Part shown: piece after piece, positions 1 through 64,000 of the stretch | How the letters are laid out: every line of letters begins with the position of its first letter | Numbering within the stretch: position 1 is the stretch's first letter | From: Clostridiaceae bacterium BL-3 | Lineage (GTDB): Bacteria; Bacillota; Clostridia; Clostridiales; Clostridiaceae | Length of the DNA: 64,000 nt | Direction of reading: 5' to 3' | Assembly (NCBI GenBank): GCA_902809985.1 | Contig: CADDXC010000001.1 | Span: forward strand, 1,798,001 to 1,862,000 | Position numbers and translations under genes: made by a program | The notes under the pieces: model-generated | Database searches by the model: none | Told to the model about the DNA's origin: nothing | Seen by the model: the letters and a program-made list of their open reading frames with translations, nothing else

Positions 1-3000
1 CCTTGCACTGTAAACATCTTCCTGCAGCTGGGTACTTTCTGCCTTCTCTACGGCCGCAGTTGCATCAGCCAGATCCTGCGCTTCCTGGCTGTTCTGGTCT
101 ATTTCGTCCTGTATATCATCTATCCTGTCCTCGAGGTTGTCCTTGCCCGGCCCGTCAGGAAGGTTGTCCACCAGATCCTTTGCATGATCCAGATCATCCT
201 GGTTCTCTGTATCTTCAGCATGGTCTACCGCGTCAGATGCATCCTTAAGATTCTGCTCATCCTGTTTTGCCTGGTCTATTTCATCCTGTACGGTATCCAG
301 CCTGTCTTCAAGTGCCTGCTTTTCCGGACTCTCTGGAAGTGCATCCACGAGGTCTCTTGCGGTATCAACATCTCCCTGGCTTTTTGTGCTCTCCGCATTT
401 TCTACAGCCTGTGTTGCATTTTCAAATGCAGTATCTTCCACCGTTACATTCTGGGTTACTTCGCTGCTTTCGTTCCCTGCATTGTCTATATCTTTAGCTT
501 TCACAGTATGGATTCCTGGTTCTAATGTAAATGCCGAACCATACTTCTGGTATGCGCCGCCATCTATACTATAGTCCGTTTCTTTTACACCACTATCTGC
601 GTCTGTACCTGCAGCTATCGTCACAGTACCATTATCATTGCTGATTGACGGGACTGTGGGAGCTATCTTGTCTATTTTGCTTACTGTCACGGTTTGGGTA
701 GTTTCATTCCCGTCATTATCCACAGCTTTGAACATATAAGTACCATTCTCCGTTACCTTGAAAGTTCCTGTCGTGCTGGTTACTTCGGTATTATCCGGGA
801 GTACTACTTTTGAGAATCCACTGCCGCCTTCTTCATCTGAAGCACTGTAGGATAGTGTTACATCTCCATTGGTCCAGTCAGTTGGGCTTCCAGTGATATT
901 GATTGTAGGACCTGTAGTATCTTCCGCGATAATAGGATTTATACCGTTGCCTTTCTCATCTGTACCACCAGGAAGCTTGTTTGGATCACCTGATCCAGCT
1001 GCATCTCCCGGGTTGGTGTAGACCGGATTAGTATCATGTGCTGAGTTTACAGCGTCAGAACTAAAATGCACCAGGGTGTTCTTCGCCCATGAGCCGGGAT
1101 TGGTATACACGGTACCGTCCTTTGTAACAAGTGCCCTTACTACATTGTCGGAACCATTTGAAAGGAAAGCTGACACGTCATTTATATTTATACCATGATT
1201 TTCAAGACTGTCACCCTGTACTTTGTCTCCCACGCCATAGGTTGTGCCGTCATTTAAGATAAGATACATATTCGTTGAATCTAGCTGTGACATGTATTTT
1301 ACGTCATTTCCACTTACATCAAGGTCATTGGTTAGGTTACCTGAAGTATCTGCAAGCTGGAAGTTCCCATTCTTAAGTAAAAGCGCATTGTTCTGGGCAA
1401 GTTTTGCAAAAGAAGCAAGGGTATTGGTATTTTTGAATGTACCATTCTGGAAGGTGTAAAGAAAACCGTCCGACATCTCAAAAATCCTGTTTGACCATAT
1501 TTTACTCAATGTCACACCATCAGGAACCACTATAACTCCTTGGTCGTCCCTTAAAGTACCGTCTTTCATGACAAAGATATCTTTGTTTACACCTGTTGCC
1601 GGCATGATATAAGAAACATCATTCATGTTCAGGCCGAAATCCTGCTGGTGTCCATCTGCATCCAAATAAACTAAAGAACCATCTGATTTCTGAATCAGCA
1701 TATATTGGGATATGCCTTTTGCATACTTATATGCAAACATTTTTTTAACATCAGTGCTCTTTAAAGTAAATGTCTTGAGGCTGCCATCTGTGTCTATATA
1801 TTTTGACGAACTCCCGAAATAAAGTACAGGATGTTTTACGGCTGAAGTGCCTGTGCCAAATACCAGGGTATCAGCCCCGATAATACCACTGCCGTCGATA
1901 GGAAGTGTTGCAGGAGATGTTGTTGTCAGATCTTTGTAGTATTGAACCATACCGTAGTTATCAATCAATATCATAGAACCATCTGAAAGGAAGTATTTAT
2001 CTCTTATCTGGCTTTCATCCTGAATAACTCCACCATTGCTTAAAGTTGCAGTACCGAAAGTATCATTTAGTGCAAACTGCATGAGATCATTATTGTCATA
2101 CAGCGATTTTGCATAAAATACTGTGAACCAGGAACCGTATTTAGACTGGTCATCTGCATTATATATCTTGTCTATTTGATATGATGGCTCTATCCCATCA
2201 CCACGATTGATAATCTGGTCCCACTCATTGTTTAGATTACTAGCACCTGCATATGGATTACTACTATCTTTATAATCAGAACCTCCGGTTAAAAGCCTAA
2301 TCTTAAATGAAGAACTATCAATAGTAATATCTTTTCCAGAGACTAGGTTTTGACCATTCAATTTATCCCAAGAGACGAAACTGAGTATGTTCCTGTCAGC
2401 GATGAGCAGTTTTTTACCTGTTTCCGGGTCTGTTGCCAGGACCCACTGTATCTTGTATGCATCATCGCTGTCTGTATCCCGGATCTCTATAGATCCACTC
2501 GAATATTCAGGTATATCTCCACCGTAAACAGGATTGAGAGGTCTTTTTTGTTTGATACCATTAACATACAACGTTCCAAACTTAACAATGTCACCATCAT
2601 TGTGACCTGCTATCAGGGGATCAGTATTCAGGACTTCAAGAACGGGGCGCCACCCAACACTAGTGCTACTCAGATCACCAAGGATGCCATAGAAATAGCA
2701 AACAGACGAGCAGCGAGCAGACGAGTGCCCACGAACAACATATTTAGAAGAATCTCCTTGATATTGTTCTTGTACCCAACTACTCATATTTATCCAGTGC
2801 CATAATTTATTGCTTCTAGAATTTGCATCATTAGTCGCATCAGTATCTACATCAGTATACGTTGTACCTGGCAGTCCATTACCATCAATCCATTTCACAT
2901 TAGAAGTGTCAGCGAAAGCTTTTACAGTAGTAATTTGAATACCAGCAACATTGGCAACAGTAGCTATGTTTGGTGCAACTATAGAAAATCCCATTGCGAC

Positions 3001-3069
3001 ACTAATTGCACCTGCAGCAATTTTCCTACGAGTTTTTGGATTTAAAAAATTTAATTCCTTTAAATTCAT
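1..3069 (-). CDS. Large secreted surface protein, C-terminus beyond window
   Basis: An open frame of about 1023 codons runs from an ATG at 3069, preceded by a GGAGGT ribosome site, off the left edge without a stop. Residues 1-50 look like a long signal peptide: a KTRRK basic start, a hydrophobic stretch and a cut near AFAD. The middle (about 150-650) is acidic and full of short DG-containing repeats (KDGTL, SDGSM, QNGTF). Residues about 700-880 look like Ig-like extracellular modules (DTTGPTINITG, IDKIAPTVP). From about residue 880 three helical repeats of about 57 residues follow (pattern AVENAES...DVDTARDLVDALPESPEKQALEDRLD). It follows the type IV secretion operon but has its own upstream element and is separated from it by a terminator. 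An adhesin or mating-surface role is inferred; the exact family is not recognised. Confidence 0.85.
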   Translation of the reverse strand, partial: MNLKELNFLNPKTRRKIAAGAISVAMGFSIVAPNIATVANVAGIQITTVKAFADTSNVKWIDGNGLPGTTYTDVDTDATNDANSRSNKLWHWINMSSWVQEQYQGDSSKYVVRGHSSARCSSVCYFYGILGDLSSTSVGWRPVLEVLNTDPLIAGHNDGDIVKFGTLYVNGIKQKRPLNPVYGGDIPEYSSGSIEIRDTDSDDAYKIQWVLATDPETGKKLLIADRNILSFVSWDKLNGQNLVSGKDITIDSSSFKIRLLTGGSDYKDSSNPYAGASNLNNEWDQIINRGDGIEPSYQIDKIYNADDQSKYGSWFTVFYAKSLYDNNDLMQFALNDTFGTATLSNGGVIQDESQIRDKYFLSDGSMILIDNYGMVQYYKDLTTTSPATLPIDGSGIIGADTLVFGTGTSAVKHPVLYFGSSSKYIDTDGSLKTFTLKSTDVKKMFAYKYAKGISQYMLIQKSDGSLVYLDADGHQQDFGLNMNDVSYIMPATGVNKDIFVMKDGTLRDDQGVIVVPDGVTLSKIWSNRIFEMSDGFLYTFQNGTFKNTNTLASFAKLAQNNALLLKNGNFQLADTSGNLTNDLDVSGNDVKYMSQLDSTNMYLILNDGTTYGVGDKVQGDSLENHGININDVSAFLSNGSDNVVRALVTKDGTVYTNPGSWAKNTLVHFSSDAVNSAHDTNPVYTNPGDAAGSGDPNKLPGGTDEKGNGINPIIAEDTTGPTINITGSPTDWTNGDVTLSYSASDEEGGSGFSKVVLPDNTEVTSTTGTFKVTENGTYMFKAVDNDGNETTQTVTVSKIDKIAPTVPSISNDNGTVTIAAGTDADSGVKETDYSIDGGAYQKYGSAFTLEPGIHTVKAKDIDNAGNESSEVTQNVTVEDTAFENATQAVENAESTKSQGDVDTARDLVDALPESPEKQALEDRLDTVQDEIDQAKQDEQNLKDASDAVDHAEDTENQDDLDHAKDLVDNLPDGPGKDNLEDRIDDIQDEIDQNSQEAQDLADATAAVEKAESTQLQEDVYSAR

Positions 3070-3142
3070 TGCATTACCTCCATTTTTTAATTAAAAGTCA
3101 AATTAACTTCTTAATTTAATGATACGGTATATCCCCATTTAC

Positions 3143-3183
3143 AAATTTGGCTATTTCTTATTTATTATTTGGGTAAAAATTTG
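3143..3183 (-). promoter_or_regulatory. Conserved upstream element, copy A
   Basis: This AT-rich block lies about 75 bp before the surface-protein start. Thirty consecutive bases (3154-3183) are identical to 33029-33058 upstream of virD4. Eighteen of the first 19 bases (from AAATTTGG) match 13516-13534 upstream of the sigma-factor operon. Read on the minus strand it contains TTTTTACC and AAGAAAT about 12 bases apart. It may be a promoter for the element's own sigma factor or an operator; which of the two cannot be told from sequence. Confidence 0.6.
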
Positions 3184-3258
3184 AACAAAACGAAAAGCAC
3201 AATTATCTTCTATAGCATCAATTTAAGATTAGAGGATTTATTATTATATATAAAAGTT

Positions 3259-3289
3259 AAAAGGCCTCATCATTTTCAGATGAGACCTT
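3259..3289 (-). terminator. Terminator of the type IV secretion operon
   Basis: The arms AAGGCCTCAT and ATGAGACCTT form a near-perfect stem. Read on the minus strand it is followed by TTTT. It lies directly after the last gene of the operon and before the separately promoted surface gene. Confidence 0.75.
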
Positions 3290-3291
3290 CA

Positions 3292-3966
3292 TCATAACTT
3301 CCATGATATATCCATTTCAACATCACTTGCATATCTCAGCATAACATTTTGGCTTACAGCATTTCCGCTGCCTTTAAGTATCACATTAAAAGATATTCTA
3401 CCGTCCTCTGTTTTAGTAAAATTCTGATCCACAATTACACTTACCCTACTGCCATCTAACTTCTGGAATTTACTTTTAAGACAAGCAAGCTCATTATAAC
3501 TTGATATTCCATATGCATTTTTCAGGTTGTCTTTATTTGCATTGAAATATTCATTTAAATTCCTACTGTTTTCTATGTCGGCTATTTCTTTTATACCGGC
3601 ATTCAACTTGTCTTCAGCATTTATATACTGATCCGTATTCAATAGCTTCTTGTTAAACAAGAAATAGAGGGATACAGTAGAGTTTGATTTTTCCGCCTCA
3701 GACACTTTTTGAATATCCGGAGCAGCTGAACCTTTAGACGGTGTGTCAAGCTTATCCATATTTTTTATGCGTGCATTGTACTTATTTGCATATTCCATAT
3801 TTTCATCAAATCTCTTCTTTTCAGACAAACTGTGACCTTGTTTCAGATATTCATTTGAGGTATTGAAATGCCTTGAGTTGATTTCATAAATCAATGCACA
3901 ACTTATAAAAACTATAGCTATTGTAGCCGAAGCAAGCAATATCATCTTCTTTTTAGTTGAATCCAC
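3292..3966 (-). CDS. Bitopic membrane protein of the T4SS operon (VirB8-like topology)
   Basis: The 224-residue protein has a short basic N-terminus, one transmembrane helix (about residues 8-26, LLASATIAIVFISCALIY) and an extracytoplasmic remainder with a charged helical part and a C-terminal beta-rich part (about 165-224). That is the layout of VirB8/TcpC-type conjugation proteins, but I see no diagnostic motif, so the assignment rests on topology and position. It is the last gene of the operon, 15 bp after the hydrolase gene, and a terminator overlaps its end. Confidence 0.6.
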   Translation of the reverse strand: MDSTKKKMILLASATIAIVFISCALIYEINSRHFNTSNEYLKQGHSLSEKKRFDENMEYANKYNARIKNMDKLDTPSKGSAAPDIQKVSEAEKSNSTVSLYFLFNKKLLNTDQYINAEDKLNAGIKEIADIENSRNLNEYFNANKDNLKNAYGISSYNELACLKSKFQKLDGSRVSVIVDQNFTKTEDGRISFNVILKGSGNAVSQNVMLRYASDVEMDISWKL

Positions 3967-3981
3967 ATTTTATTCCCCCAT

Positions 3982-6426
3982 TCAATGCTTCAGTGCATCA
4001 TTATAGCTGATTTTGCTCTTGGTTACCCTGAGCTTTATATTGACTCTTCCAAATTGGTTGGCTATTCCGCCTCCGGAACCGGTATTGTAATATGCTCCAC
4101 TCCCAAAATAAACATCTATATGTGTGCCTGTTATGGCACCGCCCCTATCTACAACCACATAGGCACCATTGACATCAACTTTCTGCCCATTTGCCATTTT
4201 CCAGTACCTTTTGCTTTCTGGAACTTTGACAATTACAAGTGTCCCAAAAGGTATGCTTTTGTCTGCGGCTATAAGATGATTGCCTAAGTTTTTATTTGAC
4301 ACATCCATGCCGTTCCAAGCTGCATGAGTGCCACCATTTAAACCTATGTTGTCCCCTGTATAAGCTGTTGCAACACCACTTTGATAAACTATATTGGGAT
4401 TGTTAAATACGTAATAGTCAAAGCTTTCTGCAGCTATTATACTCGACAGATCCCACGTACGGCTGTTCTGATTGTTCTTGTTGTATGGGTCGTGAACAGT
4501 TACCTTGTTATTACCGTCTATATCTACAAGCACGATGTAGTGATTTCCCTGAGTAAAGGTGGAACCAGGACTTCCATATGCTATTCCATCAGTACCATGT
4601 ACATTTGCTATGACAGGATGTCCCTGTTTAAGTTCATTTGCGATGCTCATATAATCGGATCTTCCATAATGTTTCACTGTAAGTCCGAAAAATGATGCCG
4701 CTTTGGAAAAATTATCATTTACATCGGTGTCTTTCTGAACTCCGATGTTATTTAGATAATTTGCCGCTTCATCAGGTTCCAAAATGCCATCACCGTTCTT
4801 GTCGTATCCTCCCAACTTTCCTTCAAGACCACTAACTACCATGGCAAGACTCGCAGGCGCAGATCCCAATTTATCTATTGTGGATCCTGCATATGAATTA
4901 CTTCCCCATCTGCTGTCCCATTGATAAAAAGTGGGAATCATTCCTGCAGAAATTCCGGTGTTTGAACCTCCAAGATCCGCCAGAAGCGAATCCAGTGTCA
5001 GATCACTAAGTTTGCCGTTTATCCAGTCACCATTTTGCTCCTTCCTGTCAAAGTTAAACCCGGATTCTATTATGAAGTATATTGCATCATCCACATCCTT
5101 TTCTTCAGGAAAATCGTGCTTTATTATAGACCTTAACCTGGAGAACAATTCACCCTGAAGCTTGTACCCATCATACACAGGTTTTGTTACAGTGTGAGTA
5201 CCCTCGGAATCAGTATAAGATGAAGTAACCTGATTGTACTGCAAATCCACTTCTCCCCATATGCTGCTTATATGTGTCACAACTGCTATGGAACCTGTAT
5301 GTTTTTTAGTTACAGTGACTTTCTTACCTGTATCAATTCCAAGAATAGTTTCTTCTTTTTCGTAAGTTACAACATCAGTAGTAGTTTCATTTGAAATTGT
5401 AAATTCCGGTTTCAGTTCATCCGCTATTTTATGATCATTTTTTTCTATCTTCTCTTTTATGATTTTCTGGTTGATAATATCGGTTACGGGATTGCCCTGA
5501 GAATCTGAATCACCATTATCTTCTGTATCATTTCCGAAACTGCCGCTAAAGAAATCCTCCGGTTTTATACCCAGTGACATTTCCATGTATTTCATATATC
5601 CAAATACATTCCCGGGACTTAAATAAAACTTTCTTATTATATTGTAAGCATCTGTATAGTCAATTTCATTTTCAGATATACTATCGGATGTAGTATCACT
5701 ATTATCTGAACTGCTGCCAGAATCCCCTGAAACATCGGCTATTCTCCTTGCACCTGCATAGTCATTTCTTGCACTAAGCAGAGAAACCTTTACTACATCA
5801 CCTGTCCTTGGAGCTTGAATGTATTTCCCTTCACCTATATACATACCTACATGTGCCGGTTGATTACCTTCAAAGAATACTAAATCCCCGGGTTTCAGAG
5901 CTGACCTGTCTACAGAAGTTCCAACTTTGAACTGTTCCTGGGATGTTCTTGGAAGATTTATATTGAAATGCCCGTAACAATACTGTACAAGTCCCGAACA
6001 GTCAAAACCCTTCGGGCTTGTACCTCCCCATAAATAGGGAACACCTAAAAACTTCAATGCGTAATTTACAACGTCGCTTGTGCTCTTGAAATCTTCAGGT
6101 ATACTTACTGAGTCACCTCCACTACCTGAATAATTATCTCCATATTTCACATAATCAGGTACCCCAACATTTATTTTATCATCCAGATACTCTTGCAGGT
6201 CTTCCAGTATATCTTTGTTGTCATTAGTTGAAAGTGATGAACTTACAGTATTGTCCCCCATGTCTCCTATGTCGGCTGCAAGTGCTCCAAAAATTACAAA
6301 GGCAATGACAAGAAGTATTATTACTCCTATTACAAGAGGGTTCTTTAAAACAAACTGTCTGGCAAATGACTTAAATTTATTCTTAGCAAATCTTTTAAAG
6401 AAATTCTCCCTATTGTTGTTATTCAC
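3982..6426 (-). CDS. Conjugation cell-wall hydrolase: NlpC/P60 + C39-like + 3D domains
   Basis: This 814-residue protein is anchored by an N-terminal helix (about 31-50). The NlpC/P60 domain (about 112-215) has the catalytic Cys in FDCSGLVQYC (C143) and His in PAHVGMYIG (H192). A peptidase-C39-like domain (about 495-665) keeps NHYIVLVDID and HDPYN, but where the nucleophile is expected the motif reads LGSAPASLAMV, with Ser for Cys. Inside it lies a perfect EF-hand loop, DKNGDGILEPDE. The C-terminal 3D domain (about 700-814) shows VVDRGG and HIDVYF. It probably acts outside the membrane as the VirB1-like enzyme that opens peptidoglycan for the transfer channel. NlpC/P60 function is well supported; the C39 part is probably inactive as a cysteine protease. 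Confidence 0.88.
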   Translation of the reverse strand: MNNNNRENFFKRFAKNKFKSFARQFVLKNPLVIGVIILLVIAFVIFGALAADIGDMGDNTVSSSLSTNDNKDILEDLQEYLDDKINVGVPDYVKYGDNYSGSGGDSVSIPEDFKSTSDVVNYALKFLGVPYLWGGTSPKGFDCSGLVQYCYGHFNINLPRTSQEQFKVGTSVDRSALKPGDLVFFEGNQPAHVGMYIGEGKYIQAPRTGDVVKVSLLSARNDYAGARRIADVSGDSGSSSDNSDTTSDSISENEIDYTDAYNIIRKFYLSPGNVFGYMKYMEMSLGIKPEDFFSGSFGNDTEDNGDSDSQGNPVTDIINQKIIKEKIEKNDHKIADELKPEFTISNETTTDVVTYEKEETILGIDTGKKVTVTKKHTGSIAVVTHISSIWGEVDLQYNQVTSSYTDSEGTHTVTKPVYDGYKLQGELFSRLRSIIKHDFPEEKDVDDAIYFIIESGFNFDRKEQNGDWINGKLSDLTLDSLLADLGGSNTGISAGMIPTFYQWDSRWGSNSYAGSTIDKLGSAPASLAMVVSGLEGKLGGYDKNGDGILEPDEAANYLNNIGVQKDTDVNDNFSKAASFFGLTVKHYGRSDYMSIANELKQGHPVIANVHGTDGIAYGSPGSTFTQGNHYIVLVDIDGNNKVTVHDPYNKNNQNSRTWDLSSIIAAESFDYYVFNNPNIVYQSGVATAYTGDNIGLNGGTHAAWNGMDVSNKNLGNHLIAADKSIPFGTLVIVKVPESKRYWKMANGQKVDVNGAYVVVDRGGAITGTHIDVYFGSGAYYNTGSGGGIANQFGRVNIKLRVTKSKISYNDALKH

Positions 6427-6441
6427 AGTACCATCACCACC

Positions 6442-8775
6442 TTACCACCTGAATCCGTCAATATTCGTGTATGGACTTGTTCTGGCGATAACTGCGCTTT
6501 GCTGTTTAAGAGAAAGACCATTTATTGGATTGGCATTTGTTATTACTTGAGAAGCTCTTCCTATATCACCATGTTCCAAAGCTGATTTGAATTTCTGTGC
6601 ATTCCTATTGTGAGTAATCTCAAATTTATGGCCATCTACATTTTTATTTATGCTTTTAGTTTCACCGCCAAAGAGCTGTGTAAGTGCATCCTGTTTACTA
6701 AGTTTGTTTTCTCCACCTGCAAGGGACTGCATCTGTTCTATTGTGGCGTTTATGGCCTTGCCGGCTATTACCCTGTTTGCCATTCCAGTATTTTTATGAT
6801 TCATTGCCCTTGAAACCCCGCCAAGTACTTTGGCACCCATAGGCTTTTCTGCTGCAAATTTTTTCAAGTTGTCATTCAGCATTGATGAATACAGCATATG
6901 CCTCGAACCTGCCGCTTTTAAATTGTTCATATTCACATTTCCTTCTGAATCGGTTATTGGCTTTAGCGAGTCTAATCCATTAAAATTTTCAGGGTTTATT
7001 ATAGGATCTGTCTCTGAATTTTTTACATTATCTGACGCATAACCGCCAGCACCTGTTCCGTTTTCACTATCCATATAATTTAAAAGGCTTTCTTCATATT
7101 CATTTGGCTTTTTATTATGATTTTGATTACCTCTATTTTGTGCCGCCTGGGGATTACTTGACATTTCACCTTGATCAGTACTGCTGGACTGTCTGAAATT
7201 TTCAGTTGCACTGGCAGCTGCCGCTGTCTTTCCTGCGGCATCTTTTGCACCTTGAGAACTTCCCTGCGGCTTTTTACCACCAGCTCCAAATACAGCCGAG
7301 CCAAGAGCGGAATTCCTTAACCCACCTATATTTAGCCCATTTGAAAGTTTTGAGGGATTTCCTACCTTAAACGTTCTTGCCATGGCACCAGCAGCACCTA
7401 TAGCAAGCTTCGATACAGGGCCAAAAGATCTGCCTGCTATGGACATTTCATCAACACCTGCAAGCTTGGTAAACAATCCCTGAAGTGAATTTCTGAAAAC
7501 TTCTGCCAGTTTGACAAGAGCAAATACCCAGACAAGGGCATAAAACCAATTTTTCCATGAAGATCCGGAGAGACTTATAATCATTATGCTAAAGGTAAAT
7601 GCATAAAAGAACTGCATAGTCGCATTGGTTATCATCTCACCAAACCATATCTGTATGGCCTGTGTCCTGTTGTCTATACCCCAGAAAAGTGCAGCAAGCG
7701 GTGTAAATGCATACATGGCAGTAAGTATTATTTTTCTTACCATGAACAGCATGTTTATCTGGAAAAACTTCCATGCAAACAGACACTTTACAATGGCACT
7801 TGTAAGAAAAGATCCGGTTTTGATGCTGTCTACCATGGAAATATCAGTCACATAGTTGTCTTTTCCAAGCGATGCATTGAATATGGATACAACGGCATTT
7901 GTCATATCACTTGACAGAAGGAATAACCCTTTAAGAAGAAGTGGCCCTAAAGCTATAAGTGCCAATGAGAACAGCCATCTGCAGACATCCTCCTGTAGCT
8001 GCGATCTCTGGGCAGGTCTGTTCGCAGACATTATGAGAGAAATTCCAGTCTTGGCCACCATCAAAAGTACAAGTGGTGCACATATAGAAGAGACAAGCAA
8101 ATACATATAGTTTAGATTTGACCATTCTGCATTAGTAAATGGTGGAACTGTTATGGTTCCAGTTACACCGAAGGCATTGGCACTGGAATTGAATATGAGT
8201 TTATCCAAAGGTAAAAATCCGAAATACTTGTCAAACAAATTAAATATACATTTTTCAACGGAAAGAAAAATATTTCCAAAGGCTTTAACTACGAAATTAC
8301 CGTCATCATCAGTTATGGTTGTGGTCGGCACATTTATCAAACTGGAATTCCCATCTGTAATTGCAGATCCTAGATGGTTGGCCACCCCTATTAGAAAACC
8401 ACTGAGTAAAATACAGGATCCCAAAATACTGCACCCGAGAATTATCTTTCCGAAAGCCGTCATGGTCTCTTCTCTTTTGGTTTGGCTGTTTTTTACAAGT
8501 ATCATTCTCATAGCTGCAAGTCCCATGGAAAAAGCTACAATAGTGCCTCCAAACAAGTAGATATAATATGAAATAGTGTGCTGGGCTTTTTTAGTATCTG
8601 CACCATTCATGTCAAAACTTACAGTTTTTGTAGTAGTAGCAGTAACAGCAAATTCTTTTCCGTAGCTTTCGTAAGATGGTGCTGCTTTTATAGGTTTAGT
8701 TACTGAAAAGGAAAATGCCAGGAAAAACACCAGTAATACAAAAAAATCTAACAGATATCTATGCTTTTTAGACAT
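6442..8775 (-). CDS. VirB6/TrbL-like polytopic channel protein
   Basis: The 777-residue protein begins with a signal-like helix (MSKKHRYLLDFFVLLVFFL). Six to eight further membrane segments lie in the first 470 residues, for example IYLFGGTIVAFSMGLAAM and IILGCSILGSCILL. The last 280 residues are hydrophilic, rich in Gly, Asn, Ser and Gln, and predicted cytoplasmic. This is the layout of TrbL/VirB6 proteins in Gram-positive transfer systems, which form the inner-membrane pore beside VirB4. It lies between virB4 and the hydrolase gene with spacings of 25 and 15 bp. The assignment rests on topology and gene order. Confidence 0.75.
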   Translation of the reverse strand: MSKKHRYLLDFFVLLVFFLAFSFSVTKPIKAAPSYESYGKEFAVTATTTKTVSFDMNGADTKKAQHTISYYIYLFGGTIVAFSMGLAAMRMILVKNSQTKREETMTAFGKIILGCSILGSCILLSGFLIGVANHLGSAITDGNSSLINVPTTTITDDDGNFVVKAFGNIFLSVEKCIFNLFDKYFGFLPLDKLIFNSSANAFGVTGTITVPPFTNAEWSNLNYMYLLVSSICAPLVLLMVAKTGISLIMSANRPAQRSQLQEDVCRWLFSLALIALGPLLLKGLFLLSSDMTNAVVSIFNASLGKDNYVTDISMVDSIKTGSFLTSAIVKCLFAWKFFQINMLFMVRKIILTAMYAFTPLAALFWGIDNRTQAIQIWFGEMITNATMQFFYAFTFSIMIISLSGSSWKNWFYALVWVFALVKLAEVFRNSLQGLFTKLAGVDEMSIAGRSFGPVSKLAIGAAGAMARTFKVGNPSKLSNGLNIGGLRNSALGSAVFGAGGKKPQGSSQGAKDAAGKTAAAASATENFRQSSSTDQGEMSSNPQAAQNRGNQNHNKKPNEYEESLLNYMDSENGTGAGGYASDNVKNSETDPIINPENFNGLDSLKPITDSEGNVNMNNLKAAGSRHMLYSSMLNDNLKKFAAEKPMGAKVLGGVSRAMNHKNTGMANRVIAGKAINATIEQMQSLAGGENKLSKQDALTQLFGGETKSINKNVDGHKFEITHNRNAQKFKSALEHGDIGRASQVITNANPINGLSLKQQSAVIARTSPYTNIDGFRW

Positions 8776-8800
8776 AAAACCAACTCCTTTCTAGCCTTTA

Positions 8801-10666
8801 TCACGGTTCTGCAAATTCCCATTCAAATTCCTTGGGTACGACTTCCATAAGCACAAGATCCTGCTCTGTACGCAGGATAGCTTGTCCGCTCGAGAAGCTT
8901 GAAATATACTCACGACAATTTGCCGACAGATTGAAATACTTTGCTGTTTCCCTGGCTACACTAGGTTCAAGTTTAAGTATTATTTTGGTAGCACAGAGTG
9001 ATACTATAGCCCTTCCCTGCTGGGTAGCTATAAAATCCTCAATAAATTGTGTAGCAAGTGTAAGTGCTATGTTGAAAGCCCTTCCAAGCCTTGCTATATT
9101 GTCTATAAAATCAAGTGCTCTTTCGAACTTGGTAAACAGCGATCCCTCGTCTACATATACATCCTTCAATATATTTTTAAGTTTCCAGTTTGAAAATTTG
9201 GCCCATATCCATGACATGGTGTTTATAGTTGCAAAAAACTTAGAAAAATCATCGGCCAGGTTTTTGAAACTTATAACAATAAGCCTGCTTTTCAAATCCA
9301 CAGTACTTTGGCAGTCAAAAATGGCCATTGGACCATCTCCAGTTATCATCTTCATAATTTCAGTAAGTTCAGTGAGATTTGCAAGCTGGGCGCTCCTGTT
9401 GTATTCCACAAGACCGTCCCTCAAATTTGAAAGTGTAGGAAGTCTCTTTTTTACCTTGCCGGTATAAAACTTACCCTCTACTGCTTTTTCAGCTTCTATA
9501 TAAAGGCTGTCTGCATTTTCCGTTATCTTGCAATCGGAGTACAATTTACTTACCACACCGTCAACAGCTGTAATCTCCTGTCCTCTAAGCGGTTTCCCCC
9601 TGAACCTTTCAGCAAAAATAGAAATCATATTCACTATTTCAGTTCTTTTTCCGTAGAGATTGATTTTTCTCTTTCCATGTTCGTCTTCCTCTATCTCAAG
9701 ATCAAAAGGGTTTATACCGCTTTTGACTCCAGGTTTGAGTTCTATAAATTGTCCTCCAAGAATTTCAGCCTGCTTGCGATATTCACCTTTGGGATCCATT
9801 ATTACCGACCATCTGCCAGCTGCAGTTCCTCTGGCAGATTTTACATGCATTAAAACGGATTTTCCGGCACCTGTTGTTCCACAGATAAAAGTATGTGGAT
9901 TGGTAAGTTCCGGAGCACCTATAAAATTGTTGTAAAATATATAGGACTTCGTATTCAGGTTTCTCCCAAGCAGTATCCCTCCCCTGTGTGAAAGCTGTGT
10001 ATTTCCCAATGGAATAAGACTTGCTATAGCCCCTGTTGTCATATTTCTAAGATAGGAAGAGTATGATAGATTGAGCGTCGGAAGTCCTGAAATAAAACTT
10101 TTGCTTTGATCATAAGTAAGACACCTGATCTTTACAGCTTTTCTACTGCATAAATCATTCAAAGAATTGGATCTATCATCAAGATCCCTGGTATCTCTGC
10201 CCCATATAAAAATAATTGGCTGTGCAAAGAACATCCTTTCTTTGTTTGTCTGGATGAGTTCTCGCAGTGCATCAAGATCATCCGCCGCATGTGCCACTCC
10301 ATAATCCACAGCATATCCATGCTTTACCTGAAGGTTCAGATTAGACTTAAGCTCAGAATATTTGGAGGTGAGCCGATTTATTATCTCAGCATCAGGAATT
10401 GGCTCTACATAAGTTGAAATATCTATGTTTCCCAACGTAAACAGATCATTTAGAAAACCTATATACATCTGCCTCGGGTAATTTGTTATAGCATAAACAC
10501 GAACATATTTATTCGGTCCCAGGTATATATAATCATTGTTTTCACTGAAAACATCGGGGTAAATTAAATCCATGATATTTGATGTTTTATCAAATATATC
10601 ACCTGTTTTTTTATTACTTTTGCCTGGTTTCTTTTTGAATTTCTTCCCTTTCAATATCATATTCAT
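8801..10666 (-). CDS. virB4: VirB4-family conjugation ATPase
   Basis: The 621-residue protein has Walker A at 262-271 (CGTTGAGKSV) and Walker B near 505 (DVYVDEGSLF), followed by the VirB4-type ALTLATQFIEDF segment and a late RTEQD region. VirB4 powers assembly of the type IV secretion channel and substrate transfer at the cytoplasmic face. It is shorter than typical 700-800-residue VirB4 proteins because much of the N-terminal part seems to be in the upstream gene. Its start overlaps that gene's end by about 50 bp, which suggests translational coupling. Confidence 0.9.
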   Translation of the reverse strand: MNMILKGKKFKKKPGKSNKKTGDIFDKTSNIMDLIYPDVFSENNDYIYLGPNKYVRVYAITNYPRQMYIGFLNDLFTLGNIDISTYVEPIPDAEIINRLTSKYSELKSNLNLQVKHGYAVDYGVAHAADDLDALRELIQTNKERMFFAQPIIFIWGRDTRDLDDRSNSLNDLCSRKAVKIRCLTYDQSKSFISGLPTLNLSYSSYLRNMTTGAIASLIPLGNTQLSHRGGILLGRNLNTKSYIFYNNFIGAPELTNPHTFICGTTGAGKSVLMHVKSARGTAAGRWSVIMDPKGEYRKQAEILGGQFIELKPGVKSGINPFDLEIEEDEHGKRKINLYGKRTEIVNMISIFAERFRGKPLRGQEITAVDGVVSKLYSDCKITENADSLYIEAEKAVEGKFYTGKVKKRLPTLSNLRDGLVEYNRSAQLANLTELTEIMKMITGDGPMAIFDCQSTVDLKSRLIVISFKNLADDFSKFFATINTMSWIWAKFSNWKLKNILKDVYVDEGSLFTKFERALDFIDNIARLGRAFNIALTLATQFIEDFIATQQGRAIVSLCATKIILKLEPSVARETAKYFNLSANCREYISSFSSGQAILRTEQDLVLMEVVPKEFEWEFAEP

Positions 10667-11450
10667 CTTCTTTTTTGTCCTCCTTTCCCGAATAGATCTC
10701 CTGGCCTATACCCTCTGTATAAAGCTCCATTGCACCATTTTTGATAAGTTTTTCTATCAGTATGTTGTCACCACGCTGCAATATATCAGCAAAAAGCTGG
10801 GCAATTTGGTATGAATTCAGTATGGATACCCTCATTTTTGCCCCAATAAGCTTGGACATTACCAGGTTGCATTTATACCTGAGGTCATTTTTTGCCCTTT
10901 CCTCATCTTTTATATCAGTGCCAATAATGCAGAAACTTCTAAATACATATACTCCCCTGCTGTTTTCAATTTCCTTATATGAGTTATACAGTTTGTCAGA
11001 ATACTGCCTTAGCCCCTCCGGGATATTTTCATCAGCAGATTCTACTGTTTTTAAAACAAGTTCTGCCGGCTCTTTTGTTTCTATTCTTGTTGGTGTTGTA
11101 AAAAATTGAATTGAATCATTTAGAGAAAGTGCAAACTGGAGAAGTTTCAATTCCATAACTTCTATTTCATCATCAGTAAGAAGCGGAATATCAGGTGAGG
11201 ATACGCTGAGTATGATTCTCCTTTTACCACTTAGGAGCTGAATTTTATTGTTTTTTATGTCATTCATACCTATCAGTTTCTTTATTTCAGGCAGAGACTT
11301 TGTTTTGACATCTTTATTTTTATTGGAAGTTTTAATGTCCTTATCTAAATACTTACCACTCTTTTTATTCTCATCATCTATTCTTGTATAGATATAGGCC
11401 CCAATTGGAAATGAAAGCCCTATAAGTACAAGAACAACTGCTATAAGCAA
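10614..11450 (-). CDS. Membrane-anchored VirB4 N-terminal-like protein
   Basis: I chose a TTG start at 11450 because an AAGAAGGG site sits just before it and the product then begins directly with a membrane helix (LIAVVLVLIGLSFPIGAYIY). An in-frame ATG at 11534 would overlap the upstream gene by 49 bp. The soluble part (about residues 60-278) resembles the region before the ATPase core in VirB4 proteins, for example IENSRGVYVFRSFCIIGTD and YQIAQLFADILQRGD. It is probably a component split from VirB4 that works with it. The tail is strongly charged (EDKKEDEYDIEREE). Confidence 0.65.
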   Translation of the reverse strand: MLIAVVLVLIGLSFPIGAYIYTRIDDENKKSGKYLDKDIKTSNKNKDVKTKSLPEIKKLIGMNDIKNNKIQLLSGKRRIILSVSSPDIPLLTDDEIEVMELKLLQFALSLNDSIQFFTTPTRIETKEPAELVLKTVESADENIPEGLRQYSDKLYNSYKEIENSRGVYVFRSFCIIGTDIKDEERAKNDLRYKCNLVMSKLIGAKMRVSILNSYQIAQLFADILQRGDNILIEKLIKNGAMELYTEGIGQEIYSGKEDKKEDEYDIEREEIQKETRQK

Positions 11451-11485
11451 ATAAATCCCTTCTTTCCAGACAAGCCATAACACAA

Positions 11486-11830
11486 CTATGGTTGGTTTTT
11501 TATAACATGATTTCTCAACTTGTACATGACGCATTTAAATAAATATTTATCAATATTTATACCGTCTTTCTTAATGAAAGCCATAATAATACAAAATATT
11601 GAAAACGGTAATGAAACTACAATTCTAACTGCGAAAGACAAAAAATTAAATGAAATAGCACCACCTACGGTTGTCCTTGACATATAGCCTGTGTTCAATA
11701 TGAAAAGTAGCAATATGATAAAAACTGCAAGCACAATCCATGCAAACTGTCTAAGTGAAAGGTACCCGCCAATAATCTTGTCTTCACTGTCTATGTTGTA
11801 AGGTACAGTAAAATATGTCACATATATCAC
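11486..11830 (-). CDS. PrgI-family (VirB3-like) conjugation protein
   Basis: The 114-residue protein starts with the PrgI signature VPYNIDSEDKIIGGYLSLRQ. Two closely spaced membrane helices follow (about 30-50 and 62-85) and then a basic C-terminus. PrgI proteins sit before VirB4 in Gram-positive transfer operons and are viewed as VirB3 counterparts. The stop lies 36 bp before the TTG start of the next gene. Confidence 0.8.
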   Translation of the reverse strand: MIYVTYFTVPYNIDSEDKIIGGYLSLRQFAWIVLAVFIILLLFILNTGYMSRTTVGGAISFNFLSFAVRIVVSLPFSIFCIIMAFIKKDGINIDKYLFKCVMYKLRNHVIKNQP

Positions 11831-11886
11831 CCCTCTTTTTTATATAAACAGCAGCAGAAGATCCACTGCTGCATTTGTTTTTGTTC

Positions 11887-12267
11887 CTATCCTTTGAGCC
11901 CAAAAGTACCCCAAAAGAAACCTACGAAAATTGCAATAGCACCAATTAATACAGCCCCACCAACTATCCATCCAATTGATGCAAGGGCTTCAGTACGGGT
12001 TTCCTGTCTTTTATGTGCGAGTATCATTGTAAGTCCGACAATTCCCATGGCTATAGCTATGGCTCCACCACCTACAGCCATAAGTACTGTCTTTGTAGAA
12101 CCAAACAATCTGCTTTCCACAGCTTTTGATGATTGAGTGCTGATAGCCTGATCTATGCTGTCTGCAAGTACCGGGCAGTTTACCACAATGATTGCAGATA
12201 ATGTAAAAAAGGCATCCATAACAACTTTCCTGCCATTTGTTAAAAGGTTTCTCAATTTTTTCAGCAT
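11887..12267 (-). CDS. VirB2/TrbC-like small membrane protein
   Basis: The start at 12267 (MLKKLRNLLT) is preferred over 12294, because the AGGAGGTG ribosome site lies between the two. The 126-residue product has a signal-peptide-like start ending near VLADS, a hydrophilic stretch, and two membrane helices (VLMAVGGGAIAIAMGIVGLTMIL and IGWIVGGAVLIGAIAIFVGFFWG) separated by a short charged loop. This is the VirB2/TrbC pilin layout. It lies between a second small membrane protein and the PrgI gene. Confidence 0.75.
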   Translation of the reverse strand: MLKKLRNLLTNGRKVVMDAFFTLSAIIVVNCPVLADSIDQAISTQSSKAVESRLFGSTKTVLMAVGGGAIAIAMGIVGLTMILAHKRQETRTEALASIGWIVGGAVLIGAIAIFVGFFWGTFGLKG

Positions 12268-12305
12268 GAATACACCACCTCCTTTCTTCTGCATCTCATT
12301 TCTCT

Positions 12306-12641
12306 TTACTTACCTGCACCCGCGGTTTTTGCCGCTGTGATTATAAGACCCAGAATGAGCGGGGCAAGATAAAACAAAAACAAAACTGCAATGGTAGTAG
12401 CAATACCACACCATCCAGCTTTTTTAATATTTTTTGACATTAATATTCCTCCAAGGAGTAAAACCAGCGCAGATATCAAAAGTACAAGTTTTGCGATTGG
12501 AAATACAATTGGATCCAAGGAATTGTAGATAAACTGTATTACAGCATTTATACTGTGTGAAAAATCGGAAGAAGACACGGCCTGAACGGCTCCTGAGTCT
12601 ATATTTTCTGCTGCAAGGACAGTAAAAAACATTAGATTCAA
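12306..12641 (-). CDS. Second small VirB2-like membrane protein
   Basis: A TTG at 12641 lies 5 bases after a GGAGGTGA site and gives a 111-residue product. An earlier in-frame GTG at 12650 sits inside the ribosome site itself. The protein has a short signal-like start, an extracellular-type stretch (SSSDFSHSINAVIQFIYNSL) and two strongly hydrophobic helices around a GWCG turn. It may be a pilin-like subunit or a small channel protein. It begins 6 bp after the sigma-factor stop, so the two are co-transcribed. Confidence 0.65.
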   Translation of the reverse strand: MNLMFFTVLAAENIDSGAVQAVSSSDFSHSINAVIQFIYNSLDPIVFPIAKLVLLISALVLLLGGILMSKNIKKAGWCGIATTIAVLFLFYLAPLILGLIITAAKTAGAGK

Positions 12642-12646
12642 GTAAA

Positions 12647-13306
12647 TCACCTCCCATCTGTAGCACAGATTTTTTCATCATCCTGGTTGAACAGCTCAAA
12701 TCGTAATTTTCTAATGGAATTTTTTTTGATTTTATAGACCTGAGATTTCTCTAAATTTAAAAGAGCTGAGATTTCCTTGAGCTGCATCTGATCAAAATAA
12801 AATCTTTTCAATATAAATATTTCCAATTTGGATAATTTACAATATCTGAAAAGCTGGGTTAAGAATATATGATTTTCTACATTTTTGAACTCATTGAATT
12901 CACTTTTGGCATGTAAATTCGTTATTTCATCCAGTGATAACAAACTTTCAGATTTGAATTTTTTAAACTTTTCTGGATCTTTGGATTGCCTTTTCGATCT
13001 CATATAACTTCTGATTTTATAATCCGGAAGATGTACATAAAACGTATTATTGCTCATATATTTCCATATTTCCCCTTTGATATATGGATAAGCGTAAGCT
13101 AGAAATTCGGAATTGCTTTCAAGATTATAGTTTCCAAGCGCTTTCAAAAAGCCTATTTTGCCCTCAGATACCAGGTCCTCGAAATTTGTATTTGAAATGC
13201 TTAATTTATGTGCTATCCAGTAAATGTAATTTATATTTTTATTTAAAAGAGTTGAAACAGCTTTTTTATCCCCTTGCTGGGCTTTTTTTATGAGTGTATT
13301 ATCCAT
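12647..13306 (-). CDS. Sigma-70-family factor heading the transfer operon
   Basis: The 219-residue protein has sigma region 2 in the first half (NFEDLVSEGKIGFLKALGNYN, followed by YAYPYIKGEIWKYM) and region 4 at the C-terminus (ILKRFYFDQMQLKEISALLNLEKSQVYKIKKNSIRKLR, a helix-turn-helix). Length and layout fit a small alternative sigma factor of the sporulation/general-stress type rather than a housekeeping sigma. It lies upstream of the T4SS genes in the same operon. It may recognise the conserved element upstream of itself (13516-13553), of the surface protein and of virD4; that link is inference. Confidence 0.8.
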   Translation of the reverse strand: MDNTLIKKAQQGDKKAVSTLLNKNINYIYWIAHKLSISNTNFEDLVSEGKIGFLKALGNYNLESNSEFLAYAYPYIKGEIWKYMSNNTFYVHLPDYKIRSYMRSKRQSKDPEKFKKFKSESLLSLDEITNLHAKSEFNEFKNVENHIFLTQLFRYCKLSKLEIFILKRFYFDQMQLKEISALLNLEKSQVYKIKKNSIRKLRFELFNQDDEKICATDGR

Positions 13307-13398
13307 GGAGACTCTTCTATATTTGTTTTTCCTAATGTTGCTACTTTCTTTTTTACTGCCTTATAGCTGGCATCCTTCAATTTAATCATGATGTTCAT
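13288..13398 (-). CDS. Possible 36-residue leader peptide overlapping the sigma gene
   Basis: An ATG at 13398 (with a second at 13389) follows GGAGGG by 13 bases and encodes a basic peptide starting MNIMIKLKDASYKAVKKK. The stop at 13288 is 16 bases inside the sigma gene, whose own ribosome site is weak (GAAGAG). Translation of the leader could therefore couple to sigma synthesis. It is short and without homology evidence. Confidence 0.4.
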   Translation of the reverse strand: MNIMIKLKDASYKAVKKKVATLGKTNIEESPWIIHS

Positions 13399-13515
13399 CA
13401 ATTCTGTTTTTCCCTCCTAGTAAACTACCTTACATTAGAATTGTCAGGGTAAGTTTACTTGGATTTTAAAGTTAAATCGACCTTAATTAAATGGTACAAC
13501 ATATTTTTAATTATA

Positions 13516-13553
13516 AATTTGGCCATTTCTTATCCGTTTTTGGAGTAATAATT
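13516..13553 (-). promoter_or_regulatory. Conserved upstream element, copy C
   Basis: This lies about 120 bp before the leader/sigma start. It begins with the same block as copy A (AAATTTGG, then ATTTCTTAT) and continues with GGAGTAA where A and B have GGGTAA. The similarity to copy A continues toward the gene (CCATTTAATTAAGG compared with TCATTAAATTAAGA). The sigma operon would be autoregulated if this is its own promoter. Confidence 0.5.
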
Positions 13554-13739
13554 GGTATATAAATTTAAAATTTTTGATATTAACACAAAAAAATAAAGGA
13601 TGTTCATATCCCACTTGTTGAAATAAGAGACTTCCCTACTTTAGCTGAATTATCCTATTTATAATACTGTCCTTTATACTCTATAATTATATAGCCATTT
13701 TTCTGCTTCCTTTATTCTGTCATAAGTATCAATGCTGAT

Positions 13740-15170
13740 ACATTCCGTAAAGTGAACTACTCACCACTTACCTGAGCCTTACGGCTGTTAACGGTTGAAA
13801 TGGAAGCTTTGATGAGTCTAACGACTCAATTTAAGAAGTTTGGCTGCTAGGCAACCCTTATTCTTACGGGCGTGTCCACTTCGCCCCTATTGTATAGCCC
13901 CTCAAGGGACACAACGCTACTTTTACTGAGGATGTTCAATGCACCGTTTACGTCTGCATTGATGTAAGAACCTGCCTTTGTCCGGTACAGTCCGCGCTTT
14001 ACACGCCTGCCCGAGAACTTGTACACGTCCGGATTGTCAGCATTGTAGACAGGAACAATATCCCTGTCAAAAAAGCTCGCTTTTGATGTGTAGCTTTCCT
14101 CCTGTTTCAGGTATTTGATGCCGTAAAGCTGGCAGAGATATTCAAGTTTGTCCCGCAGCTTGCCAAATGGAATGTTCACGAAGTTTTGGTTGTTGGCTTT
14201 CCCTATTCTGCTGCTTGTCTGGAATGTCTTATTGTATCCTACTACAAGTGTACCAATTTTACTTTTCAGACAGTAATTTATGATGATACGGGCAGTCTTC
14301 GCCATATAGTCGTTAACTTTGTTGTTGCGTCTGCGGGCTATTGACTTCTGGCGATTTGTGGTGCATTTTCCAAATTTCTGCTTGTCCTTGATGCTCTGCA
14401 GCCGTGCATTCTGCTTGTTGTACCACTGGTTGACAGATTTGAGCCTGCGTCCGTCTATGATGAAACTCTCGCCGGCAGAAGTCACACAGGTAGCCAGGTT
14501 GTTAATTCCAAAGTCAACTGCCAGTGCTTTGTTTTTATCTAAGTTTCTTTGTTCTTCTTTCACTTCATAAGTGTACTGAATTTCAAAGAACCTGGCTTTT
14601 GCCTTAGGTATTATGCGTATCTCCTTAATCTTCTTGTCCAGGAGAATAGGCGGGATTGCAATCTCAACTTTGGCGTGTTTTTTCTTGAACTGGTTTGAGT
14701 ATGGCAATACAAGTTTATTGCCTTTCAGGCGGACAAAACCGATGACAAGTGTGGTGAATCCATGTTTCGGTAAGTAGTGCGGGAGTACAACGTCCCGGAA
14801 ATTATATCGCCCCTGTCCGGCCAGTTTGATGAGACCGAAGAATGATTTAAACGAGCCGTCCACTTCCCTAAGGATCTGCTGTGCCATATTTGAGTTAAGT
14901 GTCTTATAGTTAGGGCTGTCCTTCAAAAGGGTATAGTTCTTCTGGTAGTTCAGGTACTCACCCTCACGGAAATAATACTGGCGTATATTGTAGATGGCTT
15001 CATTGGTAAGATTCTTTGCCGCATGGGCCAGCTTACGGATATTCAGGTATTCTTCCCTGGACAAATGTTTTACCTGTTGTTTGACTGTTAAGTACATGGT
15101 ATTTCACCTCGCTTTCTGAGGTTATTATACTATCTTTGACGTATCTTTTCTCCATACCCTTGTATTACAT
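13740..15170 (-). mobile_element. IS605-type element carrying tnpB only
   Basis: A tnpB gene without a Y1 transposase. Downstream of its stop lies a structured tail (13745-13846) with a hairpin GAGTC-GTTA-GACTC and a GTGAACTACTCACC palindrome-like end; upstream of the start is a small CCTC/GAGG hairpin. Exact ends are uncertain. It sits between the mrr-like remnant and the T4SS operon. The rest of the gap, 13560-13740, shows nothing I recognise. Confidence 0.6.
13847..15097 (-). CDS. tnpB: TnpB-family RNA-guided nuclease
   Basis: The 416-residue protein has RuvC-I Asp in ALAVDFGINNLAT (D195) and the last Asp in NADVNGALNI (about 383). At the usual RuvC-II position the sequence is LVVGYNKTFQ, without Glu. 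A conserved QEESYTSKASFF motif about 40 residues later offers an alternative Glu. Of the zinc-ribbon cysteines none is obvious. The GAGGTG site before ATG 15097 supports the start. Known TnpB proteins use a guide RNA from the element's right end; no TnpA partner is present here. Confidence 0.85.
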   Translation of the reverse strand: MYLTVKQQVKHLSREEYLNIRKLAHAAKNLTNEAIYNIRQYYFREGEYLNYQKNYTLLKDSPNYKTLNSNMAQQILREVDGSFKSFFGLIKLAGQGRYNFRDVVLPHYLPKHGFTTLVIGFVRLKGNKLVLPYSNQFKKKHAKVEIAIPPILLDKKIKEIRIIPKAKARFFEIQYTYEVKEEQRNLDKNKALAVDFGINNLATCVTSAGESFIIDGRRLKSVNQWYNKQNARLQSIKDKQKFGKCTTNRQKSIARRRNNKVNDYMAKTARIIINYCLKSKIGTLVVGYNKTFQTSSRIGKANNQNFVNIPFGKLRDKLEYLCQLYGIKYLKQEESYTSKASFFDRDIVPVYNADNPDVYKFSGRRVKRGLYRTKAGSYINADVNGALNILSKSSVVSLEGLYNRGEVDTPVRIRVA

Positions 15171-15231
15171 AGTATTTTAAATATAGAAATATCACAAATC
15201 TATCTCTGAATAATGCCGTATTATTAAGCCT

Positions 15232-15406
15232 TTATTTTTCTTTAACAAGCTTTATCCATGGCTTAAATGAATCTTTTTTTACCACACCTAGCATATTACA
15301 AAATTTTTCAAAGTTAACTAAACTAAATAAGTCAAATTTACGATTATTAATCAGCTGATCAGCAGTTTCTATACATCCTTTTGAAAAATCTTTAGCTGTA
15401 GATTAT
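15232..15406 (-). pseudogene. 3' end of an Mrr-like restriction endonuclease gene
   Basis: Read on the minus strand this gives STAKDFSKGCIETADQL and then a C-terminal tail ending KLVKEK-stop. It begins abruptly at the end of IS3 copy 1. The missing upstream part is found on the far side of IS3 copy 2 (28520-28615), where the frame ends with GANKGIYI. Joined, they give the Mrr-type sequence GANKGIYI-STAKDF, though a frame slip remains at the junction. The family call is from this motif only. Confidence 0.6.
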
Positions 15407-16396
15407 AATGGACCCAAGAATTCAGACAAAAAAATGCTTGCTTTTTAGTTAGGTTCTCCATAATATTTTTATTAAGGATGGTGAATCACATGAGGAAAAT
15501 TTACAGCTCCGAATTCAAAGCAAGATTAGTACTGGAAGTACTTCGTGGAGAACGTACTTTAAGCGAAATAGCTTCTGAAAATCAAGTCCATCCCAATATG
15601 CTCACAAGATGGAAAACAGAAGCTGTAAAGAATTTTTCACAGCTTTTTGAAAAAGAAGCATCTAAAACAAAGCAGCCAGAACCAGCCAATACTATTTATC
15701 CTTACCTGCTCAAAAACCTTGTAATAATGTATCCTGATCAAGTGTGGAGCATTGATATTACCTACGTTCCAATACACAAAAGCTGGCTTTACCTGGTGGC
15801 AATCATCGACTGGTATTCACGTTTTGTTGTGGATTGGGAAATAGATGACAATCTTGAAATTTACTTTGTACTTGAAGCATGCAAAAATGCTTTGAAAAAG
15901 TCAGCACCCGAAATTATAAATAGTGACCAGGGGAGTCATTTTACAAGCCCAAAATACACAAATTTGTTTCTTGAATCAGATTCAAGGATCAGCATGGACC
16001 ATCGAGGGCGTGCCTATGACAATATTTTTATTGAAAGATTGTGGCGCAGTGTTAAATATGAAAATATTTATCTGCAGGATTACCAGAATCCACGGGAGGC
16101 ACGCATTGGAATCAACGGCTACTTGAAATATTATAATTATAAAAGGCCGCATCAAAGTCTTAGCTATAAGACTCCCGCTGAAATATACAACAAATAATTT
16201 ATTTGCTTTCCTGAGAAAAATTATACCTGCAGATGGAAATTACGTCAAGGATGCTGACGCACCATCTGCGATGGCATGTCCCTGACATAATTTTCATCAA
16301 CAGGTGAAGTGTATTTAAGGGAAAGCATTATGATACTGTTTATCAACCTAACTATAAATCTACTAAAAAATTGTCTTGACAAAGGGGTGCACTTTA
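15404..16396 (+). mobile_element. IS3-family element, copy 1
   Basis: The ends are imperfect inverted repeats: TATAATGGACCC at the left and the complement TAAAGTGCACCC at the right. It is identical to 27527-28519. There is no direct duplication around this single copy; the matching GAT lies beyond copy 2. Confidence 0.8.
15490..16197 (+). CDS. IS3-family transposase, internally fused OrfA-OrfB
   Basis: The protein (235 residues from ATG 15490 after AAGGATGGTG, or 239 from 15478) begins like OrfA (YSSEFKARLVLEVLRGERTLSEIASENQVHPNMLTRWK). At about residue 60 it switches to the integrase core of OrfB, with triad residues in WSIDITYVPI, INSDQGSHFT and NIFIERLWRSVKYE. The leucine zipper of OrfA and the N-terminal HTH of OrfB are missing, so it is far shorter than the usual roughly 380-residue frameshift product. 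All three acidic residues are present. An identical gene lies at 27613-28320. Confidence 0.85.
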   Translation: MRKIYSSEFKARLVLEVLRGERTLSEIASENQVHPNMLTRWKTEAVKNFSQLFEKEASKTKQPEPANTIYPYLLKNLVIMYPDQVWSIDITYVPIHKSWLYLVAIIDWYSRFVVDWEIDDNLEIYFVLEACKNALKKSAPEIINSDQGSHFTSPKYTNLFLESDSRISMDHRGRAYDNIFIERLWRSVKYENIYLQDYQNPREARIGINGYLKYYNYKRPHQSLSYKTPAEIYNK

Positions 16397-16646
16397 TCTT
16401 CCAATAGACCATTTGGGTGCTAATCTATTTTTTCAACTTATAACAAAGAGATACGAACATAATTCTACTATAATAACAACGAATCAGCCATTCAGTAAAT
16501 GGGGAGATGTTTTTTCAGATGTAACTTTAGCTAATGCAATATTAGATAGGTTATTGCATCATTCACATATCGTAAAAATTATTGGACCTTTATATAGGAC
16601 AAAAGATGTTTATGAATTAATCCAGCAAGAAAGAACCCCTGATTAA
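16397..16646 (+). pseudogene. istB: 3' fragment of an IS21-type istB gene
   Basis: Directly after the IS3 end the frame reads LPIDHLGANLFFQLITKRYEHNSTIITTNQPFSKWGDVF, continuing through ILDRLLHHSHIVKIIG to a stop. This is the C-terminal third of an IstB ATPase. It is only loosely similar to the intact istB at 23111-23890, so it comes from a different IS21 element. A possible right end of that element (TTACA) lies near 16718. The stretch 16719-17020 shows nothing I recognise. Confidence 0.8.
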
Positions 16647-17020
16647 TTTAAATTTACTATAAAATATTTATGCATTTTCATGTTGGAACTTTTCAACATT
16701 TTGAACTTGACATTTACAAATATATGCTCTTCGTTTTCGGCTGAAGTTTCTTTAATACTGCTATTTGTATTATGCTTCATCACGTTAAAAGGTGCCCTAA
16801 CGCTCTACATAATCCCGTTACAATGTAACCAGTTTACATACCTGTATAATGTTTTAAAAGGTCATACACACCCTTCTGACGAGCAAACAATACAATAGTA
16901 GTAATACTGCTTGTCCGAGTTTATTTCTTATACAACGGCTCACAACACCTATACCTATTATTTTTTACAGTTGGGGTATGTTTAACCAACTCTCTATATT
17001 TATTTTTATATATTAAAAAA

Positions 17021-18564
17021 GTCCCTTAGGTACTAGCCACGGCAAAAGCATGAAGGAATGTTTATCCAATGGATAAATTACCACTAACAATTATAGTTCT
17101 GTTATAGTAGAATAACCTTAATAAAATACTCTTATGGAGGTTATTGAATATGGCAGTAAAAAAGTATAAGGGAAGCTTTTTTGAGCATTTTAGTGTAATC
17201 TACGATACAAGGCAAGAAGGTAAAGTTAGGCACAAGCTTATAGATATCATCTTTATTGCAATTGCAGCAACAATATGCAGCTGCGATGACTGGGAGGACG
17301 TTGAAGCTTGGGCGATTGAAAGAGAAGATTGGCTGAGGAAGTACCTTGAACTGCCAAATGGCATACCAACACATCATACAATTGAAAGAGTATTAAATTT
17401 AATAGATCCTAAACAGTTTGAAAGATGTTTTGTGCTTTGGATGAGAGAAGTAACAGAGATTGGGAATAATACAGTAATAGCAATCGACGGAAAAACAATG
17501 CGTGGAACAGAAAATAAAAAGAATAATAAAAAGGCAATTCATATAGTAAGTGCCTGGTGCAGCAGTAATAAGCTTATCATAGGGCAGGTAAAGGCAGATG
17601 AAAAAAGCAATGAAATTACTGCAATACCTGAATTACTTGATATGCTTTTAATAAAGGGCAGCATTGTTACAATTGATGCAATGGGCTGTCAGAAAGATAT
17701 TGCAGAAAAGATTGTAAAACACAATAAAGCAGACTATGTATTGGCACTTAAAGAAAACCACAAGGTTTTATATGATGAGGTAAAAGAATATTTCAAAGAT
17801 GCGAAAGCAGATAAGGTAAAGAATGAAAAAATTGAGTGCTACCGTACTATGGAAAAATCCCATGGGAGAATTGAAGAAAGAATCTTTTACTATTCTACTG
17901 ATATATCATGGATGAAAGCTAAAGATGACTGGACAAAATTAAATGGTATAGGTATGGTTATTAGAAATTGTGAAGAAAATGGGAGAAAGACAGAGGAGTG
18001 TAGATACTATCTGGGAAGTATTAAGAATGTAAAAGACTTTTCACAGGCAGCAAGAAAACATTGGGGAATTGAGAGTACTCATTGGAACCTGGATGTAACT
18101 TTTAGGGAAGATGAAAATAGGAATAGAACAGGGAACAAGCCACAAAACATTGGACTGCTAAAAAGAATTGCTCTTAACTTAGTAAAAAAAGATGAAGAAA
18201 GATATCCTAAGAAAAGCTTGAAATCTAGAAGGTTTCAGGCATTACTCAGCTTGGAATATCTTGAATATATATTATTCATAAATTTTAGATAGATCTAAGA
18301 AAATTTAAAAAGAACGCAAATGTAGACTGGATATATCCATTAAGGACTATTTGGTTTTGAATGTGGTCCTCTTTTAAAGGAGTAAAGATCTAGGCTCTGG
18401 CTGCTTCTTACACCATTTCACAGTAATACCAGAGTACATTTCAGGGAAAATAAGGCATACCTCATATATAAATGCTGCAAAGGCATTTTTTAAAAAATTC
18501 TTGCAAGAGAATTTTGGAAAGAGATGGGTTCATGCTTTTTCCGTGAGGTACTAGCCTAAAGGAC
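17021..18564 (+). mobile_element. ISAs1-family insertion sequence
   Basis: The terminal inverted repeats are GTCCCTTAGG at the left and CCTAAAGGAC at the right. Similarity continues inward for about 35 bp (ACGGCAAAAGCATGAA and its counterpart near 18540). No target duplication is evident. The 270 bp between the transposase stop and the right end contain nothing recognisable. Confidence 0.75.
17150..18292 (+). CDS. ISAs1-family DDE transposase
   Basis: The 380-residue protein has the ISAs1 N-terminus (FFEHFSVIYDTRQEGKVRHKLIDIIFIAI), catalytic Asp in NTVIAIDGKTMRG, a second Asp in SIVTIDAMGCQK, and the end motif ARKHWGIESTHWNLDVTFREDENR with Glu. The ATG at 17150 lies 9 bases after GGAGG; a TTG at 17144 is less likely. 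It looks full length and intact. Confidence 0.9.
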   Translation: MAVKKYKGSFFEHFSVIYDTRQEGKVRHKLIDIIFIAIAATICSCDDWEDVEAWAIEREDWLRKYLELPNGIPTHHTIERVLNLIDPKQFERCFVLWMREVTEIGNNTVIAIDGKTMRGTENKKNNKKAIHIVSAWCSSNKLIIGQVKADEKSNEITAIPELLDMLLIKGSIVTIDAMGCQKDIAEKIVKHNKADYVLALKENHKVLYDEVKEYFKDAKADKVKNEKIECYRTMEKSHGRIEERIFYYSTDISWMKAKDDWTKLNGIGMVIRNCEENGRKTEECRYYLGSIKNVKDFSQAARKHWGIESTHWNLDVTFREDENRNRTGNKPQNIGLLKRIALNLVKKDEERYPKKSLKSRRFQALLSLEYLEYILFINFR

Positions 18565-19074
18565 TTGAAATTTCTTTATTATTTCTGTATAATCAGCACA
18601 TAAACTGAATACAGTAAATTCGTTACTTTCCTGGTATTGCCGTACCTTTATTCAAATTATTTTTTTGCATTCTCTAAATAAATTTATATTTATTTGTCTT
18701 AAAATAAAAAACTAAATAAAATTAACTATCCAGTTTTTGTTATAGTTAGTATATAGCGCTATGACCTCGTTTCAACCTCATTCTTGTTTACTAATATTGC
18801 AGCACTAACTTTTTACCTGATTTTAGATATTATATTGTAATTTTATGTCATTTGAGTTACAATATTTATCATAAATGTAATTTAAATATTATGAAGACAC
18901 TCGAAAAGTAGATGGAAAATCTTAAAAGATATTTAATCAGCCAACTACTTAGCATAAGTTGGAAACTTGTTAAATGAACTTTGAAAATCACACATTGTTA
19001 TGAGAGGACGGACACAAAAAGGACATAACAAAAAAGCCTGAGATTAGGCCCTGGGAAAATATTCAATAAGTGTT

Positions 19075-20568
19075 CTATACAGCCTTACTTTGCATAAGAC
19101 TGCCAAAACTAAAGCCGGTATGCTTTATCCAGGCATCTAAGTGTATATTGATTACAGAAAAAGTTGCTAAAGCCATACGCAGCATAGCACTTCGAGATTT
19201 ATATTCTTGAATGTTATAATCATTAAACATTCGTTTGTTTGAGCGTTCGACAGAGGTTCTGGTTTTAAATTTATCTTTAAATTTTTCAGAATTACGTGGT
19301 ACAGGAGGAAACATCCTCGGATCATAATCAGGTTTAATGTGAATAACTTTACCATATTTACTGTCAGAGCATTTACACTCTGCAGGAGGTTCTAAACCTT
19401 TTGCTGCAAAATAACAACGGTATTTGATTCCTTTAGGTTTTGAATATCCCCAATTGACAAAAGGAATACCACCCATGCAAATAGGATTTCCTTTGTTATC
19501 GAAACAAAGTATATTAGGATGGGGATAATCAAATTTTGCTTTTGTCCTGGAATCTAAAGAAATAAAAGGAGAAATATTGTGGTGCTTAAGCAGATCATAA
19601 GTAGGATAGTTATCCATGGCTCCATCAGCAATAAAGTTCTTAAAATGAAGGTCAGGATAAAGATTATGAATATCTTCAAGTGCAAAAACTGTAGTAATGC
19701 TGTCATGGCGGCTAGCCTGTACCATCTTAATGTAGATAGGAAGGTCATAGGGGCTATCGGAAGCAGTCACATTAAAAAGAGTGTTTCCAAAGAACCACTG
19801 TTCTCTATAGCTATCCCATCCCCAGCAGGCATCAGGATCTGAATACCGTCTGGGACAATGACAGTTGTATATGCCTTTAGATTTGCAGTCACAAACCTTA
19901 ACTCCATAATGGCTGGCACCAGAATAGAAAGGTGAACCGTCAAAGGCAAGGGATAAGTTATTGATATCTCCAAGAATACCCATTTTAGAAGAGAAATCAA
20001 CAACACATCGGGCGATAAACTTCTGAAAAATGTTTTCAGGACAGAAGTTTCTAAGTTTACCTTTGATAGCTTTATCAACAAGCTTCTTAACAGTACCAGA
20101 ACGCTTAGGGGGCTGCTTTTCACCAGCTTTCAGTTTTTTTCTAGGCTTGGATGAAAAATTTTTAACCGTAAGTTTACGTTCAACTTGAAGTTTATGGTCT
20201 GAAATCCATAAACGTACTAAAAGGTCATAATATGAGGATGCAGATGGGACACCATCCTCAAAACCACATATATCAAGAAGCAAAGGATCAGAAGCTATCT
20301 TTTTAGCCCATTTTGTGATAGAATGTCCGTGTTGATCAAGCATTAATATTAGAGATCGTATTATACCTTGCTGATTTTTGGCGGGACGGCCTAAATCAGA
20401 ATATAAAGGCTTGATTACAGGGAGCAGGCTATCCAGGTTGAGAAGATAGAGTTTTGAAATACTCTTATCAAGTGCAGCCAGCCTGCTTTTTTGCGTTTGA
20501 TAGTGAAGTAGCATTTTAAGATATAGCTGTTCTTGATATTCCAAATGTGAAATCCAATTTCGTAACAT
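19075..20568 (-). CDS. DDE-type transposase (IS4/IS5 superfamily)
   Basis: The ATG at 20568 follows AGGAGG by 6 bases, giving 497 residues. N-terminal features are GRPAKNQQGIIRSLILML and GFEDGVPSASSYYDLLVRLW. A putative catalytic Asp lies in NLSLAFDGSPF, a second in NFIADGAMDN, and a Glu in FKTRTSVERSNKRMFNDYN. A Cys-rich insert (DCKSKGIYNCHC) lies near residue 230. I cannot name the IS family with certainty. The stretches 18566-19074 and 20605-20812 hold only AT-rich DNA, plus a GCTCTC/GAGAGC hairpin at 20764-20784. Confidence 0.8.
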   Translation of the reverse strand: MLRNWISHLEYQEQLYLKMLLHYQTQKSRLAALDKSISKLYLLNLDSLLPVIKPLYSDLGRPAKNQQGIIRSLILMLDQHGHSITKWAKKIASDPLLLDICGFEDGVPSASSYYDLLVRLWISDHKLQVERKLTVKNFSSKPRKKLKAGEKQPPKRSGTVKKLVDKAIKGKLRNFCPENIFQKFIARCVVDFSSKMGILGDINNLSLAFDGSPFYSGASHYGVKVCDCKSKGIYNCHCPRRYSDPDACWGWDSYREQWFFGNTLFNVTASDSPYDLPIYIKMVQASRHDSITTVFALEDIHNLYPDLHFKNFIADGAMDNYPTYDLLKHHNISPFISLDSRTKAKFDYPHPNILCFDNKGNPICMGGIPFVNWGYSKPKGIKYRCYFAAKGLEPPAECKCSDSKYGKVIHIKPDYDPRMFPPVPRNSEKFKDKFKTRTSVERSNKRMFNDYNIQEYKSRSAMLRMALATFSVINIHLDAWIKHTGFSFGSLMQSKAV

Positions 20569-20812
20569 AATAAACCTCCTGAGAAAATAGTATTTTAAAA
20601 TCACAATACAATTTTACTCATAAAAGGGGATGTTCTATCAATCGAAATGTTTTCTAGCTTAGGATGCTATTGGTAATAAGTTTATTGGAAAATATCATAA
20701 TAATTTAGCTTAAATATTAGGGGTGAAGCAAAGATGCTGAACCTTATAATATATAAAAATCAAGCTCTCTGAGTTTTCGAGAGCGTACTATTATAGCTTA
20801 AGGGGGATACTT

Positions 20813-21991
20813 ATGTTTAAAAAAAAATTAGGATTATTTGTAGGTATTTTATTAATATACACTATATTGTTTAGTAATACAGTATTTGCAAAAACTACAT
20901 ATGAAAGTGATCCTACAAATACTAAACTAGAATTATCAGATTCTGATTCACTTAAAATTAAAGAAAACATAAAAACTATTTTAGATACTCAATATGAAAT
21001 AATGAAAACTTGGAAATTTAAAAGTAATCAAGAATTAATTGGAGATTCTAAATTACTTGAACTAATTGAAAAAACTAACAAATTTAAGACTCAATGGTAT
21101 AAAAAAGTAAATTTAAAAGCATTGAATTATAATAGTACTTTAGATATAGAAAATATACAAAAAAATTCTAACAACAAATATACATTAAATGTTAAGTATA
21201 GTATAGATTTTTATCTATCAAATTCTAATGTTAAATCATCTTCTTTTGATGAAAAATATATATTTGAGTTAGAAAAAAAAGGTAATAATTACTATATAAC
21301 TAAAATGTTAGATTTAACAGATATGCAGGAAGAGCCTATTAATTCTACTAATCAAGTTAGATCAATTAATAAATTAGATTATGATGCTTCTAAAAAAATA
21401 GAAAATACAGAAGAGTACGATAATTTCATCACTGATAAAATAAGTTCTATAGACGATATATCAAATAATATAGATAGATATGCTGAAGAACAAAATAAAC
21501 AAACAACATCAGTACCTGTTAATACTAAAGCTGCTTATTCAGGATATAAGGCAAATGCTGCTGTAAATTACGCTCTTAAATGGGCATATAGCTTTAATCC
21601 TAAATATCATAACTATGATAAAGAAGGTGGAGATTGTACTAATTTTGTTTCTCAATGTGTTAATTGGGGAGGAATACCTACTGCTGGATCAGCGTGGTCT
21701 AGTAATACAACTTCATGGATAAATGTAAAAGCTTTTTACAATTATATGAGAAGTAGTGGTTATACATCTGGTGGAGATTCAAGTTCTGGTTCAAGATTAG
21801 GAGACGTTATTCAATTATACCATAAAAAATGGGTGGGAAGTGATTGGTCTCATACTGTTATAATAACAGGTAGAGATGGTAGTGGATGGTTATATTCAGC
21901 TCATTCTGACCCTAGAAAAAATTACCCTATAGCTAATGTATATCCAACATCATCATATACAAATATAAGATATATAAAATTTTGGCATTAA
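20813..21991 (+). CDS. Secreted protein with C-terminal amidase-type domain
   Basis: The 392-residue protein has a clear signal peptide (LGLFVGILLIYTILFSNTVFA). A 210-residue Lys/Asn-rich middle follows, and then a putative amidase domain (Amidase_6 type) from about residue 240: NAAVNYALKWAYSFNP, GGDCTNFVSQCVNWGG with the likely catalytic Cys, and DWSHTVIITG with the likely His. Such proteins are cell-wall-associated, often sporulation- or lysis-related in clostridia. A GGGGGAT ribosome site precedes the ATG. It is passenger DNA between insertion sequences, with a more AT-rich composition than the transfer genes. Confidence 0.85.
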   Translation: MFKKKLGLFVGILLIYTILFSNTVFAKTTYESDPTNTKLELSDSDSLKIKENIKTILDTQYEIMKTWKFKSNQELIGDSKLLELIEKTNKFKTQWYKKVNLKALNYNSTLDIENIQKNSNNKYTLNVKYSIDFYLSNSNVKSSSFDEKYIFELEKKGNNYYITKMLDLTDMQEEPINSTNQVRSINKLDYDASKKIENTEEYDNFITDKISSIDDISNNIDRYAEEQNKQTTSVPVNTKAAYSGYKANAAVNYALKWAYSFNPKYHNYDKEGGDCTNFVSQCVNWGGIPTAGSAWSSNTTSWINVKAFYNYMRSSGYTSGGDSSSGSRLGDVIQLYHKKWVGSDWSHTVIITGRDGSGWLYSAHSDPRKNYPIANVYPTSSYTNIRYIKFWH

Positions 21992-22012
21992 TTAAAAAGG
22001 GAGGGGGAAAAT

Positions 22013-22462
22013 ATAAAAAGCAAATTTATTAAATGTATTATATATATAATACTAATATTATCTATACTAACTATAATCTTTTTTATTAGAAATATTAATT
22101 TAGTGAAGAATGAAGATTTTTATATTTTTATGAAAAAAGCTTATACAACAAATGATGGATATACTAAAGAAATATCTAAACATATGTCAAAAAATGTTTT
22201 TAATAAAACCAATGGATTTAAAGTATTTAAAGGTAACTCCAAATATAAGAAGCCTTACAAAATAACATTTTTTGAATTAAAACAAGATTCTAGAAAAATA
22301 AGATTAAATAAAATATATATATATATGCGAGATTCTATTTCTGTTAGTGACTATAATAATAAAGAAATAGGTGGCTATAGGAACGGTTTAGTAAAATATA
22401 CTATAAAAAAGATTAATAACACTTGGTGCATTACTGATAGTGAAATATTGGTAGATCAATAA
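22013..22462 (+). CDS. Small membrane-anchored protein, probable AUA start
   Basis: The first ordinary start in frame is GTG at 22103. Upstream the frame stays open for 30 more codons that encode a textbook membrane anchor (KCIIYIILILSILTIIFFI). It begins at ATA 22013, 5 bases after GGAGGGGG, with no ATG, GTG or TTG in the right place. The soluble part (about 120 residues) has no recognised domain. It lies 22 bp after the amidase-domain gene, so a two-gene operon is likely, and a terminator follows. Confidence 0.55.
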   Translation: MKSKFIKCIIYIILILSILTIIFFIRNINLVKNEDFYIFMKKAYTTNDGYTKEISKHMSKNVFNKTNGFKVFKGNSKYKKPYKITFFELKQDSRKIRLNKIYIYMRDSISVSDYNNKEIGGYRNGLVKYTIKKINNTWCITDSEILVDQ

Positions 22463-22475
22463 TTTCAATTAAAAT

Positions 22476-22508
22476 AAAAAAACCTTAATTGTTTTAATTA
22501 AGGTTTTT
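22476..22508 (+). terminator. Intrinsic terminator after the amidase-domain operon
   Basis: The arms AAAAACCTTAATT and AATTAAGGTTTTT flank a short loop and give a U-run on either strand. Confidence 0.8.
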
Positions 22509-22607
22509 CTATTTTAATCAAGACTTTAAATTATATATTAAATACACTATCTTATTTCGTAATTATGACAATCTTTATAATAACTCTAGTGCTTATATAC
22601 CTTAAAA

Positions 22608-23038
22608 TTATTTCTTATATCTATTCATAAATTCTAATAGAGCAAGTGAATAAAGATCTTGCATCTTAAATTGATTATTTTTCTTACAAAATTTAATCCA
22701 GTCTTTATTAATATTATCATATACCTTTATTAATCTACCCTTTAATTCTCCTTTAAATTTACTTAAATCAATTTTCAATTCTGGCTCTTCTGGTACATCT
22801 ATTATATTTTTATTTTTGCTATATTCTTGTATAATCTCTTTTAATTGTTCTTTCATTTCTAATAATTCTTTTACATCTGATAATGAAATTTTTAAATCTT
22901 TAATTTCCTGTAATTCTATCACATCATTATTTTTAGATACTTGAGTTTTTTCATGTTTTATATTACTTATACTTTTATTATTGTTTTGTATAACTATATC
23001 TTTTATATAAGCTCTTAATTCCGCATTATATTTGTAGC
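22608..23038 (-). pseudogene. HTH DNA-binding protein gene, C-terminal part (cut by IS21)
   Basis: The frame from the IS21 edge reads YNAELRAYIKDIV, then a coiled-coil-like middle (IKDLKISLSDVKELLEMKEQLKEIIQEY) and a basic end (WIKFCKKNNQFKMQDLYSLALLEF). A start at 22922 would give only 104 residues, but the frame stays open upstream to the insertion point. Removing IS21 and one GTAGC copy joins it exactly in frame to 25583-25738. The product resembles small plasmid or phage regulators; its target is unknown. Confidence 0.65.
23034..23038. repeat. IS21 target-site duplication, left copy
   Basis: GTAGC here is repeated at 25583-25587 on the other side of the element. Confidence 0.85.
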
Positions 23039-23110
23039 TGTATATGTCAATGACTTTTTAGGTCAAAAGTCCATCCAATTTTAGGTCACCCTCCCTCCAA
23101 AAATATACAC

Positions 23111-23890
23111 TTATCTATAAGTGCATATTTTCAAAAGATGATGTGCCTCTTTTCCACTTCCCTCAAATGTTTCCCTAAGTCGGTAGGAATCACCTGTCAT
23201 GTCTACTATATAAGCTTTATGGGTAAGCCTGTCTACCATTGCACTTGTAATGACAGGATCACCAAATACCTCTTCCCATCTGTCAAAAGAAAGGTTTGTT
23301 GTTATTATTATAGATTTTCTTGATGCCCGTAAAGAAAGATTTGTAAATAAAAGTTCTGCCCCTTCCTTATCAAAGGAAATATATCCTAATTCGTCAGCAA
23401 TAACAAGGTCATATTTCTCGAAGCGTCTTTCAAAATAACGCAGCGTTTTCTGGCTGTTACATTCCTTAAGTGTTGTAATTAACAGGGGAACTGTAGTGAA
23501 TAAAACCTTATATCCTTCCATACACGCCTTAATTCCAAGCCCTATACTGACATGGGTTTTCCCAGTTCCCGGATTGCCCGACATAATCACATTTTTTCCC
23601 TGTTCAATAAATTTCATTGTGGCCAGTTCCGGCAGTATCTTTTTCATTGGAGCAGGAAGGTATTTTGTTTCAATATCCTCTAAATATTTCCTGTATGGAA
23701 ATTTTGCATTGCGTATACGGCATTCCACACTGCGTTTATCTTTTTCTACCAGTTCATAGGTCAGAAGTTTGTGGAGAAAATCTTCGTAGTCACTTGATTC
23801 ACCCATTTCCTCTTCAAAGTGTTCTTGTATACCGTGAAGTTTTAAGATACGGCAGTATTCTTTGATTTCTTCATTTAACTTAACTCTCAT
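23111..23890 (-). CDS. istB: IstB transposition helper ATPase
   Basis: The 259-residue protein has Walker A GNPGTGKTHVSIGLG (about 107-121), Walker B DLVIADELGYISFDKEG, and the IstB end VITSAMVDRLTHKAYIVDMTGDSYRL. It is DnaC-like and loads the IstA transposase complex on target DNA. It starts 4 bp after the istA stop, in a classic two-gene IS21 operon. Confidence 0.93.
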   Translation of the reverse strand: MRVKLNEEIKEYCRILKLHGIQEHFEEEMGESSDYEDFLHKLLTYELVEKDKRSVECRIRNAKFPYRKYLEDIETKYLPAPMKKILPELATMKFIEQGKNVIMSGNPGTGKTHVSIGLGIKACMEGYKVLFTTVPLLITTLKECNSQKTLRYFERRFEKYDLVIADELGYISFDKEGAELLFTNLSLRASRKSIIITTNLSFDRWEEVFGDPVITSAMVDRLTHKAYIVDMTGDSYRLRETFEGSGKEAHHLLKICTYR

Positions 23891-23893
23891 TTT

Positions 23894-25498
23894 TTATAAA
23901 ATTTCCTCCCTTAAACATCCTGATTGAATTCGAGCCAGCTGATTATATACAGATAGGGTATTCCGTGATTTTTGGGAAATATAATCATTGTAATCTCTCC
24001 TTATATTATTTTTCTCCGCACGCCTGTCACAGACAGTGCTTACTTTATCAGCACTCATATCAAGAGGTGAAATTTTCTCCAGTTCTCTTAATGCATCACA
24101 AACAGCATCTACACCTTTTTCATAAATAACTTCAAGAACATGTAGAAATGTTCTTACATCATTGTTATAATAATGATCATAGATATTTTTAATTTTGGTG
24201 TCCGCCTGAAGCAGTGCCGTGCTTTTGTGAAGGGCACCTGGTTTTTTAGATAGAGTTCTCAGATAATGTTTCAGCTCTATCTTCCAATCATGATTCACAT
24301 AACTGCGGTTATGTACGGCTATTACAGCTCTGCCATAATAGATTATGATCTTATCCGTATATGTTTTTGACATCACCAGTTTGTTTACATAGATGTCTGG
24401 AACAGAATAATGGTTTTGACTTATAACAATAGTTGAGTATTTGTCCACCCCGCTTTCGCAAATTATACAGCTCTCGAATTTTGAAAGATGCGGCAGCAAA
24501 AACTTCTTTTCCTGTTCAAATACTTCAAATGGTATAGTACAATTGGAAGTTCTTCTTTTATTCAAATTCATACATGTTTCGAAAAGATACTGGTTTGCTT
24601 CTGCAAGACTGTCAAAGGTTTCGTGATCAGGTGCACTAAATGCATGTCTTCTTACGTACTCAACACTTCTCTCAACGTGACCCTTCTCGTTGCCTGCGGC
24701 AATATTACAAAACCGGAAGTTAAATCCATAGTAGATAGAAAGTTCAGTTAGTGCTTTAGTTGGTTCCTTCTCATGAAGCCCTACAAATTTTTTTACTGCA
24801 ACTTTCATATTATCGTATACCATGGTTTTATAGGAGCCGCCGCAGTGTTCAAAAAATTCTGCATGTGGCTGCTGAAATACCGGTGTATCCTGCGATTTAA
24901 ACAGTATGGCAAAACGATAGTTTGCTTTTGCAGGTGTAAATACTGCCATCTGATATTTCTTAAATCCTGAGCCACCAATATCAAGTTTTACTTCGCCCCA
25001 GTCAAATTCACAAATATCACCCAATTTATATTCCTGTCTTATAAAAGCTTCCCTATACCTCATCTCATCCTGGTTTACAAGACGTTTAACTGTCGAATAA
25101 CTGATACTGCATCCCTGTTTTATCAGATATTCGTGGATGTCTATTTTTTTCATGGCCTGCTTTGATCTTCCTTCTGAACGCTTCTTTCTGTTTGATTCCA
25201 GACATTTTTCAATAATATCCAATATCTGTTGTGTCACCTTTACAGGTTTACGTCCATTGGAATGATATTTTGGTTTTTCGATAATTGCTTGAATAAGTTC
25301 GGATTGATCTAATCCAGGATTAATAAGCAATAATTCTGTTTTTTGATGTTGATACTCATTGACATATTTATTTATAGTATCTTTACTCATGTGTAATTCT
25401 TTTGCAATAGCCCGGTTGCTCATTCCATCAATATGTTTCAGTATTATTTTTTGTTTTTGTGTCAGTGTGATCACTTCCTTCTGTCCTCCTCTTAGCAT
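23894..25498 (-). CDS. istA: IstA transposase of IS21
   Basis: The 534-residue protein has an N-terminal HTH (MSNRAIAKELHMSKDTINKYV) and an integrase core with Asp in GDICEFDWGEVKLDIGG, a second Asp in YKTMVYDNMKVAV and Glu in AAGNEKGHVERSVEYVRRH. A C-terminal Mu-transposase-like region follows (QNHYSVPDIYVNKLV). A GTG at 25474 is an alternative start, since a GGAGG lies between it and the ATG. Confidence 0.93.
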   Translation of the reverse strand: MLRGGQKEVITLTQKQKIILKHIDGMSNRAIAKELHMSKDTINKYVNEYQHQKTELLLINPGLDQSELIQAIIEKPKYHSNGRKPVKVTQQILDIIEKCLESNRKKRSEGRSKQAMKKIDIHEYLIKQGCSISYSTVKRLVNQDEMRYREAFIRQEYKLGDICEFDWGEVKLDIGGSGFKKYQMAVFTPAKANYRFAILFKSQDTPVFQQPHAEFFEHCGGSYKTMVYDNMKVAVKKFVGLHEKEPTKALTELSIYYGFNFRFCNIAAGNEKGHVERSVEYVRRHAFSAPDHETFDSLAEANQYLFETCMNLNKRRTSNCTIPFEVFEQEKKFLLPHLSKFESCIICESGVDKYSTIVISQNHYSVPDIYVNKLVMSKTYTDKIIIYYGRAVIAVHNRSYVNHDWKIELKHYLRTLSKKPGALHKSTALLQADTKIKNIYDHYYNNDVRTFLHVLEVIYEKGVDAVCDALRELEKISPLDMSADKVSTVCDRRAEKNNIRRDYNDYISQKSRNTLSVYNQLARIQSGCLREEIL

Positions 25499-25582
25499 AA
25501 TACTAAAAGAATAACATATTTTGGCTGATAAGTGACCTAGTTTTCAATGAGCGCTTGACCTATTTTTATGTTAGCATAAACA

Positions 25583-25738
25583 GTAGCCTTTTGTTGTAAA
25601 TCTACTTATAATTGTACTTTTATTTATACCATATTTTTTACATAATTTTGTAACACTTATTTTTTTATCTTTTTGTAATTCTTCATTAATAAATTCTACC
25701 TGTTCTTTTATGTTTAGCTTATCAAACTGGATAGGCTA
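25583..25738 (-). pseudogene. HTH DNA-binding protein gene, N-terminal part
   Basis: The frame reads FDKLNIKEQVEFINEEL, then KISVTKLCKKYGINKSTIISRF, a clear helix-turn-helix, and TTKGY up to the IS21 duplication. The 5' end is lost where the Tn3 remnant begins (GGGG at 25742). Together with 22608-23038 it forms one disrupted gene. Confidence 0.6.
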
Positions 25739-25741
25739 CAA

Positions 25742-27526
25742 GGGGTAGAAGGAGCATCCGTGTCATGTACTGAAAAGTAAATGGAATATACTGTAATCCA
25801 TGATAACTATTAAGAATATAGCATGGATTAATATATAATCGGTATTATACTTGTACTGAATTATTGTATATATTTATAGGAATTCTTTGAGTCATATCTA
25901 AATCAAAATTTCCATACGGATTTACATGATTATATATTAATGGGGTTAATGCTCTGAAATCTTCAGGTTCCATCATATCATACCATTTCTTTTCAGATAA
26001 TATTTGTTGTATCATTAGTGTATTTACGTATACCAAGCAATTTTGCAAAAGATGAAGACTTAATACTGAAAGCTCCTGATCTTCGATTCTATTTGTTGAT
26101 ATTTCACCACTTTTACCATAGAAAATAAATGAGTTAGCTGAGTTCCAATTTTCAACCACATTAAGTCCTTCATGTATCTCTATTCTTAGAGCTTCTGAGT
26201 TTAAGTATTCGCAAAGAAATATAGTCTTTATAGCTTTTCCTAATTCTGCAAGAGCTAAATATGTTGGATGTTTCAAATTATTTCTGGTAAATCTTTTTAA
26301 TATAGCTTCTGTTTCTGCTGTGCCTAGTCTTAAAGCTGTAGCATATTTTATCATTTGATCATACTGCTGCCTTATAAGTTCGCAATTTATAGGCCTTGTC
26401 AGCACTAGTTGAAGATTAGGATATAGTTCACTTATTCCAGTATCAGGTCTATATAATTTTTGTGAATGTATTGCTTTAATTCTAGGCATTAGATTAAAAC
26501 CTAATAAATGACAAAACGCAAAAGCAACTTCACTTTGACCATGAGAATCAACAAAATTTTTTTTATTTCCATATCTGTACAATGTTTTAATAATCCTTCT
26601 ATCATTGCAGATACTTCAGAAGATGAGCATTGTTTTAACTGTGAATATATACATGTAGAATTTTTTTCAACATGCCAATATATCATTACACCACGACCCC
26701 GATATCTAATATGCCATTCTGTCATTAGATTTTGATCCCATGCTCCAAATTTTTTACTATCAGAAGCACAGGTTGTTGTTCCTTCACCCCATATGTCTTC
26801 TACTCTACTTTTAAGTATTGCATTAACTACTGATGTTATTGCATTATGTAAGTTATCTTTATTTATAAATTTTCTTTTTATATAAAGCAAATTCTCATAA
26901 TTTTCACCATGATTTCCTGCAGCGATACGCTTCAATCCTGTATTTGTACCTAATCCATATAGTGCTAAAATAAGACGCTTTTGAATTACTTCTCTATCTA
27001 ATCTTTCATGAGAAGCCATGGTCTTAAAGTTGTCTGTAAAATTTATTCTTAAATCTGCTTCTTTAAGTACATCAAGCAAATTAGTCATTGGCCAGTGTCT
27101 CATAATTTCAGCTTTTATTTTTGACAAGTTCATGGGTTCATCTTGCGGTTCACTAGGGGATACAGTAATCCAACCTTTATTATTTTTATTAGATATACGT
27201 ACTTTTGGATTTTTAAGCATGCCAACATCTAATTTATTTAATGAATTATACATGGATTGTTTAATACTATTTATAAATTTTTCTGAATCTAAGGGTTTAT
27301 TTAGTGCTTTATAATTTTCTTTCCTATGCTCTTCAAAGTCGATTGGTAAGTCTTCATCAGGATTTCTATATCTATTTGCACCAACTCCCCATATTTCTTT
27401 ACAACGTAATTTATCTCTTAATGCCTGTAAAGTAATAATTTCATAGTTTATTCTATTTATGCGTTCATGTCCACTATCATCAGTTTCCATAACCGCATCT
27501 CTCATAGATGTACGAATAACGCCATC
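25742..27526 (-). mobile_element. Tn3-family transposon remnant
   Basis: GGGGTAGAAGGAGCATC at 25742 looks like a Tn3 terminal repeat and lies 100 bp after the transposase stop, as in intact Tn3 elements. The other end and any resolvase are missing; the sequence stops at IS3 copy 2. Confidence 0.6.
25845..27526 (-). pseudogene. tnpA: Tn3 transposase, truncated and frameshifted
   Basis: The C-terminal roughly 560 residues of a normally about 970-residue transposase remain. The frame starting at 27526 ([19 protein letters not shown]) runs to [14 protein letters not shown] with a catalytic Asp and to HCTDMEIKK. There a shift in an A-run near 26560 moves the reading to the second frame ([22 protein letters not shown] through [17 protein letters not shown]). 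IS3 copy 2 removed the N-terminal part. It is not functional. Confidence 0.9.
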
Positions 27527-28519
27527 TATAATGGACCCAAGAATTCAGACAAAAAAATGCTTGCTTTTTAGTTAGGTTCTCCATAATATTTTTATTAAGG
27601 ATGGTGAATCACATGAGGAAAATTTACAGCTCCGAATTCAAAGCAAGATTAGTACTGGAAGTACTTCGTGGAGAACGTACTTTAAGCGAAATAGCTTCTG
27701 AAAATCAAGTCCATCCCAATATGCTCACAAGATGGAAAACAGAAGCTGTAAAGAATTTTTCACAGCTTTTTGAAAAAGAAGCATCTAAAACAAAGCAGCC
27801 AGAACCAGCCAATACTATTTATCCTTACCTGCTCAAAAACCTTGTAATAATGTATCCTGATCAAGTGTGGAGCATTGATATTACCTACGTTCCAATACAC
27901 AAAAGCTGGCTTTACCTGGTGGCAATCATCGACTGGTATTCACGTTTTGTTGTGGATTGGGAAATAGATGACAATCTTGAAATTTACTTTGTACTTGAAG
28001 CATGCAAAAATGCTTTGAAAAAGTCAGCACCCGAAATTATAAATAGTGACCAGGGGAGTCATTTTACAAGCCCAAAATACACAAATTTGTTTCTTGAATC
28101 AGATTCAAGGATCAGCATGGACCATCGAGGGCGTGCCTATGACAATATTTTTATTGAAAGATTGTGGCGCAGTGTTAAATATGAAAATATTTATCTGCAG
28201 GATTACCAGAATCCACGGGAGGCACGCATTGGAATCAACGGCTACTTGAAATATTATAATTATAAAAGGCCGCATCAAAGTCTTAGCTATAAGACTCCCG
28301 CTGAAATATACAACAAATAATTTATTTGCTTTCCTGAGAAAAATTATACCTGCAGATGGAAATTACGTCAAGGATGCTGACGCACCATCTGCGATGGCAT
28401 GTCCCTGACATAATTTTCATCAACAGGTGAAGTGTATTTAAGGGAAAGCATTATGATACTGTTTATCAACCTAACTATAAATCTACTAAAAAATTGTCTT
28501 GACAAAGGGGTGCACTTTA
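27527..28519 (+). mobile_element. IS3-family element, copy 2
   Basis: Identical to 15404-16396, same orientation. Its left border lies in the Tn3 transposase and its right border in the mrr-like remnant. Confidence 0.8.
27613..28320 (+). CDS. IS3-family transposase, internally fused (copy 2)
   Basis: This is identical in sequence to the transposase at 15490-16197. It has an OrfA-type HTH joined in frame to the OrfB integrase core with all three acidic residues (DITYVP, NSDQGSH, IERLWR). The start at 27613 parallels the choice made for copy 1. Confidence 0.85.
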   Translation: MRKIYSSEFKARLVLEVLRGERTLSEIASENQVHPNMLTRWKTEAVKNFSQLFEKEASKTKQPEPANTIYPYLLKNLVIMYPDQVWSIDITYVPIHKSWLYLVAIIDWYSRFVVDWEIDDNLEIYFVLEACKNALKKSAPEIINSDQGSHFTSPKYTNLFLESDSRISMDHRGRAYDNIFIERLWRSVKYENIYLQDYQNPREARIGINGYLKYYNYKRPHQSLSYKTPAEIYNK

Positions 28520-28615
28520 GATATATATTCCTTTATTAGCGCCTTCTATATACATAGTTCCTATAAATTCACGAATTCCCTTAACTAATTCAGTATGTTC
28601 TGCGTTTGACTTGAA
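28520..28615 (-). pseudogene. 5' fragment of the Mrr-like endonuclease gene
   Basis: Minus-strand reading FKSNAEHTELVKGIREFIGTMYIEGANKGIYI stops at IS3 copy 2. The pattern IREF.G......GA.KGIYI is typical of the Mrr catalytic domain, and the continuation is on the far side of IS3 copy 1 (15232-15406). A stop lies just upstream in this frame, so the gene is decayed at its 5' side too. Confidence 0.55.
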
Positions 28616-28925
28616 CTAAAATTAGGATCAGTTGATGTTACCTCAAATTGGTTATATTCATCATCACAATAGGATACATATAACTCCCAAGCACCAGTTT
28701 TTACATCTTTTAATATAGAAACATAATCATAATTTTGCAATTCCTTGCTCATCCCAATTAAGTTCTTGTTCATATCATTAAAATTCTTGTTGACAGCCTT
28801 TATTGGTTCACATTTATGGCTTACTGTTTTTCTATTAATAAATTCCCTTCATCCTGAACAGAGTTTTTCTGAATTGAGGAGATTATATTTTTTAAATCTA
28901 AAGAAATTTCATTTTCATCACTCAT
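28585..28925 (-). pseudogene. Frameshifted small protein gene, function unknown
   Basis: GGAGG followed by ATG at 28925 starts MSDENEISLDLKNIISSIQK, which ends after 34 codons. In another frame the sequence continues as NRKTVSHKCEPIKAVNKNFNDMNKN to a stop at 28585, with a TWELYVSYCDDEYNQF-like segment (AWELYVSYCDDEYNQF). One frameshift near 28825 would explain both halves. The 3' end overlaps the mrr fragment. Confidence 0.5.
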
Positions 28926-28949
28926 TTTTTCTGTAACCTCCTATAATTT

Positions 28950-29297
28950 TTAAAATTCAGTTTCATTAATTATTTTACATTCAATTTCGTTTTCTTCAAA
29001 AACTCTAACAAGATTTTCAACATCATCTTTCGCACGGGAATTTCCTAGAGTCCATTTATATCTATCATATATAAGCGGAAAAGATACAAAATTTTCTTTA
29101 ATTGGGACTACTACAACTTCGTACTTACTAGGGAATATTAATGTTGATGATTTTTCATCCATTATTTCATAGTTATCCCTTTTTCCGTATAAGCCATAAA
29201 AACCTACTTTAATCATGGAAATTCCTTTACTTTTAAACATGCCTACAAATTTTTGTATGTCAGGTTTATTGTAGTTAAAAAGTTCTTTCCATTTCAT
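28950..29297 (-). CDS. Hypothetical 115-residue protein
   Basis: An AAGGAGGGAG site precedes ATG 29297. The product is a soluble alpha/beta-type protein (KFVGMFKSKGISMIKVGFYG, VVVVPIKENFVSFPLIYDRYKW, VENLVRVFEENEIECKIINE). I recognise no family. It lies among small regulators of the element backbone. Confidence 0.6.
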   Translation of the reverse strand: MKWKELFNYNKPDIQKFVGMFKSKGISMIKVGFYGLYGKRDNYEIMDEKSSTLIFPSKYEVVVVPIKENFVSFPLIYDRYKWTLGNSRAKDDVENLVRVFEENEIECKIINETEF

Positions 29298-29415
29298 TAT
29301 AATTTGCTCCCTCCTTACAACACCTCATTATGGATTTTGTTATATTTTTCAAATAGCAAAATCCCAACTCTGCTATAAATATACCAACCATATAGATTAA
29401 ATACTATCCTTAATT

Positions 29416-29859
29416 TCACAGATTATTGCTTTCATTATTGGATTTTTTCTTGGCATCTTCTATGGATTCATCATCCAAGGCCTGGTAGATGTATTCATAC
29501 AAATCATTTTCTCTCTGCCAAATCGTACTTTCATTGTAATTTAAGATTATACTTATCTTGCTGTTTAAAAATCCCTTCTTGAATCTCATATCTAAAATTT
29601 CACAGTCATTCTTGTTGGTTTTTCTAATGGATTCCATTATCAAATCTATCTGGCAGTTGTTGAACTTTAAAGTTTTTATTTTTCTCTTTATTGAATCTAT
29701 TTTTTTCAATATTTTTTCTTTCTCAATATCGGTAATAAGTTTATTTTCGCTTAGCCCATAATTTAACACTTCTAGTTGCCTTTCAAATAAAGCTATTAAA
29801 GCAAGATCCCTGTAATAACTCTTTAAAATTTGAGTTACAATTCTAGTATGTTTCTTCAT
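29416..29859 (-). CDS. Sigma-70 region 4-like regulator (ArpU/phage late-regulator type)
   Basis: The 147-residue protein has a helical N-terminal half with a coiled coil (ILKKIDSIKRKIKTLKF). It ends with a region 4-like HTH, CEILDMRFKKGFLNSKISIILNYNESTIWQRENDLYEYIYQAL. There is no region 2, so it is not a complete sigma factor; phage ArpU/RinA-type activators look like this. It starts 15 bp after the DUF5697-like gene and is likely co-transcribed with it. Confidence 0.6.
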   Translation of the reverse strand: MKKHTRIVTQILKSYYRDLALIALFERQLEVLNYGLSENKLITDIEKEKILKKIDSIKRKIKTLKFNNCQIDLIMESIRKTNKNDCEILDMRFKKGFLNSKISIILNYNESTIWQRENDLYEYIYQALDDESIEDAKKKSNNESNNL

Positions 29860-29874
29860 ATGATTTACCGCCCC

Positions 29875-30363
29875 TTATATCAACTTTTTTGTTTTATCTA
29901 TGAAAAACTTGTATTTTTTCCCCGGTATACTTATTTTTCTTATTTGTTTTTCATCATCAACAATAATTATTATCCTCATGGAGTTGCTCTTCTCCATGGC
30001 AGGAACAATCACAGACTCTTGTCCGTCTTTAACCAGTGCTATGTCAAAAAATTTGTTTCCCTCTATAAAAGACAAAATATAAGGGAATTTTGATACAGTA
30101 CACCAGCTTGCACCAAACATTTTATGTATATAGCTATAGGCATCTAATGCCTTAAGTAAATCTCTGTTTATTTTATCAACTGTTGGGTAAAGTAAAAGGT
30201 CTCCCTCTTTTTTAAGATAAGGAACTTGTTTTGCCATAAGAGGTTCTATCAATTCATCTATATCATTAATTCCAGTTATGTCTTTTATTTGGGAAATAGT
30301 AAGATGCCCAAACTGCTTCAATAAATCCATTATTTGTTTTTGATCTTTTGATAAATAAAACAC
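29875..30363 (-). CDS. Winged-helix protein (DUF5697-like) of conjugative elements
   Basis: The 162-residue protein has an N-terminal winged helix (SKDQKQIMDLLKQFGHLTISQIKDITGINDIDELIEPLMAK) and a beta-rich second half (FFDIALVKDGQESVIVPAMEKSNSMRIIIIVDDEKQIRKI). This resembles DUF5697 proteins found near VirD4 in Firmicute elements; the name is from memory of the family. In the 256-bp gap toward virD4, a GGGTTTTGCC/GGCAAAGCCC inverted repeat (30399-30421) lies in its upstream region. Confidence 0.6.
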   Translation of the reverse strand: MFYLSKDQKQIMDLLKQFGHLTISQIKDITGINDIDELIEPLMAKQVPYLKKEGDLLLYPTVDKINRDLLKALDAYSYIHKMFGASWCTVSKFPYILSFIEGNKFFDIALVKDGQESVIVPAMEKSNSMRIIIIVDDEKQIRKISIPGKKYKFFIDKTKKLI

Positions 30364-30619
30364 GTAATCAACTCCAATGCATTTATTTTAGAAGGGAGGG
30401 CTTTGCCTATGGCAAAACCCTTATAAAGACATAAATACACAAACATGAAAAACTATGATATGACAATTAAATTAAGATAAGATTTTATCCTATATTTTTT
30501 TACCCTCATTTACATGATAACTAAAAATCAAAAAAATAACCTTGTTTTAAAATTGTTTTTTATTTATTTAAAATTTTATTTTTATTGGCATCAGAAATGT
30601 TTTAGAACTCATTGATTTT

Positions 30620-32950
30620 TTACCAGAAGGACTCCTCATCCTCTTGGGTGTCATGTTCATCCTGCAGAAAACCGTCTTCCTTAAAATTTTCACAATCCTT
30701 AAAGAAATTTAATTGAGCACTCTTTTCCATAGGTTTTTTATCTCTCAACTTTTCCAGCCTGTGTATTTCATTTTCTATTTCCTCCCTTGACAATTCGTCA
30801 TACCTCTTCACTTCATCAAATTTATTTTCAACTTGCAACTTTTCGCCTTCATTATTTTTGTTGTTATTTTTTTCTTCGATCATAGAAATTTCTTCATTTT
30901 TTGATTCACTGGATACAATATCAGTCTTTTCTTCTTTCCCCTGCTCCACAAAATCTTGCGCAACTGCTTTCCTATCCTCTTGTAAATTATTTTGTAAACC
31001 CTTTGGAACAACTTTTGACTCATCATTTCCTACGGCAGAATTTATTTTTTCTTCTACAATCTTTAGGATTTTACTTATAAAAATCAGTATTTCTTTTTCT
31101 GAAATTCTGAGGCGTGAAAATTCTTTCATAGGCTTTTTCTTACGTTTTCTAACCTCTTGCATTGCCCTTTCAATCATTTTTTCTTCGTCCAGATAATATT
31201 TTTCAGCCCACGGAAGCTTGTAGTCTCTAATGCCAGTTGGTTTAAGATGTTTTGCCATCTCATGCTCTGAATAATCCATTTTATACAGCATTAACGGCTG
31301 CTCTCCTCTATACATGAGTATGGCTTTCTTTCTGTCAAGTCTCAAGAGTTCGTCAGGGTTTTGCAGATTTCTTCCACTTGGTGATACATTCTGGGATCCA
31401 AAATCAGCTATTCCTTCAATTCCAGCTTTTTTGTTTGAAGAATGGGATTCCACCGTAGTAGGCCCTATATGTTCCGAAACTTGTTTTGCCGTCATGTCGT
31501 CGGATGCCCCCAAGAACAGCTGACTGTCACAGTTACCCAGGATTTCAAACCATGCATCATGTGGATATCTGTTCTTGAGTTGGGCTATGTTTTGGAATAT
31601 TATAAAACATATTATACCCCTGGATCTTAAAGTAGATATCTTCTTTTTAAAATCAGGTATAGCACCAATATTTGGAAATTCGTCAAGAATAAAATACACT
31701 TCCTGCTGCTCTTCAATTGGTATCATCTTTTTGTAAAAATCAGCATACTTGGTGAGTTTCATAAATAGAAATGAGAAAAATAGACTTGCTACAAAGTCAA
31801 ATGTACTTTCTGAATCGGATGTGATACAGAAATAAGCAGTTTTTTCATATTTAGGTGCTGTAAGATCTATATCACTTGTTGCAGTCAGGTTCTGGACTAT
31901 TTCATTCTGGAAAATCTGCAACTTGGATCCAAGACCTATTACTATATTAGGCTTTATCTTGTCACTTGCCTGTGAATATATGGCATAAGGCATTTTGGCC
32001 GGATTTGTGCTGTCAAGCTGTGCAAACATTGCATCAAGTATCACTACATTTTTTGTCACTAGCATAGAATATACTGTCGCCAGATTTCTGTTTCCTTCCG
32101 GTACTACAGTGACTACATATAGCACTAGTGCTTTTAAAAGGTTCATCTCAGACTTTTCCCAGAACTCGTCCACTTTTCCATCAACCGGCCTTGTATTTGC
32201 CATAACAGTTTCGGCAAAACTCTGGGCTGAAATATCATCCGTAACTTCTGCCAGCGGGTTCCATCTATCCGAATGTATCATATGAACCAGGTTCAGCACC
32301 TTCACATTGTATCCTTCATGGTCTCTCAAAAAAGGCGCCATATCCTCAAATATCTCAGCTTTTGGATCAGTTATAACCATGGATTGTCCCATCCTGGCTA
32401 TCTGCATTATTTGATTCCTAACAAACGCCCTTGATTTACCTGTACCTGCAGCACCATAAACAGCAACATTTTTGTTTGCTGTCACCGGAAGTGAAAGAGC
32501 AACGGTTTCAAATTTTCCTGACCTTCTAAGTTCTATACTGCCGCCTTTTTCTAGCTTTCCAAAGATTATTCCGCTGCCTGAAGTCCCGCTTTTAACAGTG
32601 AATATTTCCCTGGCCCTTTCATATGGCATCCATTCTGCAGTTCCGTATGTTCCCTGTTCAGGTATAGCGATAGGCCCGTCCTCTTTTTTATGACTTACGT
32701 GGCCTGCAACAAAAATCAGACCTGCAACAAAGCCAAAGAAAACAATGAAACATTTGAACCATTTGAAAAATACCATTTTATTTGCTATGAGAAGTTTCAG
32801 ATTGCCTGCAAAACTTTGAGTTCCGTATGCATTGACAATATCTTCGACATGCCCTGAACTTGTAGCTATTATTGGTACAAACAAATATATGCTTATTATG
32901 AAGACAAGTATAAAGGCTACAGTATATTTAATTTTATTATTCTTAGACAT
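30620..32950 (-). CDS. virD4: VirD4/TraG type IV coupling ATPase
   Basis: The 776-residue protein has two N-terminal membrane helices (about 9-29 and 66-83), Walker A at about 165-174 (YGAAGTGKSR), Walker B near 415 (VYFILDEFPNIGAIPDF), and the T4CP motif FQNIAQLKNRY. The last 190 residues are charged and low complexity (KNNNKNNEGEK, EDEESFW), a likely partner-binding tail. Coupling proteins bring the relaxase-DNA complex to the VirB channel. Here the gene lies 17 kb from virB4, separated by inserted elements, and has its own conserved upstream element. Confidence 0.93.
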   Translation of the reverse strand: MSKNNKIKYTVAFILVFIISIYLFVPIIATSSGHVEDIVNAYGTQSFAGNLKLLIANKMVFFKWFKCFIVFFGFVAGLIFVAGHVSHKKEDGPIAIPEQGTYGTAEWMPYERAREIFTVKSGTSGSGIIFGKLEKGGSIELRRSGKFETVALSLPVTANKNVAVYGAAGTGKSRAFVRNQIMQIARMGQSMVITDPKAEIFEDMAPFLRDHEGYNVKVLNLVHMIHSDRWNPLAEVTDDISAQSFAETVMANTRPVDGKVDEFWEKSEMNLLKALVLYVVTVVPEGNRNLATVYSMLVTKNVVILDAMFAQLDSTNPAKMPYAIYSQASDKIKPNIVIGLGSKLQIFQNEIVQNLTATSDIDLTAPKYEKTAYFCITSDSESTFDFVASLFFSFLFMKLTKYADFYKKMIPIEEQQEVYFILDEFPNIGAIPDFKKKISTLRSRGIICFIIFQNIAQLKNRYPHDAWFEILGNCDSQLFLGASDDMTAKQVSEHIGPTTVESHSSNKKAGIEGIADFGSQNVSPSGRNLQNPDELLRLDRKKAILMYRGEQPLMLYKMDYSEHEMAKHLKPTGIRDYKLPWAEKYYLDEEKMIERAMQEVRKRKKKPMKEFSRLRISEKEILIFISKILKIVEEKINSAVGNDESKVVPKGLQNNLQEDRKAVAQDFVEQGKEEKTDIVSSESKNEEISMIEEKNNNKNNEGEKLQVENKFDEVKRYDELSREEIENEIHRLEKLRDKKPMEKSAQLNFFKDCENFKEDGFLQDEHDTQEDEESFW

Positions 32951-33017
32951 TCAACCATCCTTTCCAACCTACATTTCTTCTCGGTCAGCTCAAGGATAGC
33001 ATCTAAATATCGGTTTA

Positions 33018-33058
33018 AAATTTAGCATTTTCTTATTTATTATTTGGGTAAAAATTTG
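33018..33058 (-). promoter_or_regulatory. Conserved upstream element, copy B
   Basis: Thirty bases (33029-33058) are identical to 3154-3183, and the AAATTT-AGC flank is also shared. It lies about 75 bp before the virD4 start, the same distance as copy A from the surface-protein start. The similarity ends abruptly on the gene side, so it is not a large duplication. Confidence 0.6.
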
Positions 33059-33414
33059 GATGAAAAACGAAATGAATGTTTGTCTCATTTTATATTAATA
33101 AAATCTCATTTAATGTATAAATATGTAATTGGACAAATTTCTATTAAAAATATTTAAAATGATAAACTTATAAATTTTTTCTAATATGAACTATACTTTA
33201 AAAGGGATTGAAGATTTTATATTTTCTAAAATTATTAAAGATTGCAATTAATTTTTACGAATTGTGACTTAATTATATGAATATTATAAATTGATGTTAT
33301 TCTATTTATAATGTTATACTTATTGCAAATTACTGTCAATAATAATCAATCTACAAAAAAATCTATTTTTAAACAATCTTTTTTATAATTTCATTTACTA
33401 ATTATCATATAATT

Positions 33415-33573
33415 TTATTTTTTAAAATAATCTACTATAAGCTTGTCTAAAGCTTCGCTAATCTGCTGAATTTGTTCTTTATCAGCATTGCCTTCTATTT
33501 TCTTATGCAACAATTTTCTTACTATCTCAATTTTCTCAGATAAATCTTTTTTCTTATCTAATTTCTCTTTCAT
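33415..33573 (-). CDS. Spo0E-family small phosphatase-like protein
   Basis: AAGGAG before ATG 33573 starts a 52-residue protein with the Spo0E layout: EKIEIVRKLLHKKI, then IQQISEALDKLIVDYFKK. The S-x-x-LD-x-LI-x-x-Y pattern carries the aspartate needed for Spo0A-phosphate dephosphorylation in this family. If active it would delay sporulation of the host. It is between virD4 and an IS200/IS605 element. The 33059-33414 gap is AT-rich with nothing recognisable. Confidence 0.7.
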   Translation of the reverse strand: MKEKLDKKKDLSEKIEIVRKLLHKKIEGNADKEQIQQISEALDKLIVDYFKK

Positions 33574-33621
33574 AAAAATCTCCTTCATAACAATTATTTT
33601 GAAGTTATAACTGTCAGTGAA

Positions 33622-34923
33622 CTACATCTCCATTGAAATGGAGAGCTTCGGATTCCCAATAAACCCCATGATAGAGCTCCACCGGTACATCTCCGGGGTA
33701 TCCAAACCCACTACTGCTGGTATAGATTTCTCCATCCTACACAGATACTTTTTTAATATGTTGTAAGCTCCTACACAGTCTGCATTGTATATTTTGTTAT
33801 TTTCCTTATATAAGCCCCTGTATTTTCTATTAGATCTTTCGGCATATTCCTTTGATACTTCTTTTGCATTTGGACTGCACTGACTTGAAAAGCTTTCTTC
33901 CTGCTTTTCTATAGAAATACCTCTATCTTCAGCTTTATAGGTTATTTTATCTGTCAGCCTTTTGTAGAACCATTTATGAAACTTTTGATTATTGACTTTT
34001 CCAAAGCTTTTATTTTCACGTATGTTTGTTATATCACCTACAATGATTTTGCATACATTATGTTTTTCAGCTGTTTCTACTACTTTCTTTGCTGCTGTAT
34101 GCAGTACGTGATTTACCTGCTTAGCTCTTTTCTCATAAAGTTTTCTTACTCTCTTACTTTTCTTCGGGTGTTTTATACCTTTAGAACTTTGCTGTGCATC
34201 TGAAATTGACTGATAATAAGATATTTTTTTATCGAAGTACCTATTTATACTTAAAAGCTGTCTTCCTGATATGATGAAGGTTTTTCCTGTTGATATATAT
34301 GCTGTAACAAGGTTGTTCACCCCCAGGTCGATACCCATGTAAATACCATTGTTCTCTTTTAATTTGACATCCTGTTTCTCTACTATGATATTTAAACTAT
34401 ATTTTTTGTTATTTGGCAGGGGTATGATTTCCACTATCTTTGGTGTACCTGAAATTTCTTTGCCGGCAGGCATTTTTAAAAACAGATACCTGTCTGTAAT
34501 GCTGTACTTTTCTTTCAGGTATATTCTCAGTTTTTTAGGCAGTGACAGCCTTAAAGTTCCGTCCTGCAGTACAAAACCATTATTGAGGTACCTCACGTTG
34601 AAGTTTGCATGTTTATACCCCGGAGGTTTCGGATTTTCTATACTTCCTGTTTTCTTCAGTGCGTAGAAGGACTTCCAGCTGTCACCCAGCTGTTTCAATA
34701 CTTCCTGTGCCGTCTGAGAAGGGAGGCTTTTATACCAAAAATGATCCTTTAAAGCTTTTCTCTGCTTGTACCAACTTGGATATTCCAGACCACTTTCTTT
34801 AGTCCAGTTTGTTCTCTCATAGTTTGCCACATTCCACAGTTTTGAGGCCGCATATGTTAAACATCCAATGATTATTTTTTCTTTTTTAGTTGGATTTAAT
34901 ATGAAGTTAACTACTCTTTTTAT
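33622..34923 (-). CDS. tnpB: TnpB-family RNA-guided nuclease, unusual start
   Basis: The first standard start in frame is GTG 34830, but upstream codons encode the conserved TnpB N-terminus (IKRVVNFILNPTKKEKIIIG, then AASKLWNVANYE). The frame is open to ATA 34923, which lies 8 bases after AAGGGGG within the tnpA end, so an AUA start or a decayed start codon is likely. RuvC-I Asp is in MGIDLGVNNLVT and the last Asp in NADCVGAYNI. The RuvC-II site reads IIVGDITNI, without the usual Glu, and QEESFSSQCSP follows as in the tnpB at 13847-15097. Confidence 0.8.
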   Translation of the reverse strand: MKRVVNFILNPTKKEKIIIGCLTYAASKLWNVANYERTNWTKESGLEYPSWYKQRKALKDHFWYKSLPSQTAQEVLKQLGDSWKSFYALKKTGSIENPKPPGYKHANFNVRYLNNGFVLQDGTLRLSLPKKLRIYLKEKYSITDRYLFLKMPAGKEISGTPKIVEIIPLPNNKKYSLNIIVEKQDVKLKENNGIYMGIDLGVNNLVTAYISTGKTFIISGRQLLSINRYFDKKISYYQSISDAQQSSKGIKHPKKSKRVRKLYEKRAKQVNHVLHTAAKKVVETAEKHNVCKIIVGDITNIRENKSFGKVNNQKFHKWFYKRLTDKITYKAEDRGISIEKQEESFSSQCSPNAKEVSKEYAERSNRKYRGLYKENNKIYNADCVGAYNILKKYLCRMEKSIPAVVGLDTPEMYRWSSIMGFIGNPKLSISMEM

Positions 34924-34928
34924 TTTGC

Positions 34929-35339
34929 TTACCCCCTTTCTTTTTGAAGTTCAATATATTTTCTTACAGCTTCTTCTGATATAGAACCTACTGTTTCTAT
35001 ATAAAAAGAACTGTTCCATAAATGCCCTTTATATAATTGTTTCTGCAGCTCAGGATATTTTATAAAAAGTTTTCTGGCACTTATGCCCTTTAACATTTTA
35101 ACTATATATGAAGGCTCTATTTTAGGAGGTGCTGTTGCAAATATATGAACATGATCTTCCATGACTTCCATTGTTTGAATTGCAAATCCCTTTTCTTCTG
35201 CTATCTTTTTAAACAATGTTTTTAAGTATTCATCAACTCCATTTTTTAATATTTTCTTTCGATATTTTACACTCCAAACAATATGATAATTTACATTGTA
35301 TACACAGGTTCTTGCATGTATTATATTATTTTTACTCAT
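34929..35339 (-). CDS. tnpA: Y1 (HUH) transposase TnpA of IS200/IS605
   Basis: The 136-residue protein has the HUH motif EDHVHIFATAPP and the catalytic Tyr in AVRKYIELQ. The N-terminal CVYNVNYHIVWSVKYRKKIL is typical of the family. It cuts and joins single-stranded DNA at the element ends. Full length. Confidence 0.92.
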   Translation of the reverse strand: MSKNNIIHARTCVYNVNYHIVWSVKYRKKILKNGVDEYLKTLFKKIAEEKGFAIQTMEVMEDHVHIFATAPPKIEPSYIVKMLKGISARKLFIKYPELQKQLYKGHLWNSSFYIETVGSISEEAVRKYIELQKERG

Positions 35340-35595
35340 ACATATAGTATATTATATATTAGTCTATAATTCAAAAGAATAAAGGCTTTCAACATATACA
35401 TATAGTAACTTTGATAGCAGCCTTTCATCTCCCCTTTGAAAATGGGAGGATTCTCGGCTATTTTCCTAAATAAGGTACTACTAAATTTATTGCTAACCTT
35501 TTTATTTAATGTTCATCTTTAGCAACATTGTATCAATATAAAAATGTAAAATCAATTTAAAAGTTAATCTTTAGCACATTAGGCGGTGAACTACT

Positions 35596-35844
35596 TTGAA
35601 AATATACTGGTATAAGGGAAGCAAAAATGTAATAGGTACTAGAGTTAAAAAAGCCCGTAACATGTTTAATCCTCCCCTGACTCAAGGAGACTTAGCTGCA
35701 AAATTAGAATTAATGAATATAAAGCTTGATAGAATATCCATTTCAAGAATTGAATCCGGTGACAGATTTGTAGCTGATTATGAAGTAATTGGAATCGCCA
35801 AAGCACTTAATGTATCTCTTAATTGGCTTTTACTTGGTGAATAA
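35596..35844 (+). CDS. XRE-family transcriptional regulator
   Basis: The 82-residue protein starts at TTG 35596 after GGCGGTGA. HTH: TQGDLAAKLELMNIKLDRISISRIESGDRFVADYEVIGIAKALNVSLNWLLLG. It converges on the Tad operon and shares a bidirectional terminator with it. Only a DNA-binding domain is present. Confidence 0.8.
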   Translation: MKIYWYKGSKNVIGTRVKKARNMFNPPLTQGDLAAKLELMNIKLDRISISRIESGDRFVADYEVIGIAKALNVSLNWLLLGE

Positions 35845-35864
35845 TTTTTATAAAAGAATAAATA

Positions 35865-35902
35865 AAAAGGCCTATATAATACAATAACTTTATAAGCCTT
35901 TT
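35865..35902. terminator. Bidirectional terminator between the XRE gene and the Tad operon
   Basis: The arms AAAAGGCCTATATAA and TTATAAGCCTTTT have A- and T-runs on both sides and lie between convergent genes. Confidence 0.8.
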
Positions 35903-35915
35903 CATATCTTAATGT

Positions 35916-36995
35916 TCATACTTTCATATTACCCATATTGGAAATCCCAGCTATGGATATGTCAAAAATAATCTTTATCAAAATACATACACCTACAACA
36001 AATATGGCAAATGCAATGCCTTCCTTTTTTTCTATCTTATTCTCAAAGTTTAATTTCCTTGATTTTTCAATGCTTTCATTTCCGCTCTTTAAATTATGGA
36101 CTGCGGAGGTTTTATCACTTTCCTCTACCTGCCTCAGTGCCGATATTATCTTTGATATGCACTTGTATCTTTCATCATTTAAAAACTTCTCATAAGCGGC
36201 ATCCCTGCCTACAAGATAATTTGTTTCAAATTCAACAAGGTACGGTTTCAAATAGTGAGAATTGTCTATCAGAGCCTTGAGCATGTTCCTTGAAGTCACA
36301 TTGGGATTGCTGCCCACCATTACCAGGAGATTGACAAGGTTGTATACCTCTTCTTCTTTTCTCCTCACTATCACAATGGAGTACAGTTTTAAAAGTAAAT
36401 CAGGCACAAAGAAGAACACTACCGCCCACAGACCATATCTTATTTTTCTTGAAACAGAATACAAAGGCTTTAGAGATACTGCATCTTTTAGGGCAACTGA
36501 TGAACTGTCATTGATCCTGTCCGAATCTACATCTCCATATTTTGATAATACACTTTTCACTGCTTCAAAACCTGCATCATTATTGTTTATTCCAGTGATA
36601 TCAACATGGACTTTCATTAGATTGAAATTCTTGAGTCTTGTAGAAGGATTGTTGTGAAAATCATTTTGGGAATAAGTCGAATATACTGGTGTTTCAAATA
36701 CCTGCCTCTGCTTTACCTGAGTGTTTGTTATAAATACCATGAACAAAAGAAGAGAGGCTGCCATAAATGCAATTGTTTTTATGACATATAGATCCAGTAC
36801 AGCCATGTCAAGGGAAGACTTAGCCAGCAGATTGTCTAGAATCTTGTATTCCTTATCCTTGTGTTTTGGAAGTACCTTCCTTACAATTTTTTTCAAAAGT
36901 TTGTTTTTGAATAAATTCTTCGCATCAAGTAAATAGCTGGCATAACATGCTATTATAATTGCCAGAATAAATAAATTTCCTATACTGTTTGACAT
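35916..36995 (-). CDS. tadC: TadC-like pilus inner-membrane protein
   Basis: The 359-residue protein of the type II secretion F family has membrane helices near the N-terminus, about residues 65-85 (IKTIAFMAASLLLFMVFI), 185-210 and the C-terminus (IAFAIFVVGVCILIKIIF). The cytoplasmic block around EEVYNLVNLLVMVGSNPNVTSRNML contains the GSPF-type pattern. It pairs with TadB to form the platform for pilus assembly. Last gene of the Tad operon. Confidence 0.75.
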   Translation of the reverse strand: MSNSIGNLFILAIIIACYASYLLDAKNLFKNKLLKKIVRKVLPKHKDKEYKILDNLLAKSSLDMAVLDLYVIKTIAFMAASLLLFMVFITNTQVKQRQVFETPVYSTYSQNDFHNNPSTRLKNFNLMKVHVDITGINNNDAGFEAVKSVLSKYGDVDSDRINDSSSVALKDAVSLKPLYSVSRKIRYGLWAVVFFFVPDLLLKLYSIVIVRRKEEEVYNLVNLLVMVGSNPNVTSRNMLKALIDNSHYLKPYLVEFETNYLVGRDAAYEKFLNDERYKCISKIISALRQVEESDKTSAVHNLKSGNESIEKSRKLNFENKIEKKEGIAFAIFVVGVCILIKIIFDISIAGISNMGNMKV

Positions 36996-37007
36996 ATTGA
37001 CTCCCTC

Positions 37008-37757
37008 CTATAGCTTTCTTAAAAAGTCCATTGAGAAAAAATATATTATGTAAAATATGACTACAAATACATATTTCATGGAATCAAGCGGATTTTGTGA
37101 TTGACCTATTTCAGGTACAATTACATTCATATATTTCTGCATTAGCAGAGTTATCACCACCATGAATAGAGCTCCCAGCTTGTACTTCAAAAATTTTTCC
37201 CTGGCTTTTTCTGCAAACATGTTTTCTTCCCTCATTTTCACAATGAGATTGCTTATCTGGTTGTTCAGTTCCTTGAGGTCACCTCCATAGACAACATAAG
37301 CCTTTAGAAGTTCGGAAAAGGCATTTATATTTTTATCATTGAATGTTTTTTTGAAATCATCGAAAGCAGTATTTGAATTTCTGGAGAGGTTGTAATATAG
37401 GATCTGAAAAGGTCTTTTTATATGTCCTTTCAAATTTTCAGATGTGGCCTTTATTGCAGTATCAATTTTAAATGATTTGTTTAAGTTGTACTGGAATTCC
37501 TCCAGGCTGTTCGGTATCTTTTTTATTACCCTGTATGTCATGAAATTTATAATATAATCACCGACAAGAACAGGCAGTACAAATGCAAATACAATGTAGA
37601 CAAGTTTAAGGTACCATATGGTGTCGAGTAGCATGATAAGCGTAAAAGCAATCAAAACTGCAATACAATATATCCCGACAAGCACCGATGAAAGCCTTGA
37701 CGCATCTTTCCTGAAAAGGTTCAACTTCAAAGTAAGTGTCTTTTTATTCAATATCAT
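37008..37757 (-). CDS. tadB: TadB-like pilus inner-membrane protein
   Basis: ATG 37757 overlaps the tadA stop in an ATGA arrangement and gives 249 residues; an upstream ATG at 37784 would overlap more. Helices lie at the N-terminal third (VLVGIYCIAVLIAFTLIMLL, LVYIVFAFVLPVLVG) and at the end (GALFMVVITLLMQKYM, YVFVVIFYIIYFFSM). The GSPF-like cytoplasmic part contains FKKTFNDKNINAFSELLKAYVVYGGDLKELNNQI. Confidence 0.8.
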   Translation of the reverse strand: MILNKKTLTLKLNLFRKDASRLSSVLVGIYCIAVLIAFTLIMLLDTIWYLKLVYIVFAFVLPVLVGDYIINFMTYRVIKKIPNSLEEFQYNLNKSFKIDTAIKATSENLKGHIKRPFQILYYNLSRNSNTAFDDFKKTFNDKNINAFSELLKAYVVYGGDLKELNNQISNLIVKMREENMFAEKAREKFLKYKLGALFMVVITLLMQKYMNVIVPEIGQSQNPLDSMKYVFVVIFYIIYFFSMDFLRKL

Positions 37758-39184
37758 TTTAAGCACCCCATATCTATTCCACATTCACCATACAATGCCT
37801 TTAATTCTTCCATATACTTTTCCGTAAAGCCAAAACTGAAAGCTTCATTTAAGTAATCCTGGGATATTGGATTGATCAGGGCAAGATTTCCTTCTCTACG
37901 TTCAAACATTGGATTCAATTCATATGGCATATGGTAATTTTCAGGTCTGAAGATTACTTCAGTAACCTCCTGTATATATCTTTTTCCTGTGGCCAGGTTC
38001 AGCGCTATGAATATAACTATATCAACCGCCCTTGCTATATCGTAAAGTGCAGATTCTTCGCTCTTGTATGAATTGTTTTGCATGAGCATATTTTTGTAGT
38101 CCGGTATGAAATTTTTTATAGATGATGTATGAAAGCTTCCTAGGCTGCCCCTATTTTGTCTTGTCATTGCCTGGAGTGTTATATAAGCCTCCTCAGGTGT
38201 CCTCACTTCTCCATCTATCATAATGTCACGGCCAAGCCTAAGCCCGGTTTTAAAGCAGTCCATCGGTGATTTTATGTTCAGGAATTTTAAATTTTTGACG
38301 TCTTTATCCGGAAAATATTTTCTTATGGCAAGTTCAAAAGATGATTCCATAGTAAGAAGTGTCAAATTGTCCGGTATGGAAGATATAAGTCTTAGAAGGT
38401 AAGTTGTCTTTCCTGCACTCTGGGGACCAACTACAAGTATGTTGGGTCTGCTTTTCATAATTATATCCATAAATCTTTCCAGCTGCTTTGTTGAGGTACC
38501 TTCCACGATTAAATTCTCGCTTGATATATATTTATAATCTTCATACCTTAAATTTAAGGAAGGTTCCCTGCTGTATGGAGGTATGAGTGCCGTTACTCTT
38601 GCACCGCTCAAGTTGTCACATATTATTTCTGGATTGTTCGGCCTTAAGTCGTCATCACTGGAGTTTGATATGCTCTTTTTTATGATCTCAAAACATGTCC
38701 TATTATCTTTAAAATATAGATTTTTTACCCTCTCCCTCTTTCCATTTACCTGAAAACTTATAAAATCCGCACTGTTTACATTTATCTCATTGAGTCCCTC
38801 CATATCTCCATAACTGTATGGATCTATTACTGAAAGGCCATATAGTTCCTGGTATATTATCTGTATGAGCAAATCAATTTTTTTATCTCTATCTGAATTA
38901 CCGGAAATACAGATAGAATTTATTACCCTGCCATAATCCCTATCATCACCTTTATATACGGGTTCAAAATAATTTATGTGATACTGCTTTATATAACCAT
39001 CTACAGTAGAATGTTCCTTATCCAAAATATCAGCAAGGTATTTTTTTATATAAACTTTAAGCATATTCTTGCTTTTTAAATCTCCTGCAGATGCCAGCTT
39101 GATGAGTTCATTGAGATTTTCAATATCCGAATTATCCGACAGCATAATGTCCTTTATTGAATTTAGAAGTTTATCCAACGACAT
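37754..39184 (-). CDS. tadA: TadA/CpaF pilus-assembly ATPase
   Basis: The 476-residue protein has Walker A in VVGPQSAGKTTYLLRL (about 252-267), an Asp box in LGRDIMIDGEVRTPEEAY (Walker B region) and the His box SLGSFHTSSIKNFI. It drives pilin polymerisation and retraction in Tad systems. The N-terminal 130 residues are more divergent. It is translationally coupled to tadB. Confidence 0.9.
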   Translation of the reverse strand: MSLDKLLNSIKDIMLSDNSDIENLNELIKLASAGDLKSKNMLKVYIKKYLADILDKEHSTVDGYIKQYHINYFEPVYKGDDRDYGRVINSICISGNSDRDKKIDLLIQIIYQELYGLSVIDPYSYGDMEGLNEINVNSADFISFQVNGKRERVKNLYFKDNRTCFEIIKKSISNSSDDDLRPNNPEIICDNLSGARVTALIPPYSREPSLNLRYEDYKYISSENLIVEGTSTKQLERFMDIIMKSRPNILVVGPQSAGKTTYLLRLISSIPDNLTLLTMESSFELAIRKYFPDKDVKNLKFLNIKSPMDCFKTGLRLGRDIMIDGEVRTPEEAYITLQAMTRQNRGSLGSFHTSSIKNFIPDYKNMLMQNNSYKSEESALYDIARAVDIVIFIALNLATGKRYIQEVTEVIFRPENYHMPYELNPMFERREGNLALINPISQDYLNEAFSFGFTEKYMEELKALYGECGIDMGCLK

Positions 39185-39223
39185 ATGATTTCATCTCCTC
39201 TTCTAAAATTAATACATTTTACA

Positions 39224-39655
39224 CTATGATTTTCTCTCACTTTCATTTATCTCTCCTTTGAAATTCACATGACTTTTCAGCCAAATTAATGCGTTTATGA
39301 AAATAGGAATACAAAGAATAACTAATGTTATGAAAAATAGTTTCATCATTCCATTAAAAGAAAAATCATTACCGCAAAGAAATATTATATATCCCAATCC
39401 AAAATAAGGCATTATTAAAGAGTTAATTAATTTCTTCATGGAGTCTCTAAAGCTTATATGTACTTTTAATATAAGTTTCACAGAGAACCAAAAAATCATC
39501 ATCCAACCACTTAATACAAGTGAAATTTCCGCTATAGACAAAAAGCTTTCGAAAGTTGGAAATATACATTTTATTTTAAAAAGCCCCAGCAAACCTATGA
39601 TGTAAATTATTAGAGTTGAAACCCACATGTTTTTCCATAGCTTTAATTTTTTCAT
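39224..39655 (-). CDS. Tad-operon membrane protein of unknown function
   Basis: The 143-residue protein has four or five membrane helices (TLIIYIIGLLGLF, IAEISLVLSGWMMIFWFSV, LIMPYFGLGYIIFLCG, KLFFITLVILCIPIFINALIW) and a charged C-terminus. No family recognised. It sits between the cpaB-like gene and tadA with gaps of 26 and 39 bp. Confidence 0.65.
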   Translation of the reverse strand: MKKLKLWKNMWVSTLIIYIIGLLGLFKIKCIFPTFESFLSIAEISLVLSGWMMIFWFSVKLILKVHISFRDSMKKLINSLIMPYFGLGYIIFLCGNDFSFNGMMKLFFITLVILCIPIFINALIWLKSHVNFKGEINESERKS

Positions 39656-39681
39656 TATATTCTCACTCCTAATTAAAAATC

Positions 39682-40416
39682 TTATTTTTGTGCTGCACTA
39701 TCTGAACTTTGTTGGGCAGGTGACGGTACCGGCTTATCCCATGATGGAATATACATAACCTTGGATGCAGCTGTATTTTGAGATGGATATTTGTAGAAAC
39801 TAAAGGAAGCTATCTTTTTTGCATCTTCAATAGATAAAATGTCGGAATTATTTACGAGAACAGTAAGATGGGCTGGTATCTGTTTTTGATCTGATGTTTT
39901 CTGATCTGACATTGGCTCTCCCGTGGAATCAACAACTTTTGAAACCAACGCCTTAGACACTATGATATCCGGTTTTCTGCCTTTTTCCTTATAGTTCACT
40001 ATGACATCCACATAATCACCCGATGTTATGGAATTATCGCTTAAAGTATCCAACGATACAGAAAGAGTACATGGCCTTAAACCGTTTGTGGGCTCGGATA
40101 TATCATCCTTTTTAATGTTTTCATTCTTGTATATGTTCCTGTCTGTTATTTTCCCGACTATGGATTTTGTCTCATTATAGCCATATGAAGTAGGTACCTT
40201 GTTGTAAATGGAGTCTTTAACAATTTTAAGATCCGATTGTTTTACAATACTGCCTGCCGTTATATTTTTTGCGGCTTTGACACTGTACACATATTTACCT
40301 TTTAGTGAAGGTACGGAACCTGTAATATAGAAAGTGGCACCTATAATTCCAATCCATACGGCAGATGTTGCAAGCACTATTCCAATTTCCTTTTTCCTGC
40401 TTTTTAAATTTATCAC
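39682..40416 (-). CDS. CpaB/RcpC-like pilus protein with SAF domain
   Basis: The 244-residue protein has one N-terminal helix (IVLATSAVWIGIIGATFYI) and an SAF domain (VYSVKAAKNITAGSIVKQSDLKIV). A RcpC-type region follows (CTLSVSLDTLSDNSITSGDYVDVIVNY), with a Ser/Gln-rich tail. CpaB proteins stabilise the periplasmic or extracellular part of the pilus machine; it fits its Tad context. Confidence 0.82.
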   Translation of the reverse strand: MINLKSRKKEIGIVLATSAVWIGIIGATFYITGSVPSLKGKYVYSVKAAKNITAGSIVKQSDLKIVKDSIYNKVPTSYGYNETKSIVGKITDRNIYKNENIKKDDISEPTNGLRPCTLSVSLDTLSDNSITSGDYVDVIVNYKEKGRKPDIIVSKALVSKVVDSTGEPMSDQKTSDQKQIPAHLTVLVNNSDILSIEDAKKIASFSFYKYPSQNTAASKVMYIPSWDKPVPSPAQQSSDSAAQK

Positions 40417-40442
40417 AACACTATGTCCTCCTTTCTGTTACT

Positions 40443-40949
40443 TTACTTTTCAATTTTGCCAATTATGGATTTCATGGGTACAACCCCGAAATTTCTGCTG
40501 TCGTTGCTGTTGTTCCTGTTGTCCCCCATGACGTAATATACTTCAATTGGAATTAACATATCTACAGGTAAATATTTGTCCATAGCTGAGTTCATTTTTT
40601 CTTTAAGGTAAGGTTCTGCGAGTTCCTTGTTATTTATAAAAATCTTTTCATTCTGGATTCTTATTTTTTCTCCCGGAAGTCCCACAACTCTTTTTATAAG
40701 GACCTTATTATCATCAACTGATTTGAATATTATGATGTCTCCCCTATTTATCTGAGTAATGTTCTTATCTGCAGTGAGTTTTTCTCCAGAGTATAGTGTC
40801 GGCTGCATTGAATCGCCTACCACTTCCACATTGACTTTGCCTGAAACATTTCGGGATAGTACCGATGAGACAGCAACAACTAAAAGAAGTACTACGATGG
40901 ATGATATTACAAGTTTGATTTTCTCTTTGACTCTTTCTGAAATATTCAT
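40443..40949 (-). CDS. Type I signal peptidase in the pilus operon
   Basis: The 168-residue protein has one N-terminal helix, catalytic Ser in VVGDSMQPTL (S47), catalytic Lys in VLIKRVVGLPGE (K86), and the C-terminal box VMGDNRNNSNDSRNFGVV. It is a full-length bacterial SPase I. Its place between the cpaB-like and prepilin peptidase genes suggests it processes operon-encoded proteins. Confidence 0.92.
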   Translation of the reverse strand: MNISERVKEKIKLVISSIVVLLLVVAVSSVLSRNVSGKVNVEVVGDSMQPTLYSGEKLTADKNITQINRGDIIIFKSVDDNKVLIKRVVGLPGEKIRIQNEKIFINNKELAEPYLKEKMNSAMDKYLPVDMLIPIEVYYVMGDNRNNSNDSRNFGVVPMKSIIGKIEK

Positions 40950-40967
40950 ATTCTATAAGCCACCTCT

Positions 40968-41786
40968 TTATAAATTAATAAAAAATGCTATTACACAGCC
41001 TATGGCCATATATGTTACAAGTGGTATGCTGTCATCGTCCTGTTTTATAAATCTCTGGCTCAGCAGTGAGAGAATTAATACCAAAAGCATTATAAAAGCA
41101 CCGTGGCTGCCGTAAAAAAGCGTTACTGCCGGAGATATTTTTATATCCCCCCATCCTATCCCATAACATTTTTCATCAACTATTTTGTCTGGAAGTTCTT
41201 TTATTTTCCTATAAAGCCCAAGTTTCTTTATTCTCCTATAAAAATTTCTTCTGAACTTCTTTGGAATACTCTTGGTACTGCATGAAAGAAATGCACCTGC
41301 CGTATATAAATCAGCTCCAGTATTGCTTATCTCGGCAAGTGCTACCTTTTCAGAGCATCTATTGACAAGCTCAATTTGAGATATGAATTTGTTTAATTCC
41401 TGCTGCAGTTTGTCCAACCTAGAACTTAGGATTTTTTCGTTTCCGGAATCAAACACAAATCCTCTGGCCATATCTATATTTTCCTGCGTCGGATTGTCTT
41501 CGGCCTTCTCAACTGCCTCCACTGCATTTAAATTTCTATTTACAAGAAATGGCCTGTCCTTAATTTTGTATATTATCGTGCATACTATATCCATGATAAT
41601 CAAAAATAAACAGAACCATAGGGAATAGGCAAGCATCTTATGTATGCTGTATCCTTTGAGTAAAGCTATGGACAATGAAATAATTGAAGCTGCAATCCAT
41701 GTTTTTGTATATACAATTCTGTCCTTCCAGTCACAAACTGCGGCATAAGTCATGGCAAGCAAAAATAAAATCTCTAAAAGAATCAT
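40968..41786 (-). CDS. Prepilin peptidase with inserted cytoplasmic domain
   Basis: The 272-residue protein has the two aspartate motifs of A24 peptidases: CDWKDRIVYTKTW near the N-terminus and the GxGD motif in GIGWGDIKIS near residue 205. Membrane helices flank both. Between them lies an unusual hydrophilic insert of about 120 residues (residues about 75-195) with helical character. It should cleave the class III signal peptides of the pilin-like proteins encoded just upstream. Confidence 0.82.
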   Translation of the reverse strand: MILLEILFLLAMTYAAVCDWKDRIVYTKTWIAASIISLSIALLKGYSIHKMLAYSLWFCLFLIIMDIVCTIIYKIKDRPFLVNRNLNAVEAVEKAEDNPTQENIDMARGFVFDSGNEKILSSRLDKLQQELNKFISQIELVNRCSEKVALAEISNTGADLYTAGAFLSCSTKSIPKKFRRNFYRRIKKLGLYRKIKELPDKIVDEKCYGIGWGDIKISPAVTLFYGSHGAFIMLLVLILSLLSQRFIKQDDDSIPLVTYMAIGCVIAFFINL

Positions 41787-41832
41787 TTTTACACTTCCTT
41801 ATTTATACATTTTGATATATGTTGAATTTAGG

Positions 41833-42333
41833 TTATTTATGGATATTGAAAGATTTTTTAATATTAACTGAACTGTTTTTGAATTTGTAAAAGACTAGAA
41901 CATTTTCAGGATTTGAATTCAAATAATTTTTGATTTTCTCCATCTGGACGTCATCTTCAATTTTTCCCTGGAGTATGGCAATTATACTTTTAGCATCCAT
42001 TGGGCTGCTGTTTAGAGGTGTTTTTGACGAACCTGCAATATAATCAACATTAAAAGCTGAACCTGCAGGTGATATGATATACACTTCCGATGGCCCATAG
42101 CTTGAATTTATAAAATCTCTCGTTGCACAGAACTGCTCAAAATCATTTTGATATGTATTCACAGGCTGCTTATATGAACTTTCTATCCTGCTGCTTATTA
42201 TATATTTTTCATTTCTTATGTGTGCATAATGACTCATTACGAGGTAGCAGTCAATAAAAAATATAATAAAAAACATACCCATCAATATGAAACCGGGAGC
42301 GCTTCCTTTGCTTCTTTTTTTATTGATTTTCAA
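41833..42333 (-). CDS. Pseudopilin-like protein (166 residues)
   Basis: A basic N-terminus (MKINKKRSKGSAPGFILMG) is followed by a hydrophobic helix (FFIIFFIDCYLVMSHYA) and a soluble domain of about 120 residues. It looks like a TadE/TadG-type minor pilin. Its ATG overlaps the stop of the previous gene by 4 bases, so the two are coupled. Confidence 0.65.
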   Translation of the reverse strand: MKINKKRSKGSAPGFILMGMFFIIFFIDCYLVMSHYAHIRNEKYIISSRIESSYKQPVNTYQNDFEQFCATRDFINSSYGPSEVYIISPAGSAFNVDYIAGSSKTPLNSSPMDAKSIIAILQGKIEDDVQMEKIKNYLNSNPENVLVFYKFKNSSVNIKKSFNIHK

Positions 42334-42788
42334 TTTACCACCCTCTTTCCTGATACAATTATTCTGCCCTGTAAATCTTCACCGGTAAACAAGTTGTTCA
42401 TTTTCTGAAGGGTGGATACATTATCCTGCCTGATGGTTATCTTAAGGATTTGACCTGTTTTCAGTTCCATATTGAAACTGCCACTTCCATATGTCTTGCC
42501 AACTTCCGTAATAGAACCATCTTTGTATTCATACACAGTGTAAATAGTAGTGTACTCTTTTAAAACTGGAAGATATCCCTTAACATCCCTGTCAAAAAAC
42601 TGATATATTGCTCCATCAACCTTTTTGCTATTGGCTGCAGTATCAGCTTCCGTCTGTATAATACCGTGCAAATTCCCTACTGTATTTATCTCAGACAACC
42701 CTATAAATATATTTAAAACTATGTTTGAAAGTACAAATAAAACTACTATGGATGCCAGTATAACTGAAAGCCCTCCTCTTTTATTCAA
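42330..42788 (-). CDS. Pseudopilin-like protein (152 residues)
   Basis: It starts MNKRGGLSVILASIVVLFVL, sharing the (K/R)GGLS-x-I-x-A motif with two smaller proteins upstream, then a soluble part (about 120 residues). Probably a minor pilin. A terminator-like hairpin precedes it, so its transcription may be lower than that of the two small pilin genes. Confidence 0.7.
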   Translation of the reverse strand: MNKRGGLSVILASIVVLFVLSNIVLNIFIGLSEINTVGNLHGIIQTEADTAANSKKVDGAIYQFFDRDVKGYLPVLKEYTTIYTVYEYKDGSITEVGKTYGSGSFNMELKTGQILKITIRQDNVSTLQKMNNLFTGEDLQGRIIVSGKRVVN

Positions 42789-42835
42789 AAGATCACCACC
42801 TTATCTGTCGTATAAATATCATTACTATTTTTACT

Positions 42836-42863
42836 AAAAAAGACCTGGTTAGAGGTCTTTTTT
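42836..42863 (-). terminator. Terminator-like hairpin after the small pilin genes
   Basis: AAAAAGACCT and AGGTCTTTTTT form a strong stem with a T-run, immediately after the 79-residue pilin gene and inside the operon. It could reduce read-through into the assembly genes so that pilin is made in excess. Confidence 0.65.
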
Positions 42864-42869
42864 AATTAT

Positions 42870-43109
42870 TTACTCTCCAGCATTTGTTGGATCTACGAAT
42901 GTAGTAGGAAGAAAATCAGCTATAATGTTGGCTTTCTCTTCAACTATGGCTTGTCCTGCATCCTGCCCCTGATCTTTTATTGCAACTGCTGTTGGGTGAA
43001 TGGCTGAAGTGAACACATATATAGTCAAAAGAACCATAAACACAGAAGCTATTATGGTTGAAAGTCCGCCTTTCTTGGATTTTCTCTTTTTCATAGCAGA
43101 TATACTCAT
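42870..43109 (-). CDS. Small pilin-like protein (79 residues)
   Basis: AGGAGG precedes ATG 43109. The sequence has a basic leader ending KKRKSKKGGLSTIIASVF, then a hydrophobic helix and an extracellular tail (IVEEKANIIADFLPTTFVDPTNAGE). Processing after GG is predicted. It may be the major pilin: it is small, early in the operon and followed by a terminator. It lacks the Glu at +5 seen in most Flp pilins. Confidence 0.7.
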   Translation of the reverse strand: MSISAMKKRKSKKGGLSTIIASVFMVLLTIYVFTSAIHPTAVAIKDQGQDAGQAIVEEKANIIADFLPTTFVDPTNAGE

Positions 43110-43178
43110 CTATATATCCTCCTTATATTTATTTACACCAAGGTGAGCCCCTCGTGTATATTCTCATATGACCACCCC

Positions 43179-43349
43179 TTACTCGTTATTTTCATCTATG
43201 TATATTACCTGAGTATTGGTATCTACTAAAAGCTCCTTGAATTCATATGCTACGTATTCAAAACTTGAAATGAGCTTAACTGTTATATACAGCATCAGGA
43301 CAACAGCCAGAATATATGAAAGGCCTCCTTTTTTTCTCCTTACCACCAT
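43179..43349 (-). CDS. Small pilin-like protein (56 residues), first Tad gene
   Basis: The ATG at 43349 follows GGAGG by 7 bases; a TTG/ATG further upstream at 43364 lies too near that site. Sequence MVVRRKKGGLSYILAVVLMLYITVKLIS shows the same KKGGLS leader and hydrophobic helix as its neighbour, with a short acidic tail. A pilin or pilin-like initiator subunit. Confidence 0.65.
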   Translation of the reverse strand: MVVRRKKGGLSYILAVVLMLYITVKLISSFEYVAYEFKELLVDTNTQVIYIDENNE

Positions 43350-43568
43350 TTTTATTACCTCCAACCTTAACCTGAGTCCAGTATAGTATAAATCTGCATG
43401 TTAATTTATTTTTTAAAAATGACCTGTTTTTATGCTTAAAATTTATTTAAAATTGGAATATAATTTACCTTATTTTTTACTTTTTGATATAAATATTAAA
43501 ACCACAGCATTTTCTAGAATACACTGGATATTGTCTTTTAGTTCGAAAATAAAAGCTCATATTGACTC

Positions 43569-43597
43569 TTGACATAGGAACATGTGTTCGATAATAT
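43569..43597 (+). promoter_or_regulatory. SOS-box promoter: TTGACA-17-TAATAT with LexA-like palindrome
   Basis: TTGACA at 43569 and TAATAT at 43592 are separated by exactly 17 bases. The spacer contains GAACATGTGTTC (43578-43589), a palindromic half-site pair matching the GAAC-N4-GTTC Firmicute LexA box. It drives the 43630 and 44120 genes and lies between them and the divergent Tad operon. The 43350-43568 stretch otherwise shows only AT-rich DNA. Confidence 0.75.
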
Positions 43598-43629
43598 GGT
43601 ATTAAACAACATAAAAAGGTGGTAATAGT

Positions 43630-44085
43630 ATGGAATACAGAGAAGATTATTATAAGTTCTCCCATGTGATTTTTCCGATTTCATTATTCAAGTATAGGAA
43701 ACAATTTATTCAAAAAATAAAAAAAGAAGGAGACTCTTTCAGTACTATCCTGAAGAAAGGCTGGAATAGTATAGTCATTGAAAAAGGAATTAGAAATGCT
43801 CCTCCCAGTTTTAAAATCAATCTATTAAATAACATCAAAAACTCATATTCTCTTATAGTTATAGAAATTCCTGAAGCTAGAGAAAGTACGGAGACCCCTT
43901 ATATAGGCATCGTTTTTGATAAAGACTATAACATACGATACTTTACATATGAAATAGAAAAAGAATTTGGTAAGAAATGTTATTTCCTTTGTGAATGGTC
44001 TCAAGATCGAACACATATAAATTATGGAGAACATATGGATAAAAATCTCAATACTTTTACTCAGAGCATTACTGATTTAATCTAA
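43630..44085 (+). CDS. Hypothetical protein under SOS-box control
   Basis: The 151-residue soluble protein begins MEYREDYYKFSHVIFPISLFKYRKQFIQKIKKEGDSF and ends with a helical tail. The middle, TPYIGIVFDKDYNIRYFTYEIEKEFGKKCYFLCEWSQDRTHINYG, is beta-rich. No family recognised. It is the first gene after the SOS-box promoter and is followed by the LexA-like repressor gene. Confidence 0.65.
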   Translation: MEYREDYYKFSHVIFPISLFKYRKQFIQKIKKEGDSFSTILKKGWNSIVIEKGIRNAPPSFKINLLNNIKNSYSLIVIEIPEARESTETPYIGIVFDKDYNIRYFTYEIEKEFGKKCYFLCEWSQDRTHINYGEHMDKNLNTFTQSITDLI

Positions 44086-44119
44086 GGTTTATATCTACAT
44101 TTTTTCGAGAGGTGTTTTT

Positions 44120-44731
44120 ATGTCAGATACTAAAAAAATCAATCAATTAAAAATATACGAATTTATAAAATCATATATCGAAGAAAGAGACTATTCTCCT
44201 TCTGTTAGAGAAATATGCAAAGCTGTGGGGGTGAATTCTACATCTACGGTACATAATTATTTAAATGCTTTAGAGAAAGATAGCCTTATAAAAAGAGATC
44301 CTTTTAAACCCAGGACTATAAGAATCCCCAAAAATAGTTCCAATAAAAAGAAAATGGTAAATATTCCTATCATAGATAGCATAATTATAGGTGATTCTAT
44401 TTTTTCACCAGAAAATATAAAGGGATCACTTCCAATTCCAGTAGATTACACGGAAAACATGAACAACCTCTTTATCATTAAAGCTTATGATGAAAGCATG
44501 GCTAAAATAAAAATTCTCATTGGAGATATGGTTATATTTGAGAAGACAGATCATGTTGAAAATGGAGAAATAGCATCTGTTTTACTTGATAATAAAATTG
44601 TCATGGGGAGATTTTTTAAAAAAGAAAATTATATAAAACTTCAACCTGAAAGCACATCAATGAAACCAATAATCATAGTTAATTATATTATTATAGGAAA
44701 GTTAGTGGGAACTGGTAGATTTTTTACATAA
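44120..44731 (+). CDS. LexA-like repressor lacking self-cleavage residues
   Basis: The 203-residue protein has the LexA winged helix (YSPSVREICKAVGVNSTSTVHNYLNALEKDSLIKRDPFKPR) and an S24-type C-terminal domain. Compared with E. coli LexA the nucleophile Ser is kept (S126 in YDESMAKI). The general-base Lys is replaced by Gly (G163 in IVMGRFF), and the Ala-Gly cleavage site is Ile-Gly (I90-G91). It should therefore bind an SOS box but not undergo normal RecA-stimulated cleavage. It probably represses its own promoter at 43569-43597. GAGGTG precedes the ATG. Confidence 0.85.
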   Translation: MSDTKKINQLKIYEFIKSYIEERDYSPSVREICKAVGVNSTSTVHNYLNALEKDSLIKRDPFKPRTIRIPKNSSNKKKMVNIPIIDSIIIGDSIFSPENIKGSLPIPVDYTENMNNLFIIKAYDESMAKIKILIGDMVIFEKTDHVENGEIASVLLDNKIVMGRFFKKENYIKLQPESTSMKPIIIVNYIIIGKLVGTGRFFT

Positions 44732-44817
44732 AATACAACTGATAAGTCTCCTACCTGTAAAGAATAAAAATTTCCACATATTAAGCAAAATATATTTAAT
44801 CATAGCCTATTTTAAAT

Positions 44818-44857
44818 AAAAAAATGACCCCTATTCAATGTAGGGATCATTTTTTTA
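44818..44857. terminator. Bidirectional terminator between the LexA-like and fic genes
   Basis: The arms AAAAATGACCCCTA and TAGGGATCATTTTTT flank a short loop, with A/T-runs on both sides, between convergent genes. Confidence 0.85.
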
Positions 44858-44875
44858 TCTCCAAACACAATTAAA

Positions 44876-45475
44876 TTATTTTAATAATCTAAAAATAATC
44901 TTTGATAGATGTTCATATTTATATTTTCTAGTTGCTTCAATTGTAGCTTCTAAAAGTTCTTCAGGCTCAGCACCATCCCATTCTAGAATATATCCATTAG
45001 AAAAAGCTAAATTTCTAACAAATTCTCTTTGGGTTCTACCGTTGCCTTCTCTGAATGGATGTGCAAAATTTAGCTGAGACATGTAAAAAGCAATCTTATC
45101 AGAGGTATTTCTCCTGCTCATATTTTTTAGATAATCATCTTTTTTTAAAGGTTTAAAAATCTCATTTTCCAATGCATCTCTTAATAAATAAGATGGTGCA
45201 AATTCACCACCTTTAAAAATATCTTCATTTCTCAACTGCCCTGCCCATTCATATATGTCTTGAAATATATACTTGTGGATTTCACACAGATGCTCAATAT
45301 CAAAGTTACCCTTTATTGGATTTATTGCTAATTCAGAAAGTCTTTGCGATGACAGGATTCGTTCCATCTTTTCCAGTTTATCTGCATCTTTTATATTGAA
45401 TTTATTCTTTAAAACATCTACATCTTTATAATAATACAACGAACGATATTCATTATTTCCTGAAATATCATACAT
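44876..45475 (-). CDS. Fic-domain protein (putative AMP-transferase toxin)
   Basis: The 199-residue protein has the complete Fic motif HPFREGNGRTQR (139-150), the upstream flap region (RNEDIFKGGEFAP) and the Fic N-terminus. Fic enzymes modify target proteins, usually with AMP from ATP. A 54-residue antitoxin-like gene lies 12 bp upstream, so it is probably the toxin of a class I Fic toxin-antitoxin pair. Confidence 0.9.
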   Translation of the reverse strand: MYDISGNNEYRSLYYYKDVDVLKNKFNIKDADKLEKMERILSSQRLSELAINPIKGNFDIEHLCEIHKYIFQDIYEWAGQLRNEDIFKGGEFAPSYLLRDALENEIFKPLKKDDYLKNMSRRNTSDKIAFYMSQLNFAHPFREGNGRTQREFVRNLAFSNGYILEWDGAEPEELLEATIEATRKYKYEHLSKIIFRLLK

Positions 45476-45487
45476 ATTTAATCTCCG

Positions 45488-45652
45488 TTATTTAACAGCA
45501 ACCTGATAAGCACGTCTTAAAAATTCGTCATGAGAAAGTTCTTTTTTTAAAGACTTTTTTATCAGATTTTTTTCATATTCTGTAAGATACATACCTTCAT
45601 GCTTTATGTTTCCTTCAGCGGTTTTTATAGCTTTATCATATTTATCAAGCAT
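45488..45652 (-). CDS. VbhA-like antitoxin of the Fic pair
   Basis: AAAGGAG before ATG 45652 starts a 54-residue helical peptide (MLDKYDKAIKTAEGNIKHEG, then LTEYEKNLIKKSL and LSHDEFLRRAYQVAVK). Its place and length match VbhA-type antitoxins. The inhibitory S/T-xxx-EG motif reads NIKHEG, with Asn at the first position. It is co-transcribed with fic. Confidence 0.65.
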   Translation of the reverse strand: MLDKYDKAIKTAEGNIKHEGMYLTEYEKNLIKKSLKKELSHDEFLRRAYQVAVK

Positions 45653-45959
45653 TATAATTCTCCTTTCAAGACAACACTCTACAAATATATTATATCATAT
45701 TGTTCGGCTTTTTCACCATTAAAGAGTAAATTCATTAGCTATATATCATCTGTTTTAATTTTTATGAAGTATTTATTTAAAATATTACATGTTCGTCCTA
45801 TAAATATAATATGCCCATTATTTTATAATAGTGTGAACCCTCCCCTCCTAACTAAACAGGTTAGTATAGAAGAGGCTTCTACCTTTTGACAGGCAGACTT
45901 CTTTTCCACAAATACAGTTTAGCTGAGTATTTCTTCTGTTGCCGGAAGAATTAAGCAGT

Positions 45960-47318
45960 TTATTTTTCTATCTGCACTACTCCTGCCAAACTAATCAATG
46001 TGGCCAGAGTGCTCTGAGTTCTTCGCAGAAGCCCCAGTTCTTTTGCCACAGCTTCCGACCATTCCTTTGCAGGTATGGATTTTTGGTACTCCCTTATAAA
46101 ATATCTAGCACCTATATTGTAACTTGCAGACAAGTCACAATTATACTGCTTTCCCGTGCTGAAAGTACACAGGCTAAAGTTGTCCTTATTCCTTTTAACA
46201 CTGCCACTCCCGTCATAGGCCAACAAGGATGTATTTTTAGGCGTTACCCTGCTGAACCTCATGCCGGCACTGTGGGCTTTATGCTTTACTTTGTTCTGTA
46301 TTGCAATTTTTGTCCACATCTGCAGTTTCATTCTTATTCTCTTGTTTCTGCTGCCCTTGATTTTAGGAAACCGGTCCAGGTACTCGAATACTACGGTATC
46401 CGCATTTACTTTCTCCGCAAAACTGACTATTTCATGGACTGTCCTGTTGGTTATTTCTCTTTTCAGGTTGTTTATCTTATTCCATGCCCTGGTCAATTTT
46501 GCCTTTTTCCCGCTCTGTTTCTGTTTTCTGCACAATCTGCCTACCAGGTGATTCATCAGGTCTTTTTCTTCCGGCTGGTTTATAAACTTCCTGCCAGTGA
46601 CAGTTCCTTTTGAATCAACTGCACTGCATACTGCGGAGTGATTTATACCAAGATCTACGGATACCACTACCCTATCTTTAAGGGATGTTTCCCTGAACTC
46701 TACTTTGTTTTCATATGCAAACTGCAGGTAATAGTTTCTGCCTTTCCTGACAAGTATCGGCGAAAACTCTCTGCCTCTGCAGTTTTTTTCTATATACTTT
46801 ATGCCCTGCTTCCTTAGAGATGCCTTGAGCCACACCCAGTCATTGTTTTTATATATCTTTATCTGGGCATGGTTCCTGTCCAGCATTTTAAACATATTAC
46901 CCCTGTAAAGGGCAGGACATTTATAGTGCTTTACCTGTAATTTGGGTGCTTTCTTCTTAAACTTTTTACCACTAGATACCTGGGTATATCTTTCTTCCTT
47001 ATAATTTTCTAGATTGCTATAGTAGGAAGAGACTATTCCCATGGCATCCATAATTGCACTTCTCCTCAAATATGAAGGGAATTTATAGAACTGTCTGTCA
47101 AAACCATCATACTCTGGATGTGGATTATCTTTTGTTGAGTGTGTCAGGTGCTCTATGAGATTTACCCTATATTTAGAGCTTAACTTTTCCAAGAGCTCCC
47201 TCTCTGAGGTAACCACATTTATAAAGTAAGATACTGCCTTCCTGTAAATTTCTATAGTTTCCTTTAAACAATCATTCATGTTTACTATTTTTACTTTATA
47301 TGAATTTATCACCTGCAT
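45960..47318 (-). CDS. tnpB: TnpB-family RNA-guided nuclease
   Basis: ATG 47318 follows GGAGGTG by 6 bases (452 residues). The catalytic residues are canonical: Asp in VVSVDLGINHSAV, Glu in VVFEYLDRF, Asp in YNCDLSASYNIGARY. It differs from the two other tnpB genes here, which lack the usual Glu. The C-terminal block KNTSLLAYDGSGSV lacks the Cys residues expected of a zinc ribbon. Confidence 0.88.
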   Translation of the reverse strand: MQVINSYKVKIVNMNDCLKETIEIYRKAVSYFINVVTSERELLEKLSSKYRVNLIEHLTHSTKDNPHPEYDGFDRQFYKFPSYLRRSAIMDAMGIVSSYYSNLENYKEERYTQVSSGKKFKKKAPKLQVKHYKCPALYRGNMFKMLDRNHAQIKIYKNNDWVWLKASLRKQGIKYIEKNCRGREFSPILVRKGRNYYLQFAYENKVEFRETSLKDRVVVSVDLGINHSAVCSAVDSKGTVTGRKFINQPEEKDLMNHLVGRLCRKQKQSGKKAKLTRAWNKINNLKREITNRTVHEIVSFAEKVNADTVVFEYLDRFPKIKGSRNKRIRMKLQMWTKIAIQNKVKHKAHSAGMRFSRVTPKNTSLLAYDGSGSVKRNKDNFSLCTFSTGKQYNCDLSASYNIGARYFIREYQKSIPAKEWSEAVAKELGLLRRTQSTLATLISLAGVVQIEK

Positions 47319-47406
47319 AATCCACACCTCCTTTGTTGATTTTATACCGTTTGTATACTATAATTATACTATTCTTAATTTAGTTGTAAAGGAGTTATAC
47401 TATCCT

Positions 47407-47820
47407 ATGAATATAGAATATAAAAGAAACAGACATAGTTGCTACAGTCTGAAATATCATTTGGTTGTTGTAACTAAATACAGACACAAATGTATAAACA
47501 GAGATATTTTAAACCGCTTGATTGAAATATCCAATAACACTTTTAATAAATGGAACTGCAGTATTTTAGAGATTAACGGAGAAGCTGACCATCTGCATAT
47601 TTTATTTGAAGCCCCTCCACAGGTACAGCTGTCTAAACTTATAAATAATTTTAAAACAGTAACTTCTAGGCTGATTAGAAGAGACTACGCCGGTTACCTG
47701 GCTAATTTCTACTGGAAACCTTTCTTCTGGAGTGAAAGTTACCTTGTTCTTTCTACAGGTGGTGCCACCATTGATATTATCGAACAATACATTGAGAACC
47801 AGTCTACTCCTTCTGAGTAG
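47407..47820 (+). CDS. tnpA: Y1 (HUH) transposase TnpA of IS605
   Basis: ATG 47407 follows AAAGGAG by 10 bases (137 residues). An upstream ATG at 47278 would overlap tnpB. HUH motif ADHLHILFEAPP; catalytic Tyr in IDIIEQYIENQ. Full length. Confidence 0.9.
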   Translation: MNIEYKRNRHSCYSLKYHLVVVTKYRHKCINRDILNRLIEISNNTFNKWNCSILEINGEADHLHILFEAPPQVQLSKLINNFKTVTSRLIRRDYAGYLANFYWKPFFWSESYLVLSTGGATIDIIEQYIENQSTPSE

Positions 47821-47922
47821 GAAAAACTAACCCCTCCTAAGCCTTCTCCTATAGAAGGGGATTGCGTTTTTCAGTTTTGTTCAATTTATTCTTATAAATT
47901 ATCGAAAAAGTATTGATTTATA

Positions 47923-48648
47923 TTAGAACAATCCTATTTTTAATCCTCTATCTGCAACATATACAGGCTTTCCAGTTAGTTTTTCAATCTCATCTACAAA
48001 CATTTTTTCATCACTGTTGTTGTCACTCAAATGCAGTAGAACTATTTCTTTAACCATACTCAAATCTGTAACTTTCAAAAATTCCTTGACATTTTCAAGG
48101 TTAAAGTGTGATGTCAGAAGTCTTTTGGCAACGGCAGGATGTACTAACCCTTTTTCTAAATTTGAATTTAGGATATCCATACTGTAATTACATTCAACCA
48201 TAATATGTGTAAGTCCAGAAAATTTGTACCTGCAGTAATAACTGTCTGTTATGAAAAGCAACTTGCCCATTTCTTCATGCTGCACAAGAAATCCCAGTGG
48301 TTCCGCTGCGTCATGTTCAGCCTGAAATGGCATTACAGTGAAACTTCCTACAGTGAACTGCTTTTTGCTTTCAACAATGTGAATCCTATATCCAGATACC
48401 TTGCACGCATCAATTGTTCCTTTACTTGTATAAACATCTACACCATTATTCAAGACATCAGTTATCGCTTTTGAATGATCGAGATGTTCATGGGAAATCA
48501 GGCATCCACAAATATTTTCAATATTAAAGCTCATTCCTTTTATGATTTTTTTCCATGGCAATCCCGCTTCAATAATAAGGCTCCCGCTTTCTCCTTCAAG
48601 GAGAAAGCAGTTACCCTGGCTCCCTGAACCTAAAACTTTAAGCTCCAA
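47923..48648 (-). CDS. Metallo-beta-lactamase-fold hydrolase (WalJ/phage nuclease type)
   Basis: The 241-residue protein has the metal motif SHEHLDHSKAI (H53, H55, D57, H58), a later Asp in LLFITDSYYC and a final His in IVLLHLSDNNSDE. The MELKVLGSGSQGNCFLLE start is typical of WalJ-like proteins, many of which are encoded in phage recombination clusters beside RecT. Here it ends the same gene run as recT and a Rad50-like ATPase, so a DNA exonuclease role is plausible but unproven. Confidence 0.8.
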   Translation of the reverse strand: MELKVLGSGSQGNCFLLEGESGSLIIEAGLPWKKIIKGMSFNIENICGCLISHEHLDHSKAITDVLNNGVDVYTSKGTIDACKVSGYRIHIVESKKQFTVGSFTVMPFQAEHDAAEPLGFLVQHEEMGKLLFITDSYYCRYKFSGLTHIMVECNYSMDILNSNLEKGLVHPAVAKRLLTSHFNLENVKEFLKVTDLSMVKEIVLLHLSDNNSDEKMFVDEIEKLTGKPVYVADRGLKIGLF

Positions 48649-48672
48649 TTGCTTATCTCCTCCTCTATTATG

Positions 48673-48957
48673 TTAATAATCCTCAGGCAGAAGGATGGTT
48701 GTTGCACTCCTGTCCGCTTCTGTTATGATCCAGAATCTTATACCGGCAGAACTTCTATAAGCACTTAGTATTTTGTCTCCATTTCTCAGAGCTTCTTCAT
48801 TTACCTCCTGATCCTCTTCAGACAAATCTCCCCAGTTTCCTTGTGCATGGCGTGTCAGACAGAATTCAATTTCTATTTTAGGAACTTTTTTTAATACAGC
48901 AGGTGTGACAACAATTTGTCCCAACTCGAATTTAGGTTTATACGTATTTAGAATCAT
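48673..48957 (-). CDS. Plasmid-related small protein, function unknown
   Basis: The 94-residue protein contains LTRHAQGNWGDLSEEDQEVNEEALRNGDKILSAY and WIITEADRSATTILLPEDY, a pattern common in small conserved plasmid and integrative-element proteins whose function is unknown. It is preceded by upstream element D and lies 24 bp before the MBL gene. Confidence 0.75.
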   Translation of the reverse strand: MILNTYKPKFELGQIVVTPAVLKKVPKIEIEFCLTRHAQGNWGDLSEEDQEVNEEALRNGDKILSAYRSSAGIRFWIITEADRSATTILLPEDY

Positions 48958-48990
48958 TTTTATTTATCTCCCTTGCTTATTAATTTTTTA

Positions 48991-49088
48991 GCCATATGGC
49001 CAATATCAATCGTTACCCTATCGGGCGTTTACCAAATTATTTCTCACTTTTAATATGCGGTAAAAACGGAGTAAAAAAATTAGTTGGT
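48991..49088 (-). promoter_or_regulatory. Conserved upstream element D (long form)
   Basis: About 98 bp share clear similarity with 54467-54566, both directly upstream of minus-strand genes and downstream of a terminator. Shared blocks include GCCATA, CAATA, GTTACCC, a TTACCAA/TTAACCAA block, ATATG(C/T)GGTAAAAA and AAAATTAGTT. Sub-blocks (ATTTCT, GGAGTAA) recall elements A to C. It contains the palindrome GCCATATGGC. Confidence 0.55.
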
Positions 49089-49118
49089 CTGATTATTTAT
49101 TTTTTTATTTGAAATAGA

Positions 49119-49153
49119 AAATACCGGCGCAGTTAAAATCCACACCGGTATTT
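49119..49153 (-). terminator. Terminator after the HicA-like/XRE gene run
   Basis: AAATACCGG and CCGGTATTT form a 9-bp stem with a loop of 17 bases, 40 bp after the stop of the XRE gene. Confidence 0.65.
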
Positions 49154-49193
49154 CATAAACAAAAATAGAGACCACTATATAAATTGACCTCTA

Positions 49194-49583
49194 TCACAAT
49201 CCTTGCTCCTTGTTATTTAACTTTTTGATAAATTCTTCCCAATCCTCCTCTGTAGCAACTTTTCTAGCTTTTCTTAGTGCCGCTCTTACTTTTTTAGATG
49301 ACATTATATAATCCGGAAGATCAGGTGCTATTTTATTTTTACCTTCTCCTGCCAAATCAAACATTGTATTTTTCTCATCCTCAGTTAATTTTAAGATTTT
49401 AACCATTTGTTTAAGTTTATCCATATCCGGTGGATATCTTCTGCCCTTCTCAATATCACTGAGATATGCAGGGGCAATTCCTATTTCAGAAGCTATTCCT
49501 CTCAATGTCATTCCAAGTGATTTCCTTTTATCCGTGATAAATTTTCCAAAACCCAACATATCATTCATTTTAATCTCCCTCAT
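49194..49583 (-). CDS. XRE-family regulator (129 residues)
   Basis: The protein has an XRE HTH: ITDKRKSLGMTLRGIASEIGIAPAYLSDIEKGRRYPPD. A helical C-terminus follows (MMSSKKVRAALRKARKVATEEDWEEFIKKL-like). It starts 4 bp after the HicA-like gene, so it is probably the third gene of the same operon and may repress the promoter at 50317-50345. Confidence 0.8.
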   Translation of the reverse strand: MREIKMNDMLGFGKFITDKRKSLGMTLRGIASEIGIAPAYLSDIEKGRRYPPDMDKLKQMVKILKLTEDEKNTMFDLAGEGKNKIAPDLPDYIMSSKKVRAALRKARKVATEEDWEEFIKKLNNKEQGL

Positions 49584-49587
49584 TCTT

Positions 49588-49830
49588 TTATAAATTTTTA
49601 TCTATGAAATTTTTCATCTCCATGACATTCTTGAATTTTAATGAATGAGCAATAGCACTAGCAGTACCGGGCCTTAATGTATCGTTATCCTTATGATAAT
49701 CGAACTTACAAGTACGGTATATTCCATCATTACCTATACCTCCATATATAAAACTACCTTTTTTAAGTGGTTTCATATTAAAATATAAAAGTAATTTTTT
49801 TATTTGTCCCATGTCAAATCGTATCGCCAT
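49588..49830 (-). CDS. HicA-like small protein (possible toxin)
   Basis: The 80-residue protein has a HicA-type pattern: QIKKLLLYFNMKPLKKGSFIYGG, then KDNDTLRPGTASAIAHSL. Where HicA has the catalytic His (KGSH), this protein has KGSF; other His residues occur in DYHKDND. It lies 2 bp after the antitoxin-like gene. Either a diverged or inactive toxin, or a related double-stranded RNA-binding-fold protein. Confidence 0.5.
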   Translation of the reverse strand: MAIRFDMGQIKKLLLYFNMKPLKKGSFIYGGIGNDGIYRTCKFDYHKDNDTLRPGTASAIAHSLKFKNVMEMKNFIDKNL

Positions 49831-49832
49831 AA

Positions 49833-50282
49833 TTATAAACCTATCTCTTTCTTTAGTTTTTCTCTGTCACCATCACAACGAATTAATTTCAGCATATATA
49901 CCTGTTTTTCTATACTTTCAACCTTATTGAATAAATCAATTTTTTCTATATAAATATCAATATATTCTAAGATACTATCTATTAAATTTTCCTTTGCAGC
50001 ATCTAAAGTATTGCCCTCACCATACATGTCTATTTCATTTAATGCTATAGTATAGCCTCCAAGTTCTTCACCCGATTCCACAACAGGATTAAACTTTAGA
50101 AATCCCATTAAAAAATCAACATATAATGTTTTTATATGGCTTACTTCTTCATCCTCATTGGCATTTTTATTTATGCCTTTAAATGTAACAATTTCCAGGC
50201 CTTTTAATGCCGTGTTATTTAAATCACTATAATATCTTTTTGTATCTCTAATATTAAGCTTTCTTTTATTAAAAATTTCCAT
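49833..50282 (-). CDS. HicB-like antitoxin of the TAS type
   Basis: ATG 50282 follows AGAAGGTGG by 6 bases (149 residues); longer readings start in promoter DNA. The middle segment GGYTIALNEIDMYGEGNTLDAAKENLIDSILEYIDIYIEKIDLF matches the partial RNase H-like antitoxin fold. A C-terminal LIRCDGDREKLKKEIGL follows. It probably neutralises the neighbouring 80-residue protein. Confidence 0.65.
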   Translation of the reverse strand: MEIFNKRKLNIRDTKRYYSDLNNTALKGLEIVTFKGINKNANEDEEVSHIKTLYVDFLMGFLKFNPVVESGEELGGYTIALNEIDMYGEGNTLDAAKENLIDSILEYIDIYIEKIDLFNKVESIEKQVYMLKLIRCDGDREKLKKEIGL

Positions 50283-50316
50283 ATTAAACCACCTTCTATA
50301 ATAAATCTTTATATTT

Positions 50317-50357
50317 ATTATAATGTATGTAGTTACTGTAATCAAGGTGATTACAGT
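50317..50357 (-). promoter_or_regulatory. Promoter with overlapping inverted-repeat operator
   Basis: On the minus strand TTGATT (50340-50345) and TATAAT (50317-50322) are spaced by 17 bases. A perfect 9-bp inverted repeat, ACTGTAATC-AAGGT-GATTACAGT (50335-50357), covers the -35 region, as expected for an autoregulated toxin-antitoxin operon. The palindrome is followed by TTTTT on the plus strand, so it could also end plus-strand transcripts. Confidence 0.7.
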
Positions 50358-50427
50358 TTTTATCTGAGAAGTGACAGCAATGAAGATTACTGCCACTATC
50401 AAATAATTAATGTTTTAGATTTTGCTA

Positions 50428-51411
50428 TTAAAATCCCGGATCTTCCATTTCGGTCTGTCCTGGAATATCATCACTTTTTGAGGTGTCCCCATTTTTATCT
50501 CCGTCTGATTTTATATCCTTATTCCCAGAAGTATTAGACTTGCCTGTTTTTTCATTTTGTGAAGAACTATCCTCCTCAATATCAAGTTCCTGTGAATTGG
50601 CATTTTTAAGTTCCTCTTCAAAATTAACATCTATGGCATCTTTATTGTCAACATATTCAACATTATTTCCATTGATATGTTCTCCATCACGAAGAACACT
50701 GCCTTTTATTAGTGCCTGGTCTGTTTCCAGTGCAAGCTGCATATCTATGCTGAGCATCCCATATTTACTAAGTAAAAGTTTAAGCACGGTTTTGAGTGCC
50801 ATGGTATCAAAATCAGTTGTCCACCTGCTACTTTTTACAATATAGTCTTTGTGGCTTTTGTAACTTTGGCTGTATTTCTTCGCATGTTTCTCCACCTGAT
50901 CCACTGTCATAAAAAATGCTTTTTCAAAACCGTTTATCAGCCTAAAATACGATATATACCCGATAATTTTATTCTGCTTTGTATTCTTGTCATCAAGTTC
51001 AATCTCCCCGGTCAATCTGTTTACATGCTTTATATCTCCTTCATACACCACAATGGCATTTATTGTTTTATACTGCCCGGTCCTCTCTGCAAGTTGGATA
51101 AATCCTTTATACCCCATCTGAAATTGTGCTACCTTGCCTCTCTTCCTATCATTGTAAGGTACAATATATGCAAAACCCAGGTTGGGGTTTATAGGCAGAT
51201 CCAATGTAGCAGCAACAAGAGCACTGCTTACAATACTGAATGGTTCAACATCTTCAAGGTTTTTATTACTGGCAATATCTATAATACTCGCCATGAATCC
51301 AAATGCTCTTTTCCCCAGAACATCCTGAAATCTTTTCTTGATGCTTTCATTTGCTATAATGTTTTTTACCGTTACATTTCCATGATTTTTTGATAATTTC
51401 TTATTTTCCAT
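50428..51411 (-). CDS. recT: RecT-family single-strand annealing protein
   Basis: The 327-residue protein has the RecT core: FGFMASIIDIASNKNLEDVEPFSIVSSALVAATLDLPINPNLGFAYIVPYN, KVAQFQMGYKGFIQLAERTGQYKTINA, and ALKTVLKLLLSKYGMLSIDMQLAL. The last 80 residues are acidic and disordered. It anneals complementary single strands, usually beside an exonuclease. Here it lies just downstream of a Rad50-like ATPase gene. Confidence 0.92.
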   Translation of the reverse strand: MENKKLSKNHGNVTVKNIIANESIKKRFQDVLGKRAFGFMASIIDIASNKNLEDVEPFSIVSSALVAATLDLPINPNLGFAYIVPYNDRKRGKVAQFQMGYKGFIQLAERTGQYKTINAIVVYEGDIKHVNRLTGEIELDDKNTKQNKIIGYISYFRLINGFEKAFFMTVDQVEKHAKKYSQSYKSHKDYIVKSSRWTTDFDTMALKTVLKLLLSKYGMLSIDMQLALETDQALIKGSVLRDGEHINGNNVEYVDNKDAIDVNFEEELKNANSQELDIEEDSSSQNEKTGKSNTSGNKDIKSDGDKNGDTSKSDDIPGQTEMEDPGF

Positions 51412-51471
51412 TTATATCAATCCTCTCTTCAAATTTAAAATTTTTATTATCACGCCAATATAATTGGCTTG

Positions 51472-53478
51472 CTATGCACAACTATCCAACCTGTCCAGTG
51501 TTTCTTCATTATTCCCTTTTTGAATTCTAAGAGTTTTATCTGCTTCACTTACAATCAGATTAATTATCTGTGCATCAGTACTTATAATTCTGGTGACAGA
51601 TTCTTTATTGTCGATAAATACAGGTGCAGTAATCCTGTAATGTTTGCACAGAGTATTTATAATGTCTATCCCCGCATTTATCCTTGCAGCATTGTTAAGG
51701 CTTGTATTAAAAGGAACTCCGTTCACCAGAGGTTCGCAGTCTTCCTCTATACCACCGTTGACCTGCAGCTTGAAGAATCTGAATTCAACATATTTGAATT
51801 TTTCATTTATGCCTTTTTCCAGTAATCTGATCTTAGTTTTTATGAATTCATTGCATAAATCATCTCTCTTTTCGAGATTTGCGATTTGCTGGGCTATTGA
51901 TTTTTCTTTATCAAGAAGCTCATCAATCCTTTTATTTACCTGCTTATTCATATCTTTATATCCCAATTCACGATTGATTTTTTCAAGTTCTACTTCGAGT
52001 GACTGCTTTTTTTCTTTTAATTCCTTTATCTGTGAGTCCTCTTTAACAGGCTTGGACAATTCAGCCTGGAGAGATCCTATCTGTTTTAATATTTCCTGAT
52101 ATTCTTTGTTACCGTTCATATCTACAGATGACTTGAAACTGTTGATCTGGTTCTGCAGTTCCACTTTTCTTTTGTTCAATAAATTTAATTTTTCACTGGT
52201 AGCTTTTAAGTCAGCATCTTTTTGAGATATGATTTTTTTATACTTCTTGAGTTCATTGGCTTTTGCCTGACCCCTGACAGTTATTTTTTTAAGGTTTTCA
52301 GCCCTTTCTTTCCTGAAATTTTCCTGCAACTCTTTTTGGTGCTTTGCAATATCACCATCTGAGAAGGGCCTTTTACAGAGCGGACAGATACGCACATTTT
52401 CAGGGAGTTCAAAAACCTTCTTGTTTTCCCTATGCCATTCACTTCTCAAGCTTTTAATCTCCACCTCCAGCTTTCCGGCCATTTTAAGGTTATTAGCCTT
52501 TTCAATCTCCAGTGATTTAATATTGAACTTAATTTCAGCTATCTGGCTGTTTATATCTCTCAGCTTTTCTGATATTTTGTTTTTGACACTTTGAGTTTTT
52601 TTCATTTCTCCATGTTCAATATCTTTGAGCTTTGATTTAAGGGCATACAGCTCATCCTTTTTTGCCAGTAGTTCGTCATTTATCTTAGATTTGTCAATAA
52701 GCTTTTCCTCCAGGCTTTTTATACCTGCAACTATTCCAGCCTTTCTAAAATCCAGACCGCTGAAGTCAATGTCATCCTTAAGCTCTCTTCTCTTTTCATC
52801 CACTCTAGGCGGAATTGATTCCTTTTCCTTGATTAATTTTTTGATTGTAGCATTTATGCTTTTCTTGATCTCCTCTATGCTCTTGTTTTTTAATAATTCT
52901 GCCAGAGGTTTCAAACTTTCTTTTGAATCAATTACATCCTCATCTGTAACTTCACCTATGATATCCATCAATATTTTTTTCCTATCCTGCCATTTGATAT
53001 CTGTACTGAAATACACTGGATTGGTAATGAGTTTGAATATATCTTCCTGTATGATTTCACTTACAAATTTTTTGTATTCATTTTGTTTCTTGGGTACATT
53101 GTCAATACTATATGTTGTCTCATATCCCTTGAATTCCGAATCAACCTGGCCGCGCTTTTTAACCCATTTTTGTCTCAACACTTTTCCAAGCAAAATCTCG
53201 GTATCATTTACCCTGATGATTGCATCAACCTCAGTTTCAATCATTTTTACAACATTGTTGTTTTCATCCAAGGGCTGCACATCAAACCTGCTCTTGTCCT
53301 GGCTATCCTTGTCGAAAAGCAGCCACATGAAGGCATCGAATAGTGTAGTCTTGCCTGTGGCATTATCTCCATAGATATCAGTTACCTTTGAAAAATCCAC
53401 AGTAAGATCTTTAATTCCCTTGAAATTTTTAAGAACCAGCTTTTTCAAAAATATTTTCTTACACATCTTTATCTTCAC
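51472..53478 (-). CDS. Rad50/SbcC-like SMC-type ATPase with zinc hook
   Basis: The 668-residue protein starts (at GTG 53478 or ATG 53466) with LKNFKGIKDLTVDF and Walker A DIYGDNATGKTTLFDAF. Two long coiled-coil arms surround a hook motif RICPLCKRPF near residue 365. It ends with a Walker B-like APVFIDNKES. This is the architecture of Rad50/SbcC reduced to phage size. The SbcD-type nuclease partner is not adjacent; the MBL-fold gene of the same region could take that part. Confidence 0.85.
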   Translation of the reverse strand: MKIKMCKKIFLKKLVLKNFKGIKDLTVDFSKVTDIYGDNATGKTTLFDAFMWLLFDKDSQDKSRFDVQPLDENNNVVKMIETEVDAIIRVNDTEILLGKVLRQKWVKKRGQVDSEFKGYETTYSIDNVPKKQNEYKKFVSEIIQEDIFKLITNPVYFSTDIKWQDRKKILMDIIGEVTDEDVIDSKESLKPLAELLKNKSIEEIKKSINATIKKLIKEKESIPPRVDEKRRELKDDIDFSGLDFRKAGIVAGIKSLEEKLIDKSKINDELLAKKDELYALKSKLKDIEHGEMKKTQSVKNKISEKLRDINSQIAEIKFNIKSLEIEKANNLKMAGKLEVEIKSLRSEWHRENKKVFELPENVRICPLCKRPFSDGDIAKHQKELQENFRKERAENLKKITVRGQAKANELKKYKKIISQKDADLKATSEKLNLLNKRKVELQNQINSFKSSVDMNGNKEYQEILKQIGSLQAELSKPVKEDSQIKELKEKKQSLEVELEKINRELGYKDMNKQVNKRIDELLDKEKSIAQQIANLEKRDDLCNEFIKTKIRLLEKGINEKFKYVEFRFFKLQVNGGIEEDCEPLVNGVPFNTSLNNAARINAGIDIINTLCKHYRITAPVFIDNKESVTRIISTDAQIINLIVSEADKTLRIQKGNNEETLDRLDSCA

Positions 53479-53585
53479 TTCTCTCTATTTAAATTTTTAT
53501 CCTGATTTAAATTGCTAGTCCAAATTTTGAACCAGCAATTTATGTTTTCTATAGATCAGATATGGCAATCCACTATGCTTAAAGT

Positions 53586-54385
53586 CTATTCCGGATCTGC
53601 CGTATCTATAAATATTTCTTTAAAGCTTTTATTCCAATGTTTGTCCTCTTCATCCGATTCCGATCCAAAACCAAACCATCCCGTTTTGCCTTTTTCATGC
53701 CATTTTCCATCTGGAGTAATTACGGCATATGTGGCAAATGAGCTTTCTATTCTTGCATACTCTTCTTTACTGGAATATTTGTCTACATAGTATTCTTTCT
53801 TGTAGATATCCCACTTTATAAGCTCTTTCTCCTTTTCATCCTTTGGTGCATCACCATCGACTTTTAATTCCCAGAACCTGATAAACCTTTCATATTCTTT
53901 TCTATCTACTGAAAAATCTATGTCTTTTATTTTTGCTGAATCTACTCTATTCTCAGGAATTATTTCTTCTTTATTGGTCCAACTTCTTGTTCCATAATTC
54001 CCTGATGTGGCAAGTGGCTTTAACCTTAGCAGTCCGGACCACCTACCGCCTATTTGATACCAGTCCCACTTTGCATTGGGATTTTCCCAGTATCCATACC
54101 TATTTTTATCTGAGTCTTTAGAAAATCCGCAATATTCTTCCATATATTTGTCAAACGACGGATATATTTCTGTGAATTTGGTTTTAACTTTTTTGTATCC
54201 ATCTTTAGGTATTCCATTTTTCTTAAACCTTTCATCCCATGAATATAATAATTTCCCATCGGGGCACCTTACCATGTCGATTTCTTCATTCTTGTAATTG
54301 TCAAGTTCTCTTGATATGGTGCAAGTAATTCTTCTACTGTATTTCCCCCTTCTTCTGTTAATACTGCAACTGCAAAATGACTCAT
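53586..54385 (-). pseudogene. Frameshifted conserved phage/plasmid protein (MSHF family)
   Basis: ATG 54385, after AAGGTGG, starts MSHFAVAVLTEEGGNTVEELLAPYQE, but that frame stops soon. The continuation is in another frame (LDNYKNEEIDMVRCPDGKLLYSW and on to 53586). One missing base near 54306 would restore a single protein of about 266 residues. The W-rich middle (WYQIGGRWSGLLRL) is typical of this uncharacterised family. It could be a sequencing error or true inactivation. Confidence 0.65.
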
Positions 54386-54466
54386 AATACATTCCACCTT
54401 TTCTTATTTTTTTATTTTTATATATAAAAAGCTGCCTTAAAGACAGTTTTCAACACTAATATTTAG

Positions 54467-54566
54467 GCCATACAGCCAATACCAAATGTTACCCACATGA
54501 GCATTAACCAATTTCCTTATATACTTAATATGTGGTAAAAATAGAGCAAAAAAAATTAGTTAGTTT
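54467..54566 (-). promoter_or_regulatory. Conserved upstream element E (long form)
   Basis: This about 100-bp block parallels 48991-49088 and lies 80 bp before the MSHF-family gene. Between it and the gene a hairpin CTGCC-TTAAA-GACAG (54432-54446) occurs, which could be an attenuator. Confidence 0.5.
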
Positions 54567-54593
54567 AAATATTTAATATATTATTTAGACATA

Positions 54594-54632
54594 AAAAAGT
54601 ATCCTGACTTATTTTCTATCAAGATACTTTTA
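54594..54632 (-). terminator. Terminator upstream of element E
   Basis: AAAAAGTATC-TGA and TCA-GATACTTTT form a stem ending in a T-run on both strands; it follows the decayed polysaccharide deacetylase gene. Confidence 0.7.
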
Positions 54633-54684
54633 TAAAAGCATATAAGAATCAGATATATACTCATTTCCACTTCATACTATTTAC

Positions 54685-55070
54685 TTATTTTATTATTCCA
54701 AGATTTATCATTTCTTTTTCTTCTGCTTCCGTTAAATCTTCAAATGTTCTAAAGATAAATCCCTGCTTTTTTAAATATGATATCATTTCGAGTAGTGATT
54801 CTACTGTAAAATGTTTATAATAAGTGTCATGCATAAATATTACTGCAAATTTTTTATCCTTGCACTGAATCCTAACATTTTTTTATTTTTTCAATTTGTA
54901 TTATTTAAAGTTAAGAATACCTCCTTAGACAATTTCTGAACGCTTTCATTTTCAAATTTGTTAGTACTTACATTAAATTTGTTTGCATAAGCAATATTAT
55001 TAGCATTCAATACTATAAGCAATATTGCAATTATAAGGATATCATAGCAAGAAATATAAAACTTTCTCAT
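54685..55070 (-). pseudogene. Decayed polysaccharide deacetylase gene
   Basis: ATG 55070 after AGAGGTG starts a signal peptide (MRKFYISCYDILIIAILLIVL) and reaches VQKLSKEVFLTLNNTN, which recalls the deacetylase motif LTFDDGP in degraded form, then stops. Further on, in another frame, the C-terminus of a NodB-type deacetylase appears (KKFAVIFMHDTYYKHFTVESLLEMISYLKKQGFIFRTFEDL) to a stop at 54685. The central catalytic domain is deleted. Confidence 0.6.
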
Positions 55071-55146
55071 AAGAAAAACACCTCTATTTACTAAAAGTAA
55101 GCGATAAATTATCAGGTGTGTGTTTACAAAAACAAAGACCATTCAT

Positions 55147-55245
55147 TTAGAGTGATCTTATTTTTGCCATTTGTTCTTTTTGCAGGAAGGCTGAACCCAT
55201 GGATCTCAGGACAGGGTATTCTTCTAAAAATCCAGAAGAATTTTT
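55147..55245 (-). other. Possible gene remnant at the element/chromosome boundary
   Basis: A minus-strand stretch reads SSGFLEEYPVLRSMGSAFLQ, then KEQMAKIRSL and a stop, and looks protein-like, but there is no start and the family is unknown. The rest of 55143-55400 is AT-rich without recognisable signals; the change from element to sugar-acid operon occurs here. Confidence 0.25.
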
Positions 55246-55400
55246 TATTATTTTAAAAAAATTTTTATACTATATACTGCGTCAATGAAGAATATAATTA
55301 TTATTGAACCCCGAAAATCTATTTATATCACCCAACAGGTTATCCTCTCTCATTCCCATCCCTTTATAACGCCTTCCTCCATGCTCAAGAATATTAATAT

Positions 55401-55437
55401 AAAATGCCTGGAAAGATGAATATCACCAGGCATTTTT
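55401..55437 (-). terminator. Terminator of the sugar-acid operon
   Basis: AAAATGCCTGG and CCAGGCATTTTT form a strong 11-bp stem about 40 bp after the pdxA2-like stop. Confidence 0.9.
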
Positions 55438-55475
55438 GCATTAATTAATATTTTATGGAATTACAAGTTTTCTGT

Positions 55476-56510
55476 TCAACTTTTAGAATTAGCAAATTTG
55501 ACACCATATTCTATAGAATTAATAAGGCTTTCTTCATTAGCTGTACCTTTTCCAGCCTTACCAAAAGCAGTTCCATGATCTACTGAAACTCTTATTATGG
55601 GAAGTCCAAGAGTTATATTGACTCCACTTACAGAAGTCCACTTTTTCTTTTGTTCGTCCCAGTTAAATCCAACGACTTTCATGGGAATATGACCCTGGTC
55701 GTGATACATTGCAACCACTATGTCATACTGCCCGCCTTTCGCTTTCGAAAACACTGTATCAGGAGGCACAGGTCCTTCAACATTTATTCCAATTTTCTTT
55801 GCTTTTTCTATAGCAGGTTCTATTTCTTCTTTCTCTTCAAAACCAAACATACCGTTTTCTCCGGCATGTGGATTTAAACCTGCTACCCCTACCTTTGGAC
55901 TATTTATTCCAAGCTTTTTACATGTATCATTTGCAAGCTTTATTACTTCAAACACTCTATCTTTTTTTACACGATCACAAGCTTCTCTTAGGGAAACATG
56001 AGTAGACACATGGACAGCTCTTAGATTACCGCATGCCAGCATCATGGTATAATTTTTAGTTTTTGTATAGTACGCATATATTTCAGTATGACCTGAATAA
56101 TGAAATCCGGCAAGATTCATCGCTTCCTTGTTAATTGGTCCCGTTATGGTAGCATCTATCTTTTTATCCAGGGCAAGTTCAATCACTTTTTTTACAGATT
56201 CAAAAGCTGCTCTTCCTGCCATAGCTGATACTTTCCCATGAACAAGATGCTGCATATCTGTATTTTCAAGATCATACACATCCATAGTACCATACTCAAA
56301 CATTGCATCATTCACATCTGAAATTCTATTTATTTTTAGATTTACATTGGCGATTTTCACTGCCTGTGTCATAACATTGGCATCGCCTACAACTATAGGC
56401 CTGCATATTTCATACACTCTTTCTTTTGCCAGGGCTTTTGCCGCAATTTCAGGACCTATTCCCGCGGGATCTCCCATTGTAATACCAAGTATCGGTTTTT
56501 TGTCAACCAT
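55476..56510 (-). CDS. pdxA2: PdxA2-like 4-phospho-sugar-acid dehydrogenase
   Basis: The start at 56510 (MVDKKPILGITMGDPAGIGPE) follows GAAAGGATG; an ATG three codons earlier is too close to that site. The 344-residue protein has the PdxA metal and substrate motifs SGHTEIYAYYT, GLNPHAGENGMFG and AMYHDQGHIPMKVVGF. Its place beside a DUF1537 kinase argues for PdxA2 (oxidation and decarboxylation of 4-phospho-D-erythronate or -threonate) rather than vitamin B6 synthesis. Last gene of the operon. Confidence 0.85.
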   Translation of the reverse strand: MVDKKPILGITMGDPAGIGPEIAAKALAKERVYEICRPIVVGDANVMTQAVKIANVNLKINRISDVNDAMFEYGTMDVYDLENTDMQHLVHGKVSAMAGRAAFESVKKVIELALDKKIDATITGPINKEAMNLAGFHYSGHTEIYAYYTKTKNYTMMLACGNLRAVHVSTHVSLREACDRVKKDRVFEVIKLANDTCKKLGINSPKVGVAGLNPHAGENGMFGFEEKEEIEPAIEKAKKIGINVEGPVPPDTVFSKAKGGQYDIVVAMYHDQGHIPMKVVGFNWDEQKKKWTSVSGVNITLGLPIIRVSVDHGTAFGKAGKGTANEESLINSIEYGVKFANSKS

Positions 56511-56549
56511 TTGTTTCATCCTTTCATTACTATAAATTTTCTATAAAAC

Positions 56550-57485
56550 TTAAACAGCACCCTTTGCATCCACATATAGGGAATATATAGAGGAAGATGA
56601 TGCCATAAAAAGACGATTCCCACCTTTGCCTCCAAAACAAAGATTCGCACAACGTTCAGGTAAGTCAATTGCACCAATACATTTTCCGATATTATCAAAG
56701 ACTCTGACACCATCGCGCCCTTCTCCTTCACCCCAACCACACCAAAGATTTCCGTCATCGTCAACTCTAAAGCCATCAGGTCTTCCATTATCATTGGCAG
56801 CTGAAATTAGTACTTTTTTTGACCCGCAAACTTTTCCATTGCAAATTGGATATTGAACAATTTGTAATGGATCCGTTCCAGAGTCTACTACATATAAAAG
56901 GGATTCATCAGGAGAAAAAGCAAGTCCGTTTGGCATTATCATATCTACGATTTGCATTTCAACAGAACCTGTAACCGGATCTATTCGATAAACAGCCGGT
57001 TTTAATTCTTGATTTTCTCCCGTGCCACCTTCATAAAAACTTCTCAGGCCAAAAGTAGGATCTGAAAACCAAACTGCACCATCTGAAGCCGTTACAACAT
57101 CATTTGGAGAGTTCAAACGTTTTCCTTTAAAGTTATCTGCAATAACAGTAACCGATCCATTACGCTCAGTTCTTGTTACTCGCCTGCTGGCATGTTCGCA
57201 AGTAACTAATAATCCATTTTGATCTCTGGTATTTCCATTTGAAAAGTGCGATGGCTTTCTAAAAACAAAAACTGTATTATCAGGTTCATAATATCCCATA
57301 ATGCGATCATTAGGAAGGTCACTCCAAAGCAGACATTGCCAGTCACCAAACCAAACCGGTCCTTCACACCATCGGTATCCTGTGGCGATACATTCTACAC
57401 CGGCATGCTTTACAAGATACTTAGAGAATTTTGGATCTATAACACGAACCCTGGGATCCGGATATCTCTCACACATCATAAACAT
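56550..57485 (-). CDS. SMP-30/gluconolactonase-family lactonase
   Basis: AGGAGG precedes ATG 57485. The 311-residue beta-propeller has the metal-site residues in CEGPVWF (Glu), LNSPNDVV (Asn), IMPNGLAFSPDES (Asn) and GRPDGFRVDDDGNLW (Asp). It should open a sugar-acid lactone to the free acid in the cytoplasm, feeding the kinase or dehydrogenases of the operon. The substrate is not predictable. Confidence 0.88.
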   Translation of the reverse strand: MFMMCERYPDPRVRVIDPKFSKYLVKHAGVECIATGYRWCEGPVWFGDWQCLLWSDLPNDRIMGYYEPDNTVFVFRKPSHFSNGNTRDQNGLLVTCEHASRRVTRTERNGSVTVIADNFKGKRLNSPNDVVTASDGAVWFSDPTFGLRSFYEGGTGENQELKPAVYRIDPVTGSVEMQIVDMIMPNGLAFSPDESLLYVVDSGTDPLQIVQYPICNGKVCGSKKVLISAANDNGRPDGFRVDDDGNLWCGWGEGEGRDGVRVFDNIGKCIGAIDLPERCANLCFGGKGGNRLFMASSSSIYSLYVDAKGAV

Positions 57486-57611
57486 TTTTTATACCTCCTA
57501 AAATAAAAATACTTAAATTATTATAATTAAATGTATCTACAACAACCATATAAACGATATATTACCTCATTAACAAAACAGAAATATAATTTGTCTGGAA
57601 ATTAGAACTTC

Positions 57612-58946
57612 TCAATGTAGTTTCATGGGCTCAAGTTTTGGCATAATCAAGTAAGCAAATGCCCCTACGAGAGCAACAATACCGGATATAATAAAGGGTA
57701 AAGTGTAAGAATTACTAATTCCAAGCAGTACACCAATCAGAATTGGACAAACTATTCCAGAAATATTCGCTGCAGCATTCTGTACACCGCCTATAGTGCC
57801 GATCATATTACTGTTTGGCGCAACATCAGCAGGAAGCGTCCATACAACAGATCCCGCTCCAGTAGCCGCTCCATTTGCTATGCAAAGAACAGTCACAGTA
57901 AACCAGATATTGTGGGAAATAGCAGCCAGACCAATTACGCAGCTCAATAACAAACCCACGATCAGGGGAACTTTTCTTGATATTGTTGTTGAATATCCCC
58001 TTCTATAAAGCTGATCACAGGCGATCCCGCCAATCCACCCACCAATCATGGCAGCAATTCCTGGTAAAATGCCGATAAAACCAAAGGTAAGAAGCTTAAG
58101 GTGATAAGTATTGATCATGTAAGTAGGAAACCATGTAAAGAAAAAGTAAGAGACAAAATTAATGGAGAAAAACCCTACCATCATACACCACATGGTTTTT
58201 TGCTTAAATAATTTTGCTACTGCATATTTGGGAAGCTCTTTTGAAACATCCTCTTTTACTTCTTCCTGATCAGACTCGATAAGATTTAGTTCCTCCTCAG
58301 TGATACTGTTGTACTGTCTCGGCGTTTTATAGTATTTCAACCATATAAATCCCCAAATAGCTGCAATACCACCAACAACTGCAAAGGATAAACGCCATCC
58401 AATAGTAGTAATTAGAACTGCAAGAAGTGGAGTGGCAACAGTACCGCCAAGTTTTGATGCATTGTTAAATGTACCGCTTGCAAAGCTGCGTTCCTTCTTT
58501 GGAAACCATTCCTTAATAGCTTTGCTGCCGGAAGTATAAAGAGGTGATTCCGCAGCACCAAGGACAAAACGAAGTCCGAAAAAGGAAAAGAAACCTCTTG
58601 AAAGTGCATTCAATGCTGTTGATAATCCCCAGATAATCGAAGCAAAGCCTTGTGTCAACCTTGGTCCAATCTTATCGCCTATGTATCCTGCCGGTAGTTG
58701 GAAAATAACATATGACCAGAAGAATCCAGAAAGAATAACACCTGTCACAGCGGGTGTCATATGAATATCTTTCATGATATACGGCAATGCGATACTTAAT
58801 GTTGATCTATCCAAGTAGTTGAATGCCACACCCAATGACAGTACGCCCAGCATAACCCATCGACGGCCGGCTTTTTTGCGCATATTATCCGATTTGTTTA
58901 AAGTGCTTTGATTACTTACAGCTGCCTTTTTATTTTGCATGCTCAT
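57612..58946 (-). CDS. MFS transporter of the anion:cation symporter type
   Basis: The 444-residue protein has 12 predicted membrane helices, the MFS motif between TM2 and TM3 (GYIGDKIGPRLTQG) and a central charged loop (EELNLIESDQEEVKEDVSKE). The start region ends with RRWVMLGVLSLGVAFNYLDRSTLSIALPYI, typical of GudP/ExuT-like sugar-acid transporters. It probably imports the acid the operon degrades. Gaps of 111 bp upstream and 126 bp downstream are larger than elsewhere in the operon. Confidence 0.88.
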   Translation of the reverse strand: MSMQNKKAAVSNQSTLNKSDNMRKKAGRRWVMLGVLSLGVAFNYLDRSTLSIALPYIMKDIHMTPAVTGVILSGFFWSYVIFQLPAGYIGDKIGPRLTQGFASIIWGLSTALNALSRGFFSFFGLRFVLGAAESPLYTSGSKAIKEWFPKKERSFASGTFNNASKLGGTVATPLLAVLITTIGWRLSFAVVGGIAAIWGFIWLKYYKTPRQYNSITEEELNLIESDQEEVKEDVSKELPKYAVAKLFKQKTMWCMMVGFFSINFVSYFFFTWFPTYMINTYHLKLLTFGFIGILPGIAAMIGGWIGGIACDQLYRRGYSTTISRKVPLIVGLLLSCVIGLAAISHNIWFTVTVLCIANGAATGAGSVVWTLPADVAPNSNMIGTIGGVQNAAANISGIVCPILIGVLLGISNSYTLPFIISGIVALVGAFAYLIMPKLEPMKLH

Positions 58947-59057
58947 TATTATTTATTCCCCTTCCCATGGCTTGCATCTCACTAGATGTTGAGCCTAAAT
59001 GTAAAATATATAATTTCTCAATGGCCAATCTGTCTTACCTTTTAGCCATTAAGCTTT

Positions 59058-60008
59058 CTACAGACCATTCACAATAAAATTTGGTGTACTTTTTTTTATC
59101 AATACATTTATAATATTTTCTACGCATGTCATTCCAAGTGCATTGACCGCCTCTGCAGTATATCCCGCTATATGAGGCGATGCTATAAAATTTGGTAATT
59201 CAAATAGCGAATTCGTTTTCACCGGTTCTTCAGAAAAAACGTCAATGGCAGCTCCTGAAATTATTTTTTCTTTCAATGCTCTGTAAAGATCACTTTCTGC
59301 TACAATCCCTCCGCGTGAAGCATTTATTAGATACGCAGTACTTTTCATAAGCTTTAATTTACTCAGATCTATCAAATTTTTTGTTTTTTCAACCAGCGGA
59401 ATATGAATGGTAACAAAATCACTCTGCTTTAGCAGTTCTTCAAAGGATAAAAATTCGATTTCATTCCGGCCTGCAAATTCTCTGTCCGGATAGGGATCAT
59501 AGGCCAGTACTCTCATATTAAAGCCTTTTGCCCTCAAGGCAACTTGTTTTCCAATGTTTCCAAGCCCTATAATTCCTATGGTCTTTCCATACACATCAGT
59601 TCCGAATATTCTCGGCCATTTTCCTTTTTTAGTAAGTTCATTTGCCTGAGGAATCTGCCTTGCAGCAGACAATACAAGCCCAAAGGCAAAATCTGCAACA
59701 GCATGCTTGTTAGCATTTGGTACATTTGTCACATATATATTTCTCTTTCTGGCCTCTTCAAGATCTATATTGTCAACGCCCACACCATGCTTACATATAA
59801 TTTTTAACTTTGGCGCATTGTCAAGAACTCTTGAATTTATCTGTGTAAAAGCTACTATCAGCCCATCCGCCTCCTGTATCCTGTTTATAAATTCATCTTC
59901 CCCCATATTGGCAGGCAGATACTCTGCCTGAATTCCATATTTATGCAGATATTCAATAGGTTCTTTTGAATACTTTGCAAAGGAAGGTGAAGTAGATATT
60001 ATTTTCAT
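59058..60008 (-). CDS. D-isomer-specific 2-hydroxyacid dehydrogenase
   Basis: The 316-residue protein has the NAD-binding motif IGLGNIGKQVALRAKGF (about 146-162), catalytic Arg in NASRGGIVAESDL, Glu in DVFSEEPV and His in SPHIAGYT. The family is close to phosphoglycerate dehydrogenase but lacks the ACT domain. In this operon it probably interconverts a 2-keto and a 2-hydroxy acid. Confidence 0.88.
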   Translation of the reverse strand: MKIISTSPSFAKYSKEPIEYLHKYGIQAEYLPANMGEDEFINRIQEADGLIVAFTQINSRVLDNAPKLKIICKHGVGVDNIDLEEARKRNIYVTNVPNANKHAVADFAFGLVLSAARQIPQANELTKKGKWPRIFGTDVYGKTIGIIGLGNIGKQVALRAKGFNMRVLAYDPYPDREFAGRNEIEFLSFEELLKQSDFVTIHIPLVEKTKNLIDLSKLKLMKSTAYLINASRGGIVAESDLYRALKEKIISGAAIDVFSEEPVKTNSLFELPNFIASPHIAGYTAEAVNALGMTCVENIINVLIKKSTPNFIVNGL

Positions 60009-60067
60009 TATTTAACACATCCTTTATTAAACATTTAATATCAAGCTAGCACAACTTTAAAGCTATC

Positions 60068-61387
60068 TTATAATTTCCTCTTAACGGCATTGTTTACATC
60101 TTTCAATACATTTCCCTGTAATATAAAAGCAGCTTTAACCATAGACATTTCCGATCCAAAACTTCCCGCTTTTGTCACAGCAAAAATTTTACTCTTCTTC
60201 TCTAGCATTCCAAATGGTATTCCAGGTTCCATTTCTCCCAATAACTTAAATTCATCAACATTTAAATTGTCAAATACCTGATATGCTATATCTCCTCCTG
60301 TGACAAACAGGTTTTTTATTTTAAACTTATTAACCACACATGCTGATACTTCTCCTAAAAATTTTGAAATCATGTTGCTAATTTGAATCATACTATATCC
60401 TTGTTTTATTCCCATTTCTTGAGTTCGTTTTACTTCGGCAGAGGAAAATATAGCAACATTCTTATTTAAATTTATAGAATTAGACACCTTCCTCATTATT
60501 TCACCCAATTCACTTTTTCTGCTTTTATCATTTAAAATAACCTTCGCAGATTTAACCTCTATTCCCACCGTATCAGTACTGCATAATAATCTATCCAGCT
60601 GTTTTCTGCTGCATTTACTTACACTTCCAACTACAAACAAAATTTTATTACTATTTTTGGGCAACCCATCTGACTTATAAATTCTTTGTTTAATCCCATA
60701 AGTAGGTGGTAAAAACTCCATAAGCCCTGCAGACCCACACCATATAACAGAGAACTCAGTTATTTTTATAAAAGAAGTTATCTTTTTTAAATCATTCTCA
60801 TTAACTGTATCTACTGTAATATAAGACGTATTGTTATTTTTAAAATTAACCAAGCATTTAAAAACATGTTCATACCCCTGAATCAAATCATCGTGAGAAA
60901 TGTGACCTACACTTTTATTAGATTGCTTTTCAATTAACCGGTAGATGACAGAATCTTCTACTGGTGTCTTAGGATCTCTCACTACTTCCGTTTCAGTCAA
61001 TTTTTTATGATTAAGATAATAAGTTCCATTTATTACCTGCCTTCCATTTTTAGGGTAAGCTGGTACAATAATAACAAAATCTTTTTGAAATACATCTTGC
61101 ATAGCATTGATTTCTTGTCCAATATTTCCTCTCATTGTAGAATCTATTTTTTTATAAACTATATCAAAAGGCTTACCTTTTAAATATCTAGAAACATATT
61201 TTACTCGTTCATAAGCTTCTTCTTCAGATATATCACGACTATTTGTATTATATATAACTGCATCATTTTTTTTTAAAGATAATTTATCCCAGTTTAGAAT
61301 TACAGAAACATTTAATCCATATTGAACTAACTGTCCTCCACAATCACTGGCACCCGTTAAATCATCTGAAATAACTGCTATCCTCAT
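60068..61387 (-). CDS. Four-carbon acid sugar kinase (DUF1537 family)
   Basis: The 439-residue protein has the N-terminal motif ISDDLTGASDCGGQLV, KKIDSTMRGNIGQEI and the C-terminal TGGDIAYQVFDNL with IPFGML. This is the OtnK/DtnK/DenK type, which phosphorylates acids such as D-threonate or D-erythronate at C4. The pairing with pdxA2 is the known kinase-dehydrogenase couple. GGAGAAAG precedes the ATG. Confidence 0.9.
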   Translation of the reverse strand: MRIAVISDDLTGASDCGGQLVQYGLNVSVILNWDKLSLKKNDAVIYNTNSRDISEEEAYERVKYVSRYLKGKPFDIVYKKIDSTMRGNIGQEINAMQDVFQKDFVIIVPAYPKNGRQVINGTYYLNHKKLTETEVVRDPKTPVEDSVIYRLIEKQSNKSVGHISHDDLIQGYEHVFKCLVNFKNNNTSYITVDTVNENDLKKITSFIKITEFSVIWCGSAGLMEFLPPTYGIKQRIYKSDGLPKNSNKILFVVGSVSKCSRKQLDRLLCSTDTVGIEVKSAKVILNDKSRKSELGEIMRKVSNSINLNKNVAIFSSAEVKRTQEMGIKQGYSMIQISNMISKFLGEVSACVVNKFKIKNLFVTGGDIAYQVFDNLNVDEFKLLGEMEPGIPFGMLEKKSKIFAVTKAGSFGSEMSMVKAAFILQGNVLKDVNNAVKRKL

Positions 61388-61404
61388 TCACTTTCTCCGT
61401 CTAC

Positions 61405-62568
61405 TTATTTTAATAATTTACTATAGATATTTTCTATATCTTTTATACTTAATTTTTTAGGATTATTGCCCAGAAGCCGGGTAACCTTAGAGGCAGCTAC
61501 AGCTAATCCGTGAATGTCGTCTTTCTTAACTCCGTATTCCTTTAAATCCTGAGGAATTTCCAAAATCTTAATCCATTCTCTAAGCCGTTCTATTACCTTC
61601 TCTGCAACTTTATTTGCAGGAAGGTTTCTCTCAATTCCCATGGGCTCTGCCACATCATAAAGCCTATCAGTGATACAATCCATATTAAATTCCATTACAT
61701 GAGGTAACAGCATTGAATTTGCGACCCCATGTGCTATTTTAAAACTTCCTCCAAGTGGATATGCCAGTGCATGAACTGCAGCTGTTCCCGCAGCTGTTAA
61801 TGCCATACCTCCAAAAAGAGATCCCAAGATCATATTTTCTCTTGCCTTAATAGATTTACCATTTTCATAGGCTTCCACTATACTGGATGATATCAATTTT
61901 ATTGATCTCAATGCAAACATATCACTTATTGGATTGGCTTTATTTGAAATATAGGATTCAAGAGAATGAATAAAAGCATCCATACCTGTAGACGCTGTAA
62001 CAGCTTTAGGAAGCCCTACGGTCAAACTTGGATCTACTAATACAAGTTTAGGAAGTAAATACCTGCTGACCATTCCTATTTTTAATTGTTCTTCAGGAAG
62101 AGTGACAATGGCATTCGGTGTTACTTCAGAACCTGTCCCGGCAGTTGTTGGGATTAACACCGTGGGAGTTCCCGGGTATTTAACCAAATTTGTACCTAAA
62201 ATCTCCTTTATTGAGTCACCGTTTGTTTCAAGTACTGCCAAAATTTTGGTAGTATCCAGAACACTTCCCCCTCCTATTCCAATCAGCACATCATAATGTT
62301 CTTTCTTTATATTGCTTGAAATATCTTCTATACTTTGTATGGTGGGTTCCGGAATAGTATTTGTATTAACATCAACTTTGATTCCCTTTTCATTTAACTG
62401 CTTAGTTATAACATCCACAAAACCTAAATCCTTCATAGGTTTTTGAGTCACGATCAACGCTGCCTTAACTTTACCTCCTATAATATCTATATTTTCTTTT
62501 AGAGTTTCAATAGAGTTTTTCCCTGCAACAATATTATCCGCCGTTTGAAATTTATAGATTTTCTGCAT
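61405..62568 (-). CDS. Iron-containing alcohol dehydrogenase
   Basis: The start at 62568 (MQKIYKFQTADNIVAG) follows GGAAGGG; the TTG 21 bases earlier is less likely. The 387-residue protein has GIGGGSVLDTTKI, PTTAGTGSEVTPNAIV, GMDAFIHSLESY and HALAYPLGGSFKIAHGVANS, with the metal-binding His residues. It probably reduces or oxidises an aldehyde/alcohol intermediate of the pathway, for example a lactaldehyde-like C3/C2 product of the aldolase. Confidence 0.88.
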   Translation of the reverse strand: MQKIYKFQTADNIVAGKNSIETLKENIDIIGGKVKAALIVTQKPMKDLGFVDVITKQLNEKGIKVDVNTNTIPEPTIQSIEDISSNIKKEHYDVLIGIGGGSVLDTTKILAVLETNGDSIKEILGTNLVKYPGTPTVLIPTTAGTGSEVTPNAIVTLPEEQLKIGMVSRYLLPKLVLVDPSLTVGLPKAVTASTGMDAFIHSLESYISNKANPISDMFALRSIKLISSSIVEAYENGKSIKARENMILGSLFGGMALTAAGTAAVHALAYPLGGSFKIAHGVANSMLLPHVMEFNMDCITDRLYDVAEPMGIERNLPANKVAEKVIERLREWIKILEIPQDLKEYGVKKDDIHGLAVAASKVTRLLGNNPKKLSIKDIENIYSKLLK

Positions 62569-62595
62569 ATAATGGTCCCTTCCTTTCAATTATGT

Positions 62596-63483
62596 TTATA
62601 CTTGTTTTTTATAAAACTCAACCATTTCTTCAACCTTTTCAAGTGCTTTACCTGTGGGCTCCACTGCCGGAAATCTTGGAGGTCCTACCGGTATATTGCT
62701 ATACAGCTCCACAGCCTTTTTCAAAACAGAAGGAAGTGTGCCGTACTTAAAGGTATCTCTAAGAGGCTGCAGATCTTCCTGGGCTTTTTGTGCCTCCTCC
62801 ATATTTCCCTTAAGCCAGTTTTGATATATGGCAACAACTATATCCGGTATCATGTTTGAAGTAGCTGCTATAGCTCCTTTCCCCCCCGCCATGAGAGTTT
62901 TAAGTATCAATGAATCCGTCCCCGCCAGTACGGAGAATTTTTCATCTTTAGTGATCTCTATATACTTTTTGATATTTTCGAAACTGCCACTGCTGTCTTT
63001 TATCCCAATTATGTTGTCCATTTTTGCCAGCTCGACTACTGTTTCTGGTTCCAAAGTCATCCCCGTTCTTCCTGGTATATTGTATAAAAGTATTGGAAGC
63101 GATACGGATTCCGCTATTTTATTGTAATGTCGAATTACTTCGCTTTGACTTGGAGTTATAAAATAGGGGGTTATAATCGAAAGAGCATCCGCTCCTATTT
63201 TCTCCATTTCTTTTGACAATTTAATTACTTCTTCTGTTCCATTTCCGCCTGTACCAACAAAAACAGGAACTCTTCCATCTACTTCTTCAATGACTTTCTC
63301 AGCAAATTCCAGCTTCTCCTTATTACTCAGTAGATGAAATTCACCATTGGTTCCCAAAATAAAAATACCATCAACACTTGATCCAATAAGATAATCAACA
63401 AGTTGTTTTGTGGCAGGGTAATTTATTTTCTGCTGCTTGTCCATAGGTGTTACCATGGCAGTTATAATTCCTTTTAAATCCAT
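62596..63483 (-). CDS. DapA/NAL-family aldolase
   Basis: ATG 63483 follows AAGGGGGA (295 residues), the usual family length; an upstream start at 63513 would lie before the ribosome site. Catalytic Tyr in LPILLYNIPGRTG and Schiff-base Lys in IIGIKDSSG; the GTNGEFHLLS loop replaces the GTTGE of true DapA. This favours a keto-sugar-acid aldolase (2-keto-3-deoxy acids) over lysine biosynthesis. First gene of the operon. Confidence 0.85.
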   Translation of the reverse strand: MDLKGIITAMVTPMDKQQKINYPATKQLVDYLIGSSVDGIFILGTNGEFHLLSNKEKLEFAEKVIEEVDGRVPVFVGTGGNGTEEVIKLSKEMEKIGADALSIITPYFITPSQSEVIRHYNKIAESVSLPILLYNIPGRTGMTLEPETVVELAKMDNIIGIKDSSGSFENIKKYIEITKDEKFSVLAGTDSLILKTLMAGGKGAIAATSNMIPDIVVAIYQNWLKGNMEEAQKAQEDLQPLRDTFKYGTLPSVLKKAVELYSNIPVGPPRFPAVEPTGKALEKVEEMVEFYKKQV

Positions 63484-63529
63484 TTGTATTTCCCCCTTAT
63501 CTATATAAAACATATTTATAAATATTTCA

Positions 63530-63545
63530 GCAAAAACGTTTTATA
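63530..63545 (-). promoter_or_regulatory. Candidate catabolite-repression (cre-like) site
   Basis: AAAACGTTTT (63533-63542) is a perfect 10-bp palindrome about 50 bp upstream of the first operon gene and resembles the core of clostridial CcpA sites (AAAA-N-GTTTT). A weak resemblance only; the operon promoter itself is not clear. Confidence 0.35.
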
Positions 63546-63626
63546 TTAAAACATTTAAAATCGATTACAGTTTTATTATATATTTATATGTTTTAAAATG
63601 CAATAGTTTTTTATTATTTTTTGTAT

Positions 63627-63656
63627 AAAAAAAAGGCGCTATTGCAATTTGCGCCA
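63627..63656 (-). terminator. Terminator of the sigma-54-type regulator gene
   Basis: GGCGC and GCGCC surround AAATTGCAATA, and the minus strand continues with eight T. The stop codon lies inside the hairpin. Confidence 0.85.
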
Positions 63657-64000
63657 TAAAGTGGAACGACTAATGCCCAGTTTCTTTGCTACTTTGGATT
63701 GATTCATTTGATTTTTTTTCAACATTTTCTGAATAATATTTTTTTCAATTTCCTCCAGGGTCCCATCCAGTTCCACAACATCATCTTCAAAATCACAGCT
63801 GCAGGTCATATCATCAAGTACCTGTTTTACGTCATTTAATTCTATATAATCATTTTTGCAAAACATAACTATTTGCTCCACTGTTTTCCGAAACTGAAGT
63901 GTATTTCCTTTCCATTTGTATTTTTTTAATTTTAAGAGTGCATCGTCCCTAATTCCTACAATCTGTTTCCCATAGAAGGCATTGTATTCATTTATAAAAA
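63639..64000 (-). CDS. C-terminal part of a sigma-54-dependent regulator
   Basis: The minus-strand frame enters from the right edge (FINEYNAFYGKQIVGIRDDALLKL, then YKWKGNTLQFRKTVEQIVM) and ends with a Fis-type HTH (QKMLKKNQMNQSKVAKKLGISRSTLWRKL). The KWKGNT-LQ-R block is the end of the AAA+ domain seen in sigma-54 activators. The start is outside the window. It is adjacent to the operon and probably controls it; no clear -24/-12 promoter is visible upstream of 63483. Confidence 0.85.
   Translation of the reverse strand, partial: FINEYNAFYGKQIVGIRDDALLKLKKYKWKGNTLQFRKTVEQIVMFCKNDYIELNDVKQVLDDMTCSCDFEDDVVELDGTLEEIEKNIIQKMLKKNQMNQSKVAKKLGISRSTLWRKLQ

Follow-up and report, generated by a model that had tools for sequence, protein, structure and literature searches.

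A repeated 40-bp element ahead of four transfer-type operons in a clostridial mobile element: a candidate promoter class of the element's own sigma factor

Sigma-like genes are common on clostridial conjugative elements, and the question of which sequences they read is raised by a locus of Clostridiaceae bacterium BL-3 in which nearly the same stretch of DNA stands ahead of operons whose genes are unrelated. The window, as we call the whole stretch of 64,000 nucleotides that was analysed, overlaps a mobile element whose limits (about G000:C1:1769000-1852700) and integrated state are inferred from its gene content; in fact, comparison of the left and right stretches for its ends gave only AT-rich matches of 13–14 bases, so that limits and integration rest on that content. 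The operon behind the sigma gene encodes a pilin-like protein (below cut-off), PrgI, VirB4, a membrane protein and a hydrolase, and the frame of the surface protein appears to run past the left edge of the window to G000:C1:1797197 (L033:19197). The features are collected in Table 1. On the evidence of the sequence, we lean towards the reading that the repeated stretch, here the T element, is the promoter class of the mobile element's own, self-amplifying sigma factor.

Table 1. Copies of the T element and genes of the mobile element around them
Feature	Position	Strand	Remarks
T_surf (copy 1)	3143..3182	-	predicted -35 block 3168-3176; predicted -10 block 3143-3152
T_sig (copy 2)	13515..13554	-	predicted -35 block 13540-13548; predicted -10 block 13515-13524
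T_virD4 (copy 3)	33018..33057	-	predicted -35 block 33043-33051; predicted -10 block 33018-33027
T_cpaE (copy 4)	G000:C1:1793161-1793200 = L033:15161-15200	-	outside the window, 4.8 kb left
Large secreted or surface-type protein	1..3069	-	without Pfam match
Terminator-like hairpin	3260..3290	-	after the NlpC operon; separates the upstream operon from T_surf
T4SS operon behind sigma gene	3292..12650	-	
NlpC/P60-3D hydrolase	3982-6426	-	in the T4SS operon
CD1110-like VirB4	8801-10666	-	below NCBIfam cut-off
Sigma-70 family factor, 219 aa	12647..13306	-	region 2 related to SigB/SigF/SigG; proposed reader of T
Possible 36-codon ORF	13288..13398	-	AGGAGG upstream; overlaps the sigma start; from sequence reading, listed by no tool
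VirD4-like coupling protein, CD1115 family	30620..32950	-	NF045973, over cut-off
LexA-like protein	44120-44731		encoded in the mobile element
HTH protein	49194-49583		encoded in the mobile element

The first-pass annotation had described three copies, and its alignments hold: the 30 identical bases at 3154-3183 and 33029-33058 can be read off the sequence (26 of them were recovered as an exact match), and the sigma-operon copy is related to them, 3143-3161 and 13515-13533 agreeing at 18 of 19 bases. The number of copies is four, the fourth lying outside the window, and the earlier description requires a correction, as the T element belongs to the minus strand. It is 40 bp long with constant internal spacing, and all four copies point toward their own genes on the coding strand. 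The distance of about 75 bp to a start given previously is right for the surface protein (74 bp, start at 3069) and nearly so for virD4 (68 bp, start at 32950), to which T_cpaE adds 66 bp (start at L033:15095), but not for the sigma gene, whose start at 13306 lies 209 bp away, with about 117 bp to the 36-codon ORF as counted on the sequence. Over the 40 bp of the minus strand, surf and virD4 share 37 bases, surf and sig 31, and sig and virD4 29. Beyond 40–48 bp the flanks of the surf/virD4 and sig/virD4 pairs have only 3–10 identities per 20 bases; directly downstream of the element, surf and sig share 15 of 20. In the window, a 19-mer of the element with at most three mismatches had four matches, whereas shuffles give an expectation of 0.42 and reached at most 3. 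Of the four, three are the T element and the one at 44996-45014, with three mismatches, is at chance level. A 26-mer, again with up to three mismatches, was matched twice and never in 100 shuffles. Since there are only four copies, two of them nearly identical, they do not amount to four independent witnesses.

The fourth copy came from a matrix built solely from the three copies of the window and searched over 114 kb. It scores 23.9, against 13.1 for the next best site and 12.9 for the best in reversed sequence; its E value is 0.0008–0.005 and its score exceeds the maximum of 60 Markov sequences (21.0). The motif search of the complete mobile element proposed earlier has in this way recovered a further copy before another transfer-type operon, of Tad/type-II-like (Tad/T2SS-like) content. 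A candidate fifth copy at G000:C1:1786373 was rejected, its score of 13.1 being at the level of the control and its position inside a gene, and the same search found no copy at the Tad-like operon at 35916-42788. In the 3.86-Mb genome, a 29-bp pattern fitted to the four copies occurs four times without mismatch, never with one and three times with two, the backwards control giving five in all; a random spread of equal matches over the host genome, named beforehand as grounds for refutation, is absent beyond the four copies at up to one mismatch. The exact two-block pattern is present in 1 of 391 Clostridia genomes, its own, and in none of the 390 others (the backwards control matches once, in a single other genome), and no contig of IMG/VR matched a stricter degenerate pattern. 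The second block by itself, with at most one mismatch, is found in 10 of 206 family genomes including its own, once in each of the nine others, the backwards control reaching four genomes. Altogether, the unrelated downstream genes, the common orientation, the fixed spacing, the two blocks around a variable spacer and the fourth copy give good support to the earlier view that selection acts on a shared regulatory sequence.

In its internal structure, the T element consists of TTAnYCnAA, a variable spacer and then AAGAAAnnGCnAnAnTT. The columns invariant in the four copies are six of nine in the first block, one of eight in the spacer, and six of six and six of nine in the second block. The arrangement is asymmetric and free of indels between the blocks in all four copies, a fixed spacing as expected for the promoter class of one sigma. 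No dyad is kept, the outer arms pairing at 6/6 positions in surf and virD4, 4/6 in sig and 2/6 in cpaE, and RNAalifold predicts no base pair, hence no consensus RNA structure, over the four copies. Two blocks, a variable spacer and neither dyad nor RNA structure are a layout that appears to be that of a promoter.

Among the four operons preceded by T, one has the gene of the proposed reader as its first long gene. The top NCBIfam match of this sigma factor, among the best 25 of 54 matches, is the SigB/F/G model TIGR02980, at 70 bits, far under the curated cut-off of 234; judged by these scores it is related to the SigB/SigF/SigG family without belonging to it. In region 2.4 it shares the form YAxPxIxGEI (P-x-I-x-G-E-I is present) with the putative SigG of the host, YAYPYIKGEIWKY against YAVPMIIGEIRRY. 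Of the group-3-type sigma genes in the host genome, one is a SigD/FliA gene that scores above the family cut-off; the others include putative SigF and SigG, named from gene order and score. The SigF consensus consists of GGnnAnAnTw at -10 and GYWTA at -35, about 15 bp upstream. The last ten bases of T fit this -10 at 6/6 positions in T_sig and at 5/6 in the other three, a weak match, since on a rough estimate it is not unusual for 40 AT-rich bases to contain a 5/6 fit. GYWTA is absent from the copies, where the 5-mers are, by eye, CCAAA, TCCAA, CCAAA and CCCAA, and none of the known -35 boxes fits; the consensus sequences of SigE, SigH, SigK and SigD promoters, also compared by eye, fit worse. 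A text search for the letters of the SigF consensus found no paper printing them as such, and the passages of PMC7522486 examined print none.

In the mechanism that we propose, RNA polymerase carrying the group-3-type sigma would use the T copies as promoters, with TTAnYCnAA as -35, AAGAAAnnGCnAnAnTT as (extended) -10 and a transcription start some 7 bp past the last conserved T. As the sigma operon is itself preceded by a copy, small amounts of sigma would lead to more of it and would simultaneously turn on the large surface protein and the second, Tad/T2SS-like module, together with the T4SS and the coupling protein VirD4. In this manner, the shared sequence probably lets one element-encoded factor switch on four transfer-type gene sets together. 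The starting point is what was observed, namely four copies, their spacing, strand and position, their confinement to the mobile element and the sigma gene behind one of them.

The first-pass annotation had left the choice between a promoter class and the operator of a common repressor. A promoter for the element's sigma fits better, and the operator less well, because the dyad is not conserved (2/6 arm pairs in cpaE) and the sigma gene lies behind one copy. A possible, less probable alternative in the same vein is that T is an operator or activator site, beside ordinary SigA promoters, of an element-encoded regulator such as the LexA-like or the HTH protein, both of which the mobile element encodes. 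The conserved stretch of about 40 bp exceeds the length of a bare promoter, and T_surf and T_virD4 each contain an outer inverted repeat of 6 bp; however, this repeat decays, with 4/6 arm pairs left in T_sig and 2/6 in T_cpaE, and SigA-like promoters on both strands number 1 near surf against 2.7 in shuffles and 1 near sig against 2.5. Near virD4 they number 9 against 5.9 (sd 2.5).

It is unlikely that the copies are promoters of a host group-3 sigma (SigD, SigF or SigG), which would tie transfer to motility or sporulation. The -10 of SigD is GCCGATAT, and for the -35 of host group-3 sigmas TAAA stands beside GYWTA. The host does encode SigD/FliA and other factors of the group, and the second block has similarity to the SigD -10 in its GCC and to that of SigF in GGnnAnAnTw, but neither -35 box fits and the 29-bp pattern is nowhere else in the host genome at up to one mismatch. 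The latter also argues against the copies having arisen when a short stretch with no shared function was recently duplicated, a highly improbable origin even though surf and virD4 are 37/40 identical with sharp boundaries, since four copies face genes, three at a similar distance, with blocks conserved while the spacer varies. Equally remote is an action of T within the 5' leader RNA, through structure or protein binding: three copies lie 66–74 bp ahead of starts, and a different repeated leader of the same mobile element, B, has paired stems with some changes on both sides, but RNAalifold found no pair in T, and a search of the window, L033 and L034 against Rfam at the gathering threshold was negative.

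The leader B is present in seven full copies and one partial copy, three of the eight leading directly into operons with replication genes. Its alignment with T beats the shuffles in 300 of 300 cases for surf and for virD4, in 283 of 300 for cpaE and in only 128 of 300 for the sigma copy, and on this similarity T may be derived from B. A wider and rather doubtful extension of the sigma reading would be that the conjugative element runs its own phage-like two-class programme, with B before replication genes and others and T before the transfer machinery, read by the self-amplifying element sigma, whose specificity drifted with its promoters, the Clostridioides and C. oryzae relatives each having their own version.

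Relatives of the mobile element were sought through VirB4 and the sigma factor. A single-protein search of genome contigs with VirB4 returned no relative, an alignment-based one at least seven loci and a viral scan none; the nearest VirB4 found is 52% identical, and 391 genomes of the class gave four further relatives at E ≤ 1e-60 (32–34% identical), with no sigma gene in the short stretches searched. Among 194 family genomes, the sigma search gave C. oryzae at E 1e-14, the other non-own matches listed being no better than 1.3e-13, the range in which sporulation-type and general sigma factors lie. When upstream regions were compared pairwise in C. oryzae, Vallitalea, C. difficile L063 and the MAG contig L062, nothing like T appeared, the repeat seen in Clostridioides being a different one. 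The VirB4 of 52% identity belongs to Clostridium oryzae NZ_MZGV01000039, a contig that begins with a sigma gene of 31% identity over 153 aa; unlike the sigma studied here, its region 2.4 is SigA-like (WWIRQAI), and the 39-kb contig, which does not include the sigma promoter, has no T element, the sole loose-pattern match being inside an ORF. On the Clostridioides plasmid pESS17301a (NZ_CP067354) and in C. difficile L063 and L064, VirB4 is 39% identical with an adjoining sigma gene (28% over 134 aa). The plasmid has a single loosely similar site before an operon, that of the sigma, differing by a spacer five bases shorter, and a second loose match inside a coding gene.

In the literature on conjugation sigma factors, as covered mostly outside subscription journals, we found no account of the T element; the sigma passages of PMC6540685 and PMC11730352 mention only host SigH and SigD. 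The conjugative transposons of C. difficile 630, mainly of the Tn916/Tn1549/Tn5397 type, are alike, as compared by description, in having annotated sigma factors, encoded by eight genes (PMC7438776); this transcription-start study states that the promoter consensus of putative mobile-element sigma factors is still to be identified. The T element offers a concrete, short and testable candidate consensus, along with the sigma factor that probably reads it and with four transfer-type operons as the predicted regulon. To SigB/SigF/SigG of Bacillota it is linked by region 2 of its proposed reader and, weakly, by the fit of AAGAAAnnGCnAnAnTT to GGnnAnAnTw (5–6 of 6 positions); it differs in having a sigma of 219 aa below the curated cut-off, no GYWTA-like -35 and confinement to a mobile element. 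TcdR/BotR/UviA-type and phage-encoded sigma factors are cases of a mobile or accessory element's own sigma acting on itself; the sigma described here is closest to SigB/F/G in NCBIfam.

A control element of 40 bp, here called T, precedes four operons of the mobile element and, as far as sequence can establish it, is a shared regulatory DNA element with a promoter-like anatomy. The first-pass annotation had described such an element before three operons: its three copies in the window are confirmed at the positions that it reported, and the number rises to four, with a further copy left of the window (Table). A comparison among 23 of the mobile element's upstream regions first revealed this fourth copy, cpaE. 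In a scan of 114 kb with a matrix built from the window's three copies only, it ranked fourth with 23.9 bits, the next match scoring 13.1 and the best of the reversed sequence 12.9; its E-value, computed for the base composition of the region, is 0.0008, rising to 0.005 for an AT-richer composition, and none of 60 third-order Markov sequences scored above 21.0, their maximum. The four copies and the operons behind them define a predicted regulon of four members: the surface protein, the sigma factor with the type IV secretion system (T4SS), VirD4, and a module encoding T2SSE, RcpC/CpaB and NlpC/P60 proteins. The other Tad-like operon (35916-42788) has no T copy according to both the upstream comparison and the matrix scan.

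All of the genes behind T lie on the minus strand, and T is therefore to be read on that strand. In register, 22 of the 40 columns are common to the four copies, with pairwise identities of 25 to 37 of 40. The invariant columns are distributed unevenly: 3/6 in the upstream A/T part, 6/9 in TTAnYCnAA (the predicted –35), 1/8 in the spacer, and then 6/6 in AAGAAA, 0/2 in the next two positions and 6/9 in the final nine, in the part that holds the predicted extended –10. The spacing between the blocks is constant, with no insertions or deletions in any copy. An outer inverted repeat is visible in the surf and virD4 copies and is gone in cpaE, and RNAalifold predicts no consensus pairs for the four copies. 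A terminator-like hairpin sets the surf copy apart from the preceding operon, and between the sig copy and the sigma gene a 36-codon ORF with an upstream AGGAGG, read from the sequence, overlaps the sigma start.

T is confined to the mobile element. When a 29-base pattern is fitted to all four copies, its only exact matches in the whole genome are these four, with no match at one mismatch and three at two, the backwards control giving five in total at up to two mismatches. Among 391 Clostridia genomes, its own included, the exact pattern occurs in that one genome alone, and the backwards pattern once, in another. The second block alone, with at most one mismatch, is found in 10 of 206 family genomes, its own among them, with a single match in each of the others; in its own genome, matches with up to two mismatches are the window's three copies only, and up to three mismatches give 33 matches versus 9 backwards. 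The scatter of equal matches through the host genome, which the first-pass annotation had named as evidence against a regulatory role, is thus not what these counts reveal.

Features of the mobile element and of the Clostridioides plasmid pESS17301a (NZ_CP067354, L038-L040). Bare positions refer to the window; L033 and L034 are stretches to its left
Feature	Position	Strand	Remarks
T, surf copy	3143-3182	minus	74 bp to next start
T, sig copy	13515-13554	minus	209 bp to sigma gene
T, virD4 copy	33018-33057	minus	68 bp to next start
T, cpaE copy	L033:15161-15200	minus	66 bp to next start (L033:15095)
Operon behind cpaE copy, genes 1-3		minus	protein without Pfam match (CpaE-like by our naming), T2SSE ATPase, T2SSF-like protein (below cut-off)
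Operon behind cpaE copy, genes 4-6		minus	RcpC/CpaB, second T2SSE ATPase, NlpC/P60 hydrolase
Sigma factor	12647-13306	minus	
Tad-like operon	35916-42788		
Exact 300-bp repeat	15404-15703, 27527-27826		first copy overlaps transposase gene
Fic protein and LexA-like repressor	44876-45475, 44120-44731		positions in this order
Replication-type genes	L034:11299-18468		
Leader B, in window	54525, 49050	minus	
Leader B, left of window (L033, L034)	-879, -17996, -20375, -22194 (partial), -23425, -25953	minus	
GCCCCATATTA, examples	NZ_CP067354: 3710, 104197, 110503, 116878, 119161, 121433		
AAGTAGCCATTTCACAAT and its reverse complement	L038:28496-28964		upstream of sigma operon

The mobile element makes up most of the window's first 54.5 kb and extends further left in a host genome of 3.86 Mb. 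Its putatively conjugative nature is named from gene content: a T4SS operon (CD1110-like VirB4, PrgI, a pilin-like protein and an NlpC/P60 hydrolase), a CD1115-family VirD4, Tad/type-II-like modules and a large surface-type protein. Left of the window, the element appears to have replication genes of its own, like an integrated plasmid: they encode a DnaX-like clamp loader and a delta subunit, a beta clamp, SSB and a primase-like protein of the DUF3854 type. Several transposase genes and an exact repeat occur in it, the former between the sigma/T4SS operon and virD4. It also encodes a Fic protein (Pfam Fic over the cut-off; VbhT-like in NCBIfam, below it) and a LexA-like repressor over its cut-off.

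The minus strand of the element carries a second repeated leader, B, which consists of TTTTACCNCATATTAA or a close variant together with some 70 nt, in seven full copies and one partial. Three of the eight precede operons that include genes of replication type (DnaX-like, beta clamp, DUF3854) and a fourth a gene run reaching SSB, while the others lie upstream of genes of unknown function or of a cell-wall protein. TTACCNCATATTAA has five exact matches in the genome, always within the element; one mismatch adds 14 matches, two of them B copies, and only the exact matches are telling because the sequence read backwards already matches 22 times when one mismatch is allowed. B has no Rfam match; two short stems with 10 predicted pairs show two-sided changes in 5 of these, in a small set of seven sequences. 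In 134.9 kb of the Clostridioides plasmid there are 11 matches to GCCCCATATTA with at most one mismatch; on visual inspection, TTTCAAA precedes nine of the 11 and a short inverted repeat, AAGCTG...CAGC or similar, follows about nine. These leaders may be related to B, but no more than three of seven B copies beat at least 95% of shuffles when aligned with six of them.

T and B may likewise have a common origin, which is put no more strongly since the result is uneven across the T copies: against the B set, surf and virD4 beat all 300 shuffles and cpaE 283, sig only 128, and against the six Clostridioides leaders the figures are 228 (surf), 283 (sig), 252 (virD4) and 95 (cpaE). That the mobile element runs a two-class transcription programme of its own, with leader B, promoter class T and the element-encoded sigma factor, seems to us rather unlikely, the more so as no more than three of the eight B copies stand directly before replication-gene operons. 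The best single reading, which we consider slightly favoured on the sequence evidence, is that T would be the promoter class of the element's own sigma factor.

This factor is a protein of 219 aa with a Pfam match to sigma-70 region 2; a generic sigma-70 model matches residues 16-202 above its cut-off, and the best E-value comes from a SigB/SigF/SigG model, yet far below that model's cut-off. Its best solved relatives are 8b3z, whose aligned residues resemble a host gene that we named SigE, 1l0o, which we take to be SigF, and 8x6g; region 4 aligns with FliA chains. Region 2.4, YAYPYIKGEIWKY, resembles YAVPMIIGEIRRY, its counterpart in the host gene we named SigG, and differs from that of the adjoining SigE-like gene. 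The SigF –10 consensus is GGnnAnAnTw, and the ten bases that close T on its 3' side agree with it at 6 of 6 positions in the sig copy and at 5 of 6 in the other three, a fit that is suggestive only.

Among VirB4 relatives, a sigma gene lies nearby in C. oryzae (52%) and in three Clostridioides loci (39%); no sigma match was found in the stretch of a Clostridia MAG contig (49%), in a whole Vallitalea plasmid (40%) or near several more distant relatives, in stretches that were mostly short. Ahead of the Clostridioides sigma operon, two copies of AAGTAGCCATTTCACAAT in opposite orientation stand about 220 bp apart, one of them within a hairpin. The Clostridioides plasmid has one T-like site before this operon, TCACCCAAAATTGTGAAATGGCTACTTG, with a spacer five bases shorter than that of T; a loose T pattern matches twice in 134.9 kb of the plasmid, at this site and in a coding gene. 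This site also occurs in two C. difficile loci, where the sequences are nearly identical and provide no independent footprint. The sigma proteins differ in region 2.4, differences that would allow promoter sequences to drift.
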